From Lachnospiraceae bacterium (GTDB taxonomy: Bacteria; Bacillota; Clostridia; Lachnospirales; Lachnospiraceae): a DNA stretch of 44,438 bases. A program made the translations under genes and the position numbers. This document shows, piece after piece, positions 1 through 44,438 of the stretch. The number at the start of each line of letters is the position of its first letter. The first letter of the stretch is position 1. The notes beneath the pieces were generated by a model that did no database searches, was not told the origin of the DNA, and saw nothing but the letters and a program-made list of their open reading frames with translations. The stretch is from assembly GCA_017962105.1 (NCBI GenBank), contig JAGCVY010000011.1:1-44438 (forward strand). The letters are read 5' to 3'.

Positions 1-6
1 ACCGGG

Positions 7-858
7 TCATTTGACGTAGAACAAAATTCCGATGGTGCTGGGTCCGCAATGGCTGGAGATCACACCTCCCGCATGGGTCTCGCAGATTTCATCGAAGGTG
101 CCGAGCTCCTCCAGGAACTTCTTTGCGCGGACCGGAAGCTCCGGATCCCCGATGGAGTAGGTGACGAAGACTCTCTTCGTCTCCGCGGTTGCCAGTTCCT
201 CCCGAAGATCGTTCATGTAGTGCTCCAAAGAGGAATACATGTTGCCGCGGTACTTGCGCGCAACGCCCATCTTGCCGTCCTTCACGGCGATCATCGGATG
301 GATCTTCAACGCGTTTCCGACGAAAGCCGCAACCGAGCTGCACCGTCCGCCGCGGGCCAGATACGTGAGCGTGTCCACGATAAAGCTCGCCCGGACGCGT
401 CCTCTTGCGCTCTCCACGGCCTCGACGATCTCCTCCGCAGTCGCGCCGTCCTCGGCAAGCTCCGCAGCCTTCAAAACCTGAAGCCCGATCCCCGAGGAAA
501 GATTCATGGAATTGATCACGAAGAGCCGGTCATACTCCTTCTCCTCGGCGAACATCCGCACAACGTTGCAGGTCGTGCTCATGTCCTCGGAAATGCCGAT
601 GAAGATGATGTCGTCCCCGGCTTCCATCATGGGAGACAGTCTGTTCTCCAGTATTTCGAAGGTAACCGCCGCCGTCTTCGGTGTGGTCTTATGCTCATCC
701 GCCCACTTGTAGATCTCCTGCGGGGTAACCTCCTCCCAATCGTAATAGCTCTTGCCGTCCATCACGATGCAGAGGGGCAAAATGGTAATACCGTGTTTTT
801 CAATCTGTTCTTTTGACAGATCGCAGGTGCTGTCAGCTACAATACGAACTTTTCCCAT
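7..858 (-). CDS. DegV family fatty-acid-binding protein
   Basis: A 283-residue protein that opens with the DegV signature (VRIVADSTCDLS) and ends with the typical tail AGGVISSHCGPSTIGILFY. The central YLARGGRCS segment is the usual DegV 'L.RGGR' motif. DegV proteins bind a fatty acid; some (FakB) deliver it to the kinase FakA for phosphorylation. No fakA lies nearby, so that role is inferred from the family. The ATG at 858 is preferred because GGAGGA sits about 5 bases upstream and the family normally begins at this residue; the frame stays open further upstream but without a ribosome site. A good promoter lies at 910-937, so the gene is probably transcribed alone. Confidence 0.9.
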   Translation of the reverse strand: MGKVRIVADSTCDLSKEQIEKHGITILPLCIVMDGKSYYDWEEVTPQEIYKWADEHKTTPKTAAVTFEILENRLSPMMEAGDDIIFIGISEDMSTTCNVVRMFAEEKEYDRLFVINSMNLSSGIGLQVLKAAELAEDGATAEEIVEAVESARGRVRASFIVDTLTYLARGGRCSSVAAFVGNALKIHPMIAVKDGKMGVARKYRGNMYSSLEHYMNDLREELATAETKRVFVTYSIGDPELPVRAKKFLEELGTFDEICETHAGGVISSHCGPSTIGILFYVK

Positions 859-909
859 AGATTCCTCCGGACTGCCGCACAAAGCGGAAAATACAGTACT
901 CGCACTACC

Positions 910-937
910 ATTATAAAGCCTAATACGAGGATTGCAA
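910..937 (-). promoter_or_regulatory. Promoter of the degV-like gene
   Basis: On the minus strand, -35 TTGCAA (932-937) and a perfect -10 TATAAT (910-915) are separated by 16 bp, about 50 bp upstream of the start codon at 858. A CGGAAAAT word (885-892) lies in the 5' untranslated region. Confidence 0.65.
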
Positions 938-957
938 CAAGGCAATTTCTAATATTT

Positions 958-998
958 TTATAAACTCAACAGGCCGCCCCGTGTTGCCGGAGCGGCCC
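958..998 (-). terminator. Probable terminator after efp
   Basis: GC-rich inverted repeat (GGCCGCCCC at 972-980 with GGAGCGGCC at 989-997, one mismatch) just past the efp stop. On the minus strand it is followed by a weak T-containing stretch (TGTTGAGTTTAT). Confidence 0.5.
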
Positions 999-1028
999 AT
1001 ATTTGTCATACTGTTGACTGTCTGGTTG

Positions 1029-1586
1029 TCAGACGCGCTTCATGTACTCACCGGTACGGGTATCGATCTGGATAACCTCGCCCTCGTTAACGAAGAGCGG
1101 AACCAGAACCGTAGCGCCGGTCTCTACGATCGCGGGCTTGGTAGCACCCGTTGCGGTATCGCCCTTGAAGCCGGGCTCCGTGGAAGTGATCTCAAGCTCA
1201 ACGAACATCGGAGGCTCGATTGCGAACACCTGTCCCTGATGCGAAAGCATCTTGACCATCTCGTTCTCCTTGACAAACTTGAGAGCGTCGCCGACCTGCT
1301 CTGCGGTCATAGCGATCTGGTCAAAGGTCTCCGTGTTCATAAAGTTATACATATCGCCGTCTGCATAGAGATACTGCATGTCCAAACGCTCGATGTGCGC
1401 CTGCGGGAACTTCTCGGTAGGACGGAAGGTTCTCTCAACCACGCCGCCGTTCTTGATGTCCTTCAGCTTGGTACGCACGAAAGCTGCACCCTTGCCGGGC
1501 TTAACATGCTGGAACTCCACAACCTGATATACGGCGTTGTCAATCTCAAGAGTAACACCGTTTCTGAATTCGCCTGCTGATAACAT
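1029..1586 (-). CDS. efp: Translation elongation factor P
   Basis: A 185-residue EF-P of standard length with three beta-barrel domains. It relieves ribosome stalling at polyproline stretches. The domain I loop reads KPGKG, placing Lys32 at the tip that faces the peptidyl-transferase centre. The C-terminal signature runs through [13 protein letters not shown]. The start at 1586 has AAGGAGG about 10 bases upstream. It has its own promoter (1625-1653). The M24 peptidase gene lies upstream on the same strand, a very common neighbour of efp. I see no EF-P modification genes (epmA/epmB, ymfI) in the window. Confidence 0.98.
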
Positions 1587-1624
1587 ATAGGATAGTCCTC
1601 CTTACAAAAACTTCATCTCAATTA

Positions 1625-1653
1625 AGTTTATCCCATTTGCCGTAGATTTGCAA
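1625..1653 (-). promoter_or_regulatory. Promoter of efp
   Basis: Minus-strand -35 TTGCAA (1648-1653) and -10 TAAACT (1625-1630) with 17 bp spacing, about 40 bp upstream of the efp start codon. Confidence 0.6.
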
Positions 1654-1669
1654 CATTTTTTTATCGACG

Positions 1670-1696
1670 CGGAAAATGAAGCTGTCTCATTTTCCG
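1670..1696. repeat. Perfect inverted pair of the CGGAAAATGA word
   Basis: CGGAAAATGA (1670-1679) and its exact reverse complement (1687-1696) are separated by 7 bases. The right arm overlaps the stop codon of the M24 peptidase gene (GGA AAA TGA). The pair could form a 10-bp hairpin in the transcript, but no T-tract follows on either strand, so it is not a standard intrinsic terminator. This is the only perfect inverted pair of the window-wide word. Confidence 0.75.
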
Positions 1697-2766
1697 ATCG
1701 GAATCTCGATCAGTTCCTTAGGAGACTCCGCAAGATTCTCGCAGCCGTCCTCCGTCACAAGCACCAGATCCTCGATGCGGACGCCGCCGAAGCCCTCGAT
1801 GTAAATGCCCGGCTCCACCGTCATCATGCTGCCCGCCCGCACGATCTCCTCGCTGCGCGCATTGGAGTACGGAGGCTCGTGGATCTCGAGGCCCACGCTG
1901 TGGCCGAGGCCGTGGCCGAATTTGCCTTCGTAGCCGGCCTCGTTGATGATGGTTCTGGCAATTCCGTCGATCTCCTTACCCTTCATTCCGCCGCAGATCT
2001 GCTCAAGGACCGCCTTCTGCGCGCGGAGCACGGTCTCATAGACCTTGCGCTGCTCTGCGTCCGCCTGCCCGATCACGACGGTTCTGGTCATATCCGAGCA
2101 GTAGCCCTCATAGACGCACCCGAAGTCCAACGTCACGAAATCGCCCTCGCGAAGCGCTCTTGCGCTCGGCATGGCGTGGGGCATCGCCGAATTCTCACCC
2201 GACGCCACAATCGGCGGGAACGAGTTCCCCGATGCGCCTTCGAGGCACATGTAATAGGTCAGCTTTGCGGCGATCTCCAGCTCGGTGGCCCCCGGCCGGA
2301 GGTCGTTCATGATCTTGGAAAATGCGATGTCGCCGATGTGTTCCGCCTGACGAAGTTTTGCAACCTCCTCTGCGGTTTTTATTTTCCGCAGCTCCACAAG
2401 AACGTTGTCGACCGGAAGAAGTTCCGCTCCGCAGCGCTCCCGCATCGCCTCAAACTCATGATAGGTGGTGATATCGCGCTCAAAGGCCGCTTTCCCCGCA
2501 CCGTGTTCCGCGAGGATCCGGTTGATCTGCTCCGAGTAGGACGAACCCGCGACATCCAAAACGTCGCACCCCTTCGCCTCCTCCTTCGCCTGAAGAAGGA
2601 ACCGGAAATCCGTGATCAGCCCTGCGTAGCTGTCCTTTGTGAGCACCAGCACTCCGGTGTCGTTGGTGTATCCCGTCAGATACCGGATATTGGCGATATC
2701 CCTCACGATCATCGCATCCGCCCCGAGTTCCGCAAGAACCGGCAGCACTCTATCCCAAGCAATCAT
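1687..2766 (-). CDS. M24 family Xaa-Pro aminopeptidase/dipeptidase
   Basis: A 359-residue pita-bread metallopeptidase that removes residues next to proline. The N-terminal creatinase-like domain covers about residues 1-125 and the catalytic domain the rest. All five metal ligands are visible: Asp214 (DFGCVYEG), Asp225 (SDMTRT), His289 (HGLGHSVG), Glu318 (VEPGIYI) and Glu332 (RIEDLV). No signal peptide, so cytoplasmic. The start at 2766 has TAGGAGG 8 bases upstream. It follows aroQ by 18 bases and is probably co-transcribed with it. The last codons, GGA AAA TGA, coincide with a CGGAAAATGA word that forms an inverted pair with one just downstream. PepP and PepQ cannot be told apart here. Confidence 0.93.
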   Translation of the reverse strand: MIAWDRVLPVLAELGADAMIVRDIANIRYLTGYTNDTGVLVLTKDSYAGLITDFRFLLQAKEEAKGCDVLDVAGSSYSEQINRILAEHGAGKAAFERDITTYHEFEAMRERCGAELLPVDNVLVELRKIKTAEEVAKLRQAEHIGDIAFSKIMNDLRPGATELEIAAKLTYYMCLEGASGNSFPPIVASGENSAMPHAMPSARALREGDFVTLDFGCVYEGYCSDMTRTVVIGQADAEQRKVYETVLRAQKAVLEQICGGMKGKEIDGIARTIINEAGYEGKFGHGLGHSVGLEIHEPPYSNARSEEIVRAGSMMTVEPGIYIEGFGGVRIEDLVLVTEDGCENLAESPKELIEIPIGK

Positions 2767-2784
2767 GCCTGTGCCTCCTAACGC

Positions 2785-3276
2785 TTACTGTCTTTTGGAC
2801 GCAGCTTCCTCACGGGCGCGCTCCGCCGTAATATGCTGGATCAGATCCATGGCGTCGGCGTAACCCTCCAGCCCGCGGCCGTATACCTGACGGTCGCACG
2901 CCTGCGCTGTCACGCTGTTGCTCCGGAAGGATTCCCGCTTGTAAATGTTCGTCAAATGTACCTCGATCTTCGGGCAGGAAAGCATTAAAAGCGCATCGTA
3001 GATGGCATAGCTGTAGTGCGTGTACGCCGCCGGATTGATGATCACGCCGCTGTACTTGCCCTGCATCGCCTTGTTCAGACGGGTTACGATCTCTCCCTCC
3101 GAATTGCTCTGGAAAATCTCTGCAAGGAATCCCCTCTTCTGCGCCTCCGCGCGGCAGAATGTCTGCAGGTCATCATAGGTCTCATGCCCGTAAATCTCCG
3201 GCTCCCGCTTGCCGAGCATTGCAAGATTCGGGCCGTTCACGATCAAAATGGTCTTAGCACCGGTTGTAACTGCCAT
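2785..3276 (-). CDS. aroQ: Type II 3-dehydroquinate dehydratase
   Basis: A 163-residue dodecameric-type dehydroquinase catalysing the third step of the shikimate pathway (3-dehydroquinate to 3-dehydroshikimate). Seen: NGPNLAMLGKREPEIYG with the catalytic Arg and Tyr, FQSNSEG, the INPAAYTHYS segment with the conserved Asn and His, and EVHLTNIYKRESFR, where the catalytic His is followed by Arg at +7 and +11 as in characterised enzymes. AAGGAGGA lies upstream of the ATG at 3276. The upstream minus-strand gene encodes a shikimate kinase fusion, so two steps of one pathway are adjacent, and the M24 peptidase gene follows 18 bases later. A possible promoter with a hyphenated palindrome is at 3339-3367. 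Confidence 0.96.
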   Translation of the reverse strand: MAVTTGAKTILIVNGPNLAMLGKREPEIYGHETYDDLQTFCRAEAQKRGFLAEIFQSNSEGEIVTRLNKAMQGKYSGVIINPAAYTHYSYAIYDALLMLSCPKIEVHLTNIYKRESFRSNSVTAQACDRQVYGRGLEGYADAMDLIQHITAERAREEAASKRQ

Positions 3277-3338
3277 GAATTCTCCTCCTTCAGGTTCGCC
3301 CGGTTCAGCTGCGGGCGTATCAAAATCTGCGTGTAACT

Positions 3339-3367
3339 ATCCTATGCCGCACTTCCACGGCATGTAA
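3339..3367 (-). promoter_or_regulatory. Putative aroQ promoter with internal palindrome
   Basis: Minus-strand -35 TTACAT (3362-3367) and -10 TAGGAT (3339-3344) with 17 bp spacing. An inverted repeat ATGCCG-N8-CGGCAT (3344-3363) fills the spacer and could be an operator or a hairpin. Inference from sequence only. Confidence 0.45.
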
Positions 3368-3386
3368 GCCGTTTCTGTCCTGTCGG

Positions 3387-4418
3387 CTACAGGCAATCCC
3401 TCACTGCGTCCGCAACCTGCTCCTCGGTCCGGTCGCTGATATCCACTGTGCGGTGAGCCACCATGGGGTACACAAAGCGCCACCGCAGGAACAGCTGACG
3501 CCGCTCCTCCTCCGTCTTCTCCGACTGGAGCACCGGGCGCTCCGACGGGTCAAGCTCGGCGATGCGCTGCAGCAGTTCCTCCTCGCTTCCGTTGAGGTAC
3601 ACCACCGTGCCGAGTTTACGGAGCATCTTCTGATTCTTCTGACGGATCGGCATCCCGTCACCGGTAGCCACCACCGTATGGGTGCAGGACTTCAGAAGTC
3701 CCTTCAGCGCCATTGACTCCAGATCCCGGAAATACTCCTCGCCCTTGGTCCGGTATATTTCCTCGATGGATTTGCCGACCTTCTCCTCAATGTAGCGGTC
3801 GGTATCGATAAAATCGAATCCCATCTCCCGTGCGAGGGTTTTGCCGACAGTGGTCTTTCCGGAACCCATGAACCCCACGAGAACGACATTGAGCTGATGC
3901 ATCTTCTCCCAGCGGTCACGCCGGTAGAAGTGCATGATGACACGCTCCAGCTTCCGCTTTGCGACGATCTGGATTTCCTCCGCCTTGTTGATCGGCTTGA
4001 CGAGGATTGAGCGGATCCCGGACCGGTTCGCTCCGTACACATCCGTGAACAGCTGGTCTCCGATAAAGAGCGTGTTTTTCTTCGTGGTGCGCATTAGGAC
4101 CATCGCCTTTAAGTAATTCCTTCTGGCAGGCTTGTGCGCGTTGAAGATGTAGTGAAGCTTTACCCCCTTGACGCGGGCGCCGCGGTAAAACCTGCGCACG
4201 CGGGGCGCCTTGTTGTTCGAGAGAAGGCAGATGCGGAACCCGATCTTATTGAGACGCCGAAACAGCTCGACCACCTCCGCGTTGGCGTCGGCGCCGTGCT
4301 CCACAAGCGTGTTATCAATGTCATAAATCAGACCGCGGTATCCCTTCCGGTACAACTCCTCATAATCGATATCGTACGAGGACTCCGCCATCTCCGCCGG
4401 GTAAAACCTACGAAACAT
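3387..4418 (-). CDS. YqeG-type HAD phosphatase fused to shikimate kinase
   Basis: A 343-residue two-domain protein. Residues 1-170 are a YqeG-like HAD IIIA phosphatase: motif I DIDNT (33-37), motif II SNN (67-69), motif IV GDQ (120-122). Residues 173-343 are a shikimate kinase: Walker A GFMGSGKT (182-189), DTD (205-207), FRDLE (230-234) and the lid ERPVL (293-297). The kinase half would phosphorylate shikimate with ATP; aroQ next door supports this. Odd: the shikimate-contacting Gly triplet, normally GGG, reads Gly253-Asp254-Gly255 (GGT GAC GGG). The start matches the family N-terminus (MFRRFYP) but has only a weak ribosome site. Its own promoter is at 4480-4508. The YqeG domain's substrate is unknown to me. 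Confidence 0.9.
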   Translation of the reverse strand: MFRRFYPAEMAESSYDIDYEELYRKGYRGLIYDIDNTLVEHGADANAEVVELFRRLNKIGFRICLLSNNKAPRVRRFYRGARVKGVKLHYIFNAHKPARRNYLKAMVLMRTTKKNTLFIGDQLFTDVYGANRSGIRSILVKPINKAEEIQIVAKRKLERVIMHFYRRDRWEKMHQLNVVLVGFMGSGKTTVGKTLAREMGFDFIDTDRYIEEKVGKSIEEIYRTKGEEYFRDLESMALKGLLKSCTHTVVATGDGMPIRQKNQKMLRKLGTVVYLNGSEEELLQRIAELDPSERPVLQSEKTEEERRQLFLRWRFVYPMVAHRTVDISDRTEEQVADAVRDCL

Positions 4419-4479
4419 AAAAGCCAGTCATCCGCGCGATCCAAAAGCCGCGCGAACCCCTTCTGTAATATACGGACAC

Positions 4480-4508
4480 AGTGTAACAATCTTTCCCCCG
4501 CTTGTCAA
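4480..4508 (-). promoter_or_regulatory. Promoter of the yqeG-aroK fusion
   Basis: Minus-strand consensus -35 TTGACA (4503-4508) and -10 TACACT (4480-4485), spacing 17 bp, about 60 bp upstream of the start at 4418 and just past the terminator of the preceding gene. Confidence 0.7.
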
Positions 4509-4544
4509 CGAAAACCAAAGTGAGTTCCGCAGAAACGGCCCCAC

Positions 4545-4576
4545 AAAAAACCGGGGAACCGCTTGCGGTTCCCCGG
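4545..4576 (-). terminator. Intrinsic terminator after the EF-G-like gene
   Basis: Perfect 12-bp stem (CCGGGGAACCGC at 4551-4562 with 4565-4576) followed on the minus strand by TTTTTT, 7 bases after the stop codon at 4584. Confidence 0.92.
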
Positions 4577-4583
4577 GAAATGA

Positions 4584-6671
4584 TTACTCGTCGTCTTCGA
4601 CCTTCTCAGCCTCGTCGATAACCTTCGCCTGAACATCCGAAGGAGCGGGCTCATAACGTGCAAACTCGTAGGAGTAATCGCCGATACCGCCGGTCATGGA
4701 CCGAAGGTCGGTGGAATATCCGTAGAGCTCGGACATCGGAATGTCCGCGATGATCTCCTGCTTGCCGCCGGCGATCGGGTTCATACCCAGAACGCGGCCG
4801 CGGCGCTTGCTCAGATCGCCCATGATATCACCGGTGAACTTCTCCGGAACCACAACCTTCATGGAAGCGATGGGCTCGAGGATGATCGGTGTAGCATCCA
4901 TGATACCGGCCTTGAACGCCTTGCGGGCAGCCAGCTTGAATGCCATTTCGTTGGAGTCTACCGGATGGTAGGAACCGTCGATCAGGGTAGCCTTGATGCC
5001 AACAACCGGATAACCTGCGAGAGGTCCTGCCAGAACGCTCTCCTGCACACCCTTCTCTACCGCCGGGAAGAAGTTTCTCGGAACGGAACCGCCGAAGATC
5101 TTCTCTTCGAAGATGTAAGGGGTCTCAAGATCGCCCGAAGGCTCGAAGGTCATGATAACATCACCGAACTGGCCGGCACCGCCGGACTGCTTCTTATGAC
5201 GTCCCTGAACCTGGACTTTCTTGCGGATGGTCTCGCGGTAAGCCACCTTCGGCTTGGAAACGATCACATCAACCTTGTAACGGGACAGGAGCTTGCTCAC
5301 GGTCACGTCGATCTGCTGCTCGCCGATACCGTAGAGAAGCGACTGACGGTTCTCCTTATCGTTGACGGTCTTGAGGGTCTTATCCTCTTCCATGAGTTTC
5401 GCAAGAGCCTGCGAAATCTTGTCGTCATCGCCCTTATTCTTCGCCTCGTAACGCACGTAGGTGTACGGTACGGACATCTTGATCGGATCATAGATGATCG
5501 GATTCGCCTTCGTGGAAAGCGTATCTCCGGTCTGCGTGTCGGACAGCTTGCCGATCGCGCCGATATCGCCCGCGTAGAGCTCTTTTACTTCAATCTGCTC
5601 CTTGCCGCGCAAAACATACAATCTCGAGAGCTTCTCCTCAGTGCCCTTGTTTGCATTGTAAATAACGGAATCGGACTTCAGAACGCCGGAGCAGATCTTG
5701 ATCAGCGAGAACTTACCGATGAACGGATCCGCGATGGTCTTGAAGACGCGGGCGGAGAAATCCTTGTTCGCATCGTAGTCCGCGAAGAAGGTCGTCTCGG
5801 TCTTCTGGCTCATACCGGTGATGACATTCTTGTTGGGCGACGGGAAATACTTGTCGATCGCCTGAAGAAGTGCGAAGGTACCGCGCGCCTGAACGCCGGA
5901 ACCGCACAGAACGGGGATCATGTCGCAGGAAGCAACACCGGAGCGGATGGCGTTCTCGATCTCGACCATCGTGAACTCCTCGCCCTCGAAGAACTTGTTC
6001 ATCAGATCCTCGCTGGTCTCCGCGATGGACTCCATCAGGGCGTCGCGGTAAGCGTTGGTGTATTCCATGCAGTACTCGGGAATGTCGCCGTCGACATACT
6101 CGCCGAGATTGTTGGAGAAACGGCGTCCTGCCTTCTTCACAACGTTTACGAAACCGACGAACTTCTCGTTCTCACGGATCGGGGTGTGGAACGGAGCAAT
6201 GCGGTTGCCGTAATCTTCCTTCAGGGACTCCACAACGTTGCGGAAGCTCGCATTGTCGTCGTCCATATCCGTAACGAAGAACATGCGGGGCAGCTTGTAG
6301 CGCTCGCAGATATCCCACGCCTTCTTGGTTCCGACCTCAATGCCGGCCTTACCGGAAACAACGATGACAGCTGCGTCAGCGGCGCTGACCGCCTCCTCAA
6401 CCTCACCGACAAAATCGAAATAACCCGGGGTATCCAGGAAATTAATCTTCGTATCTTCCCAAAGAATCGGCACCAGCGTTGTGCTGATGGAGAACAGTCT
6501 CTTCTGCTCTTCCTTGTCGTAATCGCTGATCGTGTTGCCTTCCTCCACACGGCCCATACGCTTGGTGATGCCCGTCGTATATGCCATGGCTTCCACGAGA
6601 GTTGTCTTTCCGCACCCGCCGTGACCCAAAATGGCGACATTGCGGATCTTCTCGTACTTGTAAGTCTGCAT
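4584..6671 (-). CDS. EF-G-like translation factor GTPase (FusA2-type paralogue)
   Basis: A 695-residue translational GTPase with the full five-domain EF-G layout. P-loop GHGGCGKT (16-23), switch II DTPG (80-83), and C-terminal domains IV and V ending in DLRSMTGGIGDYSYEF. The GHGGCGKT P-loop and the compact insertions resemble the second EF-G class (FusA2) rather than the canonical translocase in the str operon; its exact role (translocation, ribosome recycling or stress) is unsettled. The guanine-specifying G4 motif, normally NKxD, reads Thr-Asp-Met-Asp (134-137). The ATG at 6671 is chosen for its GGAGGA and family N-terminus; an in-frame extension to 6776 lacks support. Transcribed alone, between a promoter (6724-6752) and a strong terminator. 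Confidence 0.92.
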   Translation of the reverse strand: MQTYKYEKIRNVAILGHGGCGKTTLVEAMAYTTGITKRMGRVEEGNTISDYDKEEQKRLFSISTTLVPILWEDTKINFLDTPGYFDFVGEVEEAVSAADAAVIVVSGKAGIEVGTKKAWDICERYKLPRMFFVTDMDDDNASFRNVVESLKEDYGNRIAPFHTPIRENEKFVGFVNVVKKAGRRFSNNLGEYVDGDIPEYCMEYTNAYRDALMESIAETSEDLMNKFFEGEEFTMVEIENAIRSGVASCDMIPVLCGSGVQARGTFALLQAIDKYFPSPNKNVITGMSQKTETTFFADYDANKDFSARVFKTIADPFIGKFSLIKICSGVLKSDSVIYNANKGTEEKLSRLYVLRGKEQIEVKELYAGDIGAIGKLSDTQTGDTLSTKANPIIYDPIKMSVPYTYVRYEAKNKGDDDKISQALAKLMEEDKTLKTVNDKENRQSLLYGIGEQQIDVTVSKLLSRYKVDVIVSKPKVAYRETIRKKVQVQGRHKKQSGGAGQFGDVIMTFEPSGDLETPYIFEEKIFGGSVPRNFFPAVEKGVQESVLAGPLAGYPVVGIKATLIDGSYHPVDSNEMAFKLAARKAFKAGIMDATPIILEPIASMKVVVPEKFTGDIMGDLSKRRGRVLGMNPIAGGKQEIIADIPMSELYGYSTDLRSMTGGIGDYSYEFARYEPAPSDVQAKVIDEAEKVEDDE

Positions 6672-6723
6672 AATCGTAATCCTCCAATACTTGTAATGTT
6701 CCCATTGAGAGAACCATATGCTG

Positions 6724-6752
6724 ATTTTACCAATTTTCCGAGGAATAATCAA
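6724..6752 (-). promoter_or_regulatory. Promoter of the EF-G-like gene, with the repeated word in its spacer
   Basis: Minus-strand -35 TTGATT (6747-6752) and -10 TAAAAT (6724-6729), spacing 17 bp. The spacer contains CGGAAAAT (6733-6740). Confidence 0.65.
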
Positions 6753-6808
6753 TTCTTTTTTGTACGTTTTTCGCAAAAAGTGGTCTGTATTTTCCGAAAA
6801 ATGACGAC

Positions 6809-6864
6809 AAAAAACCGCCGGTTGGGAAGCTGCATCCGAAAAATGCGACTTCCGCCGGCGGTTT
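6809..6864 (-). terminator. Terminator after the DUF885 lipoprotein gene
   Basis: Long hairpin: AACCGCCGG (6813-6821) pairs with 6855-6863, with extra inner pairing (GGAAG with CTTCC, GCAT with ATGC). On the minus strand it ends in TTTTTTG. Confidence 0.85.
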
Positions 6865-6894
6865 CCACCGTCAAAACGGGTTTTCGATCAAATC

Positions 6895-8850
6895 TTACTT
6901 GGGCTCTCCGTCAAGTCCGAGGTGCTTGCACAGTACGTCAAAGCTGGCCGGACCGATCTCAAGGAACGCCTGATACGCTTCCTTCTCCGTCATGCCCTTC
7001 TTCATCAGCGAATCGATGATATCCAGACTCTGGAAATGGCTAAAGGTGTAAGGCAGATACACTGCGGGATCCGATGTGACCGCGTCGAAGACAAGGTCCA
7101 CAAGGCTGGTGCCGCTTCCGAGGAGCGTGGTGCTGAGATACTTCTTGACCTGAGCCTTATCCCAGTTCATGTAGTTCACGCCGATGTCGCAGATTGCGAC
7201 AACGCTGTTGGAGTAGGTGTAATCAAGGTCGAAGAAGAAGGCAAGGTTCGGGTCATCCGGCATCGCCCAATTGTATGCGTTCTTACCCATCATCGTCGCC
7301 CAGCCTTCCATGTAACCGGTGTAATTCAGCACGGAGCTGATCTCATGCCAGTTTTCGGAATGGCGGAAGTATTCATCCTGATACAGATGTCCCGGATATC
7401 CCTCGTGAGCAAGGGTCGAGAACAGCTCGATATCGCTCTTTTCGCTCTTGGGATTCACACGGATTATCTTGCGGTCCGGATTGTCGATCTGCGGTGTCAT
7501 GAAGTACGCCAGCACGCCCTCGACACAGAGCTCATCCGGAAGTGCGGATACAATATACTTTGTATCGCGGATCTTCGGGTAATTCTCCGCCGTCAGTTTC
7601 TTCAACCGGTCAAGGATCACATTGAAATCCCTGGTGCCGTACATCACTTCATCGTAACGGTTGAAAATGCCGCCGTCCTGCTGATATATCTTTACGAACT
7701 CGGACGCCATCTCCGTGGTCTTGCGATCCAGGTAATTGTACATTTCGTTGACGGTAAGCTCGGATCCGGTCTTGCTCTGGGCAAGGTATGCGTAATAGTT
7801 CGCACCGCCCTCGCGGGAAGCCAGTCCCTTCGCCTCGGAGATATAGCTCTCAAGCGTCTTCACGTTGTCGCGCAGCTTCTCCGCAGCGGGGATCAGGCTG
7901 TCGGTGAGCACCTTCTCAAGCTCTGCGGCGTATTTCTGCACGGTGGCATCGTCAAAGCCGTAGCCGGCAGCGTTGGAGCGGAACGCGGAGAGAATGATAT
8001 TTTCCGAAGGCTGTTTGCACAGCGTTTCGATGTTCTCCATGGTGGTATCGTACATCTCCTGCGTCGGGCATGCGCCGTTCTCGCAGAGCTGCTTCATCAA
8101 TGCAAACAGGGAATCCAGATAATCGGCAACGGCAGCTACATCCTTCATGTAATCCGCCATATCCTTCTCTTCCACGAACGGATACTCGGTGAGGATCGTC
8201 AGAAGAGAATCGACGGCATTGCCGTTCTCCGCCATCAGATAGTTGTTGACGGACTTGATGTCGATGTCCTTGTAGCGGCGCGTCAGGTTCAGTTCGTAGA
8301 CCAGACGGTCATAGTAGATCTTCTGTTTGTCCGTCAGATGGTCGTAGTTGAACTGATCGAAGCCCTCAAAATACTCCTCAAACTCCTCGGCGGCCTTCTT
8401 CATATCAAACTCTTCGTCAGTGATGACAAACTCCGTCTCGATCCCGTATTTCTCGGGATGCTCGATCGAAAAATGTACCATCACATGGTCGGTTCCCGTC
8501 ATCTCAATGAACATGTCGTTCAAAAAGTCATCAAATGCCTTCTGCTCTTCTTCAACGGAGCCGAACCGGCCCGAAGGCGTGGGCGTCGGCGTTGCCGGCA
8601 CGTCAGTGATCTCAGGAGTCGGCGTTGCCGGCGTATCCGTGGGTTCCGGAGTCGGCGTACCGGGCTCCTCCGTGGGCTTCGGCTCGTCGGTAGGCGTCGT
8701 CTCGCCCGGAGTCGGCGTCTCGGTCGCCGCCGTGGTATTGGTATTGTTTTTCTTCGTGCGCTCCTGAAGGCCCGAGTTTCCGCAACCGGTCAACAGAACG
8801 GCAACGAGCAGCAGGCACAGGAGTCTGCGCATCAGATTCCTCTTTTTCAT
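6895..8850 (-). CDS. DUF885 family lipoprotein, putative zinc metallopeptidase
   Basis: A 651-residue exported lipoprotein. Residues 1-23 are a lipoprotein signal peptide ending in LLTGC (lipidated Cys23). Residues about 30-95 are a Pro/Thr/Glu linker, and the rest is a DUF885 domain. LAHEGYPGHLYQ is the DUF885 HExxxxH-type motif thought to bind metal. A surface peptidase or amidase is likely; the substrate is unknown. The first ATG has AAAGGA at a long 14-base spacing. The ATG six codons in (8832) has GAGGA at about 5 bases and still leaves a complete signal peptide, so it may be the real start. Monocistronic: promoter at 8945-8973, terminator at 6809-6864, divergent from the HTH gene at 9091. 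Confidence 0.88.
   Translation of the reverse strand: MKKRNLMRRLLCLLLVAVLLTGCGNSGLQERTKKNNTNTTAATETPTPGETTPTDEPKPTEEPGTPTPEPTDTPATPTPEITDVPATPTPTPSGRFGSVEEEQKAFDDFLNDMFIEMTGTDHVMVHFSIEHPEKYGIETEFVITDEEFDMKKAAEEFEEYFEGFDQFNYDHLTDKQKIYYDRLVYELNLTRRYKDIDIKSVNNYLMAENGNAVDSLLTILTEYPFVEEKDMADYMKDVAAVADYLDSLFALMKQLCENGACPTQEMYDTTMENIETLCKQPSENIILSAFRSNAAGYGFDDATVQKYAAELEKVLTDSLIPAAEKLRDNVKTLESYISEAKGLASREGGANYYAYLAQSKTGSELTVNEMYNYLDRKTTEMASEFVKIYQQDGGIFNRYDEVMYGTRDFNVILDRLKKLTAENYPKIRDTKYIVSALPDELCVEGVLAYFMTPQIDNPDRKIIRVNPKSEKSDIELFSTLAHEGYPGHLYQDEYFRHSENWHEISSVLNYTGYMEGWATMMGKNAYNWAMPDDPNLAFFFDLDYTYSNSVVAICDIGVNYMNWDKAQVKKYLSTTLLGSGTSLVDLVFDAVTSDPAVYLPYTFSHFQSLDIIDSLMKKGMTEKEAYQAFLEIGPASFDVLCKHLGLDGEPK
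8575..8745 (-). repeat. Degenerate Pro/Thr codon repeats in the DUF885 linker
   Basis: Imperfect tandem units such as GGAGTCGGCGT and GTTGCCGGC encode TPTPE/PATPTP-like repeats (about residues 36-92). Such linkers hold exported domains away from the membrane. Repeat number may vary between strains. Confidence 0.7.
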
Positions 8851-8944
8851 CGTATAACTCTATGTCCTTTCCCGATCGCGCGGGATCTCTCCCCCGAAAT
8901 CGTACGCTTCACGATCCGAAAAAATTTCGAATGTCGATGAAATA

Positions 8945-8973
8945 ATTATATGAAAATCCGTCAAATTTAGCAA
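8945..8973 (-). promoter_or_regulatory. Promoter of the DUF885 lipoprotein gene
   Basis: Minus-strand -35 TTGCTA (8968-8973) and perfect -10 TATAAT (8945-8950), spacing 17 bp. The HTH-gene promoter reads away 48 bp to the right. Confidence 0.65.
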
Positions 8974-9020
8974 CGGAAATATTTTTTTGAAAATATAAGA
9001 AAAAGTTCACAATTGCCCTC

Positions 9021-9068
9021 TTGCATTTTTCGTAAATATCTGTTACGATTCAATTGGTTGTAAACCAA
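9021..9068 (+). promoter_or_regulatory. Promoter and putative operator of the HTH regulator
   Basis: -35 TTGCAT (9021-9026), 17 bp, -10 TACGAT (9044-9049). A hyphenated palindrome TTGGTT-GTA-AACCAA (9054-9068) lies at the expected transcription start. It is a good candidate for the regulator's own binding site (inference). Confidence 0.6.
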
Positions 9069-9090
9069 ATTTACGGATAAGGAGAGGCAT

Positions 9091-9624
9091 ATGGACAGAT
9101 CCGAAATCGGTCACATCATCAAAGAAGCCCGTCTGGCAAAGAAAATGACGCAGAGCCAGGTCGTCGGCGATTTCATCACGCGTAATATGCTTTCGCAGAT
9201 TGAGAGCGGCACTGCCGTTCCTTCGATTAAGACACTTGAGTATCTTTCCAAGAAGTTGGATATTTCCATTCATTTACTGACACCGGAGGAGCGCAGACTC
9301 TCCATCACGGAGAACGAGGGCGACGCTGTTCCGCTTCGCAAGGCAAAGGAGCTGTATCGCTCCGGCGACTACCGCACTGCCGCTGCCACGGTGAAGAAGC
9401 TTCTTGATCCGGAGAATCTCTTCTACGACGAGGCTTGCGCGGTGTACACCATGAGCTGTCTTGCTCACGCCAAGGAACTCGGAGTTCCCGCTTCGGAAGC
9501 CGGCGCTTACGCGAAGGAAGCCATGTTCTACTCGGACAAGGGATTCTACGCCTGCCGCGAATGGAAGGTTGAGGCCTGCTGCATCGTGGAGTCCTCCCAG
9601 AACACCGGAAGCGACAAGGACTGA
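9091..9624 (+). CDS. XRE-family HTH regulator with a TPR-like C-terminus
   Basis: A 177-residue cytoplasmic protein. Residues about 6-65 are a Cro/CI-type helix-turn-helix (ARLAKKMTQSQV...NMLSQIESGTAVPSIKTLEYLSKKL). Residues 80-165 are helical with TPR-like periodicity (KAKELYRSGDYRTAAATVKKLL), as in regulators that sense a ligand or partner through a helical C-domain. AAGGAGA precedes the ATG. It is divergent from the DUF885 lipoprotein gene and has a palindrome at its own transcription start, suggesting autoregulation and perhaps control of the divergent gene. Two hairpins follow the stop. Target genes are unknown. Confidence 0.9.
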   Translation: MDRSEIGHIIKEARLAKKMTQSQVVGDFITRNMLSQIESGTAVPSIKTLEYLSKKLDISIHLLTPEERRLSITENEGDAVPLRKAKELYRSGDYRTAAATVKKLLDPENLFYDEACAVYTMSCLAHAKELGVPASEAGAYAKEAMFYSDKGFYACREWKVEACCIVESSQNTGSDKD

Positions 9625-9651
9625 CGGACAAACGAATGATATGACGCAGAC

Positions 9652-9692
9652 AGCGCCCGGGATTATTTTTCCCCCGGGCGCTGCTTTTGTTT
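9652..9692 (+). terminator. Terminator after the HTH gene
   Basis: Perfect 10-bp stem AGCGCCCGGG (9652-9661) with 9673-9682, then GCTTTTGTTTT. Confidence 0.85.
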
Positions 9693-9712
9693 TAACGGTT
9701 TTAGTGATAACA

Positions 9713-9747
9713 CGGCCGCGGAGTTTCCCCCGCGGCCGCTTTTTTCT
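9713..9747 (+). terminator. Second GC hairpin between the convergent HTH and thrS genes
   Basis: Stem CGGCCGCGG (9713-9721) with 9730-9738, followed by CTTTTTTCTTTC on the plus strand. No T-tract on the minus strand, although it may still help end thrS transcripts. Confidence 0.75.
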
Positions 9748-9750
9748 TTC

Positions 9751-11562
9751 TTATGCGTTCTCTTCCACGATCGTCTCGCGGATGGCGCGGCTGTCGATCT
9801 CCTCGCGGATCATGCGGATGAAGTCCTTAAGGTCTTTCTGACCCTCGTCGCCTGCGAAGCGGCTGCGGACGGACACAAGACCTTCCTCGGCCTCCTTCGG
9901 ACCTACGACAAGCATGTACGGAACGCGGTCCATACGTGCCTCGCGGATCTTGTAACCGATCTTCTCGTTGCGGTCGTCAAGCTGCGTGCGGATGCCTGCT
10001 TCCTCCAAAGCCTCGTTTACCTTGGCTGCATACTCGTTCGTCTTCTCGGAAACCGGAAGAACCTTAACCTGAAGAGGTGCAAGCCACGTCGGGAACTTGC
10101 CCTTCGTCTCCTCGATGATATACGCCATGAAACGATCCAGGGAACCGAGGATTGCGCGGTGAAGAACGACGGGCGTCTTCTCCTCGCTGTTCTTGTCGAT
10201 GTACTTCAGGTTGAACTTCATCGGCAGACAGAAGTCAAGCTGGCACGTTGAGAGCGTGTACTCGGCACCCACGGCGGGCTTCACGTTGACATCGAGCTTC
10301 GGACCGTAAAATGCGGCTTCGCCGATCTCCTCCGTGTACTCGATACCGATCTCGTTGAGAACCTGACGGAGTGCATCCTCTGCCGTGTTCCACATCTCGT
10401 CGTCCGGATGATACTTCTCCGTGTCGGCCGGATCGCGGAGCGACAGTACGCAGCGGTAGTCCGTAATCTGGAAATCCTTGTATACCTCGAAGATCAGGTC
10501 AACAACCTTGCTTACCTCGTCCTTGATTTGCTCGGGCGTCACGAAAAGGTGTGCGTCGTTCTGGCAGAAGTGGCGGCCTCTCTCAATACCCTTGAGGGTA
10601 CCGCTGGATTCAAAGCGGAAATCGTGGGCAATCTCACCGATACGGATTGGAAGCTCACGGTAGCTGTGAGGCTTGTTCGCATAGATCATCATGTGGTGCG
10701 GGCAGTTCATCGGGCGAAGCACGAAGCTCTCGCCTTCCACCTCCATCGGAGGGAACATATTTGCCTTATAATGAGCCCAGTGACCGGACGTCTCATAGAG
10801 GGCAACCGTACCGACGCAGGGCGTCAGAACGTGCTGGTAGCCGAGTTTCAACTCCTTGTCACGGATATAGTTCTCGAGCTCTCTCCACACCGTGTAACCG
10901 CGGGGAAGGAACATTGGAAGTCCCTTGCCGATCAGGTCGTCCGTCATGAACAGACCCATCTCCTTGCCGATCTTACGATGGTCGCGGGCCTTCGCCTCCT
11001 CCATCTGCTTCTCATACTCTGCAAGTTCCTCCGCCGTAGCAAAGGCAACACCGTTGATACGCGTGAGCATCTTGTTCTTCGCGTCGTTCTTCCAGTATGC
11101 ACCGCTCTGCATCGTGATCTTGAACGCCTTCAGAGCCTTCGTGTACGTGATGTGCGGTCCGATGCACATATCGACATAATCGCCCTGCTGATAGAACGTG
11201 ATCCTCGCGTCCTCATCAAGGTCACCGATATGCTCTACCTTATACTTCGCACCGCGCTTTTCAAGATAGTCGATTGCTTCCTCACGGCCGAGTTCAAACG
11301 TCTTGAAGGGAAGATTTTCCTTCGTGATCTTCTTCATCTCGTTCTCGATCGCAACAAGATCCTCGTCGGTAAGCTTGCGGTCACCGAGATCGACATCGTA
11401 GTAGAATCCTCTCTCCGTTGCGGGACCGTACGCAAAATCAGCTTCCGGCCACAGTCTCTGGATTGCCTGCGCCATGATGTGCGCTGCCGAATGACGGAGA
11501 ACATGCGTAACTTCCTCTTCCGGGCACTCCGCCACGGAACCGTTGTTGTACAGTATTTTCAT
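9751..11562 (-). CDS. thrS: Threonyl-tRNA synthetase, without a full TGS domain
   Basis: A 603-residue class II synthetase charging tRNA-Thr. Seen: editing-domain HSAAH (24-28, the HxxxH site), the catalytic-core segment RPMNCPHHMMIY with the zinc-binding Cys, GRHFCQNDAHLF, and the C-terminal anticodon-binding domain. The ATG at 11562 is preceded by AAAGGAG at 6 bases; the frame stays open upstream only through the leader terminator. Compared with the common ~640-residue form, most of the N-terminal TGS domain is missing: MKILYNNGSV resembles a TGS start, then the sequence moves almost directly into the editing domain. Expression is controlled by a T-box leader that reads uncharged tRNA-Thr. 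Confidence 0.97.
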   Translation of the reverse strand: MKILYNNGSVAECPEEEVTHVLRHSAAHIMAQAIQRLWPEADFAYGPATERGFYYDVDLGDRKLTDEDLVAIENEMKKITKENLPFKTFELGREEAIDYLEKRGAKYKVEHIGDLDEDARITFYQQGDYVDMCIGPHITYTKALKAFKITMQSGAYWKNDAKNKMLTRINGVAFATAEELAEYEKQMEEAKARDHRKIGKEMGLFMTDDLIGKGLPMFLPRGYTVWRELENYIRDKELKLGYQHVLTPCVGTVALYETSGHWAHYKANMFPPMEVEGESFVLRPMNCPHHMMIYANKPHSYRELPIRIGEIAHDFRFESSGTLKGIERGRHFCQNDAHLFVTPEQIKDEVSKVVDLIFEVYKDFQITDYRCVLSLRDPADTEKYHPDDEMWNTAEDALRQVLNEIGIEYTEEIGEAAFYGPKLDVNVKPAVGAEYTLSTCQLDFCLPMKFNLKYIDKNSEEKTPVVLHRAILGSLDRFMAYIIEETKGKFPTWLAPLQVKVLPVSEKTNEYAAKVNEALEEAGIRTQLDDRNEKIGYKIREARMDRVPYMLVVGPKEAEEGLVSVRSRFAGDEGQKDLKDFIRMIREEIDSRAIRETIVEENA

Positions 11563-11645
11563 GTACTGCTCCTTTCTCTGCACAAGGCAGAACTTGTCGT
11601 TCGTGTCAACATAAGGCGGGAATTCGCAACCCTCGCTTAGCGCGC

Positions 11646-11892
11646 AAAAAAGCCCCTGTTGACACACCGAAGTGTATCAACAGGGACGAATAATTCGCGG
11701 TTCCACCCTGCTTGGCCGAAGGCCCACTCAATTATGACGGTAACGGTGTCACCGGACCGGATTGGGGTCACTCGGGAGACGGTCTTCCGCACGGTTTCCG
11801 CCGGACGCTCTCAGCCTGCTTTCGCGTGCGTCCTTCTCTGTTCGTCAACCCGGAGTGCGTACTGCTTTCTCCTTCATCGTTTTGTAACTGTT
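11646..11892 (-). promoter_or_regulatory. T-box riboswitch leader of thrS
   Basis: Read on the minus strand. The diagnostic T-box sequence AGGGTGGAACCGCG is at 11696-11709. It precedes a terminator hairpin (stem around 11652-11686, then TTTTTT at 11646-11651). Stem I begins with the AGTA element near 11859-11862; CACTC-GGG and CCC-GAGTG can pair to close it, and GGACGC/GCGTCC forms a distal helix. Two ACC (Thr) triplets lie in the region expected to hold the specifier; I cannot decide between them. Uncharged tRNA-Thr should favour the antiterminator and switch thrS on (established T-box mechanism). Confidence 0.92.
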
Positions 11893-11898
11893 GTCCCG

Positions 11899-11926
11899 AT
11901 TATACCACCGAAACAATCTTTGTCAA
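11899..11926 (-). promoter_or_regulatory. Consensus promoter of thrS
   Basis: Minus-strand perfect -35 TTGACA (11921-11926) and perfect -10 TATAAT (11899-11904), spacing 16 bp. The predicted start near 11892 gives the T-box leader. A CGGAAAAT word (11928-11935) is immediately upstream of the -35. Confidence 0.88.
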
Positions 11927-11967
11927 GCGGAAAATCAGAGGTATCCGCCCTTTGCCTCCGGAAGAGC

Positions 11968-12135
11968 CTAGTAAACATCCAGATCCTTCTGAATGAAATT
12001 ATCGATTGTGGAAAAGATGCTCCTCTTCGAATACGTAAACTTCACCTTCTCCGCATCACCGGCATACTTTCCGCACCCGACGGCAGCCATCGCAAGCACA
12101 ATGCAAAGGATCAGTGCACACCCCCGTTTTTTCAC
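11968..12135 (-). CDS. Very small putative lipoprotein, 55 residues
   Basis: A short gene of unrecognised function. It has a GTG start at 12135 with a strong ribosome site (GGGAGGT, 6 bases upstream), a basic N-terminus (KKRG), a hydrophobic stretch (CALILCIVLAMAA) and the lipobox AAVGC with the lipidated Cys at about residue 20. The mature part is only about 35 residues (GKYAGDAEKVKFTYSK...). A longer frame to 12312 has no ribosome site at its start and would bury the signal peptide. It could be a complete peptide lipoprotein or the remnant of a longer one; I see no continuing homologous frame downstream. It is divergent from the GH2 gene and upstream of the thrS promoter. Confidence 0.6.
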   Translation of the reverse strand: MKKRGCALILCIVLAMAAVGCGKYAGDAEKVKFTYSKRSIFSTIDNFIQKDLDVY

Positions 12136-12168
12136 CTGACACCTCCCGATAGTAATAAATATCCTCCA

Positions 12169-12196
12169 TTGTTTTTCACAGCATATTTGATACAAT
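12169..12196 (+). promoter_or_regulatory. Putative promoter of the GH2 gene
   Basis: -35 TTGTTT (12169-12174) and -10 TACAAT (12191-12196), spacing 16 bp. A small hairpin CCCGCG-GAAAT-CGCGGG (12211-12227) lies in the leader just before the ribosome site AGGAG. Confidence 0.5.
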
Positions 12197-12244
12197 GAGG
12201 AAAAATACTTCCCGCGGAAATCGCGGGACACCCAGGAGTTTTCC

Positions 12245-15200
12245 ATGAAAACACTGTTTACCGACAACTTCCGTTTCCGCAAATTCCCCATCGACACGGC
12301 GGAGTCTGCCATTCTCTCGGCAGTTCATGACGGCACAGGCTTTACGCCTGTCGACATCCCCCACGATTTTCTGATCGGGCAGGTTACCGACCTCTACGAG
12401 ACCTGCATCGGCTGCTATGTTCGTCCGCTCTCCTATGACGGAAAGGCATCCCATGTCTTCCTGCAATTTGACGGCGTCTACATGGATTCCCGGTTTTATA
12501 TCAATGATATGTTAGTACATACCCGGTCTTATGGGTATTCGCAAACTTTTTTTGAAATTACACCGTATCTCCGGCCCGGCGACAACATCCTCGTGGTGAC
12601 ATGCCGCTACGAATCGCCGAACACGCGCTGGTACTCCGGCGCCGGCATCTACCGAAACTGTTATCTTCATAAAACCGGCGACGCCTACCTTCCGGCAAAC
12701 GGCATCTACGCTGTCGCGACGCCCGTGTGCGAGGCCCGCGATGGATCCGGCGTTTTCCGAGGGAAAAGTCTTCTCTCCGTCGACGCGGAGGTTGTTTTAG
12801 GACCGTATGAACAGGCACTTCTCCGCCACATGCTCCGGGACTCTTCGGGTTTGGTTGTTGCTTCGTCGGAAAATGTCGTGTCCGTGTCTTCCGAGTCCCT
12901 TGTTTCTACGCAGGTGCTCATGGTTGAGGATGCTCGAGCTTGGGACATCGACTCTCCGTATCTTTACGAGCTTACAACGGAACTTCTTGTTCCTACGGAA
13001 AGCACTGCAGATTACCTGTCTGTCGATTCCTACACCCAGCGCATCGGCTTCCGCTCCGTACGGCTCGACCCTGATAACGGGTTCTTTCTAAACGGGCGCC
13101 ACATAAAGCTCCACGGTGCCTGCATGCACCACGACCTCGGAGCGCTTGGTGCCGCAGTTAACAAAACCGCAACCAGGCGGCAGCTTCTCTCCCTTCAGGC
13201 GATGGGCGTGAATGCCGTCCGCACTTCCCACAACATGCCTTCCGTGGAGTTTATGGATCTCTGTGACGAACTGGGAATCCTCGTGGACTCCGAGGCGTTT
13301 GACATGTGGGAACTCCACAAGACCGAGCACGACTATGCAACGTTCTTCAAGGACCATTGGAAAGAGGATGTCGCCTCCTGGATCCGCCGGGACCGCAACC
13401 GCCCTTCGGTCTTCTTCTGGAGCATCGGAAACGAAATCTACGACACCCACACCGAGCGCGGACTGATCGTCACACGCGAACTTCGGGATGAAGTCCGCCG
13501 CCACGATTACCGTCATCACGCCTTCACGACCATCGGCTCCAACTATGTGGCCTGGGAGGGCGCGCAGCGGTGCTCCGATCTGTTGGAGGCCTCCGGGTAC
13601 AATTATCTGGAGCGCATTTACGGTGAGCACCATGAAAAGTATCCGCACTGGTGCATCTACGGAAGCGAGACGTCGTCCACGGTACAAAGCCGGGGAATCT
13701 ATCATTTTCCGGCGGATGTGAGGCTTCTGACCTTTGCGGACGGTCAGTGCTCCTCCCTCTCCAACTGTTCCACCAACTGGGGCGCCAAGGACCCGACGGT
13801 CGTGATCACGGGGGACCGCGACGTTCCCTACAGCCTCGGCCAGTTCATCTGGACCGGCTGGGATTACATAGGCGAGCCCACGCCCTACCACTCAAAAAAT
13901 TCCTTCTTCGGCCAGTGCGACACCGCCGGCTTCCCGAAGGACTCCTACTACATCTATCAGGCCGGCTGGACCGATCCGGAGACACACCCTATGGTGCATA
14001 TCGTGCCGTACTGGGACTTTAATGTCGGTCAGATGATCGATGTGCAGGTCTTCTCCAACTGTCCGAAGGTGGAGCTGTTCTTCCGGGCGGAAAATGCCCC
14101 CCGGCTCTCCCTCGGAACCCGGGACATCGACCCCGTGAACGGGAAGACGCTGCACGGTGCATGGCGCATCCCCTATCAGCCCGGAGAGCTCACCGCAGCG
14201 GCTTACGACGCCGCCGGAAATCTTGTCGCAACGGATTCGCAGCGCTCCTTCGGAGACCCCGCCTCCATCGTTCTCGAGCCCGACAAGACAATGATGACCG
14301 CGGACGGCGAGGACATGATCTTCGTGTCCGTCTCCACGGTTGATGTGGAAGGAACTTTCGTCGCAAACGCCCGCAACCGCATGAATGTCACGGTGAGCGG
14401 CGCTGCCCGCCTTGTTGGCACGGACAACGGCGACAGCACCGACTACGACGAATATAAAGGCACCTCCCGAAGACTCTTCTCCGGAAGGCTTCTTCTGATG
14501 CTCGCGGCACGAAAGGAACCGGGTGAGATTATTGTGACGGTCTCCTCCGCAGGACTGCCTGACGCGGAGCTGCGGCTGATTGCAGAAGAATCTGCCGCGC
14601 CGGTGGATCCCGCTGTCTGTGCATCCGCAGCCAATGTGCCCCGCATCACAGACGAAGCCGTCATCAATGAGGTCCCGATCCGCAAGATTGAACTCACGCT
14701 GCAGGACGGTGGCCCGGTACTGACTCCCGACCGTCGGGAAATAACGGTATCTGCCGATATTCTTCCCGCAAACGCGACATTTACGGAGCTTACATTCCGT
14801 GTGATGACCGCGGACGGCATCGACTCCGCGGCAATCCGGGTCACGCCTTTGCCTGACGGACGTTCGGCAAGGATCACGGCGCTCGGCGATGAGGAGCGAT
14901 GCTTTCTGTACGCACTGGCCGACAACGGCAAGCCCCATGCCGATGTGATCTCAAGTCTCGAGCTGTGCAGCACCGGGCTTGGCAGGGCAACTACAGACCC
15001 CTATGAGTTTGTCAACGCCATCCGATATGACGCCAGCAATCAAAAGCCCACGCTCAGCTTCGACGGCGGCGCTTTCACCGCGGACGAGCCCACGTGGGTA
15101 CGGTTTGACAATGTGGATTTCGGCGAATACGGCTCCGACACGATCACACTCCCGATCTTCTCCTTCTCCGACGTGGTGCCGGTGGAAGTCTGGGAGGGCA

Positions 15201-15742
15201 CGCCGGGCGAGGCCGGAAGCGTTCTTCTCTTCCGCGGCAACTACGAGGCCAAGAGTTGGTACAACCACTATCAGCCCAACACCTTCCGCCTTTCAAAACG
15301 CCTGCGCGGGGTGACGAGCGTATCCATTCTTGTTCCGTTCCGGCTCTCCCTTCACGGATTTGTCTTTGAGCGCATCGACAAGGCGTGGGCCGAGATCGGC
15401 GTGACTGAGCTTTTGCACGCGAGCGGTGACGCTTATGACGTTACCGAAGACGGTATCTACGGCATCTCCAACAACGTGGACCTGGCGTTCGGAACGTTCG
15501 ACTTCGGTGAGCGCGGTGCCCGTACGATTACCGTTACCGGCCGCTCCCACGTACCGCAAAGCACGATCCATCTACATTTTACGAAGGACGATGGAACCGA
15601 AACGCAGATTATCGACATTCCGAAGGGGGATGAGGCGGAAACCTTCACATTTTCCCTCGAGCCCGTGTACGGAACGTGCACGGTGAATTTCATCTTCCTC
15701 CCGGGAACCGACTTTGACCTTCTGTCGTTCCGGTTTGAGTGA
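12245..15742 (+). CDS. Glycoside hydrolase family 2 (beta-galactosidase-like), multidomain
   Basis: A 1165-residue enzyme. Domains in order: GH2 N-terminal sugar-binding fold (about 1-150), immunoglobulin-like domain (170-270), TIM barrel (275-590), then Ig-like/DUF4982-type domains (600-860) and two related C-terminal beta-sandwich modules (about 950-1045 and 1075-1165). The barrel has the acid/base Glu397 in SIGNE and the probable nucleophile Glu475 in YGSE. No signal peptide, so it acts in the cytoplasm on imported oligosaccharides. GH2 covers beta-galactosidase, mannosidase and glucuronidase; the long C-terminus favours a beta-galactosidase-type member, but the substrate is not certain. 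Monocistronic, with a terminator at 15750. The C-terminal modules share a VDFG..G pattern with the GH43 lipoprotein at 23011. Confidence 0.9.
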   Translation: MKTLFTDNFRFRKFPIDTAESAILSAVHDGTGFTPVDIPHDFLIGQVTDLYETCIGCYVRPLSYDGKASHVFLQFDGVYMDSRFYINDMLVHTRSYGYSQTFFEITPYLRPGDNILVVTCRYESPNTRWYSGAGIYRNCYLHKTGDAYLPANGIYAVATPVCEARDGSGVFRGKSLLSVDAEVVLGPYEQALLRHMLRDSSGLVVASSENVVSVSSESLVSTQVLMVEDARAWDIDSPYLYELTTELLVPTESTADYLSVDSYTQRIGFRSVRLDPDNGFFLNGRHIKLHGACMHHDLGALGAAVNKTATRRQLLSLQAMGVNAVRTSHNMPSVEFMDLCDELGILVDSEAFDMWELHKTEHDYATFFKDHWKEDVASWIRRDRNRPSVFFWSIGNEIYDTHTERGLIVTRELRDEVRRHDYRHHAFTTIGSNYVAWEGAQRCSDLLEASGYNYLERIYGEHHEKYPHWCIYGSETSSTVQSRGIYHFPADVRLLTFADGQCSSLSNCSTNWGAKDPTVVITGDRDVPYSLGQFIWTGWDYIGEPTPYHSKNSFFGQCDTAGFPKDSYYIYQAGWTDPETHPMVHIVPYWDFNVGQMIDVQVFSNCPKVELFFRAENAPRLSLGTRDIDPVNGKTLHGAWRIPYQPGELTAAAYDAAGNLVATDSQRSFGDPASIVLEPDKTMMTADGEDMIFVSVSTVDVEGTFVANARNRMNVTVSGAARLVGTDNGDSTDYDEYKGTSRRLFSGRLLLMLAARKEPGEIIVTVSSAGLPDAELRLIAEESAAPVDPAVCASAANVPRITDEAVINEVPIRKIELTLQDGGPVLTPDRREITVSADILPANATFTELTFRVMTADGIDSAAIRVTPLPDGRSARITALGDEERCFLYALADNGKPHADVISSLELCSTGLGRATTDPYEFVNAIRYDASNQKPTLSFDGGAFTADEPTWVRFDNVDFGEYGSDTITLPIFSFSDVVPVEVWEGTPGEAGSVLLFRGNYEAKSWYNHYQPNTFRLSKRLRGVTSVSILVPFRLSLHGFVFERIDKAWAEIGVTELLHASGDAYDVTEDGIYGISNNVDLAFGTFDFGERGARTITVTGRSHVPQSTIHLHFTKDDGTETQIIDIPKGDEAETFTFSLEPVYGTCTVNFIFLPGTDFDLLSFRFE

Positions 15743-15749
15743 TATGATT

Positions 15750-15783
15750 AAGGCGGAGCAGCTTAACCTGCCCCGCCTTTTTC
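15750..15783 (+). terminator. Terminator after the GH2 gene
   Basis: Hairpin AAGGCGGAGCAG (15750-15761) with CTGCCCCGCCTT (one mismatch), running into TTTTT. The convergent XRE/TPR gene ends at 15788 just beyond it. Confidence 0.8.
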
Positions 15784-15787
15784 TGTT

Positions 15788-16882
15788 CTACTCCACTGCG
15801 TGCTCCCTGAGTTTGCGAAGGATGTCCTGAAATCTCTCGTCATCCCTGATATAATCAAAGACTTTCTTCTCTTCGAGCAGTTTCATGTGAATGTATGCAG
15901 TGTTGCACGTATTGGTGCATAATACATCCCCTTGTTTCTGCTGAAGTCGGTTCACCATCAATGCGGTATAGTCAAAATTCAAATCTCTTACCCGGTCAAA
16001 CTCGAGCGTATGTTTGCAGCACTCTCTGAGCATCTCAATGGTTTTATCGGCATTTTGAACCTCCGAATGCACATGAGCCAGGCGATAGTAATTATTTGCC
16101 AGAGTATAATTGTCAAAGCCGTAGTTCCCGTCGGAATAGAGACGTTTTATGATATCGATCCCAAAGGTGTACGCTTCGACTGTTTCCTCATAGCTGAGCG
16201 TACTTTTACGAGGAATCCCGTATGCGGTCATTGCCGCCTCCCGGATCAGACTGTTCAGGTACTCCTGGCTTGCCTTAACTCCTTCTTCTCCGCTTAAAAC
16301 GTGACAGCGAAGGCCCATCTGATTCACATAAAAATTCCCGCCCATATCCGCATAATGAAGCGCCTTCTCATCATCGTTACCCTGGTAGGAATAACAAAGG
16401 ATCTGGATCGCGCTCTCCCGATACTCTTTATCGGTCGACTTTGCAATAATGGTTTCCCCCATTTCGGTAATGCGTCTGAGCTTATCCTCCGGCATCGGAT
16501 CTTCATAATTACTCGAATCCAGGGAAATCGCATACATCAACTTAACCATGACCCCGAAATCATTCGGAAACTCTTTGTATGCCTTCTCCCAAAGTTCGAG
16601 ATTTTTCTTCATATCGCCCTTGTTATTCAGCAGTTTGCTTTCATCCCTGTAGGCATTAATCTTCTCTTCAATCCGGGCTTTGTCCACACTAAGCAGTTCA
16701 TCCACGGTAATTCCGAAATACAGCGCGATTTTGGGAAGCAGCGTAATATCCGGGTACCCCTCGCCGCGTTCCCATTTCCCGACGGATTGGGGCGTGATAC
16801 TGAGATGATCTGCAAGGTCCTCCTGTGTGACATTCTTCTGTCTGCGCAGCGTGCGCAGTGTATTCTTCAGATCAATTTCCAT
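15788..16882 (-). CDS. XRE-family HTH regulator with TPR-like sensor domain
   Basis: A 364-residue protein. An N-terminal Cro/CI-type HTH (residues about 8-65: LRRQKNVTQEDLADHLSITPQSVGKWERGEGYPDITLLPKIALYFGI, quoted in part) is followed by about 290 helical residues with TPR character (NLELWEKAYKEFPNDFGVMV and similar). This layout matches standalone XRE/TPR regulators common in Clostridia; some respond to peptides, but no peptide gene is visible here. The ribosome site is AAAGGATGGG. It has a strong promoter (16926-16954) whose -10 box is flanked by an inverted repeat, suggesting autoregulation. Targets are unknown. Confidence 0.9.
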   Translation of the reverse strand: MEIDLKNTLRTLRRQKNVTQEDLADHLSITPQSVGKWERGEGYPDITLLPKIALYFGITVDELLSVDKARIEEKINAYRDESKLLNNKGDMKKNLELWEKAYKEFPNDFGVMVKLMYAISLDSSNYEDPMPEDKLRRITEMGETIIAKSTDKEYRESAIQILCYSYQGNDDEKALHYADMGGNFYVNQMGLRCHVLSGEEGVKASQEYLNSLIREAAMTAYGIPRKSTLSYEETVEAYTFGIDIIKRLYSDGNYGFDNYTLANNYYRLAHVHSEVQNADKTIEMLRECCKHTLEFDRVRDLNFDYTALMVNRLQQKQGDVLCTNTCNTAYIHMKLLEEKKVFDYIRDDERFQDILRKLREHAVE

Positions 16883-16908
16883 GATAATCCCATCCTTTGC
16901 TTTATTCC

Positions 16909-16954
16909 GTGATCACTTATCTGTGATTATAATAGCACAGAATCGTCTTTTCAA
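16909..16954 (-). promoter_or_regulatory. Promoter with palindromic operator over the -10 box
   Basis: Minus-strand -35 TTGAAA (16949-16954) and perfect -10 TATAAT (16926-16931), spacing 17 bp. The inverted repeat TCTGTG-N10-CACAGA (16920-16941) encloses the -10, and a palindrome GTGATCAC (16909-16916) lies just downstream. Likely repressor sites for the XRE/TPR protein (inference). A CGGAAAAT word is just upstream (16959-16966). Confidence 0.7.
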
Positions 16955-17001
16955 ACATCGGAAAATATGGTTTTCGTTGCTTTTTACAACTACTGGTTGT
17001 T

Positions 17002-17033
17002 TTTAAAAGAAAGGAACGGCTTTCACCGTTCCT
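17002..17033 (-). terminator. Terminator after the small XRE gene
   Basis: Stem AGGAACGG (17012-17019) with CCGTTCCT (17026-17033), followed on the minus strand by TTCTTTT. Confidence 0.85.
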
Positions 17034-17073
17034 CTTATACTCACATCTCATACGCTTCAGGGCATAACTCCGT

Positions 17074-17283
17074 TCATTCCTCCGGCTTGTACTCCATCAG
17101 ATCCCCGGGCTGACAATCCAGCACTTTACAGATTGCCTCCAGGGTCTCAAAGCGAATGCCCTTCATTTTCCCCGTCTTTAAGTTTGAGAGGTTCACGTTG
17201 GTCATGCCGACCTTCTCCGCCAGCTCGTTCAGGGACATTTTCCGATCCGCCATCATGCGGTCCAGTCTTATGATAATTCCCAT
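17074..17283 (-). CDS. Small XRE (YozG-type) HTH regulator
   Basis: A 69-residue protein made almost entirely of one Cro/CI-type helix-turn-helix (SLNELAEKVGMTNVNLSNLK, then TLEAICKVLDCQPGDLMEY). These minimal regulators are typically encoded next to DUF2975 membrane proteins, as here: the DUF2975 gene ends 55 bases upstream on the same strand and the two share a promoter. The membrane partner may control the regulator's activity, but that is inference. Arg14-Lys15-Met16 are encoded by a CGGAAAATG word. Confidence 0.92.
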   Translation of the reverse strand: MGIIIRLDRMMADRKMSLNELAEKVGMTNVNLSNLKTGKMKGIRFETLEAICKVLDCQPGDLMEYKPEE

Positions 17284-17338
17284 ACTCTTTCTCCGTTTCG
17301 TTGTGTCACGACTGCCACATAAGCTGCGTCTCCCATCG

Positions 17339-17950
17339 TCACGCGATGGAATCGATGTCCTCCTGAAGCTTTACGCCGTAGTCAAATACCTGCGCGATCA
17401 CCATGATGGCAAAGCCGATTACGAACATGTAGAAGCCCTCCATGGTGAGCGGAGTGCTCACGTAATCGAAGCGGAAAAATGTCATCAGGAACTTCACCAG
17501 ACCGGGTACGATGGCAAGCCCGAACTGCAGCACGCCGATCAGCCGGATCCGGTTCGCATTTTTGTGCGTGAACGGCGTCCCCTTCGAAGTGCTCATCACC
17601 ATGACGATGACAACGAGCATCATCGCTCCGAGGATTACACAAAATGCAAGCGAGCGTGCCGACTGGATCAGGTGACAATAGCGGTAATCGGTGTTGCCGT
17701 TGTCATCCAGAAGGCTGTAGAGGTTGTAATCGACATCCCCGTAGTCTTCGTTGTTTTTGTACAACCGATACACCTGCTGGTGGTTCTCAAGTGTATCCTC
17801 TTCCACAAGGCGGACATCGTAGGTGTCCTTCCCGGACACTGCCGCAACGATGAAATCCTTCGCCTGAAACAGCAGCAACAATATGATGGCCAGTGCTATG
17901 CCGGAGCAAACCTGTTGAAAAACAATACTCTTCTTTGACTTCTTATCCAT
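17339..17950 (-). CDS. DUF2975 family membrane protein
   Basis: A 203-residue integral membrane protein with about four transmembrane segments: near residues 14-35, 95-118 (LAFCVILGAMMLVVIVMVMS), 135-158 and 170-190. The loop between segments 1 and 2 (about 36-92) is polar and Asp/Tyr-rich and probably faces outside. DUF2975 has no established biochemical function. It is first in a two-gene operon with a YozG-type XRE regulator, a recurring pair that suggests signalling or membrane-linked regulation. AAGGAGGA precedes the ATG, and a TTGACA promoter lies 150 bp upstream. Confidence 0.88.
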   Translation of the reverse strand: MDKKSKKSIVFQQVCSGIALAIILLLLFQAKDFIVAAVSGKDTYDVRLVEEDTLENHQQVYRLYKNNEDYGDVDYNLYSLLDDNGNTDYRYCHLIQSARSLAFCVILGAMMLVVIVMVMSTSKGTPFTHKNANRIRLIGVLQFGLAIVPGLVKFLMTFFRFDYVSTPLTMEGFYMFVIGFAIMVIAQVFDYGVKLQEDIDSIA

Positions 17951-18091
17951 GATATTTCCTCCTTACGGGCGCAGGGAAAATCAATCCCTCACTTCCCATG
18001 CCGATATCCCTCGGCTTACCGTTATGATATCGCGCCTGCACTGCCGCTGATCGGACGGCTTGCGTTCGCGCAGTTCCCTGCCGGCAAGGAT

Positions 18092-18120
18092 ACCATACCA
18101 TGCTTTTACAAGTTTGTCAA
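18092..18120 (-). promoter_or_regulatory. Promoter of the DUF2975-XRE operon
   Basis: Minus-strand consensus -35 TTGACA (18115-18120) and -10 TATGGT (18092-18097), spacing 17 bp. The 324-bp gap 17951-18274 otherwise holds an AT-rich stretch (18115-18160) upstream of the promoter and the symporter terminator. I see no open reading frame or RNA gene in it. Confidence 0.65.
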
Positions 18121-18202
18121 TAACAATTTAAAGTTTTAGTTTAATTTTTTACAGTTTACGAAATCCACTCGGAAGCAAAATAAATGCGCAGGGGACTCCC
18201 GC

Positions 18203-18230
18203 AAAAAAGCGGCGCCGCAATGGCACCGCC
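18203..18230 (-). terminator. Terminator after the symporter gene
   Basis: GCGGTGCC/GGCGCCGC stem (one G-U pair) at about 18209-18229, followed on the minus strand by TTTTTT. Confidence 0.85.
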
Positions 18231-18274
18231 TTTTATGTAGGGATAGTTAGTTTTCCGTCTGTGGACAAAGTTTA

Positions 18275-19873
18275 TTATTTCTCTTCCAAACGCTCGCGCA
18301 TCTTGACTTCCGTCAGAACCTTCTGATCGTAGCATGCGAACATCGCATCGACCTTCGCGGCATCCGGTTTCTTCGTGATCAGGCTGACGATCGGAACAAG
18401 GATCAGGCCGCCGACCATGGAGACAACGCCGGAGTTGATGGAAGATTTGAAAACATATCCGATTACCGTGTCAGGGTTGAAGCTGAGCACCTTGAAGGAT
18501 ACCAGCAGCTGCATAATCGTCATGCAGATTGCGAAGAAGAAGCTTACCGCAACTGCGGGCTTCGTCACACGCTTGGAGTACAGGCCGTACAGAAACGGCG
18601 CAAGAAACGCACCGGCCATTGCACCCCAGGACACACCCATCATCTGAGCGATGAAGGTGATGTTCAGGCTGTCCTTGAGAACCGCAAGAACTGCGGAAAT
18701 AAGAACGAAGAAAATGATGAAGAGCCGCATGATACCGACCTTCTTCTTCTCACTCATCTCCTCCTTGGAAGCCGGAGCAATAACGTCGAGGGTGAGCGTG
18801 GAGCTCGAGGTGAGAACCAGAGACGACAGCGTCGACATGGATGCCGCAAGGACGAGCACGATCACAATGGAGATGATCACCGCAGGAAGCTCGGAGAGCA
18901 TCGCCGGGATAATGCTGTCAAACAGTACCTTGCCGTCTTTCATCTTAATGGCCGGGGAATCTGCAAAGAGACGGCCGAATCCGCCGAGGAAGTAGCATCC
19001 GCCTGCAACAACAATGGCGAAAAATGTCGAGATGATGGTGCCCTTCTTGATGGAATCCTCATTCTTGATGGAGTAGAATTTTCCGATCATCTGAGGAAGT
19101 CCCCAGGTACCGAGGGAGGTGAGCAATACGACGAACAGAAGCTGCAGCGGATCCGGTCCGAAGAAGCTTGCATAACCGCCGTTTAACTTGTCTCCGCTGG
19201 CCATAACGACCTCGCTTGCGGAGAGTTTTGCAATCGCCTGGGAGAACCCGCCGTTTTTCGCAAGAACCGCCAGAACAACGGAAACGATACCGACGAGCAT
19301 GATGATACCCTGAATGAAATCGTTGATAGCTGTTGCCATGTAACCGCCGAAGATGACGTAGATGGCGGTGAGCACTGCCATGATCGCGATAACTACCCAG
19401 TAGGGAATATCAAACACAATGTTGAACAGACTCGACAGACCGTTGTACAGGGAAGCCGTGTACGGAACCATGAACACGAACACGATGAATGCCGCGGCAA
19501 TCTTCAGTCCCTTCGAACCGAAGCGCTTCTCGAAGAAGTCGGGCATTGTCTTGGTGTCAAGGTGTCTTGTCATGATGCGCGTACGGCGTCCGAGGATCTC
19601 CCATGCGAGGAGCGAACCGATGAATGCGTTGCCGAGGCCGATCCAGGTGCTGGCAAGACCGAAGTTCCAGCCAAACTGGCCAGCGTAACCGACGAAGATA
19701 ACAGCCGAGAAATATGAGGTTCCGAAGGCAAATGCGGTAAGCCAGGGGCCGACGTTGCGTCCGCCGAGAACGAAACCGTTGACGTCGGTTGCATGCTTTT
19801 TGCAGCGCCAGCCGACAAAAATCATCAGGGAAAAGAAACACACCAAAAGAATGGATGTCAAAGCGATCAGCAT
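18275..19873 (-). CDS. Sodium:solute symporter (SSS family)
   Basis: A 532-residue transporter with about 13 predicted membrane helices, typical of the SSS (SLC5-like) family that couples Na+ entry to uptake of sugars, amino acids, vitamins or carboxylates. Family features seen: FVLGGRNVGPWLTAFAFGTSYFSA near residues 35-58 and the GGYMATAINDFIQG segment near 173-186. CGGAG precedes the ATG. It lies 50 bases downstream of an acyl-CoA synthetase gene on the same strand, so it may import the carboxylic acid that the synthetase activates (inference). A terminator follows directly. Confidence 0.9.
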   Translation of the reverse strand: MLIALTSILLVCFFSLMIFVGWRCKKHATDVNGFVLGGRNVGPWLTAFAFGTSYFSAVIFVGYAGQFGWNFGLASTWIGLGNAFIGSLLAWEILGRRTRIMTRHLDTKTMPDFFEKRFGSKGLKIAAAFIVFVFMVPYTASLYNGLSSLFNIVFDIPYWVVIAIMAVLTAIYVIFGGYMATAINDFIQGIIMLVGIVSVVLAVLAKNGGFSQAIAKLSASEVVMASGDKLNGGYASFFGPDPLQLLFVVLLTSLGTWGLPQMIGKFYSIKNEDSIKKGTIISTFFAIVVAGGCYFLGGFGRLFADSPAIKMKDGKVLFDSIIPAMLSELPAVIISIVIVLVLAASMSTLSSLVLTSSSTLTLDVIAPASKEEMSEKKKVGIMRLFIIFFVLISAVLAVLKDSLNITFIAQMMGVSWGAMAGAFLAPFLYGLYSKRVTKPAVAVSFFFAICMTIMQLLVSFKVLSFNPDTVIGYVFKSSINSGVVSMVGGLILVPIVSLITKKPDAAKVDAMFACYDQKVLTEVKMRERLEEK

Positions 19874-19923
19874 ATATACTCCGTTTCCGACAGGCGCACC
19901 GCGTCTGCCGCTATTGTTTTGTC

Positions 19924-21552
19924 TTACTTAATCTGTGCCTCCACAAGGCTGCCGCCGCAGTAGATCTGGCGGAGCTTCGGCTTCTCGATCTTGCCGGTGG
20001 GATTTCTCGGAACGTCGGCGAAGACGATTTTCCGAGGTCTCTTGTAGCGGGGAAGGTCAAGGCAGAAGTTGTTGATCTCCTCTTCCGTCGCCGTCATACC
20101 CTCTTTGATCTGGATGATGGCAAGCGTCACCTCGCCGAGACGTGCATCCGGGATACCGATAACCGCAACGTCCGCGATCTTGTCGTTCGCGCGGAGATAA
20201 TCCTCGATCTGCACGGGATAAATGTTCTCGCCGCCCATGATGATGACGTCCTTCTTGCGGTCTACAAGATAGATGAAGCCTTCCTCATCCTGCCTTGCCA
20301 TATCGCCGGTGTAAAGCCAGCCGTCGTCGGACAGGACAGCCTTCGTAGCAGCCTCATCCTTGTAGTAGCACTTCATAACGCCGGGGCCCTTGACGGCAAG
20401 CTCGCCGACCTCGCCCTGCGGAACGCTCTTTCTGTTCTCATCGACAATGTCGCACTGCCAGCCGTAACCCGGAACGCCGATGGCGCCGACTTTGCGGATG
20501 TTCTCGATCCCGAGATGTACGCAGCCGGGTCCGATGGACTCGGAAAGACCGTAGTTCGTATCGTAATCATGATTCGGAAAATGCTCTTTCCACCGCTTGA
20601 TCAGGCTCGGCGGAACGGGCTGTGCACCGACATGCATAAGTCTCCACTGGGAGAGCTCATACTTCGAGAGGTCGATCTCGCCGCGGTCGATGGTGTCAAG
20701 GATATCCTGTGCCCACGGCACCAGAAGCCATACGATCGTCGCCTTCTCGCGGGACACTGTCTCGATGATCCACTCGGGCTTAACGCCGCGGAGGAGGACT
20801 GCCTTGCTGGCGCTTAAGAGGCTTCCGAACCAGTGCATCTTCGCACCGGTGTGATACAAAGGCGGAATGCAGAGGAACACATCATCCTTCTTTTGTCCGT
20901 GATGCTTCTGCTCCGTAATGCAGGACGATACAAGCGCTCTGTGAGCGTGCAGGATCGCCTTCGGGAACCCCGTGGTACCCGACGAAAAATAAATTGCCGC
21001 ATCGTCATCGTCCGTCAGGGCGATATTCGGATTCTTGGAGGTGCAGTACGCTGCGTATTTTTCGTAGCTGTCCGCGAAGGACGGGCAGTCCTCGCCGACA
21101 TAGAACATCTCCTTCACCTTCGGGATACGGTTCGCGATCTCCTCGATACGGCCGACAAACTCCGGTCCGAACACGAGGACGCTGCAGTCGGCAAGATCGA
21201 GACAATACTTGATCTCGTCCGCGGTATATCGGTAATTCATGGGGACAGCCAACGCGCCGGTCTTCAATACGCCGAAATAGATCGGCAGCCACTCGAGGCA
21301 GTTCATGAGAAGGATGGCAACCTTGTCTCCCTTCTTCACGCCGCGGCTTAGGAGAAGGTTCGCAAACCGGTTGGATTTCCGGTCGAAATCCTCCCAGGTC
21401 ATCTCGCGGCGGTATTTCTCGTCGCGGTCGCTCTCGATGAGCTCATACTCTCTCCACGTGCGGCTCTGCTGCTCTGCGGGGTTGATCTCCACAAGGCAGA
21501 CTTCGTTTCCGTACAGCTGTGCGTTACGCACCAAATAATCGGTAATCGGCAT
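19924..21552 (-). CDS. AMP-forming acyl-CoA synthetase
   Basis: A 542-residue member of the ANL adenylating superfamily; it would activate a carboxylic acid with ATP and couple it to CoA. Core motifs are intact: A3 YFSSGTTGFPK, A5 NYGLSE, A7 YTGD, A8 DRKKDVIIMGGENIYP and the catalytic Lys in NPTGKIEKP. The pattern resembles medium/long-chain or carnitine/crotonobetaine-CoA ligases (FadD/CaiC type); the substrate cannot be read from sequence. The ATG at 21552 is preferred (GGGAGGA close upstream, family-like N-terminus MPITDYL) over an extension to 21579. It is the first gene of a probable operon with the Na+ symporter. Confidence 0.92.
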   Translation of the reverse strand: MPITDYLVRNAQLYGNEVCLVEINPAEQQSRTWREYELIESDRDEKYRREMTWEDFDRKSNRFANLLLSRGVKKGDKVAILLMNCLEWLPIYFGVLKTGALAVPMNYRYTADEIKYCLDLADCSVLVFGPEFVGRIEEIANRIPKVKEMFYVGEDCPSFADSYEKYAAYCTSKNPNIALTDDDDAAIYFSSGTTGFPKAILHAHRALVSSCITEQKHHGQKKDDVFLCIPPLYHTGAKMHWFGSLLSASKAVLLRGVKPEWIIETVSREKATIVWLLVPWAQDILDTIDRGEIDLSKYELSQWRLMHVGAQPVPPSLIKRWKEHFPNHDYDTNYGLSESIGPGCVHLGIENIRKVGAIGVPGYGWQCDIVDENRKSVPQGEVGELAVKGPGVMKCYYKDEAATKAVLSDDGWLYTGDMARQDEEGFIYLVDRKKDVIIMGGENIYPVQIEDYLRANDKIADVAVIGIPDARLGEVTLAIIQIKEGMTATEEEINNFCLDLPRYKRPRKIVFADVPRNPTGKIEKPKLRQIYCGGSLVEAQIK

Positions 21553-21624
21553 GATGTCCTCCCTATCACTAAACTTCATTTTCTGCCAGTCCCCGTATCT
21601 TCCGACGAAACAGTAAAAGACGGC

Positions 21625-21690
21625 AAAAGAAAAAGGCCTGACTTTGCCGATTGAAAGTGTAACGCTTTAACGCGACAAAGTCAAGCCTTA
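21625..21690 (-). terminator. Long-stem terminator after the anchored protein gene
   Basis: AAGGC(C)TGACTTTG (about 21633-21646) pairs with CAAAGTCA(A)GCCTT (21676-21689) around a 29-base loop. The minus strand then reads TTTTTCTTTT. The 5' region of the acyl-CoA synthetase gene begins right after it. Confidence 0.75.
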
Positions 21691-21738
21691 TTTTAGTTTT
21701 TCCGATATTTTCCAACCGTTTCTCTGTCGAACGAGCCA

Positions 21739-22953
21739 TCACGGTTCAGCAAGTTCAAACCGGTCGTACTCTGTTTTCTCCAGCGAAAGGGTTTCCTCCT
21801 TCGTGCCTCCGATGGGTTTGCGCTTGACGACAAGCCTGCCGTCCTCCTCGACGAATCGCAGATCGTAGCCTGACTGGTCAATTACCTGCTTTCTGTTCCC
21901 GGATATCAATAGGGCAACAGCGCCCCTGTAAGTATGGTCCATAGGATGCTGGAACGTCATACAGAACTCCGAACAACCATCACCGTCCAGGTCAGTCACA
22001 TAGGCGTTCAGGAATCTCCGGCCGCTGCATACCGGAAAGATCCCCGCATCCGTGTAGCGCTTGAGCGGCCATTCACCCGGAACCGGATAATAGTAATAAA
22101 ACCGCCCCTTGTCCACAACGTACACACACATCGACTCATCCTCACCGTCCTCCTCCAGACGGAGCAGCCGGCGAGTCTCCTCATCGCCCTTTGCAGAGTC
22201 GAACCAGCACTCGACCGGGTTACGGGCTGACGGCATCACCTCAACGGAATCCGTGGACGTCGGATTCGTGATCTCCTGGAACTCCAGTGTTTCGCCGGCG
22301 ATGACGATCCTGCCCCGCTGAGCAAATTTATACCCTTTCTTTCGCGTCGTCCGGATCACAACATCTTCGTCCGTTCCTTCAAACCATTCGTAGGTCAGAT
22401 CTTCGTCTCTCGACATGTCGCTTCGCATCTGACTGCCGAAGTCATACACCATGATCGTTTCCCTCTGCACATCACAGAACTCCGGAAGTCCGTCCCCGTT
22501 CAGATCCGTAAAATGCAAAGCTCCGTAGCTTGTATATGTGTCGGCAACCTTCTCTCCGTCGTAAAGGATGGTATACTCTCCCTGACCCATCCAAATGGGA
22601 TGAAGCGAATCCTCATTCCATGTGACTGTCCAGCCGGGGAGGTTAGAGACCGTGATCTCCGCGCTTACCACATAAAATCCCGGTATCTCCGTCTCCGGAA
22701 TATCCGAGACACTCCACGTCAGTCTCTCTTTCGGTCTCGACACCTCCGCCGTCTCCGTATTCACGGTTTCATCAAGCTCATAGGAGTATTTGACAGTGTA
22801 AACCACCATATCAGCCGGCACTTCGGTCACTTTCGGCGTCACCGGAGTCTCACCGGTATTCCTGACCGGCTTCAGTGCAATGACCAGCGCGATCACGGCA
22901 ATCAGCACCGTGGCCGCAATTCCGACGATCAAAAGGTTCCGTTTGGTGTTCAT
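21739..22953 (-). CDS. Membrane-anchored extracellular protein with DxDGDG-type repeats
   Basis: A 404-residue protein of unassigned function. An uncleaved N-terminal anchor (NLLIVGIAATVLIAVIALVIALK, about residues 6-28) is followed by a Pro/Thr linker and a large extracellular part. Two calcium-loop-like motifs, TDLNGDGLPEF and TDLDGDGCSEF, resemble FG-GAP/VCBS-type repeats. The ATG at 22953 has a G-rich ribosome site (GTGGGGGGC). A GTG at 23004, 6 bases after the GH43 stop, is an alternative start that would add 17 polar residues. It is downstream of, and probably co-transcribed with, the GH43 lipoprotein, suggesting a shared surface role in glycan handling. Confidence 0.72.
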   Translation of the reverse strand: MNTKRNLLIVGIAATVLIAVIALVIALKPVRNTGETPVTPKVTEVPADMVVYTVKYSYELDETVNTETAEVSRPKERLTWSVSDIPETEIPGFYVVSAEITVSNLPGWTVTWNEDSLHPIWMGQGEYTILYDGEKVADTYTSYGALHFTDLNGDGLPEFCDVQRETIMVYDFGSQMRSDMSRDEDLTYEWFEGTDEDVVIRTTRKKGYKFAQRGRIVIAGETLEFQEITNPTSTDSVEVMPSARNPVECWFDSAKGDEETRRLLRLEEDGEDESMCVYVVDKGRFYYYYPVPGEWPLKRYTDAGIFPVCSGRRFLNAYVTDLDGDGCSEFCMTFQHPMDHTYRGAVALLISGNRKQVIDQSGYDLRFVEEDGRLVVKRKPIGGTKEETLSLEKTEYDRFELAEP

Positions 22954-23010
22954 AATGCCCCCACTGTAAAACGATTTCTGTCTGTTTTCCCTTTCGTTTT
23001 TCACTCGGCC

Positions 23011-24651
23011 TTATTTTCCGAAGCTCCAGCTGCAGAAGTCATAACCGCTGCCTGCGAACAGGAAATACAGGTTGTGTACTCCCGTCACGGGTTTAAGAAG
23101 CTCCACCGTCACCTTGCCGCTGCCGGTCACTTCGGCGTAGCCGACGTCCTCGCCGTTTACGCTGTCAAGGCGGATTGCCAGGGCACCGTTTGTGGCTGCG
23201 CCATCTGCCACGGCAAACTCGGCGGAAAATGTCTTTGCGCCTTCCTCGCCGAAATCCACCTTGGAAATGTTGATCCAGTCGCCTGCATCAATTCCCGTGA
23301 CTACCATGTCGCCGGAGCCGTACTTCGTGGCGGTCTCGCCGACAGGTTTTGTCTCGATGCCGCCCATGGTGCGCATGGTCGCAGCGGGAACCGTCCGGTA
23401 CGGATCGAAGTTGTGAAGCTGCTTCACGCCCTCCTTCGTGCCCTTGCCCATGGAGATGGTACCGTCCTCATTGAGGCGCAGCTCGTCGATGTGCGTACAG
23501 CGGTAGCCGCCGCCCGTGCCGAGAGGCTGGTCAAGGATCTGCGAATGGTAGGTGATATAGTATTTTCCTTCAAATTCAAATATACAATGATGGTTGTTTC
23601 CGCCGGGTCCGAAATAAGCGCCCGGGTTTTTCAGGATCGCACCGGCATAGGTGTACGGTCCGAGGGGATTTTCCGAGGTCATATAGCAGATCTCACCGTT
23701 GTGCATGTCATAGTTCTTCTGGTTGACATGTCCGTCCACGTTGAAGTTGCTGCAATAGCTGTAGTAATAGGTATCCCCGATGCGGTTGATGCCGGAGTCC
23801 TCGAAGAGGAACGGAGGATCCAGGGAGATCGGATCGCCGTCGAGGGAGATCATGTCGTCGCCGAGCTTGACCACGCGGGCCGTGATGGGATGCTCGATCT
23901 GCTCGGCGCTGGGTTGGTTTCCTCCGGGAACACCGCCGCCCACATAGAGGTAAGCGGAGCCGTCGTTATCCACCAGAACCGCGGGGTCGAACAGCCATGT
24001 GACATCGGCGCAGTTCGGGGTATTGCGGCTGATGAGCGCCTTGTTGATCGGATCGGTGAACGGTCCCACAGGGCTGTCAGCGCGGAGAACTCCGATACCG
24101 TTTCCGCTGTTGGCAAAATACAGGAAGAACTGCATTTTCCCGTCGATTTCCTTGCAGGCAGCCGCCGGTGCCCAGGAGTTTCCGCCCCATTTGGCAGCTC
24201 CCGAATAGCCTGCCGCCTTGATGGAGCCGTGATCGGTCCAGTTCACAAGATCGTCAGAGGAGATCACGTTGATCGTGTTAATCTTCTGGTAAGAGTTGGC
24301 CTTCGGCGAACCGTCGGCATTCGTCTCGATCACATCTCCGGTCATATAGATATACACGCGTCCGTCGTACACCAGCGCATACGGATCCGCGCCGAGCCGC
24401 TGCACCATCAGCGGGTTGTTGTAGATCGGAAGTTTGAGTGTATCCGCGTGCTTCTGCTCCGCAAAAACCTTGCTCCATTTTTCCGCAACGCTCACCGTCG
24501 GCGTAGCCGTCGGAGCAGACGTCGAAGTCGCGGTGCTCACGGGCGTAGCGGTTACCGAATCGTTGTTCATAGTCTTATCCTCCTTACAGCCGCTCAGAGT
24601 CACGGCACATAGCATTAGTATTGTACACCATTTCCATCCGTTTTTCATCAT
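23011..24651 (-). CDS. GH43 family lipoprotein glycosidase with C-terminal CBM6-like module
   Basis: A 546-residue exported enzyme. Signal peptide with lipobox LSGC (Cys22), Ser/Thr/Pro linker (30-55), five-bladed GH43 propeller (about 70-420) and a C-terminal beta-sandwich (440-546) with the VDFGEEGAKTF pattern of CBM6-like modules. The GH43 triad is visible: Asp89 (GADPYAL), Asp222 (FDPAVLVDNDG) and Glu284 (FEDSGINRIG). Expected activity is on arabinose- or xylose-containing plant glycans (beta-xylosidase or arabinofuranosidase); the exact specificity is not readable. GAGG lies 4 bases before the ATG at 24651 and 7 before an adjacent ATG at 24648. The last codons are GGA AAA TAA, another copy of the repeated word. 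Confidence 0.92.
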   Translation of the reverse strand: MMKNGWKWCTILMLCAVTLSGCKEDKTMNNDSVTATPVSTATSTSAPTATPTVSVAEKWSKVFAEQKHADTLKLPIYNNPLMVQRLGADPYALVYDGRVYIYMTGDVIETNADGSPKANSYQKINTINVISSDDLVNWTDHGSIKAAGYSGAAKWGGNSWAPAAACKEIDGKMQFFLYFANSGNGIGVLRADSPVGPFTDPINKALISRNTPNCADVTWLFDPAVLVDNDGSAYLYVGGGVPGGNQPSAEQIEHPITARVVKLGDDMISLDGDPISLDPPFLFEDSGINRIGDTYYYSYCSNFNVDGHVNQKNYDMHNGEICYMTSENPLGPYTYAGAILKNPGAYFGPGGNNHHCIFEFEGKYYITYHSQILDQPLGTGGGYRCTHIDELRLNEDGTISMGKGTKEGVKQLHNFDPYRTVPAATMRTMGGIETKPVGETATKYGSGDMVVTGIDAGDWINISKVDFGEEGAKTFSAEFAVADGAATNGALAIRLDSVNGEDVGYAEVTGSGKVTVELLKPVTGVHNLYFLFAGSGYDFCSWSFGK

Positions 24652-24715
24652 TTTTCCTCGCAGATCAACACTTCGTTTTTGTCCGGCATTCGCGATCCTG
24701 CCGTTGCGCATCTCT

Positions 24716-24721
24716 ATTATA
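24716..24721 (-). promoter_or_regulatory. Possible -10 element of the GH43 operon
   Basis: Perfect TATAAT on the minus strand, about 65 bp upstream of the GH43 start. I do not see a convincing -35 at the right distance, which could mean activator dependence. Confidence 0.4.
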
Positions 24722-24889
24722 GCATTATCCGCGATAAAAAGCTTCCGAAAACTCTAAAGACAGACAACTTTCAAAGATTCGGCAGCCTTTCCTTCTGCAC
24801 CGTTTTTTCGGATTCCGCGTCAGCAAAGCGACCGCTCTCGATAAGACCGCAGTACACACGACCGCAGCAAAAGGAGCATTTTACGCCTG

Positions 24890-24917
24890 AAAAAGAGGCC
24901 GACATTTCGTCAGCCTC
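24890..24917 (-). terminator. Terminator after the sugar epimerase gene
   Basis: Stem GAGGCCGAC (24895-24903) with GTCAGCCTC (24909-24917, one wobble), followed on the minus strand by TTTTT. Confidence 0.8.
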
Positions 24918-24923
24918 CGATCC

Positions 24924-25778
24924 TCAGGCAAGTTTCTTCAAAATCTGTTCAAGCGCATCGTGAGCAGTTTTAAACGCTTCAAAACCGGACAGCTTTTTCC
25001 CTGCCCCGGCGACGCTCCCACTGCCCTTCTCCAGAGACGCAAAGCCCGTAAAATCAGACAAATGCGGCTCCAGGGACAGGAAGCCCGAATACCCGTCGGC
25101 GAACAATCTTCCGAGGATCTCCTCGACATTCCCGTCGCCGTACCCGGCCGGGACCACATGACCGTCGGACCTGATCGCATCCTTGACATGGATGTACGCG
25201 ATATGATCCTTTAGGAGTTCATACGCTTCAATCGTATCCTGCCCGGCCTGCACGAAATTGGCAAAGTCGAACACCGCCTTGAAATGCTCTCCGTAAAACT
25301 CATCCATCAATTCTCTGCACTCTGTGGCCTTTTCCCCGTAGATGCCCTTTTCATTCTCGTGAAGAAGGACGACGTCGTTGACCGCGGCATGATTGACAAA
25401 TCTTCCCATCCGCTCAAATACGGCGTCCCTGTACTCCGCATTTTTCCCGTTCGGAATATAAAAGCTGAACATCCGGATATTCCGGCAGTCCATCTTATGG
25501 GCAATCTCGATTCCTCGCTTAAAGTCATCGAAATGTTTATCAAAATCGTCCGTTATCCCGATCTTTCCAAACGGTGTTCCCAGCGCAGAGAGCGCGATCC
25601 CGTGATCGTCGAGCCTCCTCTTGATCTCCTTTACCTTCGCATCGGAGTGAAACACAAGATTCCCTCCGTCGACCCCGCGCATCTCCACATATTTCATTCC
25701 GAGGTTTTCAAGGCTCTCCAACTGTACGGTCAGATCATCCGATATTTCATCCGCAAATCCCGATATCCTGAATTCCAT
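24924..25778 (-). CDS. Sugar phosphate isomerase/epimerase-like TIM barrel protein
   Basis: A 284-residue AP-endonuclease-2/xylose-isomerase-like TIM barrel. It starts with a typical strand (EFRISGFADEISDDL). Metal-site segments are visible: HENEKGIYG, VFDFANFVQAG and YIHVKDAI, and it ends with FLSLEPHL. Family members are usually metal-dependent isomerases, epimerases or dehydratases of sugars and inositols. The ribosome site GGGAGGA lies in the 14-base gap after the Gfo/Idh/MocA gene, so the two are translated from one message. Together they suggest oxidation followed by epimerisation of a sugar or cyclitol. No signal peptide; cytoplasmic. Confidence 0.88.
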   Translation of the reverse strand: MEFRISGFADEISDDLTVQLESLENLGMKYVEMRGVDGGNLVFHSDAKVKEIKRRLDDHGIALSALGTPFGKIGITDDFDKHFDDFKRGIEIAHKMDCRNIRMFSFYIPNGKNAEYRDAVFERMGRFVNHAAVNDVVLLHENEKGIYGEKATECRELMDEFYGEHFKAVFDFANFVQAGQDTIEAYELLKDHIAYIHVKDAIRSDGHVVPAGYGDGNVEEILGRLFADGYSGFLSLEPHLSDFTGFASLEKGSGSVAGAGKKLSGFEAFKTAHDALEQILKKLA

Positions 25779-25792
25779 CTGATACTTCCTCC

Positions 25793-26947
25793 CTAGTATG
25801 TTCCTGCGGTATCAAACACGATGCCGCTTGCGTTTTTCTTCTTGGAACGCGCTCTTCGCTTGTTCAGTTCGTCAAGGAACAGATCCTCATCAAACGGTAT
25901 CTCGACCGTCCGATCGAGCCACGCCGAGAGATACATGGCGTTGGAAAGCGTCAACCCGCGGATACCCTCGACCCCTTCCGCGACAAGTTTTCCGCCGTGA
26001 AGGATCCGGTCGGCAAATGCCCTGAGCACCCCGGTATGCTGCTCGTTTTTCCCGTCGGTTTCGATTTCCGTGTGCGCCATAGGTGGTTTTTTGAAGCCTT
26101 CTTTTTCGGTTTTGCAAAACTCCCGCTCGTTTACGCTCAGCTTATCGTACACCAGTTTCCCGCCTTCGCAGACGATCTTTCCCATCTCGAACGTGAGCTC
26201 CAGCCGGTTCGTGCCCGGCGCATCGCCCGTGGTCGTCACAAACACACCGGTTGCGCCGTTGGCAAATTCGAGATATGCAGTCACATCGTCCTCCACCTCG
26301 ATCTCATGCCATTTGGCCTCATGGCAAAACGCTCTCACACGGACCGGCAGTCCGCAAAGCCACTGCAGAAAATCCAGCTGGTGCGGGCTCTGGTTCAGTA
26401 GCACTCCGCCGCCTTCCCCGTCCCAGGTGGCCTTCCAGTCGGCCGCATCATAGTATGCCTGCGTCCGATACCAGTCGGTGATGATCCAGTTCACTCGCTT
26501 GAGCTCGCCGAGTTCTCCGCTTTCGATCATCTCATGCAGCTTTCGGTATACGCAGTTTGTCCTCTGGTTCAACATGATGGCAAAGACTTTGTCGCTTGCT
26601 GCCGCAACTTCATTCATTTTCCGAACCTGTTTTGTGTATACCCCCGCCGGTTTTTCGCTGATCGCATGAAGTCCGTGCTCCAGTGCGTAGATTACAAAAT
26701 CGGGATGAAGGTAGTGCGGTGTTGCGATCAATACGGCGTCGCACTCCCCGGAATCGATCATTTTTCTCCCGTCATCAAAGCGCTTCACATCCTTCGGAAG
26801 CATTTCTTCCGCCCAGGCCAACCGGCTTTCCCGTATGTCGGCTACGGCCGTGAGCCGAAGCTCCGGCACCTCTCCCCCGACGATCGACAAGGCATGGGCC
26901 GATCCCATCCCCCCGATCCCGATGATCCCGAGCCTTACCTTTTCCAT
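25793..26947 (-). CDS. Gfo/Idh/MocA family NAD(P)-dependent oxidoreductase
   Basis: A 384-residue dehydrogenase. The N-terminal Rossmann fold has the dinucleotide motif GIGGMGSAH (residues 11-19), and the family EKP motif occurs in AISEKPAGVY. The C-terminal alpha/beta domain contains GGGVLLNQSPHQLDFL with the conserved His. These enzymes oxidise or reduce hydroxyl groups of sugars, inositols or related compounds. GGGAGGA precedes the ATG. It is the first gene of a two-gene operon with an isomerase/epimerase and is divergent from an AraC-type regulator that probably controls it. The substrate is unknown; no transporter is attached to the cluster. Confidence 0.92.
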   Translation of the reverse strand: MEKVRLGIIGIGGMGSAHALSIVGGEVPELRLTAVADIRESRLAWAEEMLPKDVKRFDDGRKMIDSGECDAVLIATPHYLHPDFVIYALEHGLHAISEKPAGVYTKQVRKMNEVAAASDKVFAIMLNQRTNCVYRKLHEMIESGELGELKRVNWIITDWYRTQAYYDAADWKATWDGEGGGVLLNQSPHQLDFLQWLCGLPVRVRAFCHEAKWHEIEVEDDVTAYLEFANGATGVFVTTTGDAPGTNRLELTFEMGKIVCEGGKLVYDKLSVNEREFCKTEKEGFKKPPMAHTEIETDGKNEQHTGVLRAFADRILHGGKLVAEGVEGIRGLTLSNAMYLSAWLDRTVEIPFDEDLFLDELNKRRARSKKKNASGIVFDTAGTY

Positions 26948-27164
26948 GTTCTATCCTCCCTGTTTTCAAAAATCTTCAGCACGGCGTCCTTCACGCATTC
27001 CGATCCCGTAAAGAATACCCTCTATTTCTGAGCAATAATACTGTTATGAACTATTGTAATCCGCATCCTCCTGTAATAATATGTACATAACCAACTGCAT
27101 TTATGTATCTTTCCGACCTATTTCAGGCGGAAAATGCTCTTTTTCCCGTTTACGGAGGTCCGCA

Positions 27165-28007
27165 ATGGTCAGCACCGCCCTTATGTTTCCGATTTTTCCG
27201 CCGTTTAACTCGGCATACCGCTTTTCGAGTACGGACTGGCCCGTCGGGCCGCATTGTCATGACGGCGGGGAGTTGTATCTCACGCTCTCGGATCTGCCGG
27301 ATGTCCTCATCGACGACAAGGTCATCGAAGTTCCTTCGGGCACGCTGATCATCATCCCGCCGTTCTGCGTCCACCAGCTCTACCATGAGGCCGATCGCGT
27401 ATATGAGCGCTACGTCCTGGGAATCAATACCACCTGGCTGAACCGCGTTTTCTGCGGTGACGGCGAGGTTTTCCCGTATCTGAACCCCCACCACCCTCCG
27501 ACTTTCTTCAAACCGGACGCCGAAACGCTCTCCTCCCTCCGTCAGAAACTCGACGCACTTTCTGCCTTCGAGCGATTCACTTCTCCCGAAGCCGTATCGA
27601 GCCTTCTTTCCCTGCTTGGGGATTTGCGTAATACCGCCGAAATAAAAAACGTTTCCGCAAATCCGATCATCAACGTATCGGATTCGCAGAAACGTGTCAA
27701 CGATATCATTTTTTACATCAACGAGCATATCGAGGAAAATATCAGTGTCCGTGATCTTGCGTCCCGGTTCTTCTTAAATCCCGATTACATGTCGCGAATG
27801 TTCAAAGCACACGCCCACATCCCCGTGAGCCGCTTTATCCTCCTGCAAAAAATCTCGGCAGCGCAGGATCTCCTGCGGCAAGGCAGGACCGTCAACGAGG
27901 TCCAGGAGCAACTGCATTTTTCGAGCTATGCCTATTTCTTCAAGACGTTCCGGAAACTCACGGGCATCTCCCCGAGCCGTTACCGCGCGCAGTATATGCA
28001 GTCCTAG
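27165..28007 (+). CDS. AraC-family transcriptional regulator with cupin sensor domain
   Basis: A 280-residue regulator. The N-terminal cupin-like ligand domain (about 1-130) contains PHCHDGGELYLTL and IIIPPFCVHQLY. The C-terminal double-HTH AraC domain (about 180-275) has ISVRDLASRFFLNPDYMSRMFK and ends in FRKLTGISPSRYR. The ATG at 27165 has GGAGGT 5 bases upstream; the frame is open to 27081 but no ribosome site supports that. It is divergent from the Gfo/Idh-epimerase pair and probably regulates it in response to a sugar. The 217-bp intergenic region (26948-27164) is AT-rich with short inverted elements (CAATA-N14-TATTG, ATGTACAT) that could be operators. Its 3' end faces the DUF1848 gene 18 bp away. 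Confidence 0.93.
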   Translation: MVSTALMFPIFPPFNSAYRFSSTDWPVGPHCHDGGELYLTLSDLPDVLIDDKVIEVPSGTLIIIPPFCVHQLYHEADRVYERYVLGINTTWLNRVFCGDGEVFPYLNPHHPPTFFKPDAETLSSLRQKLDALSAFERFTSPEAVSSLLSLLGDLRNTAEIKNVSANPIINVSDSQKRVNDIIFYINEHIEENISVRDLASRFFLNPDYMSRMFKAHAHIPVSRFILLQKISAAQDLLRQGRTVNEVQEQLHFSSYAYFFKTFRKLTGISPSRYRAQYMQS

Positions 28008-28025
28008 AGTGTCCTGCACGGTCCG

Positions 28026-28955
28026 TCACAGCATAAGCCTTTCCTGCAGATCAATCCAGGAATGCTGCGGCACCTCATGCACCTGATCCCCTTCCGTGGA
28101 ATTCCCGATCAGAAACGGAGATTTCGGATCGTGTAGCTTGTTTTGCGCGATCACCACCGCCGGGTCCGCATTCGCATAGCAGTACCGGCACAGATGAAGG
28201 CATGTGTTGTAAGCGCCGATATCGCAGGACAGGTAGCAGGCGCACTCGGCTCTCGCTCCCTTCCTTTTCGGCGCGATCAAACGCTTACCGATGGCCTTCT
28301 CATAGTCGCGGATCGTCATACAGCCGCTGCAGTCGGCTCCGAACGATGCCAGTTCGTCCCCTTCCGCGCACGTTTTGACGGTCATCCCGCACTCCGACGC
28401 GATCCCGATCATCTCCTGCCCGAGTTGCAGCCTGTCTGCTTTTGCTACCTCCCTCGCCTCCGGAAAATTCTTCCTGACCTTCGGGTAAAGATCGATAAAA
28501 CTGATCACGACCGTCTTTGTATATCCCTTCAGTCTTTCCGCGATCTGCCGGAATGCGTGAAGCTGATACTCCTTTGTGTACCGCTCCGACAGGAAGATCG
28601 GATCATAGCGCCAGGCAATGGCATCTGTGCCTACCATGCCGGACAACGTTTGGAAATCCTCGATCAGCTTCTGTTTGTCAGGGACATTCGGTTCGATGTC
28701 GCGCCCGTAGGATGTCAGCGTGACAAACCAGTATTGCCCGAAATCCCTGAGCAGATTCATATACGGAAACATGGGCGCCGGATTTTTGGTGCAGAAACCG
28801 ATCACGTCGACCACATCCGGGGCAAGCCTGTACTTGCTCACCTGACTTGGGTTGTAAGGATTTCGAACGCAGACAAAACCCTCTTTGACCCTATTGGCAA
28901 ACCATTCCGCGTAAAATGCTGGGATGTCGGTTCTTTGTCCTGTGTTGATGATCAT
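28026..28955 (-). CDS. DUF1848 family protein with a Cys-rich C-terminus
   Basis: A 309-residue protein of the uncharacterised DUF1848 family, full length. The N-terminal part (INTGQRTDIPAFY...WFANRV, FCTKNP, FVTLTSYG) carries the family landmarks. Three Cys clusters follow: CAEGD..DCSGCM, ECACYLSCDIG and NTCLHLCRYCYAN; the last resembles the CxxxCxxC iron-sulfur ligands of radical SAM enzymes in spacing and surroundings. An Fe-S redox or radical role is inference. The ATG at 28955 (AAAGGA at 6 bases) is preferred over 28979. The start codon itself lies inside a CGGAAAATG word (28953-28961). Confidence 0.85.
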   Translation of the reverse strand: MIINTGQRTDIPAFYAEWFANRVKEGFVCVRNPYNPSQVSKYRLAPDVVDVIGFCTKNPAPMFPYMNLLRDFGQYWFVTLTSYGRDIEPNVPDKQKLIEDFQTLSGMVGTDAIAWRYDPIFLSERYTKEYQLHAFRQIAERLKGYTKTVVISFIDLYPKVRKNFPEAREVAKADRLQLGQEMIGIASECGMTVKTCAEGDELASFGADCSGCMTIRDYEKAIGKRLIAPKRKGARAECACYLSCDIGAYNTCLHLCRYCYANADPAVVIAQNKLHDPKSPFLIGNSTEGDQVHEVPQHSWIDLQERLML

Positions 28956-29020
28956 TTTCCGTCCTTTCAAAACATGCACGGCAACCCTTCGCCCGGGCAG
29001 CGATCACGGTTTCCCGACCA

Positions 29021-30574
29021 TTATGAAAGCAGGCTCCACTCGCCGCAATCGACGACGCGCGTCGCAAGCCCTTCGTAAAACTCCGCCTCGTGGCACACGA
29101 TAATCATGGTTCCGTGGTATTCCGCAAGCGCCGTCCGCAGCGAATCCTTCGAGTCAACATCGAGGTGGTTCGTCGGCTCGTCGAGGATCAGCAGGTTGCT
29201 CTCCCGATTCATCAGCTTGCACAACCGCACCTTCGCCTGCTCACCGCCGGAAAGGACACGTACCTGGCTCTCAATGTGCTTGGTGGTAAGACCGCATTTT
29301 GCGAGCGCCGCGCGTACCTCGTAGTTCGTGTACGAAGGATACTCGTCCCAGAACTCATCCATACAGGTCTTCGTGCCCTCGCCCGAGAGCTCCTGCTCAA
29401 AATAACCGACCGCCAGATAGTCGCCGAGCTCGATCTCGCCGGAAATCTGCGGGATCAGCCCAAGAATGCTCTTAAGAAGCGTCGTCTTTCCGATACCGTT
29501 CGCGCCGCGGAGGATCACTCTCTCACCGCGCTCGATATGGATGTTGAGAGGCCGTGACAGCGGCTTGTCGTAGCCGATCACGAGGTCCTTCGTCTCCACG
29601 ACGACGCGGGACGGAACGCGCGCCTCCTTGAAGTGAAACTCCGGCTTCGGATTCTCCTTCATCAGCTCGATCACGTCCATCTTGTCAAGCTTTTTCTGGC
29701 GCGACATCGCCATGTTTCGGGTCGCCACGCGCGACTTGTTGCGCGCTACGAAATCCTTCAGTTCCTTGATCTCCTGCTGCTGCCGGTTGTACGCCGCCTC
29801 GATCTGTCCCTTGCGCATCTCGTACACCTCAAGGAAGTGATCGTAGTCGCCGGGATAGCGCTCCAGGTGCGCATTTTCCACATGCCAGATCACATTGACG
29901 ACGCTGTTGAGGAACGGCATGTCATGCGAGATCAGGACAAATGCGTTCTCGTAGTCCGCGAGGTAGCGCCGCAGCCAGTCGATGTGCTGCTCGTCGAGGT
30001 AGTTGGTCGGCTCGTCCAAAAGCAGGATGTCCGGTTTCTCGAGAAGCAGCTTCGCCAATAAAACCTTCGTGCGCTGCCCGCCCGACAGCTCGCTCACGTC
30101 CTTGTCAAAGCCGAGCGCATCAAGCTCGAACGCGTGACCGATCTCATCGATCTTCGTGTCAAGCATGTAAAAGTCGTGCTGCTCGAGCATCTCCTGAAGC
30201 ACGCCCATCTCCTCGAGCAGTGCATTCATCGTCTCTTCGTCCGCATCCCCCATCTTCTCGCAGATGCGGTTCACCTCCGCCTCCTTCTCGTAGAGCCAGG
30301 AAAATGCGGATGCCAAAACGTCACGGATCGTCATGCCGGGCTTTAAGACCGTGTGCTGGTCGAGGTAGCCGACGCGGACATTTTTCGCCCAGGTGATCGT
30401 CCCCTCGTCCGGCATCAGCGTGCCCGTGACTATGTTAAAAAACGTACTCTTTCCCTCTCCGTTCGCACCGACCAGACCGATGTGCTCGCCCGCAAGAAGG
30501 CGGAACGTCACGTCGCGGAAGATGGCGCGGTCGCCGAACCCGTGGGAAAGGTTTTCGACCGAAAGAATACTCAT
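29021..30574 (-). CDS. ABC-F family ATPase
   Basis: A 517-residue cytoplasmic protein with two ABC domains and no membrane segments. Walker A GANGEGKST (36-44) and GANGIGKTT (357-365); signatures LSGGQ (163-167) and LSGGEQ; both domains keep LLLDEPTN/LILDEPTN. The inter-domain linker (about 230-325) is charged and helical. ABC-F proteins act on the ribosome: some relieve translational stress, others protect against antibiotics. This one lacks a recognisable resistance-type extension, so a housekeeping role is more likely. The ATG at 30574 has no usual ribosome site. Instead it overlaps (ATGA) the stop of a 13-codon frame that carries a terminator-like hairpin, which suggests coupling or attenuation. 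Confidence 0.93.
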   Translation of the reverse strand: MSILSVENLSHGFGDRAIFRDVTFRLLAGEHIGLVGANGEGKSTFFNIVTGTLMPDEGTITWAKNVRVGYLDQHTVLKPGMTIRDVLASAFSWLYEKEAEVNRICEKMGDADEETMNALLEEMGVLQEMLEQHDFYMLDTKIDEIGHAFELDALGFDKDVSELSGGQRTKVLLAKLLLEKPDILLLDEPTNYLDEQHIDWLRRYLADYENAFVLISHDMPFLNSVVNVIWHVENAHLERYPGDYDHFLEVYEMRKGQIEAAYNRQQQEIKELKDFVARNKSRVATRNMAMSRQKKLDKMDVIELMKENPKPEFHFKEARVPSRVVVETKDLVIGYDKPLSRPLNIHIERGERVILRGANGIGKTTLLKSILGLIPQISGEIELGDYLAVGYFEQELSGEGTKTCMDEFWDEYPSYTNYEVRAALAKCGLTTKHIESQVRVLSGGEQAKVRLCKLMNRESNLLILDEPTNHLDVDSKDSLRTALAEYHGTMIIVCHEAEFYEGLATRVVDCGEWSLLS

Positions 30575-30612
30575 GATCTTACAAAAAAGGCGGACGCAGG
30601 ACTCTCCCGCAT
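30571..30612 (-). CDS. Possible 13-codon leader peptide upstream of the ABC-F gene
   Basis: The frame MRESPASAFFVRS starts at 30612, 11 bases after AAAGGAG (30624-30630), and its TGA overlaps the ABC-F ATG. A terminator hairpin (30583-30617) covers most of it. ABC-F genes are often controlled by leader-peptide attenuation, which makes this plausible. It could also be chance, with the hairpin simply ending the DUF1015 transcript. Confidence 0.35.
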   Translation of the reverse strand: MRESPASAFFVRS

Positions 30613-30617
30613 CCGCC
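30583..30617 (-). terminator. Terminator or attenuator between DUF1015 and the ABC-F gene
   Basis: Stem GGCGGACGC (30589-30597) with GCATCCGCC (30609-30617, one G-U pair), followed on the minus strand by TTTTTT. It ends only 9 bases before the ABC-F start codon, leaving no room for a promoter between them. Confidence 0.8.
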
Positions 30618-30628
30618 GGTACACTCCT

Positions 30629-31870
30629 TTACGATAATTTGTGGATGAACAATCCGCTGCGCAGCTTCGGTTCAAACCACGTGGACTTCGGAGGCATCAA
30701 AAGCCCCGCGTCAGCCACCGCGAAAAGCTCCGTGATCTGCGTCGGATACATGGAAAATGCGACTTTCATATCGCCGTGAACGCGTCTCTCAAGCTCCCCG
30801 AGACCGCGGATACCGCCGATGAAGTCGATGCGTTTGTCAACGCGCGGGTCGCCGATGCCCAAAACCGGTCCGAGCAGGTAATCCTGCAGAAGCGAAACGT
30901 CCAGCGAAGCCACCGGATCGGTGATCGCCGCAAGCTCCGGCTTCGCCGTAAGCTCGTACCACTCGTCCTCAATGAACATGCCGAACGTCGCCTTCGCAGC
31001 CGGCGCGTACGCTTCCGTGCCGACCTTGCGGATCGCAAAATGCTTCTCGACTTCCGCGAAGAACTCCTCCTTCGAGAGGCCGTTCAGATCCTTTACCACG
31101 CGGTTGTAGGGAAGGATCATCAGGCAATCCTCCGGGAACAGAACCGAAAGGAAGTAGTTAAACTCCTCGTCTCCCGTATAACTGCCCGACTCCGCACGGC
31201 GCTTGAATCCGACCTTGACGGCGGATGCAGCGCGGTGATGACCGTCGGCGATGTAGATGGAATCCATCTGTGCAAACGCCTCGCGGATTGCCGCAACATC
31301 TTCTGCCGCAACGATCCTCCACACATTGTGGGTAATCCCGTCGTCCGCCGTGAATGCGTACAGCGGCTCCGTCTTTTTATAGGCATTCATCAGGGTGCTG
31401 ATGACTTCATTGCTGCGATAAGCGAGGAAGATCGGGCCGGTCTGCGCATTGCAGGTATCCACGTGACGGATACGGTCCTGCTCCTTCTCCTCGCGGGTAT
31501 TCTCGTGTTTCTTGATGACGCCGTTTGCGTAGTCGTCAATGGATGCACAGGCCACGATACCGGTCTGGGAACGGCCGTCCATGATCAGTTCGTACACATA
31601 GTAGCAGTCCTGCGGATCGGTGAGGTACGTGCCGTCAGCGATACGCGCATCCAGCAGTTCCTTTGCTTTCGCATACACGATCGGATCGTAGGTGTCGACG
31701 TCGTCGGGAAGGTTGCTCTCCGCCCGGTCGATATTTAAGAACGAAAGCGGATCGCGGAGCGCCGCCTCCTTTGCCTCCGCCCGGTTGTACACATCATACG
31801 GAAGCGCGGCAACCCGCGAAGCAAGCGCCGGCGTCGGACGGACACATACAAAAGGTTTTACATCAGCCAT
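30629..31870 (-). CDS. DUF1015 family protein
   Basis: A 413-residue cytoplasmic protein that matches DUF1015 along its length: it starts ADVKPFVCVRPTP, contains ALPYDVYNRAEA and a central IADGHHRAASA motif. The function of the family is not established. In related bacteria it often sits near serine biosynthesis genes, but no such gene is present here. GAGGAGG precedes the ATG at 31870. It lies between a polytopic membrane protein gene upstream and the ABC-F gene downstream. Confidence 0.88.
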   Translation of the reverse strand: MADVKPFVCVRPTPALASRVAALPYDVYNRAEAKEAALRDPLSFLNIDRAESNLPDDVDTYDPIVYAKAKELLDARIADGTYLTDPQDCYYVYELIMDGRSQTGIVACASIDDYANGVIKKHENTREEKEQDRIRHVDTCNAQTGPIFLAYRSNEVISTLMNAYKKTEPLYAFTADDGITHNVWRIVAAEDVAAIREAFAQMDSIYIADGHHRAASAVKVGFKRRAESGSYTGDEEFNYFLSVLFPEDCLMILPYNRVVKDLNGLSKEEFFAEVEKHFAIRKVGTEAYAPAAKATFGMFIEDEWYELTAKPELAAITDPVASLDVSLLQDYLLGPVLGIGDPRVDKRIDFIGGIRGLGELERRVHGDMKVAFSMYPTQITELFAVADAGLLMPPKSTWFEPKLRSGLFIHKLS

Positions 31871-31963
31871 GGAATTCTATCCTCCTCTATTCAAGCCGCG
31901 GCAGAAAAGCCGCAGGTTTTATTTCCGAAACAGTCGTATTCCGATCGGAAGCAAACGACACAC

Positions 31964-32728
31964 TCACGGGTCGGGCGTCGGTTCATTCGGCACGATGGAG
32001 CGCATCATGTAAAGAGCAACGCCTAAGAAAAATGCCGTCATCACCAGCTGCATCAGACCGGCACGGACATGGGCTTTCGTCCCCGTGACTCCGGCGATGG
32101 TCCCTGCATACACCTTCATAAATGCGCCGAACATGATCAGGTAGACCAGAACGCAGTTGAATCCGCAGAGTTTGCTGCGGCGGAACACCGCATAGGTTAC
32201 CGCCACCACGGCAAAAACCATGGCAAGAAGCACGATCCCCGCCGTCACGTACTCAAATACGGTTGCGGCCAATGCCGGGCCGAAGGCGTCGTTGTTTTTG
32301 CCCTGGATCATTGCCCGGACGCCGAACTTGGCGAACTCTTCCTTCTGCGAAGGAAACGCCCAGGCGAAAATCCGGATATCCAGATACAGAGCCCCTACAT
32401 AAAGCACCGAAAACGCCAGAAGGGAAAGAAACGTGTAGCAGAGTTTCCACAGGACGACCTTGTATTTGCCGACTCCCTCAGCGCGAAGGTCGAAAAAGTA
32501 CTTCCGCTCTCTCAGGTTTTGCAGAAACAGGCTTCCGGACAGGAAGAGATGATACACCAGCGTGATTGCCGCTGCAAAGGCGGCGATAATGATGCCCGTG
32601 GTGATCAGTTTCGGGTTTTTCACCCCCACGCCCGCTAAGATCAGACATTCCAGGACGACGAAGGCGATGGCCATCATCGCAACAGGCGAGATCACGGATT
32701 TGAAATCCTTCTGTAAAACTTTCTTCAC
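31964..32728 (-). CDS. Polytopic membrane protein of unknown function
   Basis: A 254-residue protein with about six hydrophobic segments: near residues 13-32, 40-62, 95-120, 155-185, 195-215 and 220-240. I do not recognise a family. The layout is reminiscent of ABC-2-type permease subunits, but no ATPase partner is adjacent (the nearby ABC-F protein is not a transporter). A GTG start at 32728 is chosen because GGAAGGGA lies about 6 bases upstream and the next residues (KKVLQKDFK) give a normal cytoplasmic N-terminus; the frame is open to 32776. A long imperfect hairpin (about 32751-32780) lies just upstream, without a T-tract. Confidence 0.7.
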   Translation of the reverse strand: MKKVLQKDFKSVISPVAMMAIAFVVLECLILAGVGVKNPKLITTGIIIAAFAAAITLVYHLFLSGSLFLQNLRERKYFFDLRAEGVGKYKVVLWKLCYTFLSLLAFSVLYVGALYLDIRIFAWAFPSQKEEFAKFGVRAMIQGKNNDAFGPALAATVFEYVTAGIVLLAMVFAVVAVTYAVFRRSKLCGFNCVLVYLIMFGAFMKVYAGTIAGVTGTKAHVRAGLMQLVMTAFFLGVALYMMRSIVPNEPTPDP

Positions 32729-32831
32729 TGCAGTTCCCTTCCTACATACACAGAAGGAATGACGGCTGCCCGCCATTCCTTCCGATCATTTCCTTTTGGA
32801 ATACTTCCGCAGAAGCCGGAATCCCGGCATC

Positions 32832-34208
32832 CTACAGGTCGACCAGATGCTTCTTCACCAGTTTGTCCTTCTTCAGGAAGCGAAGATCACGGTCGAAACG
32901 AACCTGAATGATGTTCGGGTCGCTGTTGTCGATAACCTCACCGACGCCGCGCTTCTTGTGTACCAGAACATCCTGTTCTTTCAATTGATCCAGCTTGCGG
33001 CGGAGAACCATCTCCTCCGGAGTGAAGGTAATCTCCTCCTCGTCGCCGGCCGGTGCGCTTGCAGCCGGTTTCTTCGGCTGTGCGTACTCGGGAGCGATCT
33101 GGCGGATCAGTTCCTTCTCCTGCTCATCGGCATGGTCAGAGAGATTGCGGACAAGTTTGGCATCCGAAGCGCTCCATGTCTCTGCTCTGCCTGCTGCCGA
33201 CGACTGCTCGCGTGCGTCCTCGGAAACCGCTTCCGTCACCGCCGCGGACACCGCCTTGCGGGTCGAGTCATCGTCAAATACGCCGTCCATATTGATGGTG
33301 AAATTCGAGAAATCATCGATCTCGCCGATCTGATCGGCATCGAGTTCCAGCTCATCCGTCATATTGCGTTTGCGCTGATCCTTGAAATCCCTTGCAACCT
33401 CTTTCTTGCGGGCCTTTCTGCGCTCGCGCTCGTAGTCCTCGTCAGACTCGCCCTCAAGATGAGGAAGGGTGTAATCGCGGTCGGGAGCGTGACGCATCTC
33501 CTCGTCAATCTTCTTCTCCGCGTAATGGTTAACGATCATGTAAATGAGAACGAAGGTGATAAATGCCGCACCGAGGATAAAGAGAAGTTTCCAAATGGTC
33601 CAGGGCTCCTTCTTCGCGGTCTCGGCCATGTCCTTGGTCTGTTCCTGAGGAGTCGGCGTAGCACTCTTCAGCTCATTCTGCTTCTCCTCGGAGGTGGGAA
33701 CCGCTGTGGTGGGTGTGGCTTCCGGTGTCTCCGTGGGCGTGGGCGTGAACGTGATCTGGGTGTTCTCGCGGGTTACACGGCCGCTGTACACATAACCGGT
33801 GATAACCTCCTCGCCGACGGTGCACTGGATGTGATACCAGGTATCCTTGTCGGAGTCACGGCGTTCGCCGTAGACCTTCACCTTGTCGCCTTTGTTCAGG
33901 ATAACCTGCTTGCCGGCGCTGGTCTTCACGATATCATTCTTCGTCTTGCCGTTCTCATCCTTCGTACCGGGCAATGCACGAACGCTGCTGCCGTCCTTGG
34001 TGACGGTGCCCTCGTAATACCCGTTCAGATACTGCTGCTTGTTGATAATGTCGTCATCGGTGTTGATATCCGTTGTTGTCCCGCCGGGCTCATCGCCTTC
34101 CGCGCGGGCGGCTTTCAACATATGCGGCATCATGGCAAACAAAAGCGCCGCTGCAAGAACCATAACGCAGAGCAGACTCTTTCGTGCCAACCCATCGTTT
34201 CGATGCAT
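32832..34208 (-). CDS. Membrane protein with extracellular SH3b and cytoplasmic Tudor/SH3-like domain
   Basis: A 458-residue protein of unrecognised overall family. Signal peptide (about 1-36), extracellular SH3b-like domain (about 62-147: YYEGTVTKDGSSVRALPG..., GDKVKVYGERR...WYHIQC), Thr/Pro linker (153-190), one transmembrane helix (about 205-228: LLFILGAAFITFVLIYMIV), then a charged cytoplasmic region. The last ~45 residues (VLVHKKRGVGEVIDN...IQVRFDRDLRFL) resemble the small Tudor-like fold at the C-terminus of UvrD/PcrA helicases and in CarD-type proteins (by pattern only). SH3b domains usually bind peptidoglycan, so the protein may link the wall to an intracellular partner (inference). 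It lies 34 bases after argS and is probably co-transcribed. Confidence 0.75.
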   Translation of the reverse strand: MHRNDGLARKSLLCVMVLAAALLFAMMPHMLKAARAEGDEPGGTTTDINTDDDIINKQQYLNGYYEGTVTKDGSSVRALPGTKDENGKTKNDIVKTSAGKQVILNKGDKVKVYGERRDSDKDTWYHIQCTVGEEVITGYVYSGRVTRENTQITFTPTPTETPEATPTTAVPTSEEKQNELKSATPTPQEQTKDMAETAKKEPWTIWKLLFILGAAFITFVLIYMIVNHYAEKKIDEEMRHAPDRDYTLPHLEGESDEDYERERRKARKKEVARDFKDQRKRNMTDELELDADQIGEIDDFSNFTINMDGVFDDDSTRKAVSAAVTEAVSEDAREQSSAAGRAETWSASDAKLVRNLSDHADEQEKELIRQIAPEYAQPKKPAASAPAGDEEEITFTPEEMVLRRKLDQLKEQDVLVHKKRGVGEVIDNSDPNIIQVRFDRDLRFLKKDKLVKKHLVDL

Positions 34209-34242
34209 ATACTTCCCTCACTTTCTACACTCACCCCGGATG

Positions 34243-36012
34243 TCACATCCGATCGGGTGCTTCAAATGCAAGCATTCCGATCCCGTCCTTGAAGATGGCA
34301 AGTGCCGTCCGCAGGATGGAAATCCATTCTTTCTGTTTCGCAGTGTCGGTCTCACCGACAATCTTATTCGCATGGTAGAACCCGTTCACGCCGTCTGCCA
34401 GCTCGTACAGATACTGGCATACCTTGTGAGGCGCAAGTTCCGCTGCGGCTTTTTCCACCATATCCGCAAAGCGGCCGATGGTAAGAAGAAGCGCTGTCTC
34501 CTCGGTTCCCCGCTCGTAGGTACCAGCCCGCTCCGGCATCTCGGGAAGCTCTCCGAGCTTCGCCAGGATGGATTTGATACGCACCATCGTGTACAGGATG
34601 TACGGACCGGTGTTGCCCTCGAACGAAGTGAACCGCTCGATATCAAAGATGTAATCCTTCGACGCCTGATTGGAAAGGTCGCCGTACTTGAGAGCGGCAA
34701 GCCCGACCTTGTGGGCAATATCCCGCTTCTCTTCCTCCGGAAAATCGCGATCCGCCATCTTCCGCATGACCTCTTCCGCCACGTTCTCGATCAGAACCTC
34801 GAGGCGCATCACACCGCCCTCGCGGGTTTTGAACGGCTTGCCGTCCTGACCGTTCATCGTACCGTTCCCGATGAAGGTAAGGATCGTCTCCGGCTTCACC
34901 AGCTTTGTCTTGCGGGCGCAGCGGAAAATCTGATCAAAGTACAGATCCTGCCGCTTGTCAACAACATAGATGATCTGATCCGGCGAGTAGAGCTTCATGC
35001 GCTCCACGATCGTCGCAAGGTCGGTTGTGTTGTAAAGCGTCGCACCGTCGGACTTCAGGATCATGCAGGGAGGCACTTCCTTGGTGTCCGTCTCTTCCTT
35101 GACATCCACGACAAGCGCGCCTTCGCTGATGTGGGCGTAACCGCCCTCCTTCATATCCCGGATCATGTCGGGGATATACTTCTGTGCGTCGCTCTCCTTG
35201 CCCCAGATATCAAACTGTGTGCCGAGATTTTCGTAATTTTTCTTCAGGTCCTCCATCGAAACACGCATGATGTGTTCCCAGAGAGCCATATAGCCTCTGC
35301 GTCCCTGCTGCAGCTCAAGGATAGCCTTGCGGGATTCCTCCCGGTAGTCGTCGTGTTCCTTCGACCACTTGCTCGCATAAGGGTAGATTTCTTCCAACTC
35401 GGAGACGGTAAACGGAGGTTCCTTCGGATACTCTCCCGTATAGTCGGGATCGAAGTATACCAGATCCGGTTTTCTTACCTTCAGTTCGGTGATGATCAGT
35501 CCGATCGGGGTCCCCCAGTCGCCGAGATGCGCATCGCCGATCACCTTGTGTCCGACGTACCGCAGGATGCGCTTCACCGATTCACCGATGACTGCCGGAC
35601 GCATATGTCCGACGTGCAGCGGCTTGGCGACATTCGCTCCGCCGTAGTCGATGACCACCGTGCGGGGGGTCTCCGCCGGCTCCACACCGAAGTGCTCCTC
35701 GCGGCTCATCCGCAATGCATAATCCGCAAGGAATTCCGTCTTTACATTGATGTTGATGAATCCCGGTGCAACAGCCTCGCAGGTTGCGATCATATCCTGA
35801 GCTCCTACTGCCGCAACGATCTCACCGGCAATTGCGATCGGTGCTTTGTGATACTGCTTGGCCGCAGCCATCGCACCGTTGCACTGGTACTGGCACAGGT
35901 CCGGGCGGTTCGATACCGTCACCGTTCCGTAGCGCCTTTCATATCCGCAGGAAACCACGGCGTCGCCGATGATTTCCTCCAACAGTGTTATAATTTTCTT
36001 CACTTTTTCCAC
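34243..36012 (-). CDS. argS: Arginyl-tRNA synthetase
   Basis: A 589-residue class I synthetase charging tRNA-Arg. Seen: N-terminal Add-1 domain, the HIGH-type motif in KPLHVGHMR, the GDAHLGDWGTPIGLI segment, KTREGGVMRLEVLI in the region of the second catalytic motif, and the anticodon-binding domain containing YGDLSNQ and ending in GIGMLAFEAPDRM. The start at 36012 is a GTG with AGGTGA almost touching it. A second GTG at 36003 is better spaced and gives the same protein minus three residues. A good promoter is at 36056-36084, divergent from the aspartate kinase. No T-box is visible in the short leader. Confidence 0.96.
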   Translation of the reverse strand: MEKVKKIITLLEEIIGDAVVSCGYERRYGTVTVSNRPDLCQYQCNGAMAAAKQYHKAPIAIAGEIVAAVGAQDMIATCEAVAPGFININVKTEFLADYALRMSREEHFGVEPAETPRTVVIDYGGANVAKPLHVGHMRPAVIGESVKRILRYVGHKVIGDAHLGDWGTPIGLIITELKVRKPDLVYFDPDYTGEYPKEPPFTVSELEEIYPYASKWSKEHDDYREESRKAILELQQGRRGYMALWEHIMRVSMEDLKKNYENLGTQFDIWGKESDAQKYIPDMIRDMKEGGYAHISEGALVVDVKEETDTKEVPPCMILKSDGATLYNTTDLATIVERMKLYSPDQIIYVVDKRQDLYFDQIFRCARKTKLVKPETILTFIGNGTMNGQDGKPFKTREGGVMRLEVLIENVAEEVMRKMADRDFPEEEKRDIAHKVGLAALKYGDLSNQASKDYIFDIERFTSFEGNTGPYILYTMVRIKSILAKLGELPEMPERAGTYERGTEETALLLTIGRFADMVEKAAAELAPHKVCQYLYELADGVNGFYHANKIVGETDTAKQKEWISILRTALAIFKDGIGMLAFEAPDRM

Positions 36013-36055
36013 TCACCTGATTCCGGAGCCACACGCCCCTTTGACATACACTACT

Positions 36056-36084
36056 ATTGTAGCACAGCACTTCTTCTATGTAAA
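36056..36084 (-). promoter_or_regulatory. Promoter of argS
   Basis: Minus-strand -35 TTTACA (36079-36084) and -10 TACAAT (36056-36061), spacing 17 bp, about 45 bp upstream of the argS start. Confidence 0.65.
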
Positions 36085-36090
36085 CCCCCC

Positions 36091-36162
36091 TTTTCATTTG
36101 CCGCTTTGTGTGCTATACTGTCGTAGGCGCAACAAATACGCTTGTTTTTGTTGTGCATTTTT
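36091..36162 (+). promoter_or_regulatory. Promoter and leader hairpin of the aspartate kinase gene
   Basis: -35 TTTTCA (36091-36096, weak), 17 bp, -10 TATACT (36114-36119). A hairpin GCGCAACAAA (36127-36136) with TTTGTTGTGC (36147-36156, one G-U pair) starts at the predicted 5' end and is followed by ATTTTT. It is terminator-like and might act as an attenuator or stabilise the mRNA end. Too short for a lysine riboswitch. Confidence 0.45.
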
Positions 36163-36208
36163 CGAGCCGAAACGCTCCCAAGAAACTAATCACTCAGTGA
36201 GGTCATCT

Positions 36209-37531
36209 ATGATCAAGGTTGTTAAGTTCGGCGGCAGTTCTCTTGCCAGCGCCGAGCAATTCCGCAAAGTTAAAGACATTATTCTCTCCGACCCGGATCG
36301 TCGCTTTGTCGTTCCGTCAGCGCCCGGAAAGCGCGACAGCTCCGACACGAAGGTGACGGACATGCTCTATCAATGCTATGCCATTGCCGAGCAGGGCGGG
36401 GATTTTACCGACGCGCTTGCCAAGATCCGCGAGCGTTATCAGGAAATCATCGACGGTCTTTCGCTGACGGTTTCCCTCGAATCCGAGTTTGCCGTGATCC
36501 GCGAGAACTTTGCCGCTAAGGCAGGCCGCGACTATGCAGCCTCCCGCGGGGAATACCTCAACGGTATCCTTCTCGCAAACTATCTCGGCTTCGAATTCCT
36601 CGATTCCGCCCGCTATATCCGCTTCCTGCCGGACGGCACCTACGATGCCGCCGCCACACAGGAGCTGTTGTCGAAGGGCCTCTCGGGCCTTTCCAACGCC
36701 GTGATCCCCGGATTTTACGGCGCCTATGCGGACGGCCGCGTAAAGACGTTCTCCCGCGGCGGTTCCGACATCACCGGTTCCATCGTGGCACGCGCCGTGC
36801 ACGCCAACCTCTACGAGAACTGGACCGATGTCTCCGGTTTCCTTGTAGCGGATCCCCGCATCGTCAAGAACCCGAAGGTCATCGAGACCATCACCTACCG
36901 GGAGCTCCGCGAGCTCTCGTACATGGGCGCAGGCGTGCTTCACGAGGATGCAATCTTCCCTGTCCGTACCGCAGGCATCCCGATCAACATCAAAAACACC
37001 AACGCGCCGGAGGATGAAGGCACGTTCATCGTGGAAAACACCTCCCGCAAGCCGGCGTTTGTGATCACCGGTATCGCCGGCAAGAAGGGCTTCACGGCGA
37101 TCAACATTGAAAAAGACATGATGAACACCGAGATCGGTTTCGGCCGCAAAGCCCTGCAGGCCTTCGAGGACAACGGCATCAGCTTCGAGCATATGCCCTC
37201 CGGTATTGACACGCTCTCCGTCTTCGTTCATCAGCATGAGTTCGAGGAGAAGGAGCAGGCGATTCTCGCAGAGATCCACAAACTCTGCAATCCCGATTTC
37301 ATCGACATCTCCACGGACCTTGCGCTCATCGCTGTCGTGGGCCGCGGCATGAAGTCCAACCACGGTACCGCAGCCAAGATTTTCCGCGGACTCGATAACG
37401 CCGGTGTCAACATCCGAATGATCGACCAGGGCTCCAGCGAGCTCAACATCATCATCGGCGTTGCAAGCAAAGACTTCGAGACTGCCGTCAACGCGATCTA
37501 TCAGGCGTTTGTTCCGAAGGATGCGGAGTAA
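36209..37531 (+). CDS. lysC: Aspartate kinase
   Basis: A 440-residue aspartokinase making beta-aspartyl phosphate, the entry to lysine, methionine and threonine synthesis. Seen: N-terminal KFGGSSLA, the FSRGGSDITGS substrate region, DPRIV, the VLHEDAIFPV stretch, and two C-terminal ACT domains (about 300-440) with VGRGMKSNHGTAAKIF and INIRMIDQGSSELNI-type segments (the gene reads VNIRMIDQGSSE). The ACT pair predicts feedback inhibition by an end product. The ATG at 36209 has GAGGT 6 bases upstream; the frame is open further but without support. The isozyme (lysC or another aspartokinase) cannot be fixed. It stands alone between argS and the cyclophilin. Confidence 0.94.
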   Translation: MIKVVKFGGSSLASAEQFRKVKDIILSDPDRRFVVPSAPGKRDSSDTKVTDMLYQCYAIAEQGGDFTDALAKIRERYQEIIDGLSLTVSLESEFAVIRENFAAKAGRDYAASRGEYLNGILLANYLGFEFLDSARYIRFLPDGTYDAAATQELLSKGLSGLSNAVIPGFYGAYADGRVKTFSRGGSDITGSIVARAVHANLYENWTDVSGFLVADPRIVKNPKVIETITYRELRELSYMGAGVLHEDAIFPVRTAGIPINIKNTNAPEDEGTFIVENTSRKPAFVITGIAGKKGFTAINIEKDMMNTEIGFGRKALQAFEDNGISFEHMPSGIDTLSVFVHQHEFEEKEQAILAEIHKLCNPDFIDISTDLALIAVVGRGMKSNHGTAAKIFRGLDNAGVNIRMIDQGSSELNIIIGVASKDFETAVNAIYQAFVPKDAE

Positions 37532-37613
37532 TCCGCAAAAACCTCGCACAATGCGGATCTAAACACAAATACTGCAGCCGGCCGAGGCCGCTGCCGGATA
37601 AAGGAGAACACAC

Positions 37614-38132
37614 ATGCAGAACCCGATCGTAACATTTACCATGAAGGACGGCTCCGTCATGAAGGCTGAGCTCTATCCGGAGATTGCTCCGAATTCCGTC
37701 AACAATTTCATCTCGCTGGTGAAGAAGGGCTTCTACAACGGCCTGACCTTCCATCGCGTCATTCCCGGCTTCATGATCCAGGGTGGCTGTCCGGACGGAA
37801 CCGGCATGGGCGGCCCGGGATACAGCATCCGCGGCGAGTTTTCCCACAACGGATTTGCCAATGATTTGAAGCACACTCCCGGAGTTCTCTCCATGGCCCG
37901 CGCCATGAACCCGAACTCCGCCGGATCCCAGTTCTTCATCATGCACAAGACGTCCCCGCACCTTGACGGTGAGTATGCGGCGTTTGGCAAGGTGATCGAA
38001 GGCCTTCCGGTTGTGGATGCCATCGCAGGCGTTCGCACGGACTTCCGCGACAAGCCCCTCTCTCCCGTAGTGATGGAGACGGTCACTGTCGAAACCTTCG
38101 GCGTCGATTATCCCGAGCCGGTGAAGTGCTGA
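37614..38132 (+). CDS. Cyclophilin-type peptidyl-prolyl cis-trans isomerase
   Basis: A 172-residue single-domain cyclophilin that speeds proline isomerisation in folding proteins. Core landmarks: LTFHRVIPGFMIQGGCPDGTGMGGPGY (catalytic Arg in FHRV; quoted for recognition), LSMARAMNPNSAGSQFFI and FGKVIEGLPVVD. No signal peptide or anchor, so cytoplasmic. AAAGGAG precedes the ATG. It lies 82 bases after the aspartate kinase and 43 bases before tmcAL on the same strand, so it may share transcripts with either. Confidence 0.96.
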   Translation: MQNPIVTFTMKDGSVMKAELYPEIAPNSVNNFISLVKKGFYNGLTFHRVIPGFMIQGGCPDGTGMGGPGYSIRGEFSHNGFANDLKHTPGVLSMARAMNPNSAGSQFFIMHKTSPHLDGEYAAFGKVIEGLPVVDAIAGVRTDFRDKPLSPVVMETVTVETFGVDYPEPVKC

Positions 38133-38175
38133 TACTTTTTACCACGTATCGCTGCCGATGCAGCAGCTGACACTT

Positions 38176-39393
38176 ATGAAGATTGCAGGAATCATAGCGG
38201 AATACAATCCGTTCCACAACGGACATCGGTATCACATTGAACAGACACGGCGTCGCACTGGTTGCGATGCCGTTGTTGTAGTGATGAGCGGAGATTTTGT
38301 ACAGCGGGGCGTTCCGGCGGTCACCGACCGTTTCTTACGCGCCGAAGCCGCCCTTCGCTGCGGTGCCGATGTCGTACTGGAACTGCCGGTGTACGGTGCC
38401 ACCGCAAGCGCAGAGGATTTTGCCTCCGCGGGGATCCGCGCACTCACCGCGCTCTCCTGTGTGGACATTGTCTCCTACGGTGCGGAGGATGCGACAGGCG
38501 TTGACGGGTGCAATACATTTCGGGAGACCGCGCAGTTTCTCCTCGACGACCCGGAGGATTTCCACTCCGCGCTTCTCTCCCATGTCCGTGAAGGCAACTC
38601 CTATGCCAAGGCACGTTCCCTCGCACTCTCGGAATTCCGCCCCGAAGCCGCGGAACTTCTCTCCAAGCCCAACAACATTCTTGCGGTGGAGTATGAGAAG
38701 GCGATCCTGGCAAGCGGCAGCAAGCTGTCGACCTGTGCCATCCCACGCTCCGACCGGGGCTACCATGACACAGCCGTTGACGAGCTCTGTTCCGCCACAG
38801 CGATCCGGGAATCTCTTTCCGCGGAAGGACGGATCCCGGCCGTGGCCGTCCCGGAGGAAGCCTCTGCGCTCTACGCTTCTCTCAACGCGGAAAATGCCGT
38901 TTCTGCGGACGATTTCAGCGACATGCTCTTCGCGGAGCTCTCTGCGCACACAACGGCGTCCCTGTCCGCCCTCTACGACATTCCCGAGGACCTTGCCAAC
39001 AGGATCCTTGAAGCGGCGAAACGTCCCTTTACCTGGACGTCCCTTGCCGAATCCGTCAAATGCAAAGCCTACACCAGAACCCGGATTGACCGGGCACTGT
39101 GCCACACCCTGCTCCGGTTGACCCGGAAGGATTCCGACATTTTCCGAAAAGAGCTCCCTTATCTCCGGGTGCTCGGGTTCCGCAGGGATGCAGAGGATCT
39201 GATCGCGGAGATGGAAAAATCCTCCAAGGTTCCGCTGCTTGTACGGTTCCTTCGCGACTCCGCAATGCTTTCGGGCGACGCCGAACGATTCATTTCAACG
39301 GATCTTCGGGCGAGCGCCCTCTACTCCCAGGTTTTGTATCGCAAGGCCGGGATTCTCCGGGAGGATGCTCGCAGGCGCCTGCTGACCGTATAA
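38176..39393 (+). CDS. tmcAL: tRNA(Met) cytidine acetate ligase (YlbM family)
   Basis: A 405-residue nucleotidyltransferase-fold protein. It has the YlbM/TmcAL opening GIIAEYNPFHNGH (HxGH-type nucleotide site), then VMSGDFVQRG and the SNKPN-like segment LSKPNNILAVEYEKAI. TmcAL makes N4-acetylcytidine at the wobble position of elongator tRNA-Met from acetate and ATP (established for the family). The ATG at 38176 fits the family N-terminus; an ATG at 38158 adds six residues. Neither has a convincing ribosome site. The neighbourhood (coaD, rsmD and a coiled-coil protein on the opposite strand, separated by a two-way terminator) is a common arrangement in Clostridia. Confidence 0.92.
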   Translation: MKIAGIIAEYNPFHNGHRYHIEQTRRRTGCDAVVVVMSGDFVQRGVPAVTDRFLRAEAALRCGADVVLELPVYGATASAEDFASAGIRALTALSCVDIVSYGAEDATGVDGCNTFRETAQFLLDDPEDFHSALLSHVREGNSYAKARSLALSEFRPEAAELLSKPNNILAVEYEKAILASGSKLSTCAIPRSDRGYHDTAVDELCSATAIRESLSAEGRIPAVAVPEEASALYASLNAENAVSADDFSDMLFAELSAHTTASLSALYDIPEDLANRILEAAKRPFTWTSLAESVKCKAYTRTRIDRALCHTLLRLTRKDSDIFRKELPYLRVLGFRRDAEDLIAEMEKSSKVPLLVRFLRDSAMLSGDAERFISTDLRASALYSQVLYRKAGILREDARRRLLTV

Positions 39394-39413
39394 GAATTCC
39401 GATAGAACACAAC

Positions 39414-39460
39414 AAAAAAGGCTGCCGTATGCGTTTTCCACATTCGGCAGCCATTTCTTT
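39414..39460. terminator. Bidirectional terminator between tmcAL and the coiled-coil gene
   Basis: Stem GGCTGCCG (39420-39427) with CGGCAGCC (39445-39452). T-rich on the plus side (ATTTCTTTT) and TTTTTT on the minus side, serving the two convergent genes. Confidence 0.85.
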
Positions 39461-39469
39461 TGGTTTTAC

Positions 39470-40108
39470 TTACTCCTCGATTCCCTCAAGGAAGGTATCC
39501 TCATTGTAATCGTCATCCTCGGTAACGGTTGCGATCGGATCGTCGTATGCGTATGCATCCGGCGGATTTATCTGCGAGTTCAGCTCTCTGCGGTTCGCAG
39601 CAACGATGGTGTAGCTCTCGTTGAGGGAGTTCACAAGGCCCTCCGCAAGCTTCTTCGTGTTGTTGAAGGCATCCGCAAGGATACGCTCCATATCGCTCAT
39701 AATGTCGTTCGCGTAGTTGAGTGCACCGGAACGGATCGCCGCGGAATCATTCTCCGCACTGCTGCGGATCTCCGCAGCCTCGTCGGAAGCCTGGGAGATC
39801 ATCTCCTGCGACTTCACATACGCCTGCTGCACGATCGCGTTCTCGCTCACGAGCTGCTCCGCCTTGATCTTGGCATCCTTGATGATGCCCTCGGCGCGCT
39901 CCTCGGCCTGCGCGATGATGCTGTCGCGGTTCGCGATGATTTTCTGGTAGCGCTTGATCTCGTCCGGCGTACGCTCCTTCAGCTCCGCCAGCAATTCATA
40001 CAGCTCATCCTTCGGTACGGACACCTTCGTTCCGCCCCAGCCGGACGTCTTGCATGACTCGATAAAATCATAGATCTCCTCGATGGTTTTCTCAATCGTT
40101 GCTCCCAT
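39470..40108 (-). CDS. DivIVA/ATPase-subunit-like coiled-coil protein
   Basis: A 212-residue highly charged protein. A short N-terminal region (TIEKTIEEIYDFIESCK) with a Gly-rich turn (GWGGTK) is followed by a long Ala/Glu/Lys-rich coiled coil (about residues 40-175), similar in character to DivIVA-like and V-ATPase stalk-type proteins, and an acidic C-terminus (EDDDYNEDTFLEGIEE). Such proteins organise poles or division sites or act as scaffolds, but the role here is not established. The ATG at 40108 has AAAGGAG 7 bases upstream, inside the end of coaD whose stop is at 40111, so translation is tightly coupled to coaD. Confidence 0.82.
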   Translation of the reverse strand: MGATIEKTIEEIYDFIESCKTSGWGGTKVSVPKDELYELLAELKERTPDEIKRYQKIIANRDSIIAQAEERAEGIIKDAKIKAEQLVSENAIVQQAYVKSQEMISQASDEAAEIRSSAENDSAAIRSGALNYANDIMSDMERILADAFNNTKKLAEGLVNSLNESYTIVAANRRELNSQINPPDAYAYDDPIATVTEDDDYNEDTFLEGIEE

Positions 40109-40110
40109 TC

Positions 40111-40602
40111 TCAATTCTCCTTTGGCTTATACAATTTCTGATACACATCCTCTACGACTTCACTGGGCACAAACTGTCTGATATCGCCGCCGTAGCTCGC
40201 GATCTCCTTTACAATGCTCGAGCTTAAGTACGAATACTCCACGCTCGTCGTCAAAAAGATCGTATCGACCTCCGGGTTCAGTTTATGGTTCAACTGCGCG
40301 ATCTGCAGTTCGTACTCAAAATCGGTTACCGCCCGAAGTCCTCTCACCAGTACATTCGCATTCTGTTCCCTGGCGAAATCCACGGTCAATCCGGAAAATG
40401 ACATCACTTCCACGTTGGGGATATCTCTTGTCACCTTGCGGATCAGTTCCAGCCGTTCCTCCACGGAAAATGCCGGCTTCTTCGCGTTGTTGTTCAACAC
40501 CGCAATGATCAGTTTCTTGGTAATGCGGGAAGCTCTCTTGATAATATCCAGATGCCCGAGTGTGATCGGGTCAAAGCTTCCTGCGTAGATTCCTACCTTC
40601 AT
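40111..40602 (-). CDS. coaD: Phosphopantetheine adenylyltransferase
   Basis: A 163-residue enzyme for the penultimate step of CoA synthesis (4'-phosphopantetheine + ATP to dephospho-CoA). The hexameric PPAT landmarks are complete: [14 protein letters not shown] (the TxGH nucleotide site), [13 protein letters not shown], and the C-terminal [13 protein letters not shown] with the ISSTxxR-like position. GGGAGA lies upstream of the ATG. It follows rsmD by 33 bases, the classic rsmD-coaD pair, and precedes the coiled-coil gene with a 2-base gap. Two CGGAAAATG words (40392, 40464) fall in this short gene, 72 bp apart. Confidence 0.97.
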
Positions 40603-40635
40603 CTCTCGGGCTCTCCCTCTGACAACGTTCTCATA

Positions 40636-41202
40636 CTACTCTTCTGCAGCCTGCAGGAACACGTGCCGGTTCGTCTTGTAATCCTTGACGCGTGTGACAC
40701 AGTATCCGCACGCCTCCAGCTCCTCGATCGCGGTCCCGCCTTCCAACGCGGTCTCCACGACCACCAAAGCGTCCTCGGCCAGCAGACCGTTCTCCCGCAT
40801 CGCCGTCAGCGCAGCGAGTTCCAGTCCCTTGCCGTAAGGCGGATCCAGAAAGACGATGTCAAACCGCTTTCTGTCGGAGCGCATGCGCCGAAGGGCTGTC
40901 ATCGCATCCGTCGCATATACAACGGACCGGTCCGTCATCTTCGTGTGGGCAAGATTCTCCTTGATACAGGAGACTGCCTCCCGCGAACTGTCCGCAAAGC
41001 AGGCAGAACGCGCGCCTCTCGAGAGCGCCTCGATACCGATCCCGCCGCTGCCGGCAAAAAGATCCAGAAAGTCTCTTCCGGCCAGCTTCGGCTGCAAAAT
41101 ATTGAACAGCGTTTCCTTGATCCGATCCGTTGTCGGGCGGGTATTCATCCCGGTGGGAGTCTTCAAAAGAAGCCGCCTGGCCGTGCCGGCGATTACGCGC
41201 AT
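40636..41202 (-). CDS. rsmD: 16S rRNA (guanine966-N2)-methyltransferase
   Basis: A 188-residue SAM-dependent methyltransferase that modifies G966 of 16S rRNA during small-subunit assembly. It starts MRVIAGTARR with the family's VIxGxxRG-like opening, binds SAM through DLFAGSGGIGIEALSRGA and has the catalytic motif DPPY. The ATG at 41202 has GGAGG just upstream; the longer frame to 41301 would run through the promoter. First gene of an rsmD-coaD-coiled-coil operon driven from 41272-41301. Confidence 0.96.
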   Translation of the reverse strand: MRVIAGTARRLLLKTPTGMNTRPTTDRIKETLFNILQPKLAGRDFLDLFAGSGGIGIEALSRGARSACFADSSREAVSCIKENLAHTKMTDRSVVYATDAMTALRRMRSDRKRFDIVFLDPPYGKGLELAALTAMRENGLLAEDALVVVETALEGGTAIEELEACGYCVTRVKDYKTNRHVFLQAAEE

Positions 41203-41271
41203 ATCCGTCCTCCGAACATCGAGTTTTGATGGGCATTTTCCGACCGAAACGCCGTAAAATAACCATTTATT

Positions 41272-41301
41272 ATTATAGCCTAACGAGCCCGTGCTTGTCA
41301 A
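41272..41301 (-). promoter_or_regulatory. Consensus promoter of the rsmD-coaD operon
   Basis: Minus-strand perfect -35 TTGACA (41296-41301) and perfect -10 TATAAT (41272-41277), spacing 18 bp. A CGGAAAATG word (41234-41242) lies in the 5' untranslated region. Confidence 0.8.
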
Positions 41302-41311
41302 CGCAAAATCT

Positions 41312-42184
41312 TTATTTCAAAGGCATTGCCGCCTCGATCCTGGCCACCGCTCCGTCGAGTTCGCGAACCGAAAGCTGCTCGGCGAGTCCCATGTCCACAA
41401 CCTTTGCGGCATCCGGGTCGATCGGAAGCTTCGCAAGCACCGGGATCTCATGATGAGCAGCCACTTCCTCGATCCTGCTCTCGCCGAACACGGCATGCTT
41501 CCCGCCGCAGTCGGGGCAGGTGAAATAGCTGTAGTTTTCCACGATCCCGAGGATCGGGACGTTCATCATCTTTGCCATGTTGACGGCCTTCGCCACCACC
41601 ATGGACACAAGGTCCTGGGGGCTTGTGACAATCACGATGCCGTCCACCGGAAGGGACTGGAATACCGTGAGCGGAACGTCGCCGGTTCCGGGCGGCATAT
41701 CCACGAACATGTAGTCCACATCGCCCCAGCACACATCGGTCCAGAACTGCTTGACCGTTCCCGCGATCACGGGGCCTCTCCAGATGACCGGTGCCTCCTC
41801 CTCGTCAAGGAGCAGGTTGATGCTCATCACGCGGATGCCCTTGCTGCTCGTCACAGGCCAGATCCCGTCATCGTTTCCGCGGGCAGGTCCCTTGACGCCG
41901 AGGGATTTCGGGATGGAAGGACCGGTGATGTCCGCATCCAGGATCGCACACTGATATCCCTTGTTCTGCAGCATGACAGCGAGATTGACGGTCACGAAGG
42001 ATTTGCCGACGCCGCCCTTTCCGCTGACCACGCCGATCACCTTCTTCACGCGGCTGTTCTTGTTGGCTGCCGCCTGAAAATCCTGCGGCTTCGACTCTCT
42101 GCTGCTGCAGTTTGCGCTGCAGGTGGAGCAATCGTGGGTGCACTCGCTCTCCGGTGCATTGGTGTTGTTTATTTCTTCGCTCAT
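41312..42184 (-). CDS. Mrp/NBP35-type iron-sulfur cluster carrier ATPase
   Basis: A 290-residue P-loop ATPase of the Mrp/ApbC/NBP35 group, which carries Fe-S clusters to target proteins. Deviant Walker A GKGGVGKS, DADITGPSIPKSLG and DMPPGTGD are all present. It has a C-terminal CPDC pair (CxxC, cluster site shared by dimers) and an N-terminal Cys set (Cys15, 19, 22 and 26 in ECTHDCSTCSANC), a feature of NBP35-like members. The ATG at 42184 has CGGAGG upstream; the frame extends to 42352 without support and overlaps the neighbouring gene's 3' end. Last gene of a probable operon with the small membrane protein and DHH genes. Confidence 0.93.
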   Translation of the reverse strand: MSEEINNTNAPESECTHDCSTCSANCSSRESKPQDFQAAANKNSRVKKVIGVVSGKGGVGKSFVTVNLAVMLQNKGYQCAILDADITGPSIPKSLGVKGPARGNDDGIWPVTSSKGIRVMSINLLLDEEEAPVIWRGPVIAGTVKQFWTDVCWGDVDYMFVDMPPGTGDVPLTVFQSLPVDGIVIVTSPQDLVSMVVAKAVNMAKMMNVPILGIVENYSYFTCPDCGGKHAVFGESRIEEVAAHHEIPVLAKLPIDPDAAKVVDMGLAEQLSVRELDGAVARIEAAMPLK

Positions 42185-42251
42185 GATACCTCCGTTGCCG
42201 CAACAGGCGGCGTTCTGTCTGTTTTTCTTCTTTGTCTTTCCACCGGAACCC

Positions 42252-42662
42252 TTATTGTTCCGTCTTTGTGTTTCCGAAATCATCCTCCGGATACGTCTCG
42301 CGATACCCTTCTTCCTTCTTCTGCTCCTCGCTTCTCCGGAGCAGCTCGTCATACTGCTCGTACATCTTCTGCACGCCGTTTTCCAGAAGGTAATAGTGCA
42401 TGATGTACGGCACCAAAAGGATCAGAAGCGCTCCGAACAGAAGGAGCATCGGGATTCCCGGGTCCGCCACGCAGTACAGCGCAACAGCGACGGACAGGAG
42501 AGCGAACAGCACCGTCACGATCAGGTGGACCATCCGTTCGTGCATGAAAAAGCCGATCTGCACGAGGTGCTTTTTCACCTCGTCCTCGTAATTCACCGCG
42601 ATAGGCGGATGCTTTAACAGCTGATCGATCTTCTCAAGATATGCAAGGATCCGTTTTTTCAT
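42252..42662 (-). CDS. Small two-TM membrane protein
   Basis: A 136-residue protein of unrecognised family. A soluble N-terminus (MKKRILAYLEKIDQLLKHPP) is followed by two transmembrane helices (about 44-64 and 70-92: LIVTVLFALLSVAVALYCVA and IPMLLLFGALLILLVPYIMH) and a charged C-terminal tail (YEQYDELLRRSEEQKK). Both ends are probably cytoplasmic. GGAGG lies 5 bases before the ATG, and the gene begins 16 bases after the DHH gene's stop, so they are co-transcribed. No function can be assigned. Confidence 0.82.
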   Translation of the reverse strand: MKKRILAYLEKIDQLLKHPPIAVNYEDEVKKHLVQIGFFMHERMVHLIVTVLFALLSVAVALYCVADPGIPMLLLFGALLILLVPYIMHYYLLENGVQKMYEQYDELLRRSEEQKKEEGYRETYPEDDFGNTKTEQ

Positions 42663-42678
42663 TGCCGCCTCCTATACC

Positions 42679-43680
42679 TTAAACCTCAGCGTTCACCGGA
42701 AGCCCGTTCCGAACCTTCATCAGAGCGTCGCCGAAGCGCATGCGGATCGCCGTGTTCGGGTCGCTGCCGAGCTCTCCGATTCTCTCTTTGTACAACAGTC
42801 CTCCGGCCATGGTCGCGTGCCCGCCGCCGTTTCCGATGCCGCGCAGCGCGTAGTTTACCAGCTGACCGGCGTTGATGGTGGGAACTTCCGAGCGCACGGA
42901 AAATTTCATTCCTCCGTTGCGGTCGGCGTACACCACCGCAAGAGTCACGGCGTCGAGGGCCAGGATAAAGTTCGAAACGCTGGCGATCAACCCGTCCGGG
43001 CAGTCAAAGGGGATGTGGACAAAACCGATGCCGTCGTACACAACAATGTTCTGGATCGCGGCACCGTACGCCCTCAGGTCGGAGATCTGCAGGCTGTTGT
43101 TCTCCAGGCGGCCGATCACATCGTGGTTGGCAATCCGGTGGAGCTTGGAAAATGCTTTCAGGTCATCCTCGGTCACGCCCGCGCACAGGTTTCTTGTATC
43201 CATCTTGATCCCGTACAGAAGCGCCGTCGCTACCATGGGCGGGATTTCCTCGCCGAGCTTCTCATAGAGCTGCGTCACAATGGTCGCGCAGGCGCCCACA
43301 AGCTTGTGGATCACAATGTCGTACTTCTCTTTCGTCACCCAGGGATGATGGTCAATACAGACCCGCTCCTCGCCGCGCATATCGGTGAGGTTGGAATTGT
43401 TCTTCTGGACGTCGACGTTGATGACAACCGCGTCCTCGGCGATAGCAGCCATCCGCTCCGGGGACATGGTCCGGATCTCGAACTCGTCCATCATCATGCG
43501 GATATTGACCTTGTCGATCGTTCCGAAGTAGCCGATCTCCGCATCGATCCCGCGTCTGCGCAAAAGCTCCTGCAGACCGAAGGCGGACGACAGCGCGTCC
43601 GGGTCGGGATAGTCATGGGTCTGGATGCAGACGACATGGTCCTTTGCAATGCGCAACAGCTCTTCAAATTGTTTCTTCAT
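42679..43680 (-). CDS. DHH/DHHA1 phosphoesterase (NrnA-like)
   Basis: A 333-residue phosphoesterase. Manganese-site motifs: THDYPDPDA (21-29), INVD (near 87-90) and DHHP (110-113). The C-terminal DHHA1 domain has GNGGGHATMAGG. NrnA-type enzymes degrade nanoRNAs, pAp and sometimes cyclic dinucleotide products; there are no membrane or GGDEF parts, so it is not GdpP. The ATG at 43680 has GGTGA 4 bases upstream; a TTG at 43698 is a weaker option. First gene of the operon with the small membrane protein and Mrp ATPase, from the promoter at 43818-43846. Confidence 0.9.
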   Translation of the reverse strand: MKKQFEELLRIAKDHVVCIQTHDYPDPDALSSAFGLQELLRRRGIDAEIGYFGTIDKVNIRMMMDEFEIRTMSPERMAAIAEDAVVINVDVQKNNSNLTDMRGEERVCIDHHPWVTKEKYDIVIHKLVGACATIVTQLYEKLGEEIPPMVATALLYGIKMDTRNLCAGVTEDDLKAFSKLHRIANHDVIGRLENNSLQISDLRAYGAAIQNIVVYDGIGFVHIPFDCPDGLIASVSNFILALDAVTLAVVYADRNGGMKFSVRSEVPTINAGQLVNYALRGIGNGGGHATMAGGLLYKERIGELGSDPNTAIRMRFGDALMKVRNGLPVNAEV

Positions 43681-43817
43681 GGGGTCACCGATTCGCAAAC
43701 CTCAAGGGAGAACAGGTTCGGAACTTATCCTTTCCGGGATTGTGCAAAACCGCCGGCGCTTTCCTATCTCCGCGGATCCGTCATTCCGCGCAGTGTCAAG
43801 CGTCCCGCATCGTAGAT

Positions 43818-43846
43818 ATTATACCGAATATACCCCGCGCACACAA
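43818..43846 (-). promoter_or_regulatory. Promoter of the DHH-mrp operon
   Basis: Minus-strand -35 TTGTGT (43841-43846) and perfect -10 TATAAT (43818-43823), spacing 17 bp. It starts right after the terminator of the upstream phosphofructokinase gene. Confidence 0.65.
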
Positions 43847-43880
43847 GAACAAACAGCCCGGAGCGCTTCCGCCCCGGGCC
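43846..43880 (-). terminator. Terminator after the PPi-phosphofructokinase gene
   Basis: Stem GCCCGGAGC (43856-43864) with GCCCCGGGC (43871-43879, one mismatch), followed on the minus strand by TGTTTGTTCTTG. Confidence 0.75.
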
Positions 43881-43906
43881 GTAAACTGCAATTGTCTGAA
43901 AATCCG

Positions 43907-44438
43907 TCAACCCTTCTCAAGAGCAAGGGTTCTGGTGGTGAGGTCGCAAACCTCAGCCGGTCCGTAGTACTGGATCGCACCCGGATAGGTGAAGCAGGTC
44001 TTCACTGCCCACTCCTCGCGATGAGCCTCGAAGTACTTGAAGGGCTTTCCGTCAAGCTCAACCAGAGCCTTGCGGATAACCGGCTTGTCCTCGCCGTTGC
44101 GGCGCTCGATGTTCATCATCTTCGTGATGGGCATACCGCCTGCATTCCACTCCTCTGCCGGCTTCGAGAGGTTCGAAACCTTCGAAAGGTAACCTGTGTA
44201 ACCGTACTGGATGAGCATGAATGCATTGTATCCGAGGGAGTAGCAGTAGTCAGCGTCAAAGTTCGACGGGAAAGCGCAGCGGCCTTCGTAGCCGAAGAAG
44301 TGATGCTGCTGACCGAATTTGCCGGGGTAGGTGCCTGCAGTCTTGCGCTTTGCAAGCTCGTTCTTCACCATCTCGGAGAAAAGGTGTTCGGATTCGATGA
44401 GGGAAACCTGCACGTTTCCGTGGGGATCCCGCTCCAGG
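43907..44438 (-). CDS. pfp: Diphosphate-fructose-6-phosphate 1-phosphotransferase, C-terminal part
   Basis: Partial: the gene enters from the right edge, so only the last ~176 residues are present and the start is outside the window. RDPHGNVQVSLIE, FGYEGRCAFPSNFDADYCYSLGYNA and the downstream PFK-fold segments identify the long PPi-dependent phosphofructokinase class (plant beta-subunit-like). It converts fructose 6-phosphate and PPi to fructose 1,6-bisphosphate, reversibly, saving ATP in anaerobic glycolysis. A terminator follows the stop. The catalytic region lies outside the window, so activity cannot be judged here. Confidence 0.92.
   Translation of the reverse strand, partial: LERDPHGNVQVSLIESEHLFSEMVKNELAKRKTAGTYPGKFGQQHHFFGYEGRCAFPSNFDADYCYSLGYNAFMLIQYGYTGYLSKVSNLSKPAEEWNAGGMPITKMMNIERRNGEDKPVIRKALVELDGKPFKYFEAHREEWAVKTCFTYPGAIQYYGPAEVCDLTTRTLALEKG

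Follow-up and report, generated by a model that had tools for sequence, protein, structure and literature searches.

Occurrence of the word in the window and the genome

The window, a 44,438-nt stretch of the genome of a gut-type Lachnospiraceae bacterium (G000), contains thirty-two exact copies of CGGAAAAT, sixteen on each strand. Gene context was assigned from simple gene calls. On the forward strand, CGGAAAAT lies within genes at 885..892, 28461..28468, 34738..34745, 34922..34929, and 42897..42904 and is intergenic at 11928..11935 and 16959..16966. The longer form CGGAAAATG is found on the same strand within genes at 12867..12875, 14088..14096, 20575..20583, 23223..23231, 27128..27136, 38888..38896, 40392..40400, and 40464..40472. 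An intergenic forward copy of CGGAAAATG (1670..1678) forms an inverted pair with a reverse-strand copy at the 3′ end of a gene (1688..1696). Other reverse-strand copies of CGGAAAATG are located in genes at 13703..13711, 26615..26623, 39138..39146, and 41234..41242, in a short predicted gene at 17236..17244, and near a gene start at 28953..28961. Reverse-strand CGGAAAAT occurs in genes at 2381..2388, 7999..8006, 19078..19085, 20027..20034, 23668..23675, and 37379..37386, near the start of a predicted gene at 6733..6740, at the 3′ end of a gene at 23013..23020, and in an intergenic position at 6789..6796. The window also carries a ThrRS gene that appears to have been acquired by transfer.

Scored against an order-3 Markov model, no 8-mer of the window ranks above CGGAAAAT, and the sixteen copies of CGGAAAATG compare with 1.3 expected. 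Dinucleotide shuffles of the window gave a mean of 2.59 copies of CGGAAAAT and a maximum of 6, and 0 of 100 shuffles reached 32. Across the genome (2,587,466 bases) there are 1060 copies of CGGAAAATG (537 and 523 on the two strands), while a control word, CGGAAAATG read backwards, occurs only eight times (5 + 3). A 409,688-base sample of G000 holds 286 copies of CGGAAAAT, of which 234 are in predicted genes, fifty-one are intergenic, and one is at an edge. This density, about one 8-mer per 1.4 kb, is that of the known uptake sequences of Neisseriaceae (DUS) and Pasteurellaceae (USS), words of 8–12 bp found about once per kb and far over expectation. The fitted motif is CGGAAAAT[G/A][C/T], plus a weak T upstream, and CGGAAAAT is not a palindrome. 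The flanks carry little information, and we rejected an extended repeat element. A literature search by the word itself returned nothing relevant among the matches listed.

The sequence-only reading that singled out this word had claimed about thirty-one copies (16:15), fifteen of them extended, against roughly one expected. Its abundance, strand balance, and large excess stand, with all of these figures revised as above, and the genome-wide comparison with the control word makes the hyper-abundance stronger than it had stated. The extended consensus that it proposed to build from the flanks is the fitted motif. Its eight intergenic copies were not recovered, as the simple gene calls put four of the thirty-two outside genes.

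Reading frames, strands, and spacing

Synonymous-codon shuffles of the 409,688-base sample retained 28.2 in-gene copies of CGGAAAAT, compared to the 234 observed. All six frames were enriched over the shuffles, with observed and shuffled counts of 24 and 5.8, 62 and 4.7, and 21 and 4.4 on the gene strand and of 22 and 3.7, 38 and 6.3, and 67 and 3.5 on the opposite strand. We therefore rejected a codon or codon-pair artefact, as the sequence-only reading had already done from the frames in the window. That reading had named two outcomes that would speak against it, genome-wide counts near expectation and an enrichment explained by one codon pair or frame; since the counts are far above expectation and six frames are enriched, neither holds.

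The balance between strands extends to replication. In total over the seven contig pieces whose GC skew was clear, eighty-seven and eighty-eight copies of the word fell on the two strand types, and the 9-mer was divided 78:73, so that no leading-strand bias of the Chi or KOPS type was seen in these counts. The corresponding words of relatives (the dialects described below) were divided 46:48 in G016, 41:34 in G018, and 77:91 in G124. The 41:34 of G018 is for the tighter GGMAAATG, whereas the loose pattern GGNNAATG was skewed there (89:55). Occurrence in all frames without strand polarity, dialect words included, is the behavior of a DUS or USS.

Copies are spaced more evenly than random, with a coefficient of variation of the gaps of 0.84 against 0.99 ± 0.057 under random placement. 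Thirty-nine ten-kb tiles had a mean of 6.87 copies with a variance of 3.54, and no tile was empty. No regional clustering was seen over eight contig pieces (chi-square P = 0.49). Intergenic density was about twice genic density (51 copies in 38,233 bases and 234 in 372,099 bases). We also looked for a bias of copies towards gene ends and for depletion in codon-atypical genes, and saw neither; words were no scarcer in the atypical genes. In contrast, Pasteurellaceae USS copies are described as biased to gene ends in the portion of PMC2346458 that concerns them.

Fourteen of 278 neighbor gaps were shorter than 60 bp, and in eleven of these fourteen the two words had opposite orientation (five of the eleven were intergenic). 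In Neisseria and Haemophilus, closely spaced word pairs often serve as terminators; here, close pairs were not in excess (18 gaps under 100 bp versus 18.8 for random placement) and the surplus of close inverted pairs that marks DUS or USS terminators was absent. According to a passage of PMC1852404, many neisserial terminators contain DUS. Without a close-pair excess, and with only one of the fifty-one intergenic copies lying between convergent genes, terminator hairpins are unsupported as the main role.

Conservation, dialects, and pilus genes

At orthologous sites in the congener G010, twenty-five of forty-six words were kept, about three times the rate of permuted control words (475/2572), and a second alignment set for G010 kept 23/48. 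The small samples from G014 (3/9) and G002 (0/8) were not clearly above controls. Conservation between relatives, like the spacing and strand skew, was among the checks proposed in the sequence-only reading, and in this one congener it went in that reading’s favor. Single-substitution variants were enriched at word positions 1, 3, 4, and 9 only; those at positions 2 and 5–8 were near or below expectation.

Words of the relatives share the skeleton GG..AATG. Group A of the genus uses CGGAAAATG and group B uses CGG[C/A]AAATG. In the genus of G124 the dialect is GGNCAATG, with 2302 copies in 2.5 Mb of G124 (1142:1160 by strand) against 162 (81:81) for its control word. The dialect of G140, GG[A/G]AAATG, rests on word counts, as EM motif fits drifted to codon periodicity in G140, G006, and G017 and were not used for these genomes. 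Group C (G006, G015, G017) is without the word.

The gapped pattern GGNNAATG ranked first or second of about 4096 gapped words in eight of fourteen genomes (G000, G010, G014, G019, G016, G018, G124, and G140). Seven of these eight were compared with synonymous shuffles and showed a 1.7–3.8-fold excess, versus 0.9–1.2-fold in G006, G017, and G024. No other dialect was found in the low-count G006 and G017 or in G024, where the top words were weak or came from small repeat families. In G001, G002, G004, G005, G007, G008, and G011, GGNNAATG was enriched slightly or not at all, but the samples, taken largely next to the pilus operon, were too small (18–40 kb) to be informative. Word counts within the genus grade almost continuously from 63 to 1060. 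As with DUS and USS, related genomes thus have either the same word or one of its dialects, with group C as the exception.

G000 carries a type IV pilus operon with PilB, PilT, PilC, PilM, a prepilin peptidase, and five pilins, together with a ComEC and a ComEA-like protein that score above the cut-offs of TIGR00361 and of the TIGR00426 repeat, respectively. These are the competence genes that the sequence-only reading had suggested looking for, and they equip this genome, like that of a DUS or USS bearer, with genes for a type IV pilus and for DNA translocation. ComEC family proteins were found in thirty-eight of forty-one genomes, including one in two pieces in the word-bearing G016. PilB and PilT are also present in G140 and G124, and in the combined PilB and PilT tree the genus groups with these two, apart from G023 and G027. 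The wordless group C retains the pilus operon, with an unbroken ComEC match in G006 and G017.

The pilin family PF07963 was found in 70 of 150 genera; for the two words counted, only the genus of the window and G124 were conspicuous among them. Among twenty-two genomes of the genus, PF07963 had no match in the word-bearing G009, G012, G013, G020, and G021, which may reflect missing sequence, as these genomes are 79–91 per cent complete; the word-bearing G140 also had no match. A full PilB-like match was absent from G009, G012, G020, and G021, perhaps again through missing sequence.

Pilins 2–5 were scanned against Pfam in G000 only. Of the five G000 pilins, the first alone matches ComP_DUS, at 21.7 bits against a cut-off of 27.3, and no pilin reached the cut-off. 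Two of seventeen first pilins match ComP_DUS at E 0.01, and the first pilin is thus unsupported as an orthologue of ComP, the neisserial receptor. The fourth pilin has weak matches to GspH in all seventeen members and to ComGD in thirteen of seventeen, with the G000 protein far under both cut-offs.

A candidate DNA uptake sequence and its alternatives

The core of the Pasteurellacean USS is AAGTGCGGT, with a known dialect, and the consensus found here is neither of these. Although the words are unrelated, the USS (for which ComN/PpdA is the proposed receptor) resembles ours in its short core, its thousand or so copies, its divergent dialects, and its over-represented single mismatches, as sections of PMC12616744, PMC1852404, and PMC1939737 describe them. 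The neisserial DUS, GCCGTCTGAA with a CTG core in the account excerpted from PMC3630211, is likewise no kin of CGGAAAAT[G/A][C/T]. As excerpted from the same paper, it too is a short, strand-balanced word found about once per kb in bacteria with type IV pili, with lineage dialects built around a common CTG, the counterpart of our GG..AATG. Unlike the DUS, our word is a candidate uptake sequence, and its host belongs to a different phylum. The Com pilus of monoderms (ComGC–ComGG) also combines a pilus with ComEA and ComEC for transformation, and the fourth pilin weakly resembles its ComGD, but the apparatus described here is encoded by an operon that includes PilB, PilT, and PilM.

Chi-type words, such as GCTGGTGG in E. 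coli, are short sequences that occur densely and are favored in core genes, and the density and conservation that we observed would be compatible with such a recombination signal, read by AddAB/RecBCD and kept dense to protect and repair the chromosome. Differences in the word between lineages could come from an altered AddAB. Chi is polarised in model species, however, and neither the word nor its dialects show a bias relative to GC skew; moreover, a spelling that varies among groups of one genus and is missing from one clade would be fast change for a repair enzyme, making a Chi-like role unlikely. Even spacing without empty tiles and the doubled intergenic density would suit a binding site for an abundant nucleoid, segregation, or transcription protein. 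We find this decidedly unlikely for a non-palindromic word with most copies inside genes and in every frame, no regional clustering, and lineage dialects that include a group without the word.

Abundance by itself is no proof of function: the HIP1 octamer of cyanobacteria is hyper-abundant and still unexplained. A mutation or gene-conversion bias, or a modification system, could have left such a word with no role in recognition, and the nearly continuous counts within the genus are what slow accumulation or decay would give. HIP1 is a palindrome, though, unlike this word, which also occurs in dialects. Variants are tolerated at certain positions only, and across genera GG..AATG stays constant around variable middle letters, all of which looks like recognition. 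Restriction–modification, for its part, tends to deplete rather than enrich words, and we regard an origin of this kind as very improbable.

The best reading is a DUS- or USS-like sequence that would have evolved independently in a Clostridia-type lineage, and the word is probably the core of this DNA uptake sequence, which would mark DNA as self at sites all along the chromosome. The sequence-only reading had cautiously preferred the same explanation, which is now supported, not proven: the counts, balance, even spacing, conservation in G010, variant spectrum, and above all the dialects fit a DUS better than the alternatives which that reading had listed.

We infer an uptake bias, a receptor, and a drive. 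A type IV pilin or other envelope receptor would bind double-stranded DNA with [C/T]GG..AATG[C/T], PilT would retract the pilus, ComEA would hold the DNA, and ComEC would pass one strand inward for recombination. We propose that marked DNA is preferentially taken up and that recombination then re-seeds marked alleles, so that copies pile up at even spacing, irrespective of strand and frame. Changes in the receptor would give rise to lineage dialects, and loss of specificity would let the word decay, as may have happened in group C.

To our knowledge, uptake sequences have so far been known only from two distant (proteobacterial) families. Uptake elsewhere, monoderms included, is called sequence-independent in the relevant parts of two papers from 2025 (PMC12153270, PMC12040237). 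We lean towards a third origin of sequence-specific self-DNA uptake, with an ancestral [C/T]GG..AATG[C/T], at least four dialects, loss in one clade, and a type IV pilin, perhaps basic and GspH/FimT-like, as the receptor. If true, an independent case with dialects would allow a comparative test of whether such marks originate from uptake bias and drive or from selection that favors recombination among kin. Natural transformation and gene-flow barriers would then also be implied for a large, mostly uncultured bacterial group.

Abundance, placement and shape of the word

The window holds thirty-two copies of CGGAAAAT, sixteen per strand, close to the 31 or so estimated in the sequence-only reading, while dinucleotide shuffles predict 2.59. 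Under an order-3 Markov model it is the top-scoring 8-mer of the window. Across the whole genome that contains the window (G000; 2,587,466 bases in 105 contigs), the extended form CGGAAAATG occurs 537 times forward and 523 times in reverse, compared with 8 for the word read backwards as a control. A 409,688-base sample contains 286 copies of the 8-mer, with 234 genic, 51 intergenic, and 1 at an edge. Density between genes is thus about twice the genic density (51 per 38,233 bases vs 234 per 372,099). The earlier claims that the word is neither a codon artefact nor polarised both held: synonymous-codon shuffling within genes retains 28.2 copies instead of the real 234, all six frames are enriched, and copies divide 87 to 88 by strand type (summed over seven contig pieces with clear GC skew).

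Spacing is more even than random, with a coefficient of variation of the gaps of 0.84 vs 0.99±0.057 for random placement. Among thirty-nine ten-kb tiles, the mean is 6.87 copies with a variance of 3.54, and no tile is empty. Close pairs occur (e.g. 1670/1689 in the window), and 14 of 278 neighbour gaps are below 60 bp; eleven of these pairs are in opposite orientation, five of them intergenic. Close pairs are not in excess, with 18 gaps below 100 bp vs 18.8 under random placement.

A motif model on 430 kb gave CGGAAAAT[G/A][C/T] at about 637 sites, beyond which the flanking sequence is almost uninformative. Single-letter variants of CGGAAAATG, scored with word copies masked out of the background model, are enriched at position 1 (T 9.7-fold, A 4.7, G 2.5), position 3 (A 10.5-fold, T 7.6), position 4 (C 3.7-fold), and position 9 (2.9 to 5.6-fold). 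Variants at positions 2 and 5 to 7 are close to expectation or lower (at most 1.8-fold), and those at position 8 fall about three-fold under it.

Distribution, dialects and history

We searched forty-one genomes: our own, twenty-one congeners, three members of the family, and sixteen of the order. Copies per genome range from 63 to 1042 in the congeners and from 4 to 78 in the order, with 58, 88, and 168 in the three family members. In a survey of 150 genera (one genome each, sampled out of a larger family), CGGAAAATG stands out in three: our own (about 410 per Mb), G124 (401 copies, 160 per Mb), and G140 (337 copies, 116 per Mb). The next highest genus, G141, has about 64 per Mb (191 in 3.0 Mb).

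Stretches of G124 and G140 show over-represented words of their own. The G124 dialect, GGNCAATG, occurs 1142 times forward and 1160 in reverse across that genome (control 81 + 81), the highest count among the 150 genera. That of G140 is GG[A/G]AAATG, frequently preceded by A, and group B of our own genus (G016, G018) uses CGG[C/A]AAATG. Their shared gapped skeleton, GGNNAATG, was ranked among all abNNcdef gapped words in fourteen genomes. It is first or second in G000, G010, G014, G019, G016, G018, G124, and G140, and is not top-ranked in G006 (rank 336), G017 (1686), G024 (1106), G118 (87), G162 (15), or G123 (57), these six ranks being counted from 0. Relative to synonymous-codon shuffles, computed for ten of these genomes (all except G019, G118, G162, and G123), genic GGNNAATG reaches 2.1 in G000, 2.3 in G010, 2.0 in G014, 1.7 in both G016 and G018, 3.8 in G124, and 3.0 in G140; it is near parity in G006 (1.0), G017 (0.9), and G024 (1.2). 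Samples of 18-40 kb, most of them covering the pilus operon region, showed little or no enrichment in G001, G002, G004, G005, G007, G008, G011, G015, and G023. The tight dialect words are near even by strand type (G016 46:48, G018 41:34, G124 77:91), and the loose pattern GGNNAATG divides 89:55 in G018. Separately, the palindrome CCTCGAGG occurs at 10 places in 40 kb of G123 (L264, L265), giving 20 when both strands are counted, vs 3.2 expected by the same counting; it is possibly a different over-abundant word of another genus. G017 (L106-L112) carries a dispersed repeat family around GCAGTGCGATCC, with about twelve copies in 140 kb.

In a 104.6-kb alignment with the congener G010 (76.7 per cent identity), 25 of 46 words were kept exactly, compared with 475 of 2572 controls (all permutations of the same letters). 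The corresponding counts were 3/9 for G014 (controls 142/532), 0/8 for G002 (66/324), and 0/1 for G001; alignments with G017 and G006 contained zero words. A second alignment set, run without controls, gave 23/48 for G010, 3/10 for G014, 2/6 for both G019 and G016, 1/9 for G018, and 0/1 for both G006 and G124. The excess conservation therefore depends on the G010 comparison.

We also built a tree from PilB and PilT (21 genomes, 917 columns, rooted on G027), which is not a species tree and leaves out G003, G009, G012, G020, and G021. The genus (support 1.00) joins G124 and G140 (0.85 for that pair), and G023 falls apart from them. Within the genus, groups A and B and the wordless group C (G006, G015, G017) are each clades with support 1.00, and G011 branches early. 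On a simple reading, the mark would predate the genus, with several respellings and a loss in group C; repeated gain is a possible alternative history. The Threonyl-tRNA synthetase of the window (9751-11667, minus strand) is 95 per cent identical to that of G007 and 78-84 per cent to that of G011, only 48-50 per cent to those of the other thirteen congeners examined, and up to 83 per cent to that of a rumen Lachnospiraceae MAG. It looks like a transferred copy.

Competence and pilus genes

Following up the competence genes named in the sequence-only reading, we found ComEC in our own genome (TIGR00361 above cut-off), separated by three genes from a ComEA-like protein that scores above cut-off for the TIGR00426 repeat model and below it for the full-length TIGR01259 model. 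ComEC matches are split in two pieces in G015 (L160, G015:C63:17001-32000) and G016 (L159, G016:C57:45001-62000), the latter with stop codons reported; competence may be decaying in these genomes, or these may be assembly errors.

In order, the pilus operon comprises pilB, pilT (TIGR01420 above cut-off), and pilC, then two pilin genes, prepilin peptidase, pilM, and a gene standing where pilO would be; after these come a third pilin, a long gene at the pilX position, and two further pilins. The pilO and pilX labels are positional, neither gene having a Pfam family above cut-off. No secretin was found among the operon genes scanned, suggesting that the cell may have a single membrane. Outside the operon lies another T2SSE-family gene, similar to PilT in size (L150:6113-7171, minus strand, G000:C6).

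The same operon is present in every genome examined from groups A, B, and C. Fifteen of twenty-two genomes in the genus have five PF07963 pilins each, G003 has one, and G011 has fourteen, which suggests a second pilus system there. No PF07963 pilin was found in G009, G012, G013, G020, or G021, all word-bearing and 79 to 91 per cent complete; G009, G012, G020, and G021 also lack a full PilB-like match, and G003 has a partial one. These pilins are present in 70 of the 150 family genera. G140 has PilB and PilT, and the PF07963 search found no pilin there. The pilus is thus compatible with the word but not diagnostic of it. In G124 there are two sets of pilus genes, with eight pilins (L200, L201).

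Explanations and a candidate receptor

Judged from sequence, DNA uptake sequences would predict what was observed: about one mark per kb, on both strands and in all frames, evenly spread, with tolerated variants. Dialects would then track phylogeny, and the mark would decay in lines losing specificity. A Chi or KOPS signal predicts a strand bias that the copies do not show, so fast a change of spelling is not expected of a nucleoid site, and an origin by mutation would not predict that tolerance of variants depends on position, as it does here. The main points against uptake sequences are that group C keeps an intact pilus operon, that pili are frequent among wordless genera, and that pilin matches are absent in G140 and five incomplete congeners.

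Published accounts describe eight DUS dialects with a common CTG core in Neisseriaceae (PMC3630211), Neisseria and Pasteurellaceae terminators that are made of uptake words (PMC1852404), and a proposed USS receptor (PMC12616744). They also describe sequence-independent uptake in nearly all competent species except Haemophilus, Neisseria being the outlier (PMC12040237), and a Veillonella screen with no word of at least 10 bp at 100 or more copies, shorter words being left open (PMC5397411). Our title and abstract search, in which subscription literature was thinly covered, found no report of an uptake sequence in Firmicutes, Clostridia, Lachnospiraceae, or Gram-positives.

The first pilin is similar to major pilins and matches the ComP_DUS model in two of seventeen genomes, the G000 match being below cut-off. 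The fourth pilin is the most regularly basic, with a positive net charge past the first helix in sixteen of seventeen genomes (0 in G005), and has a weak GspH-model match in all seventeen. Because FimT, of the GspH/FimT family, is described as a DNA binder in Legionella (PMC8897410), the fourth pilin is, by inference, our first candidate for a receptor. It is also found in the wordless group C, where it is basic too. In wordless G006 (L152), the second pilin is much shorter, with 70 mature residues vs about 130 in its relatives.
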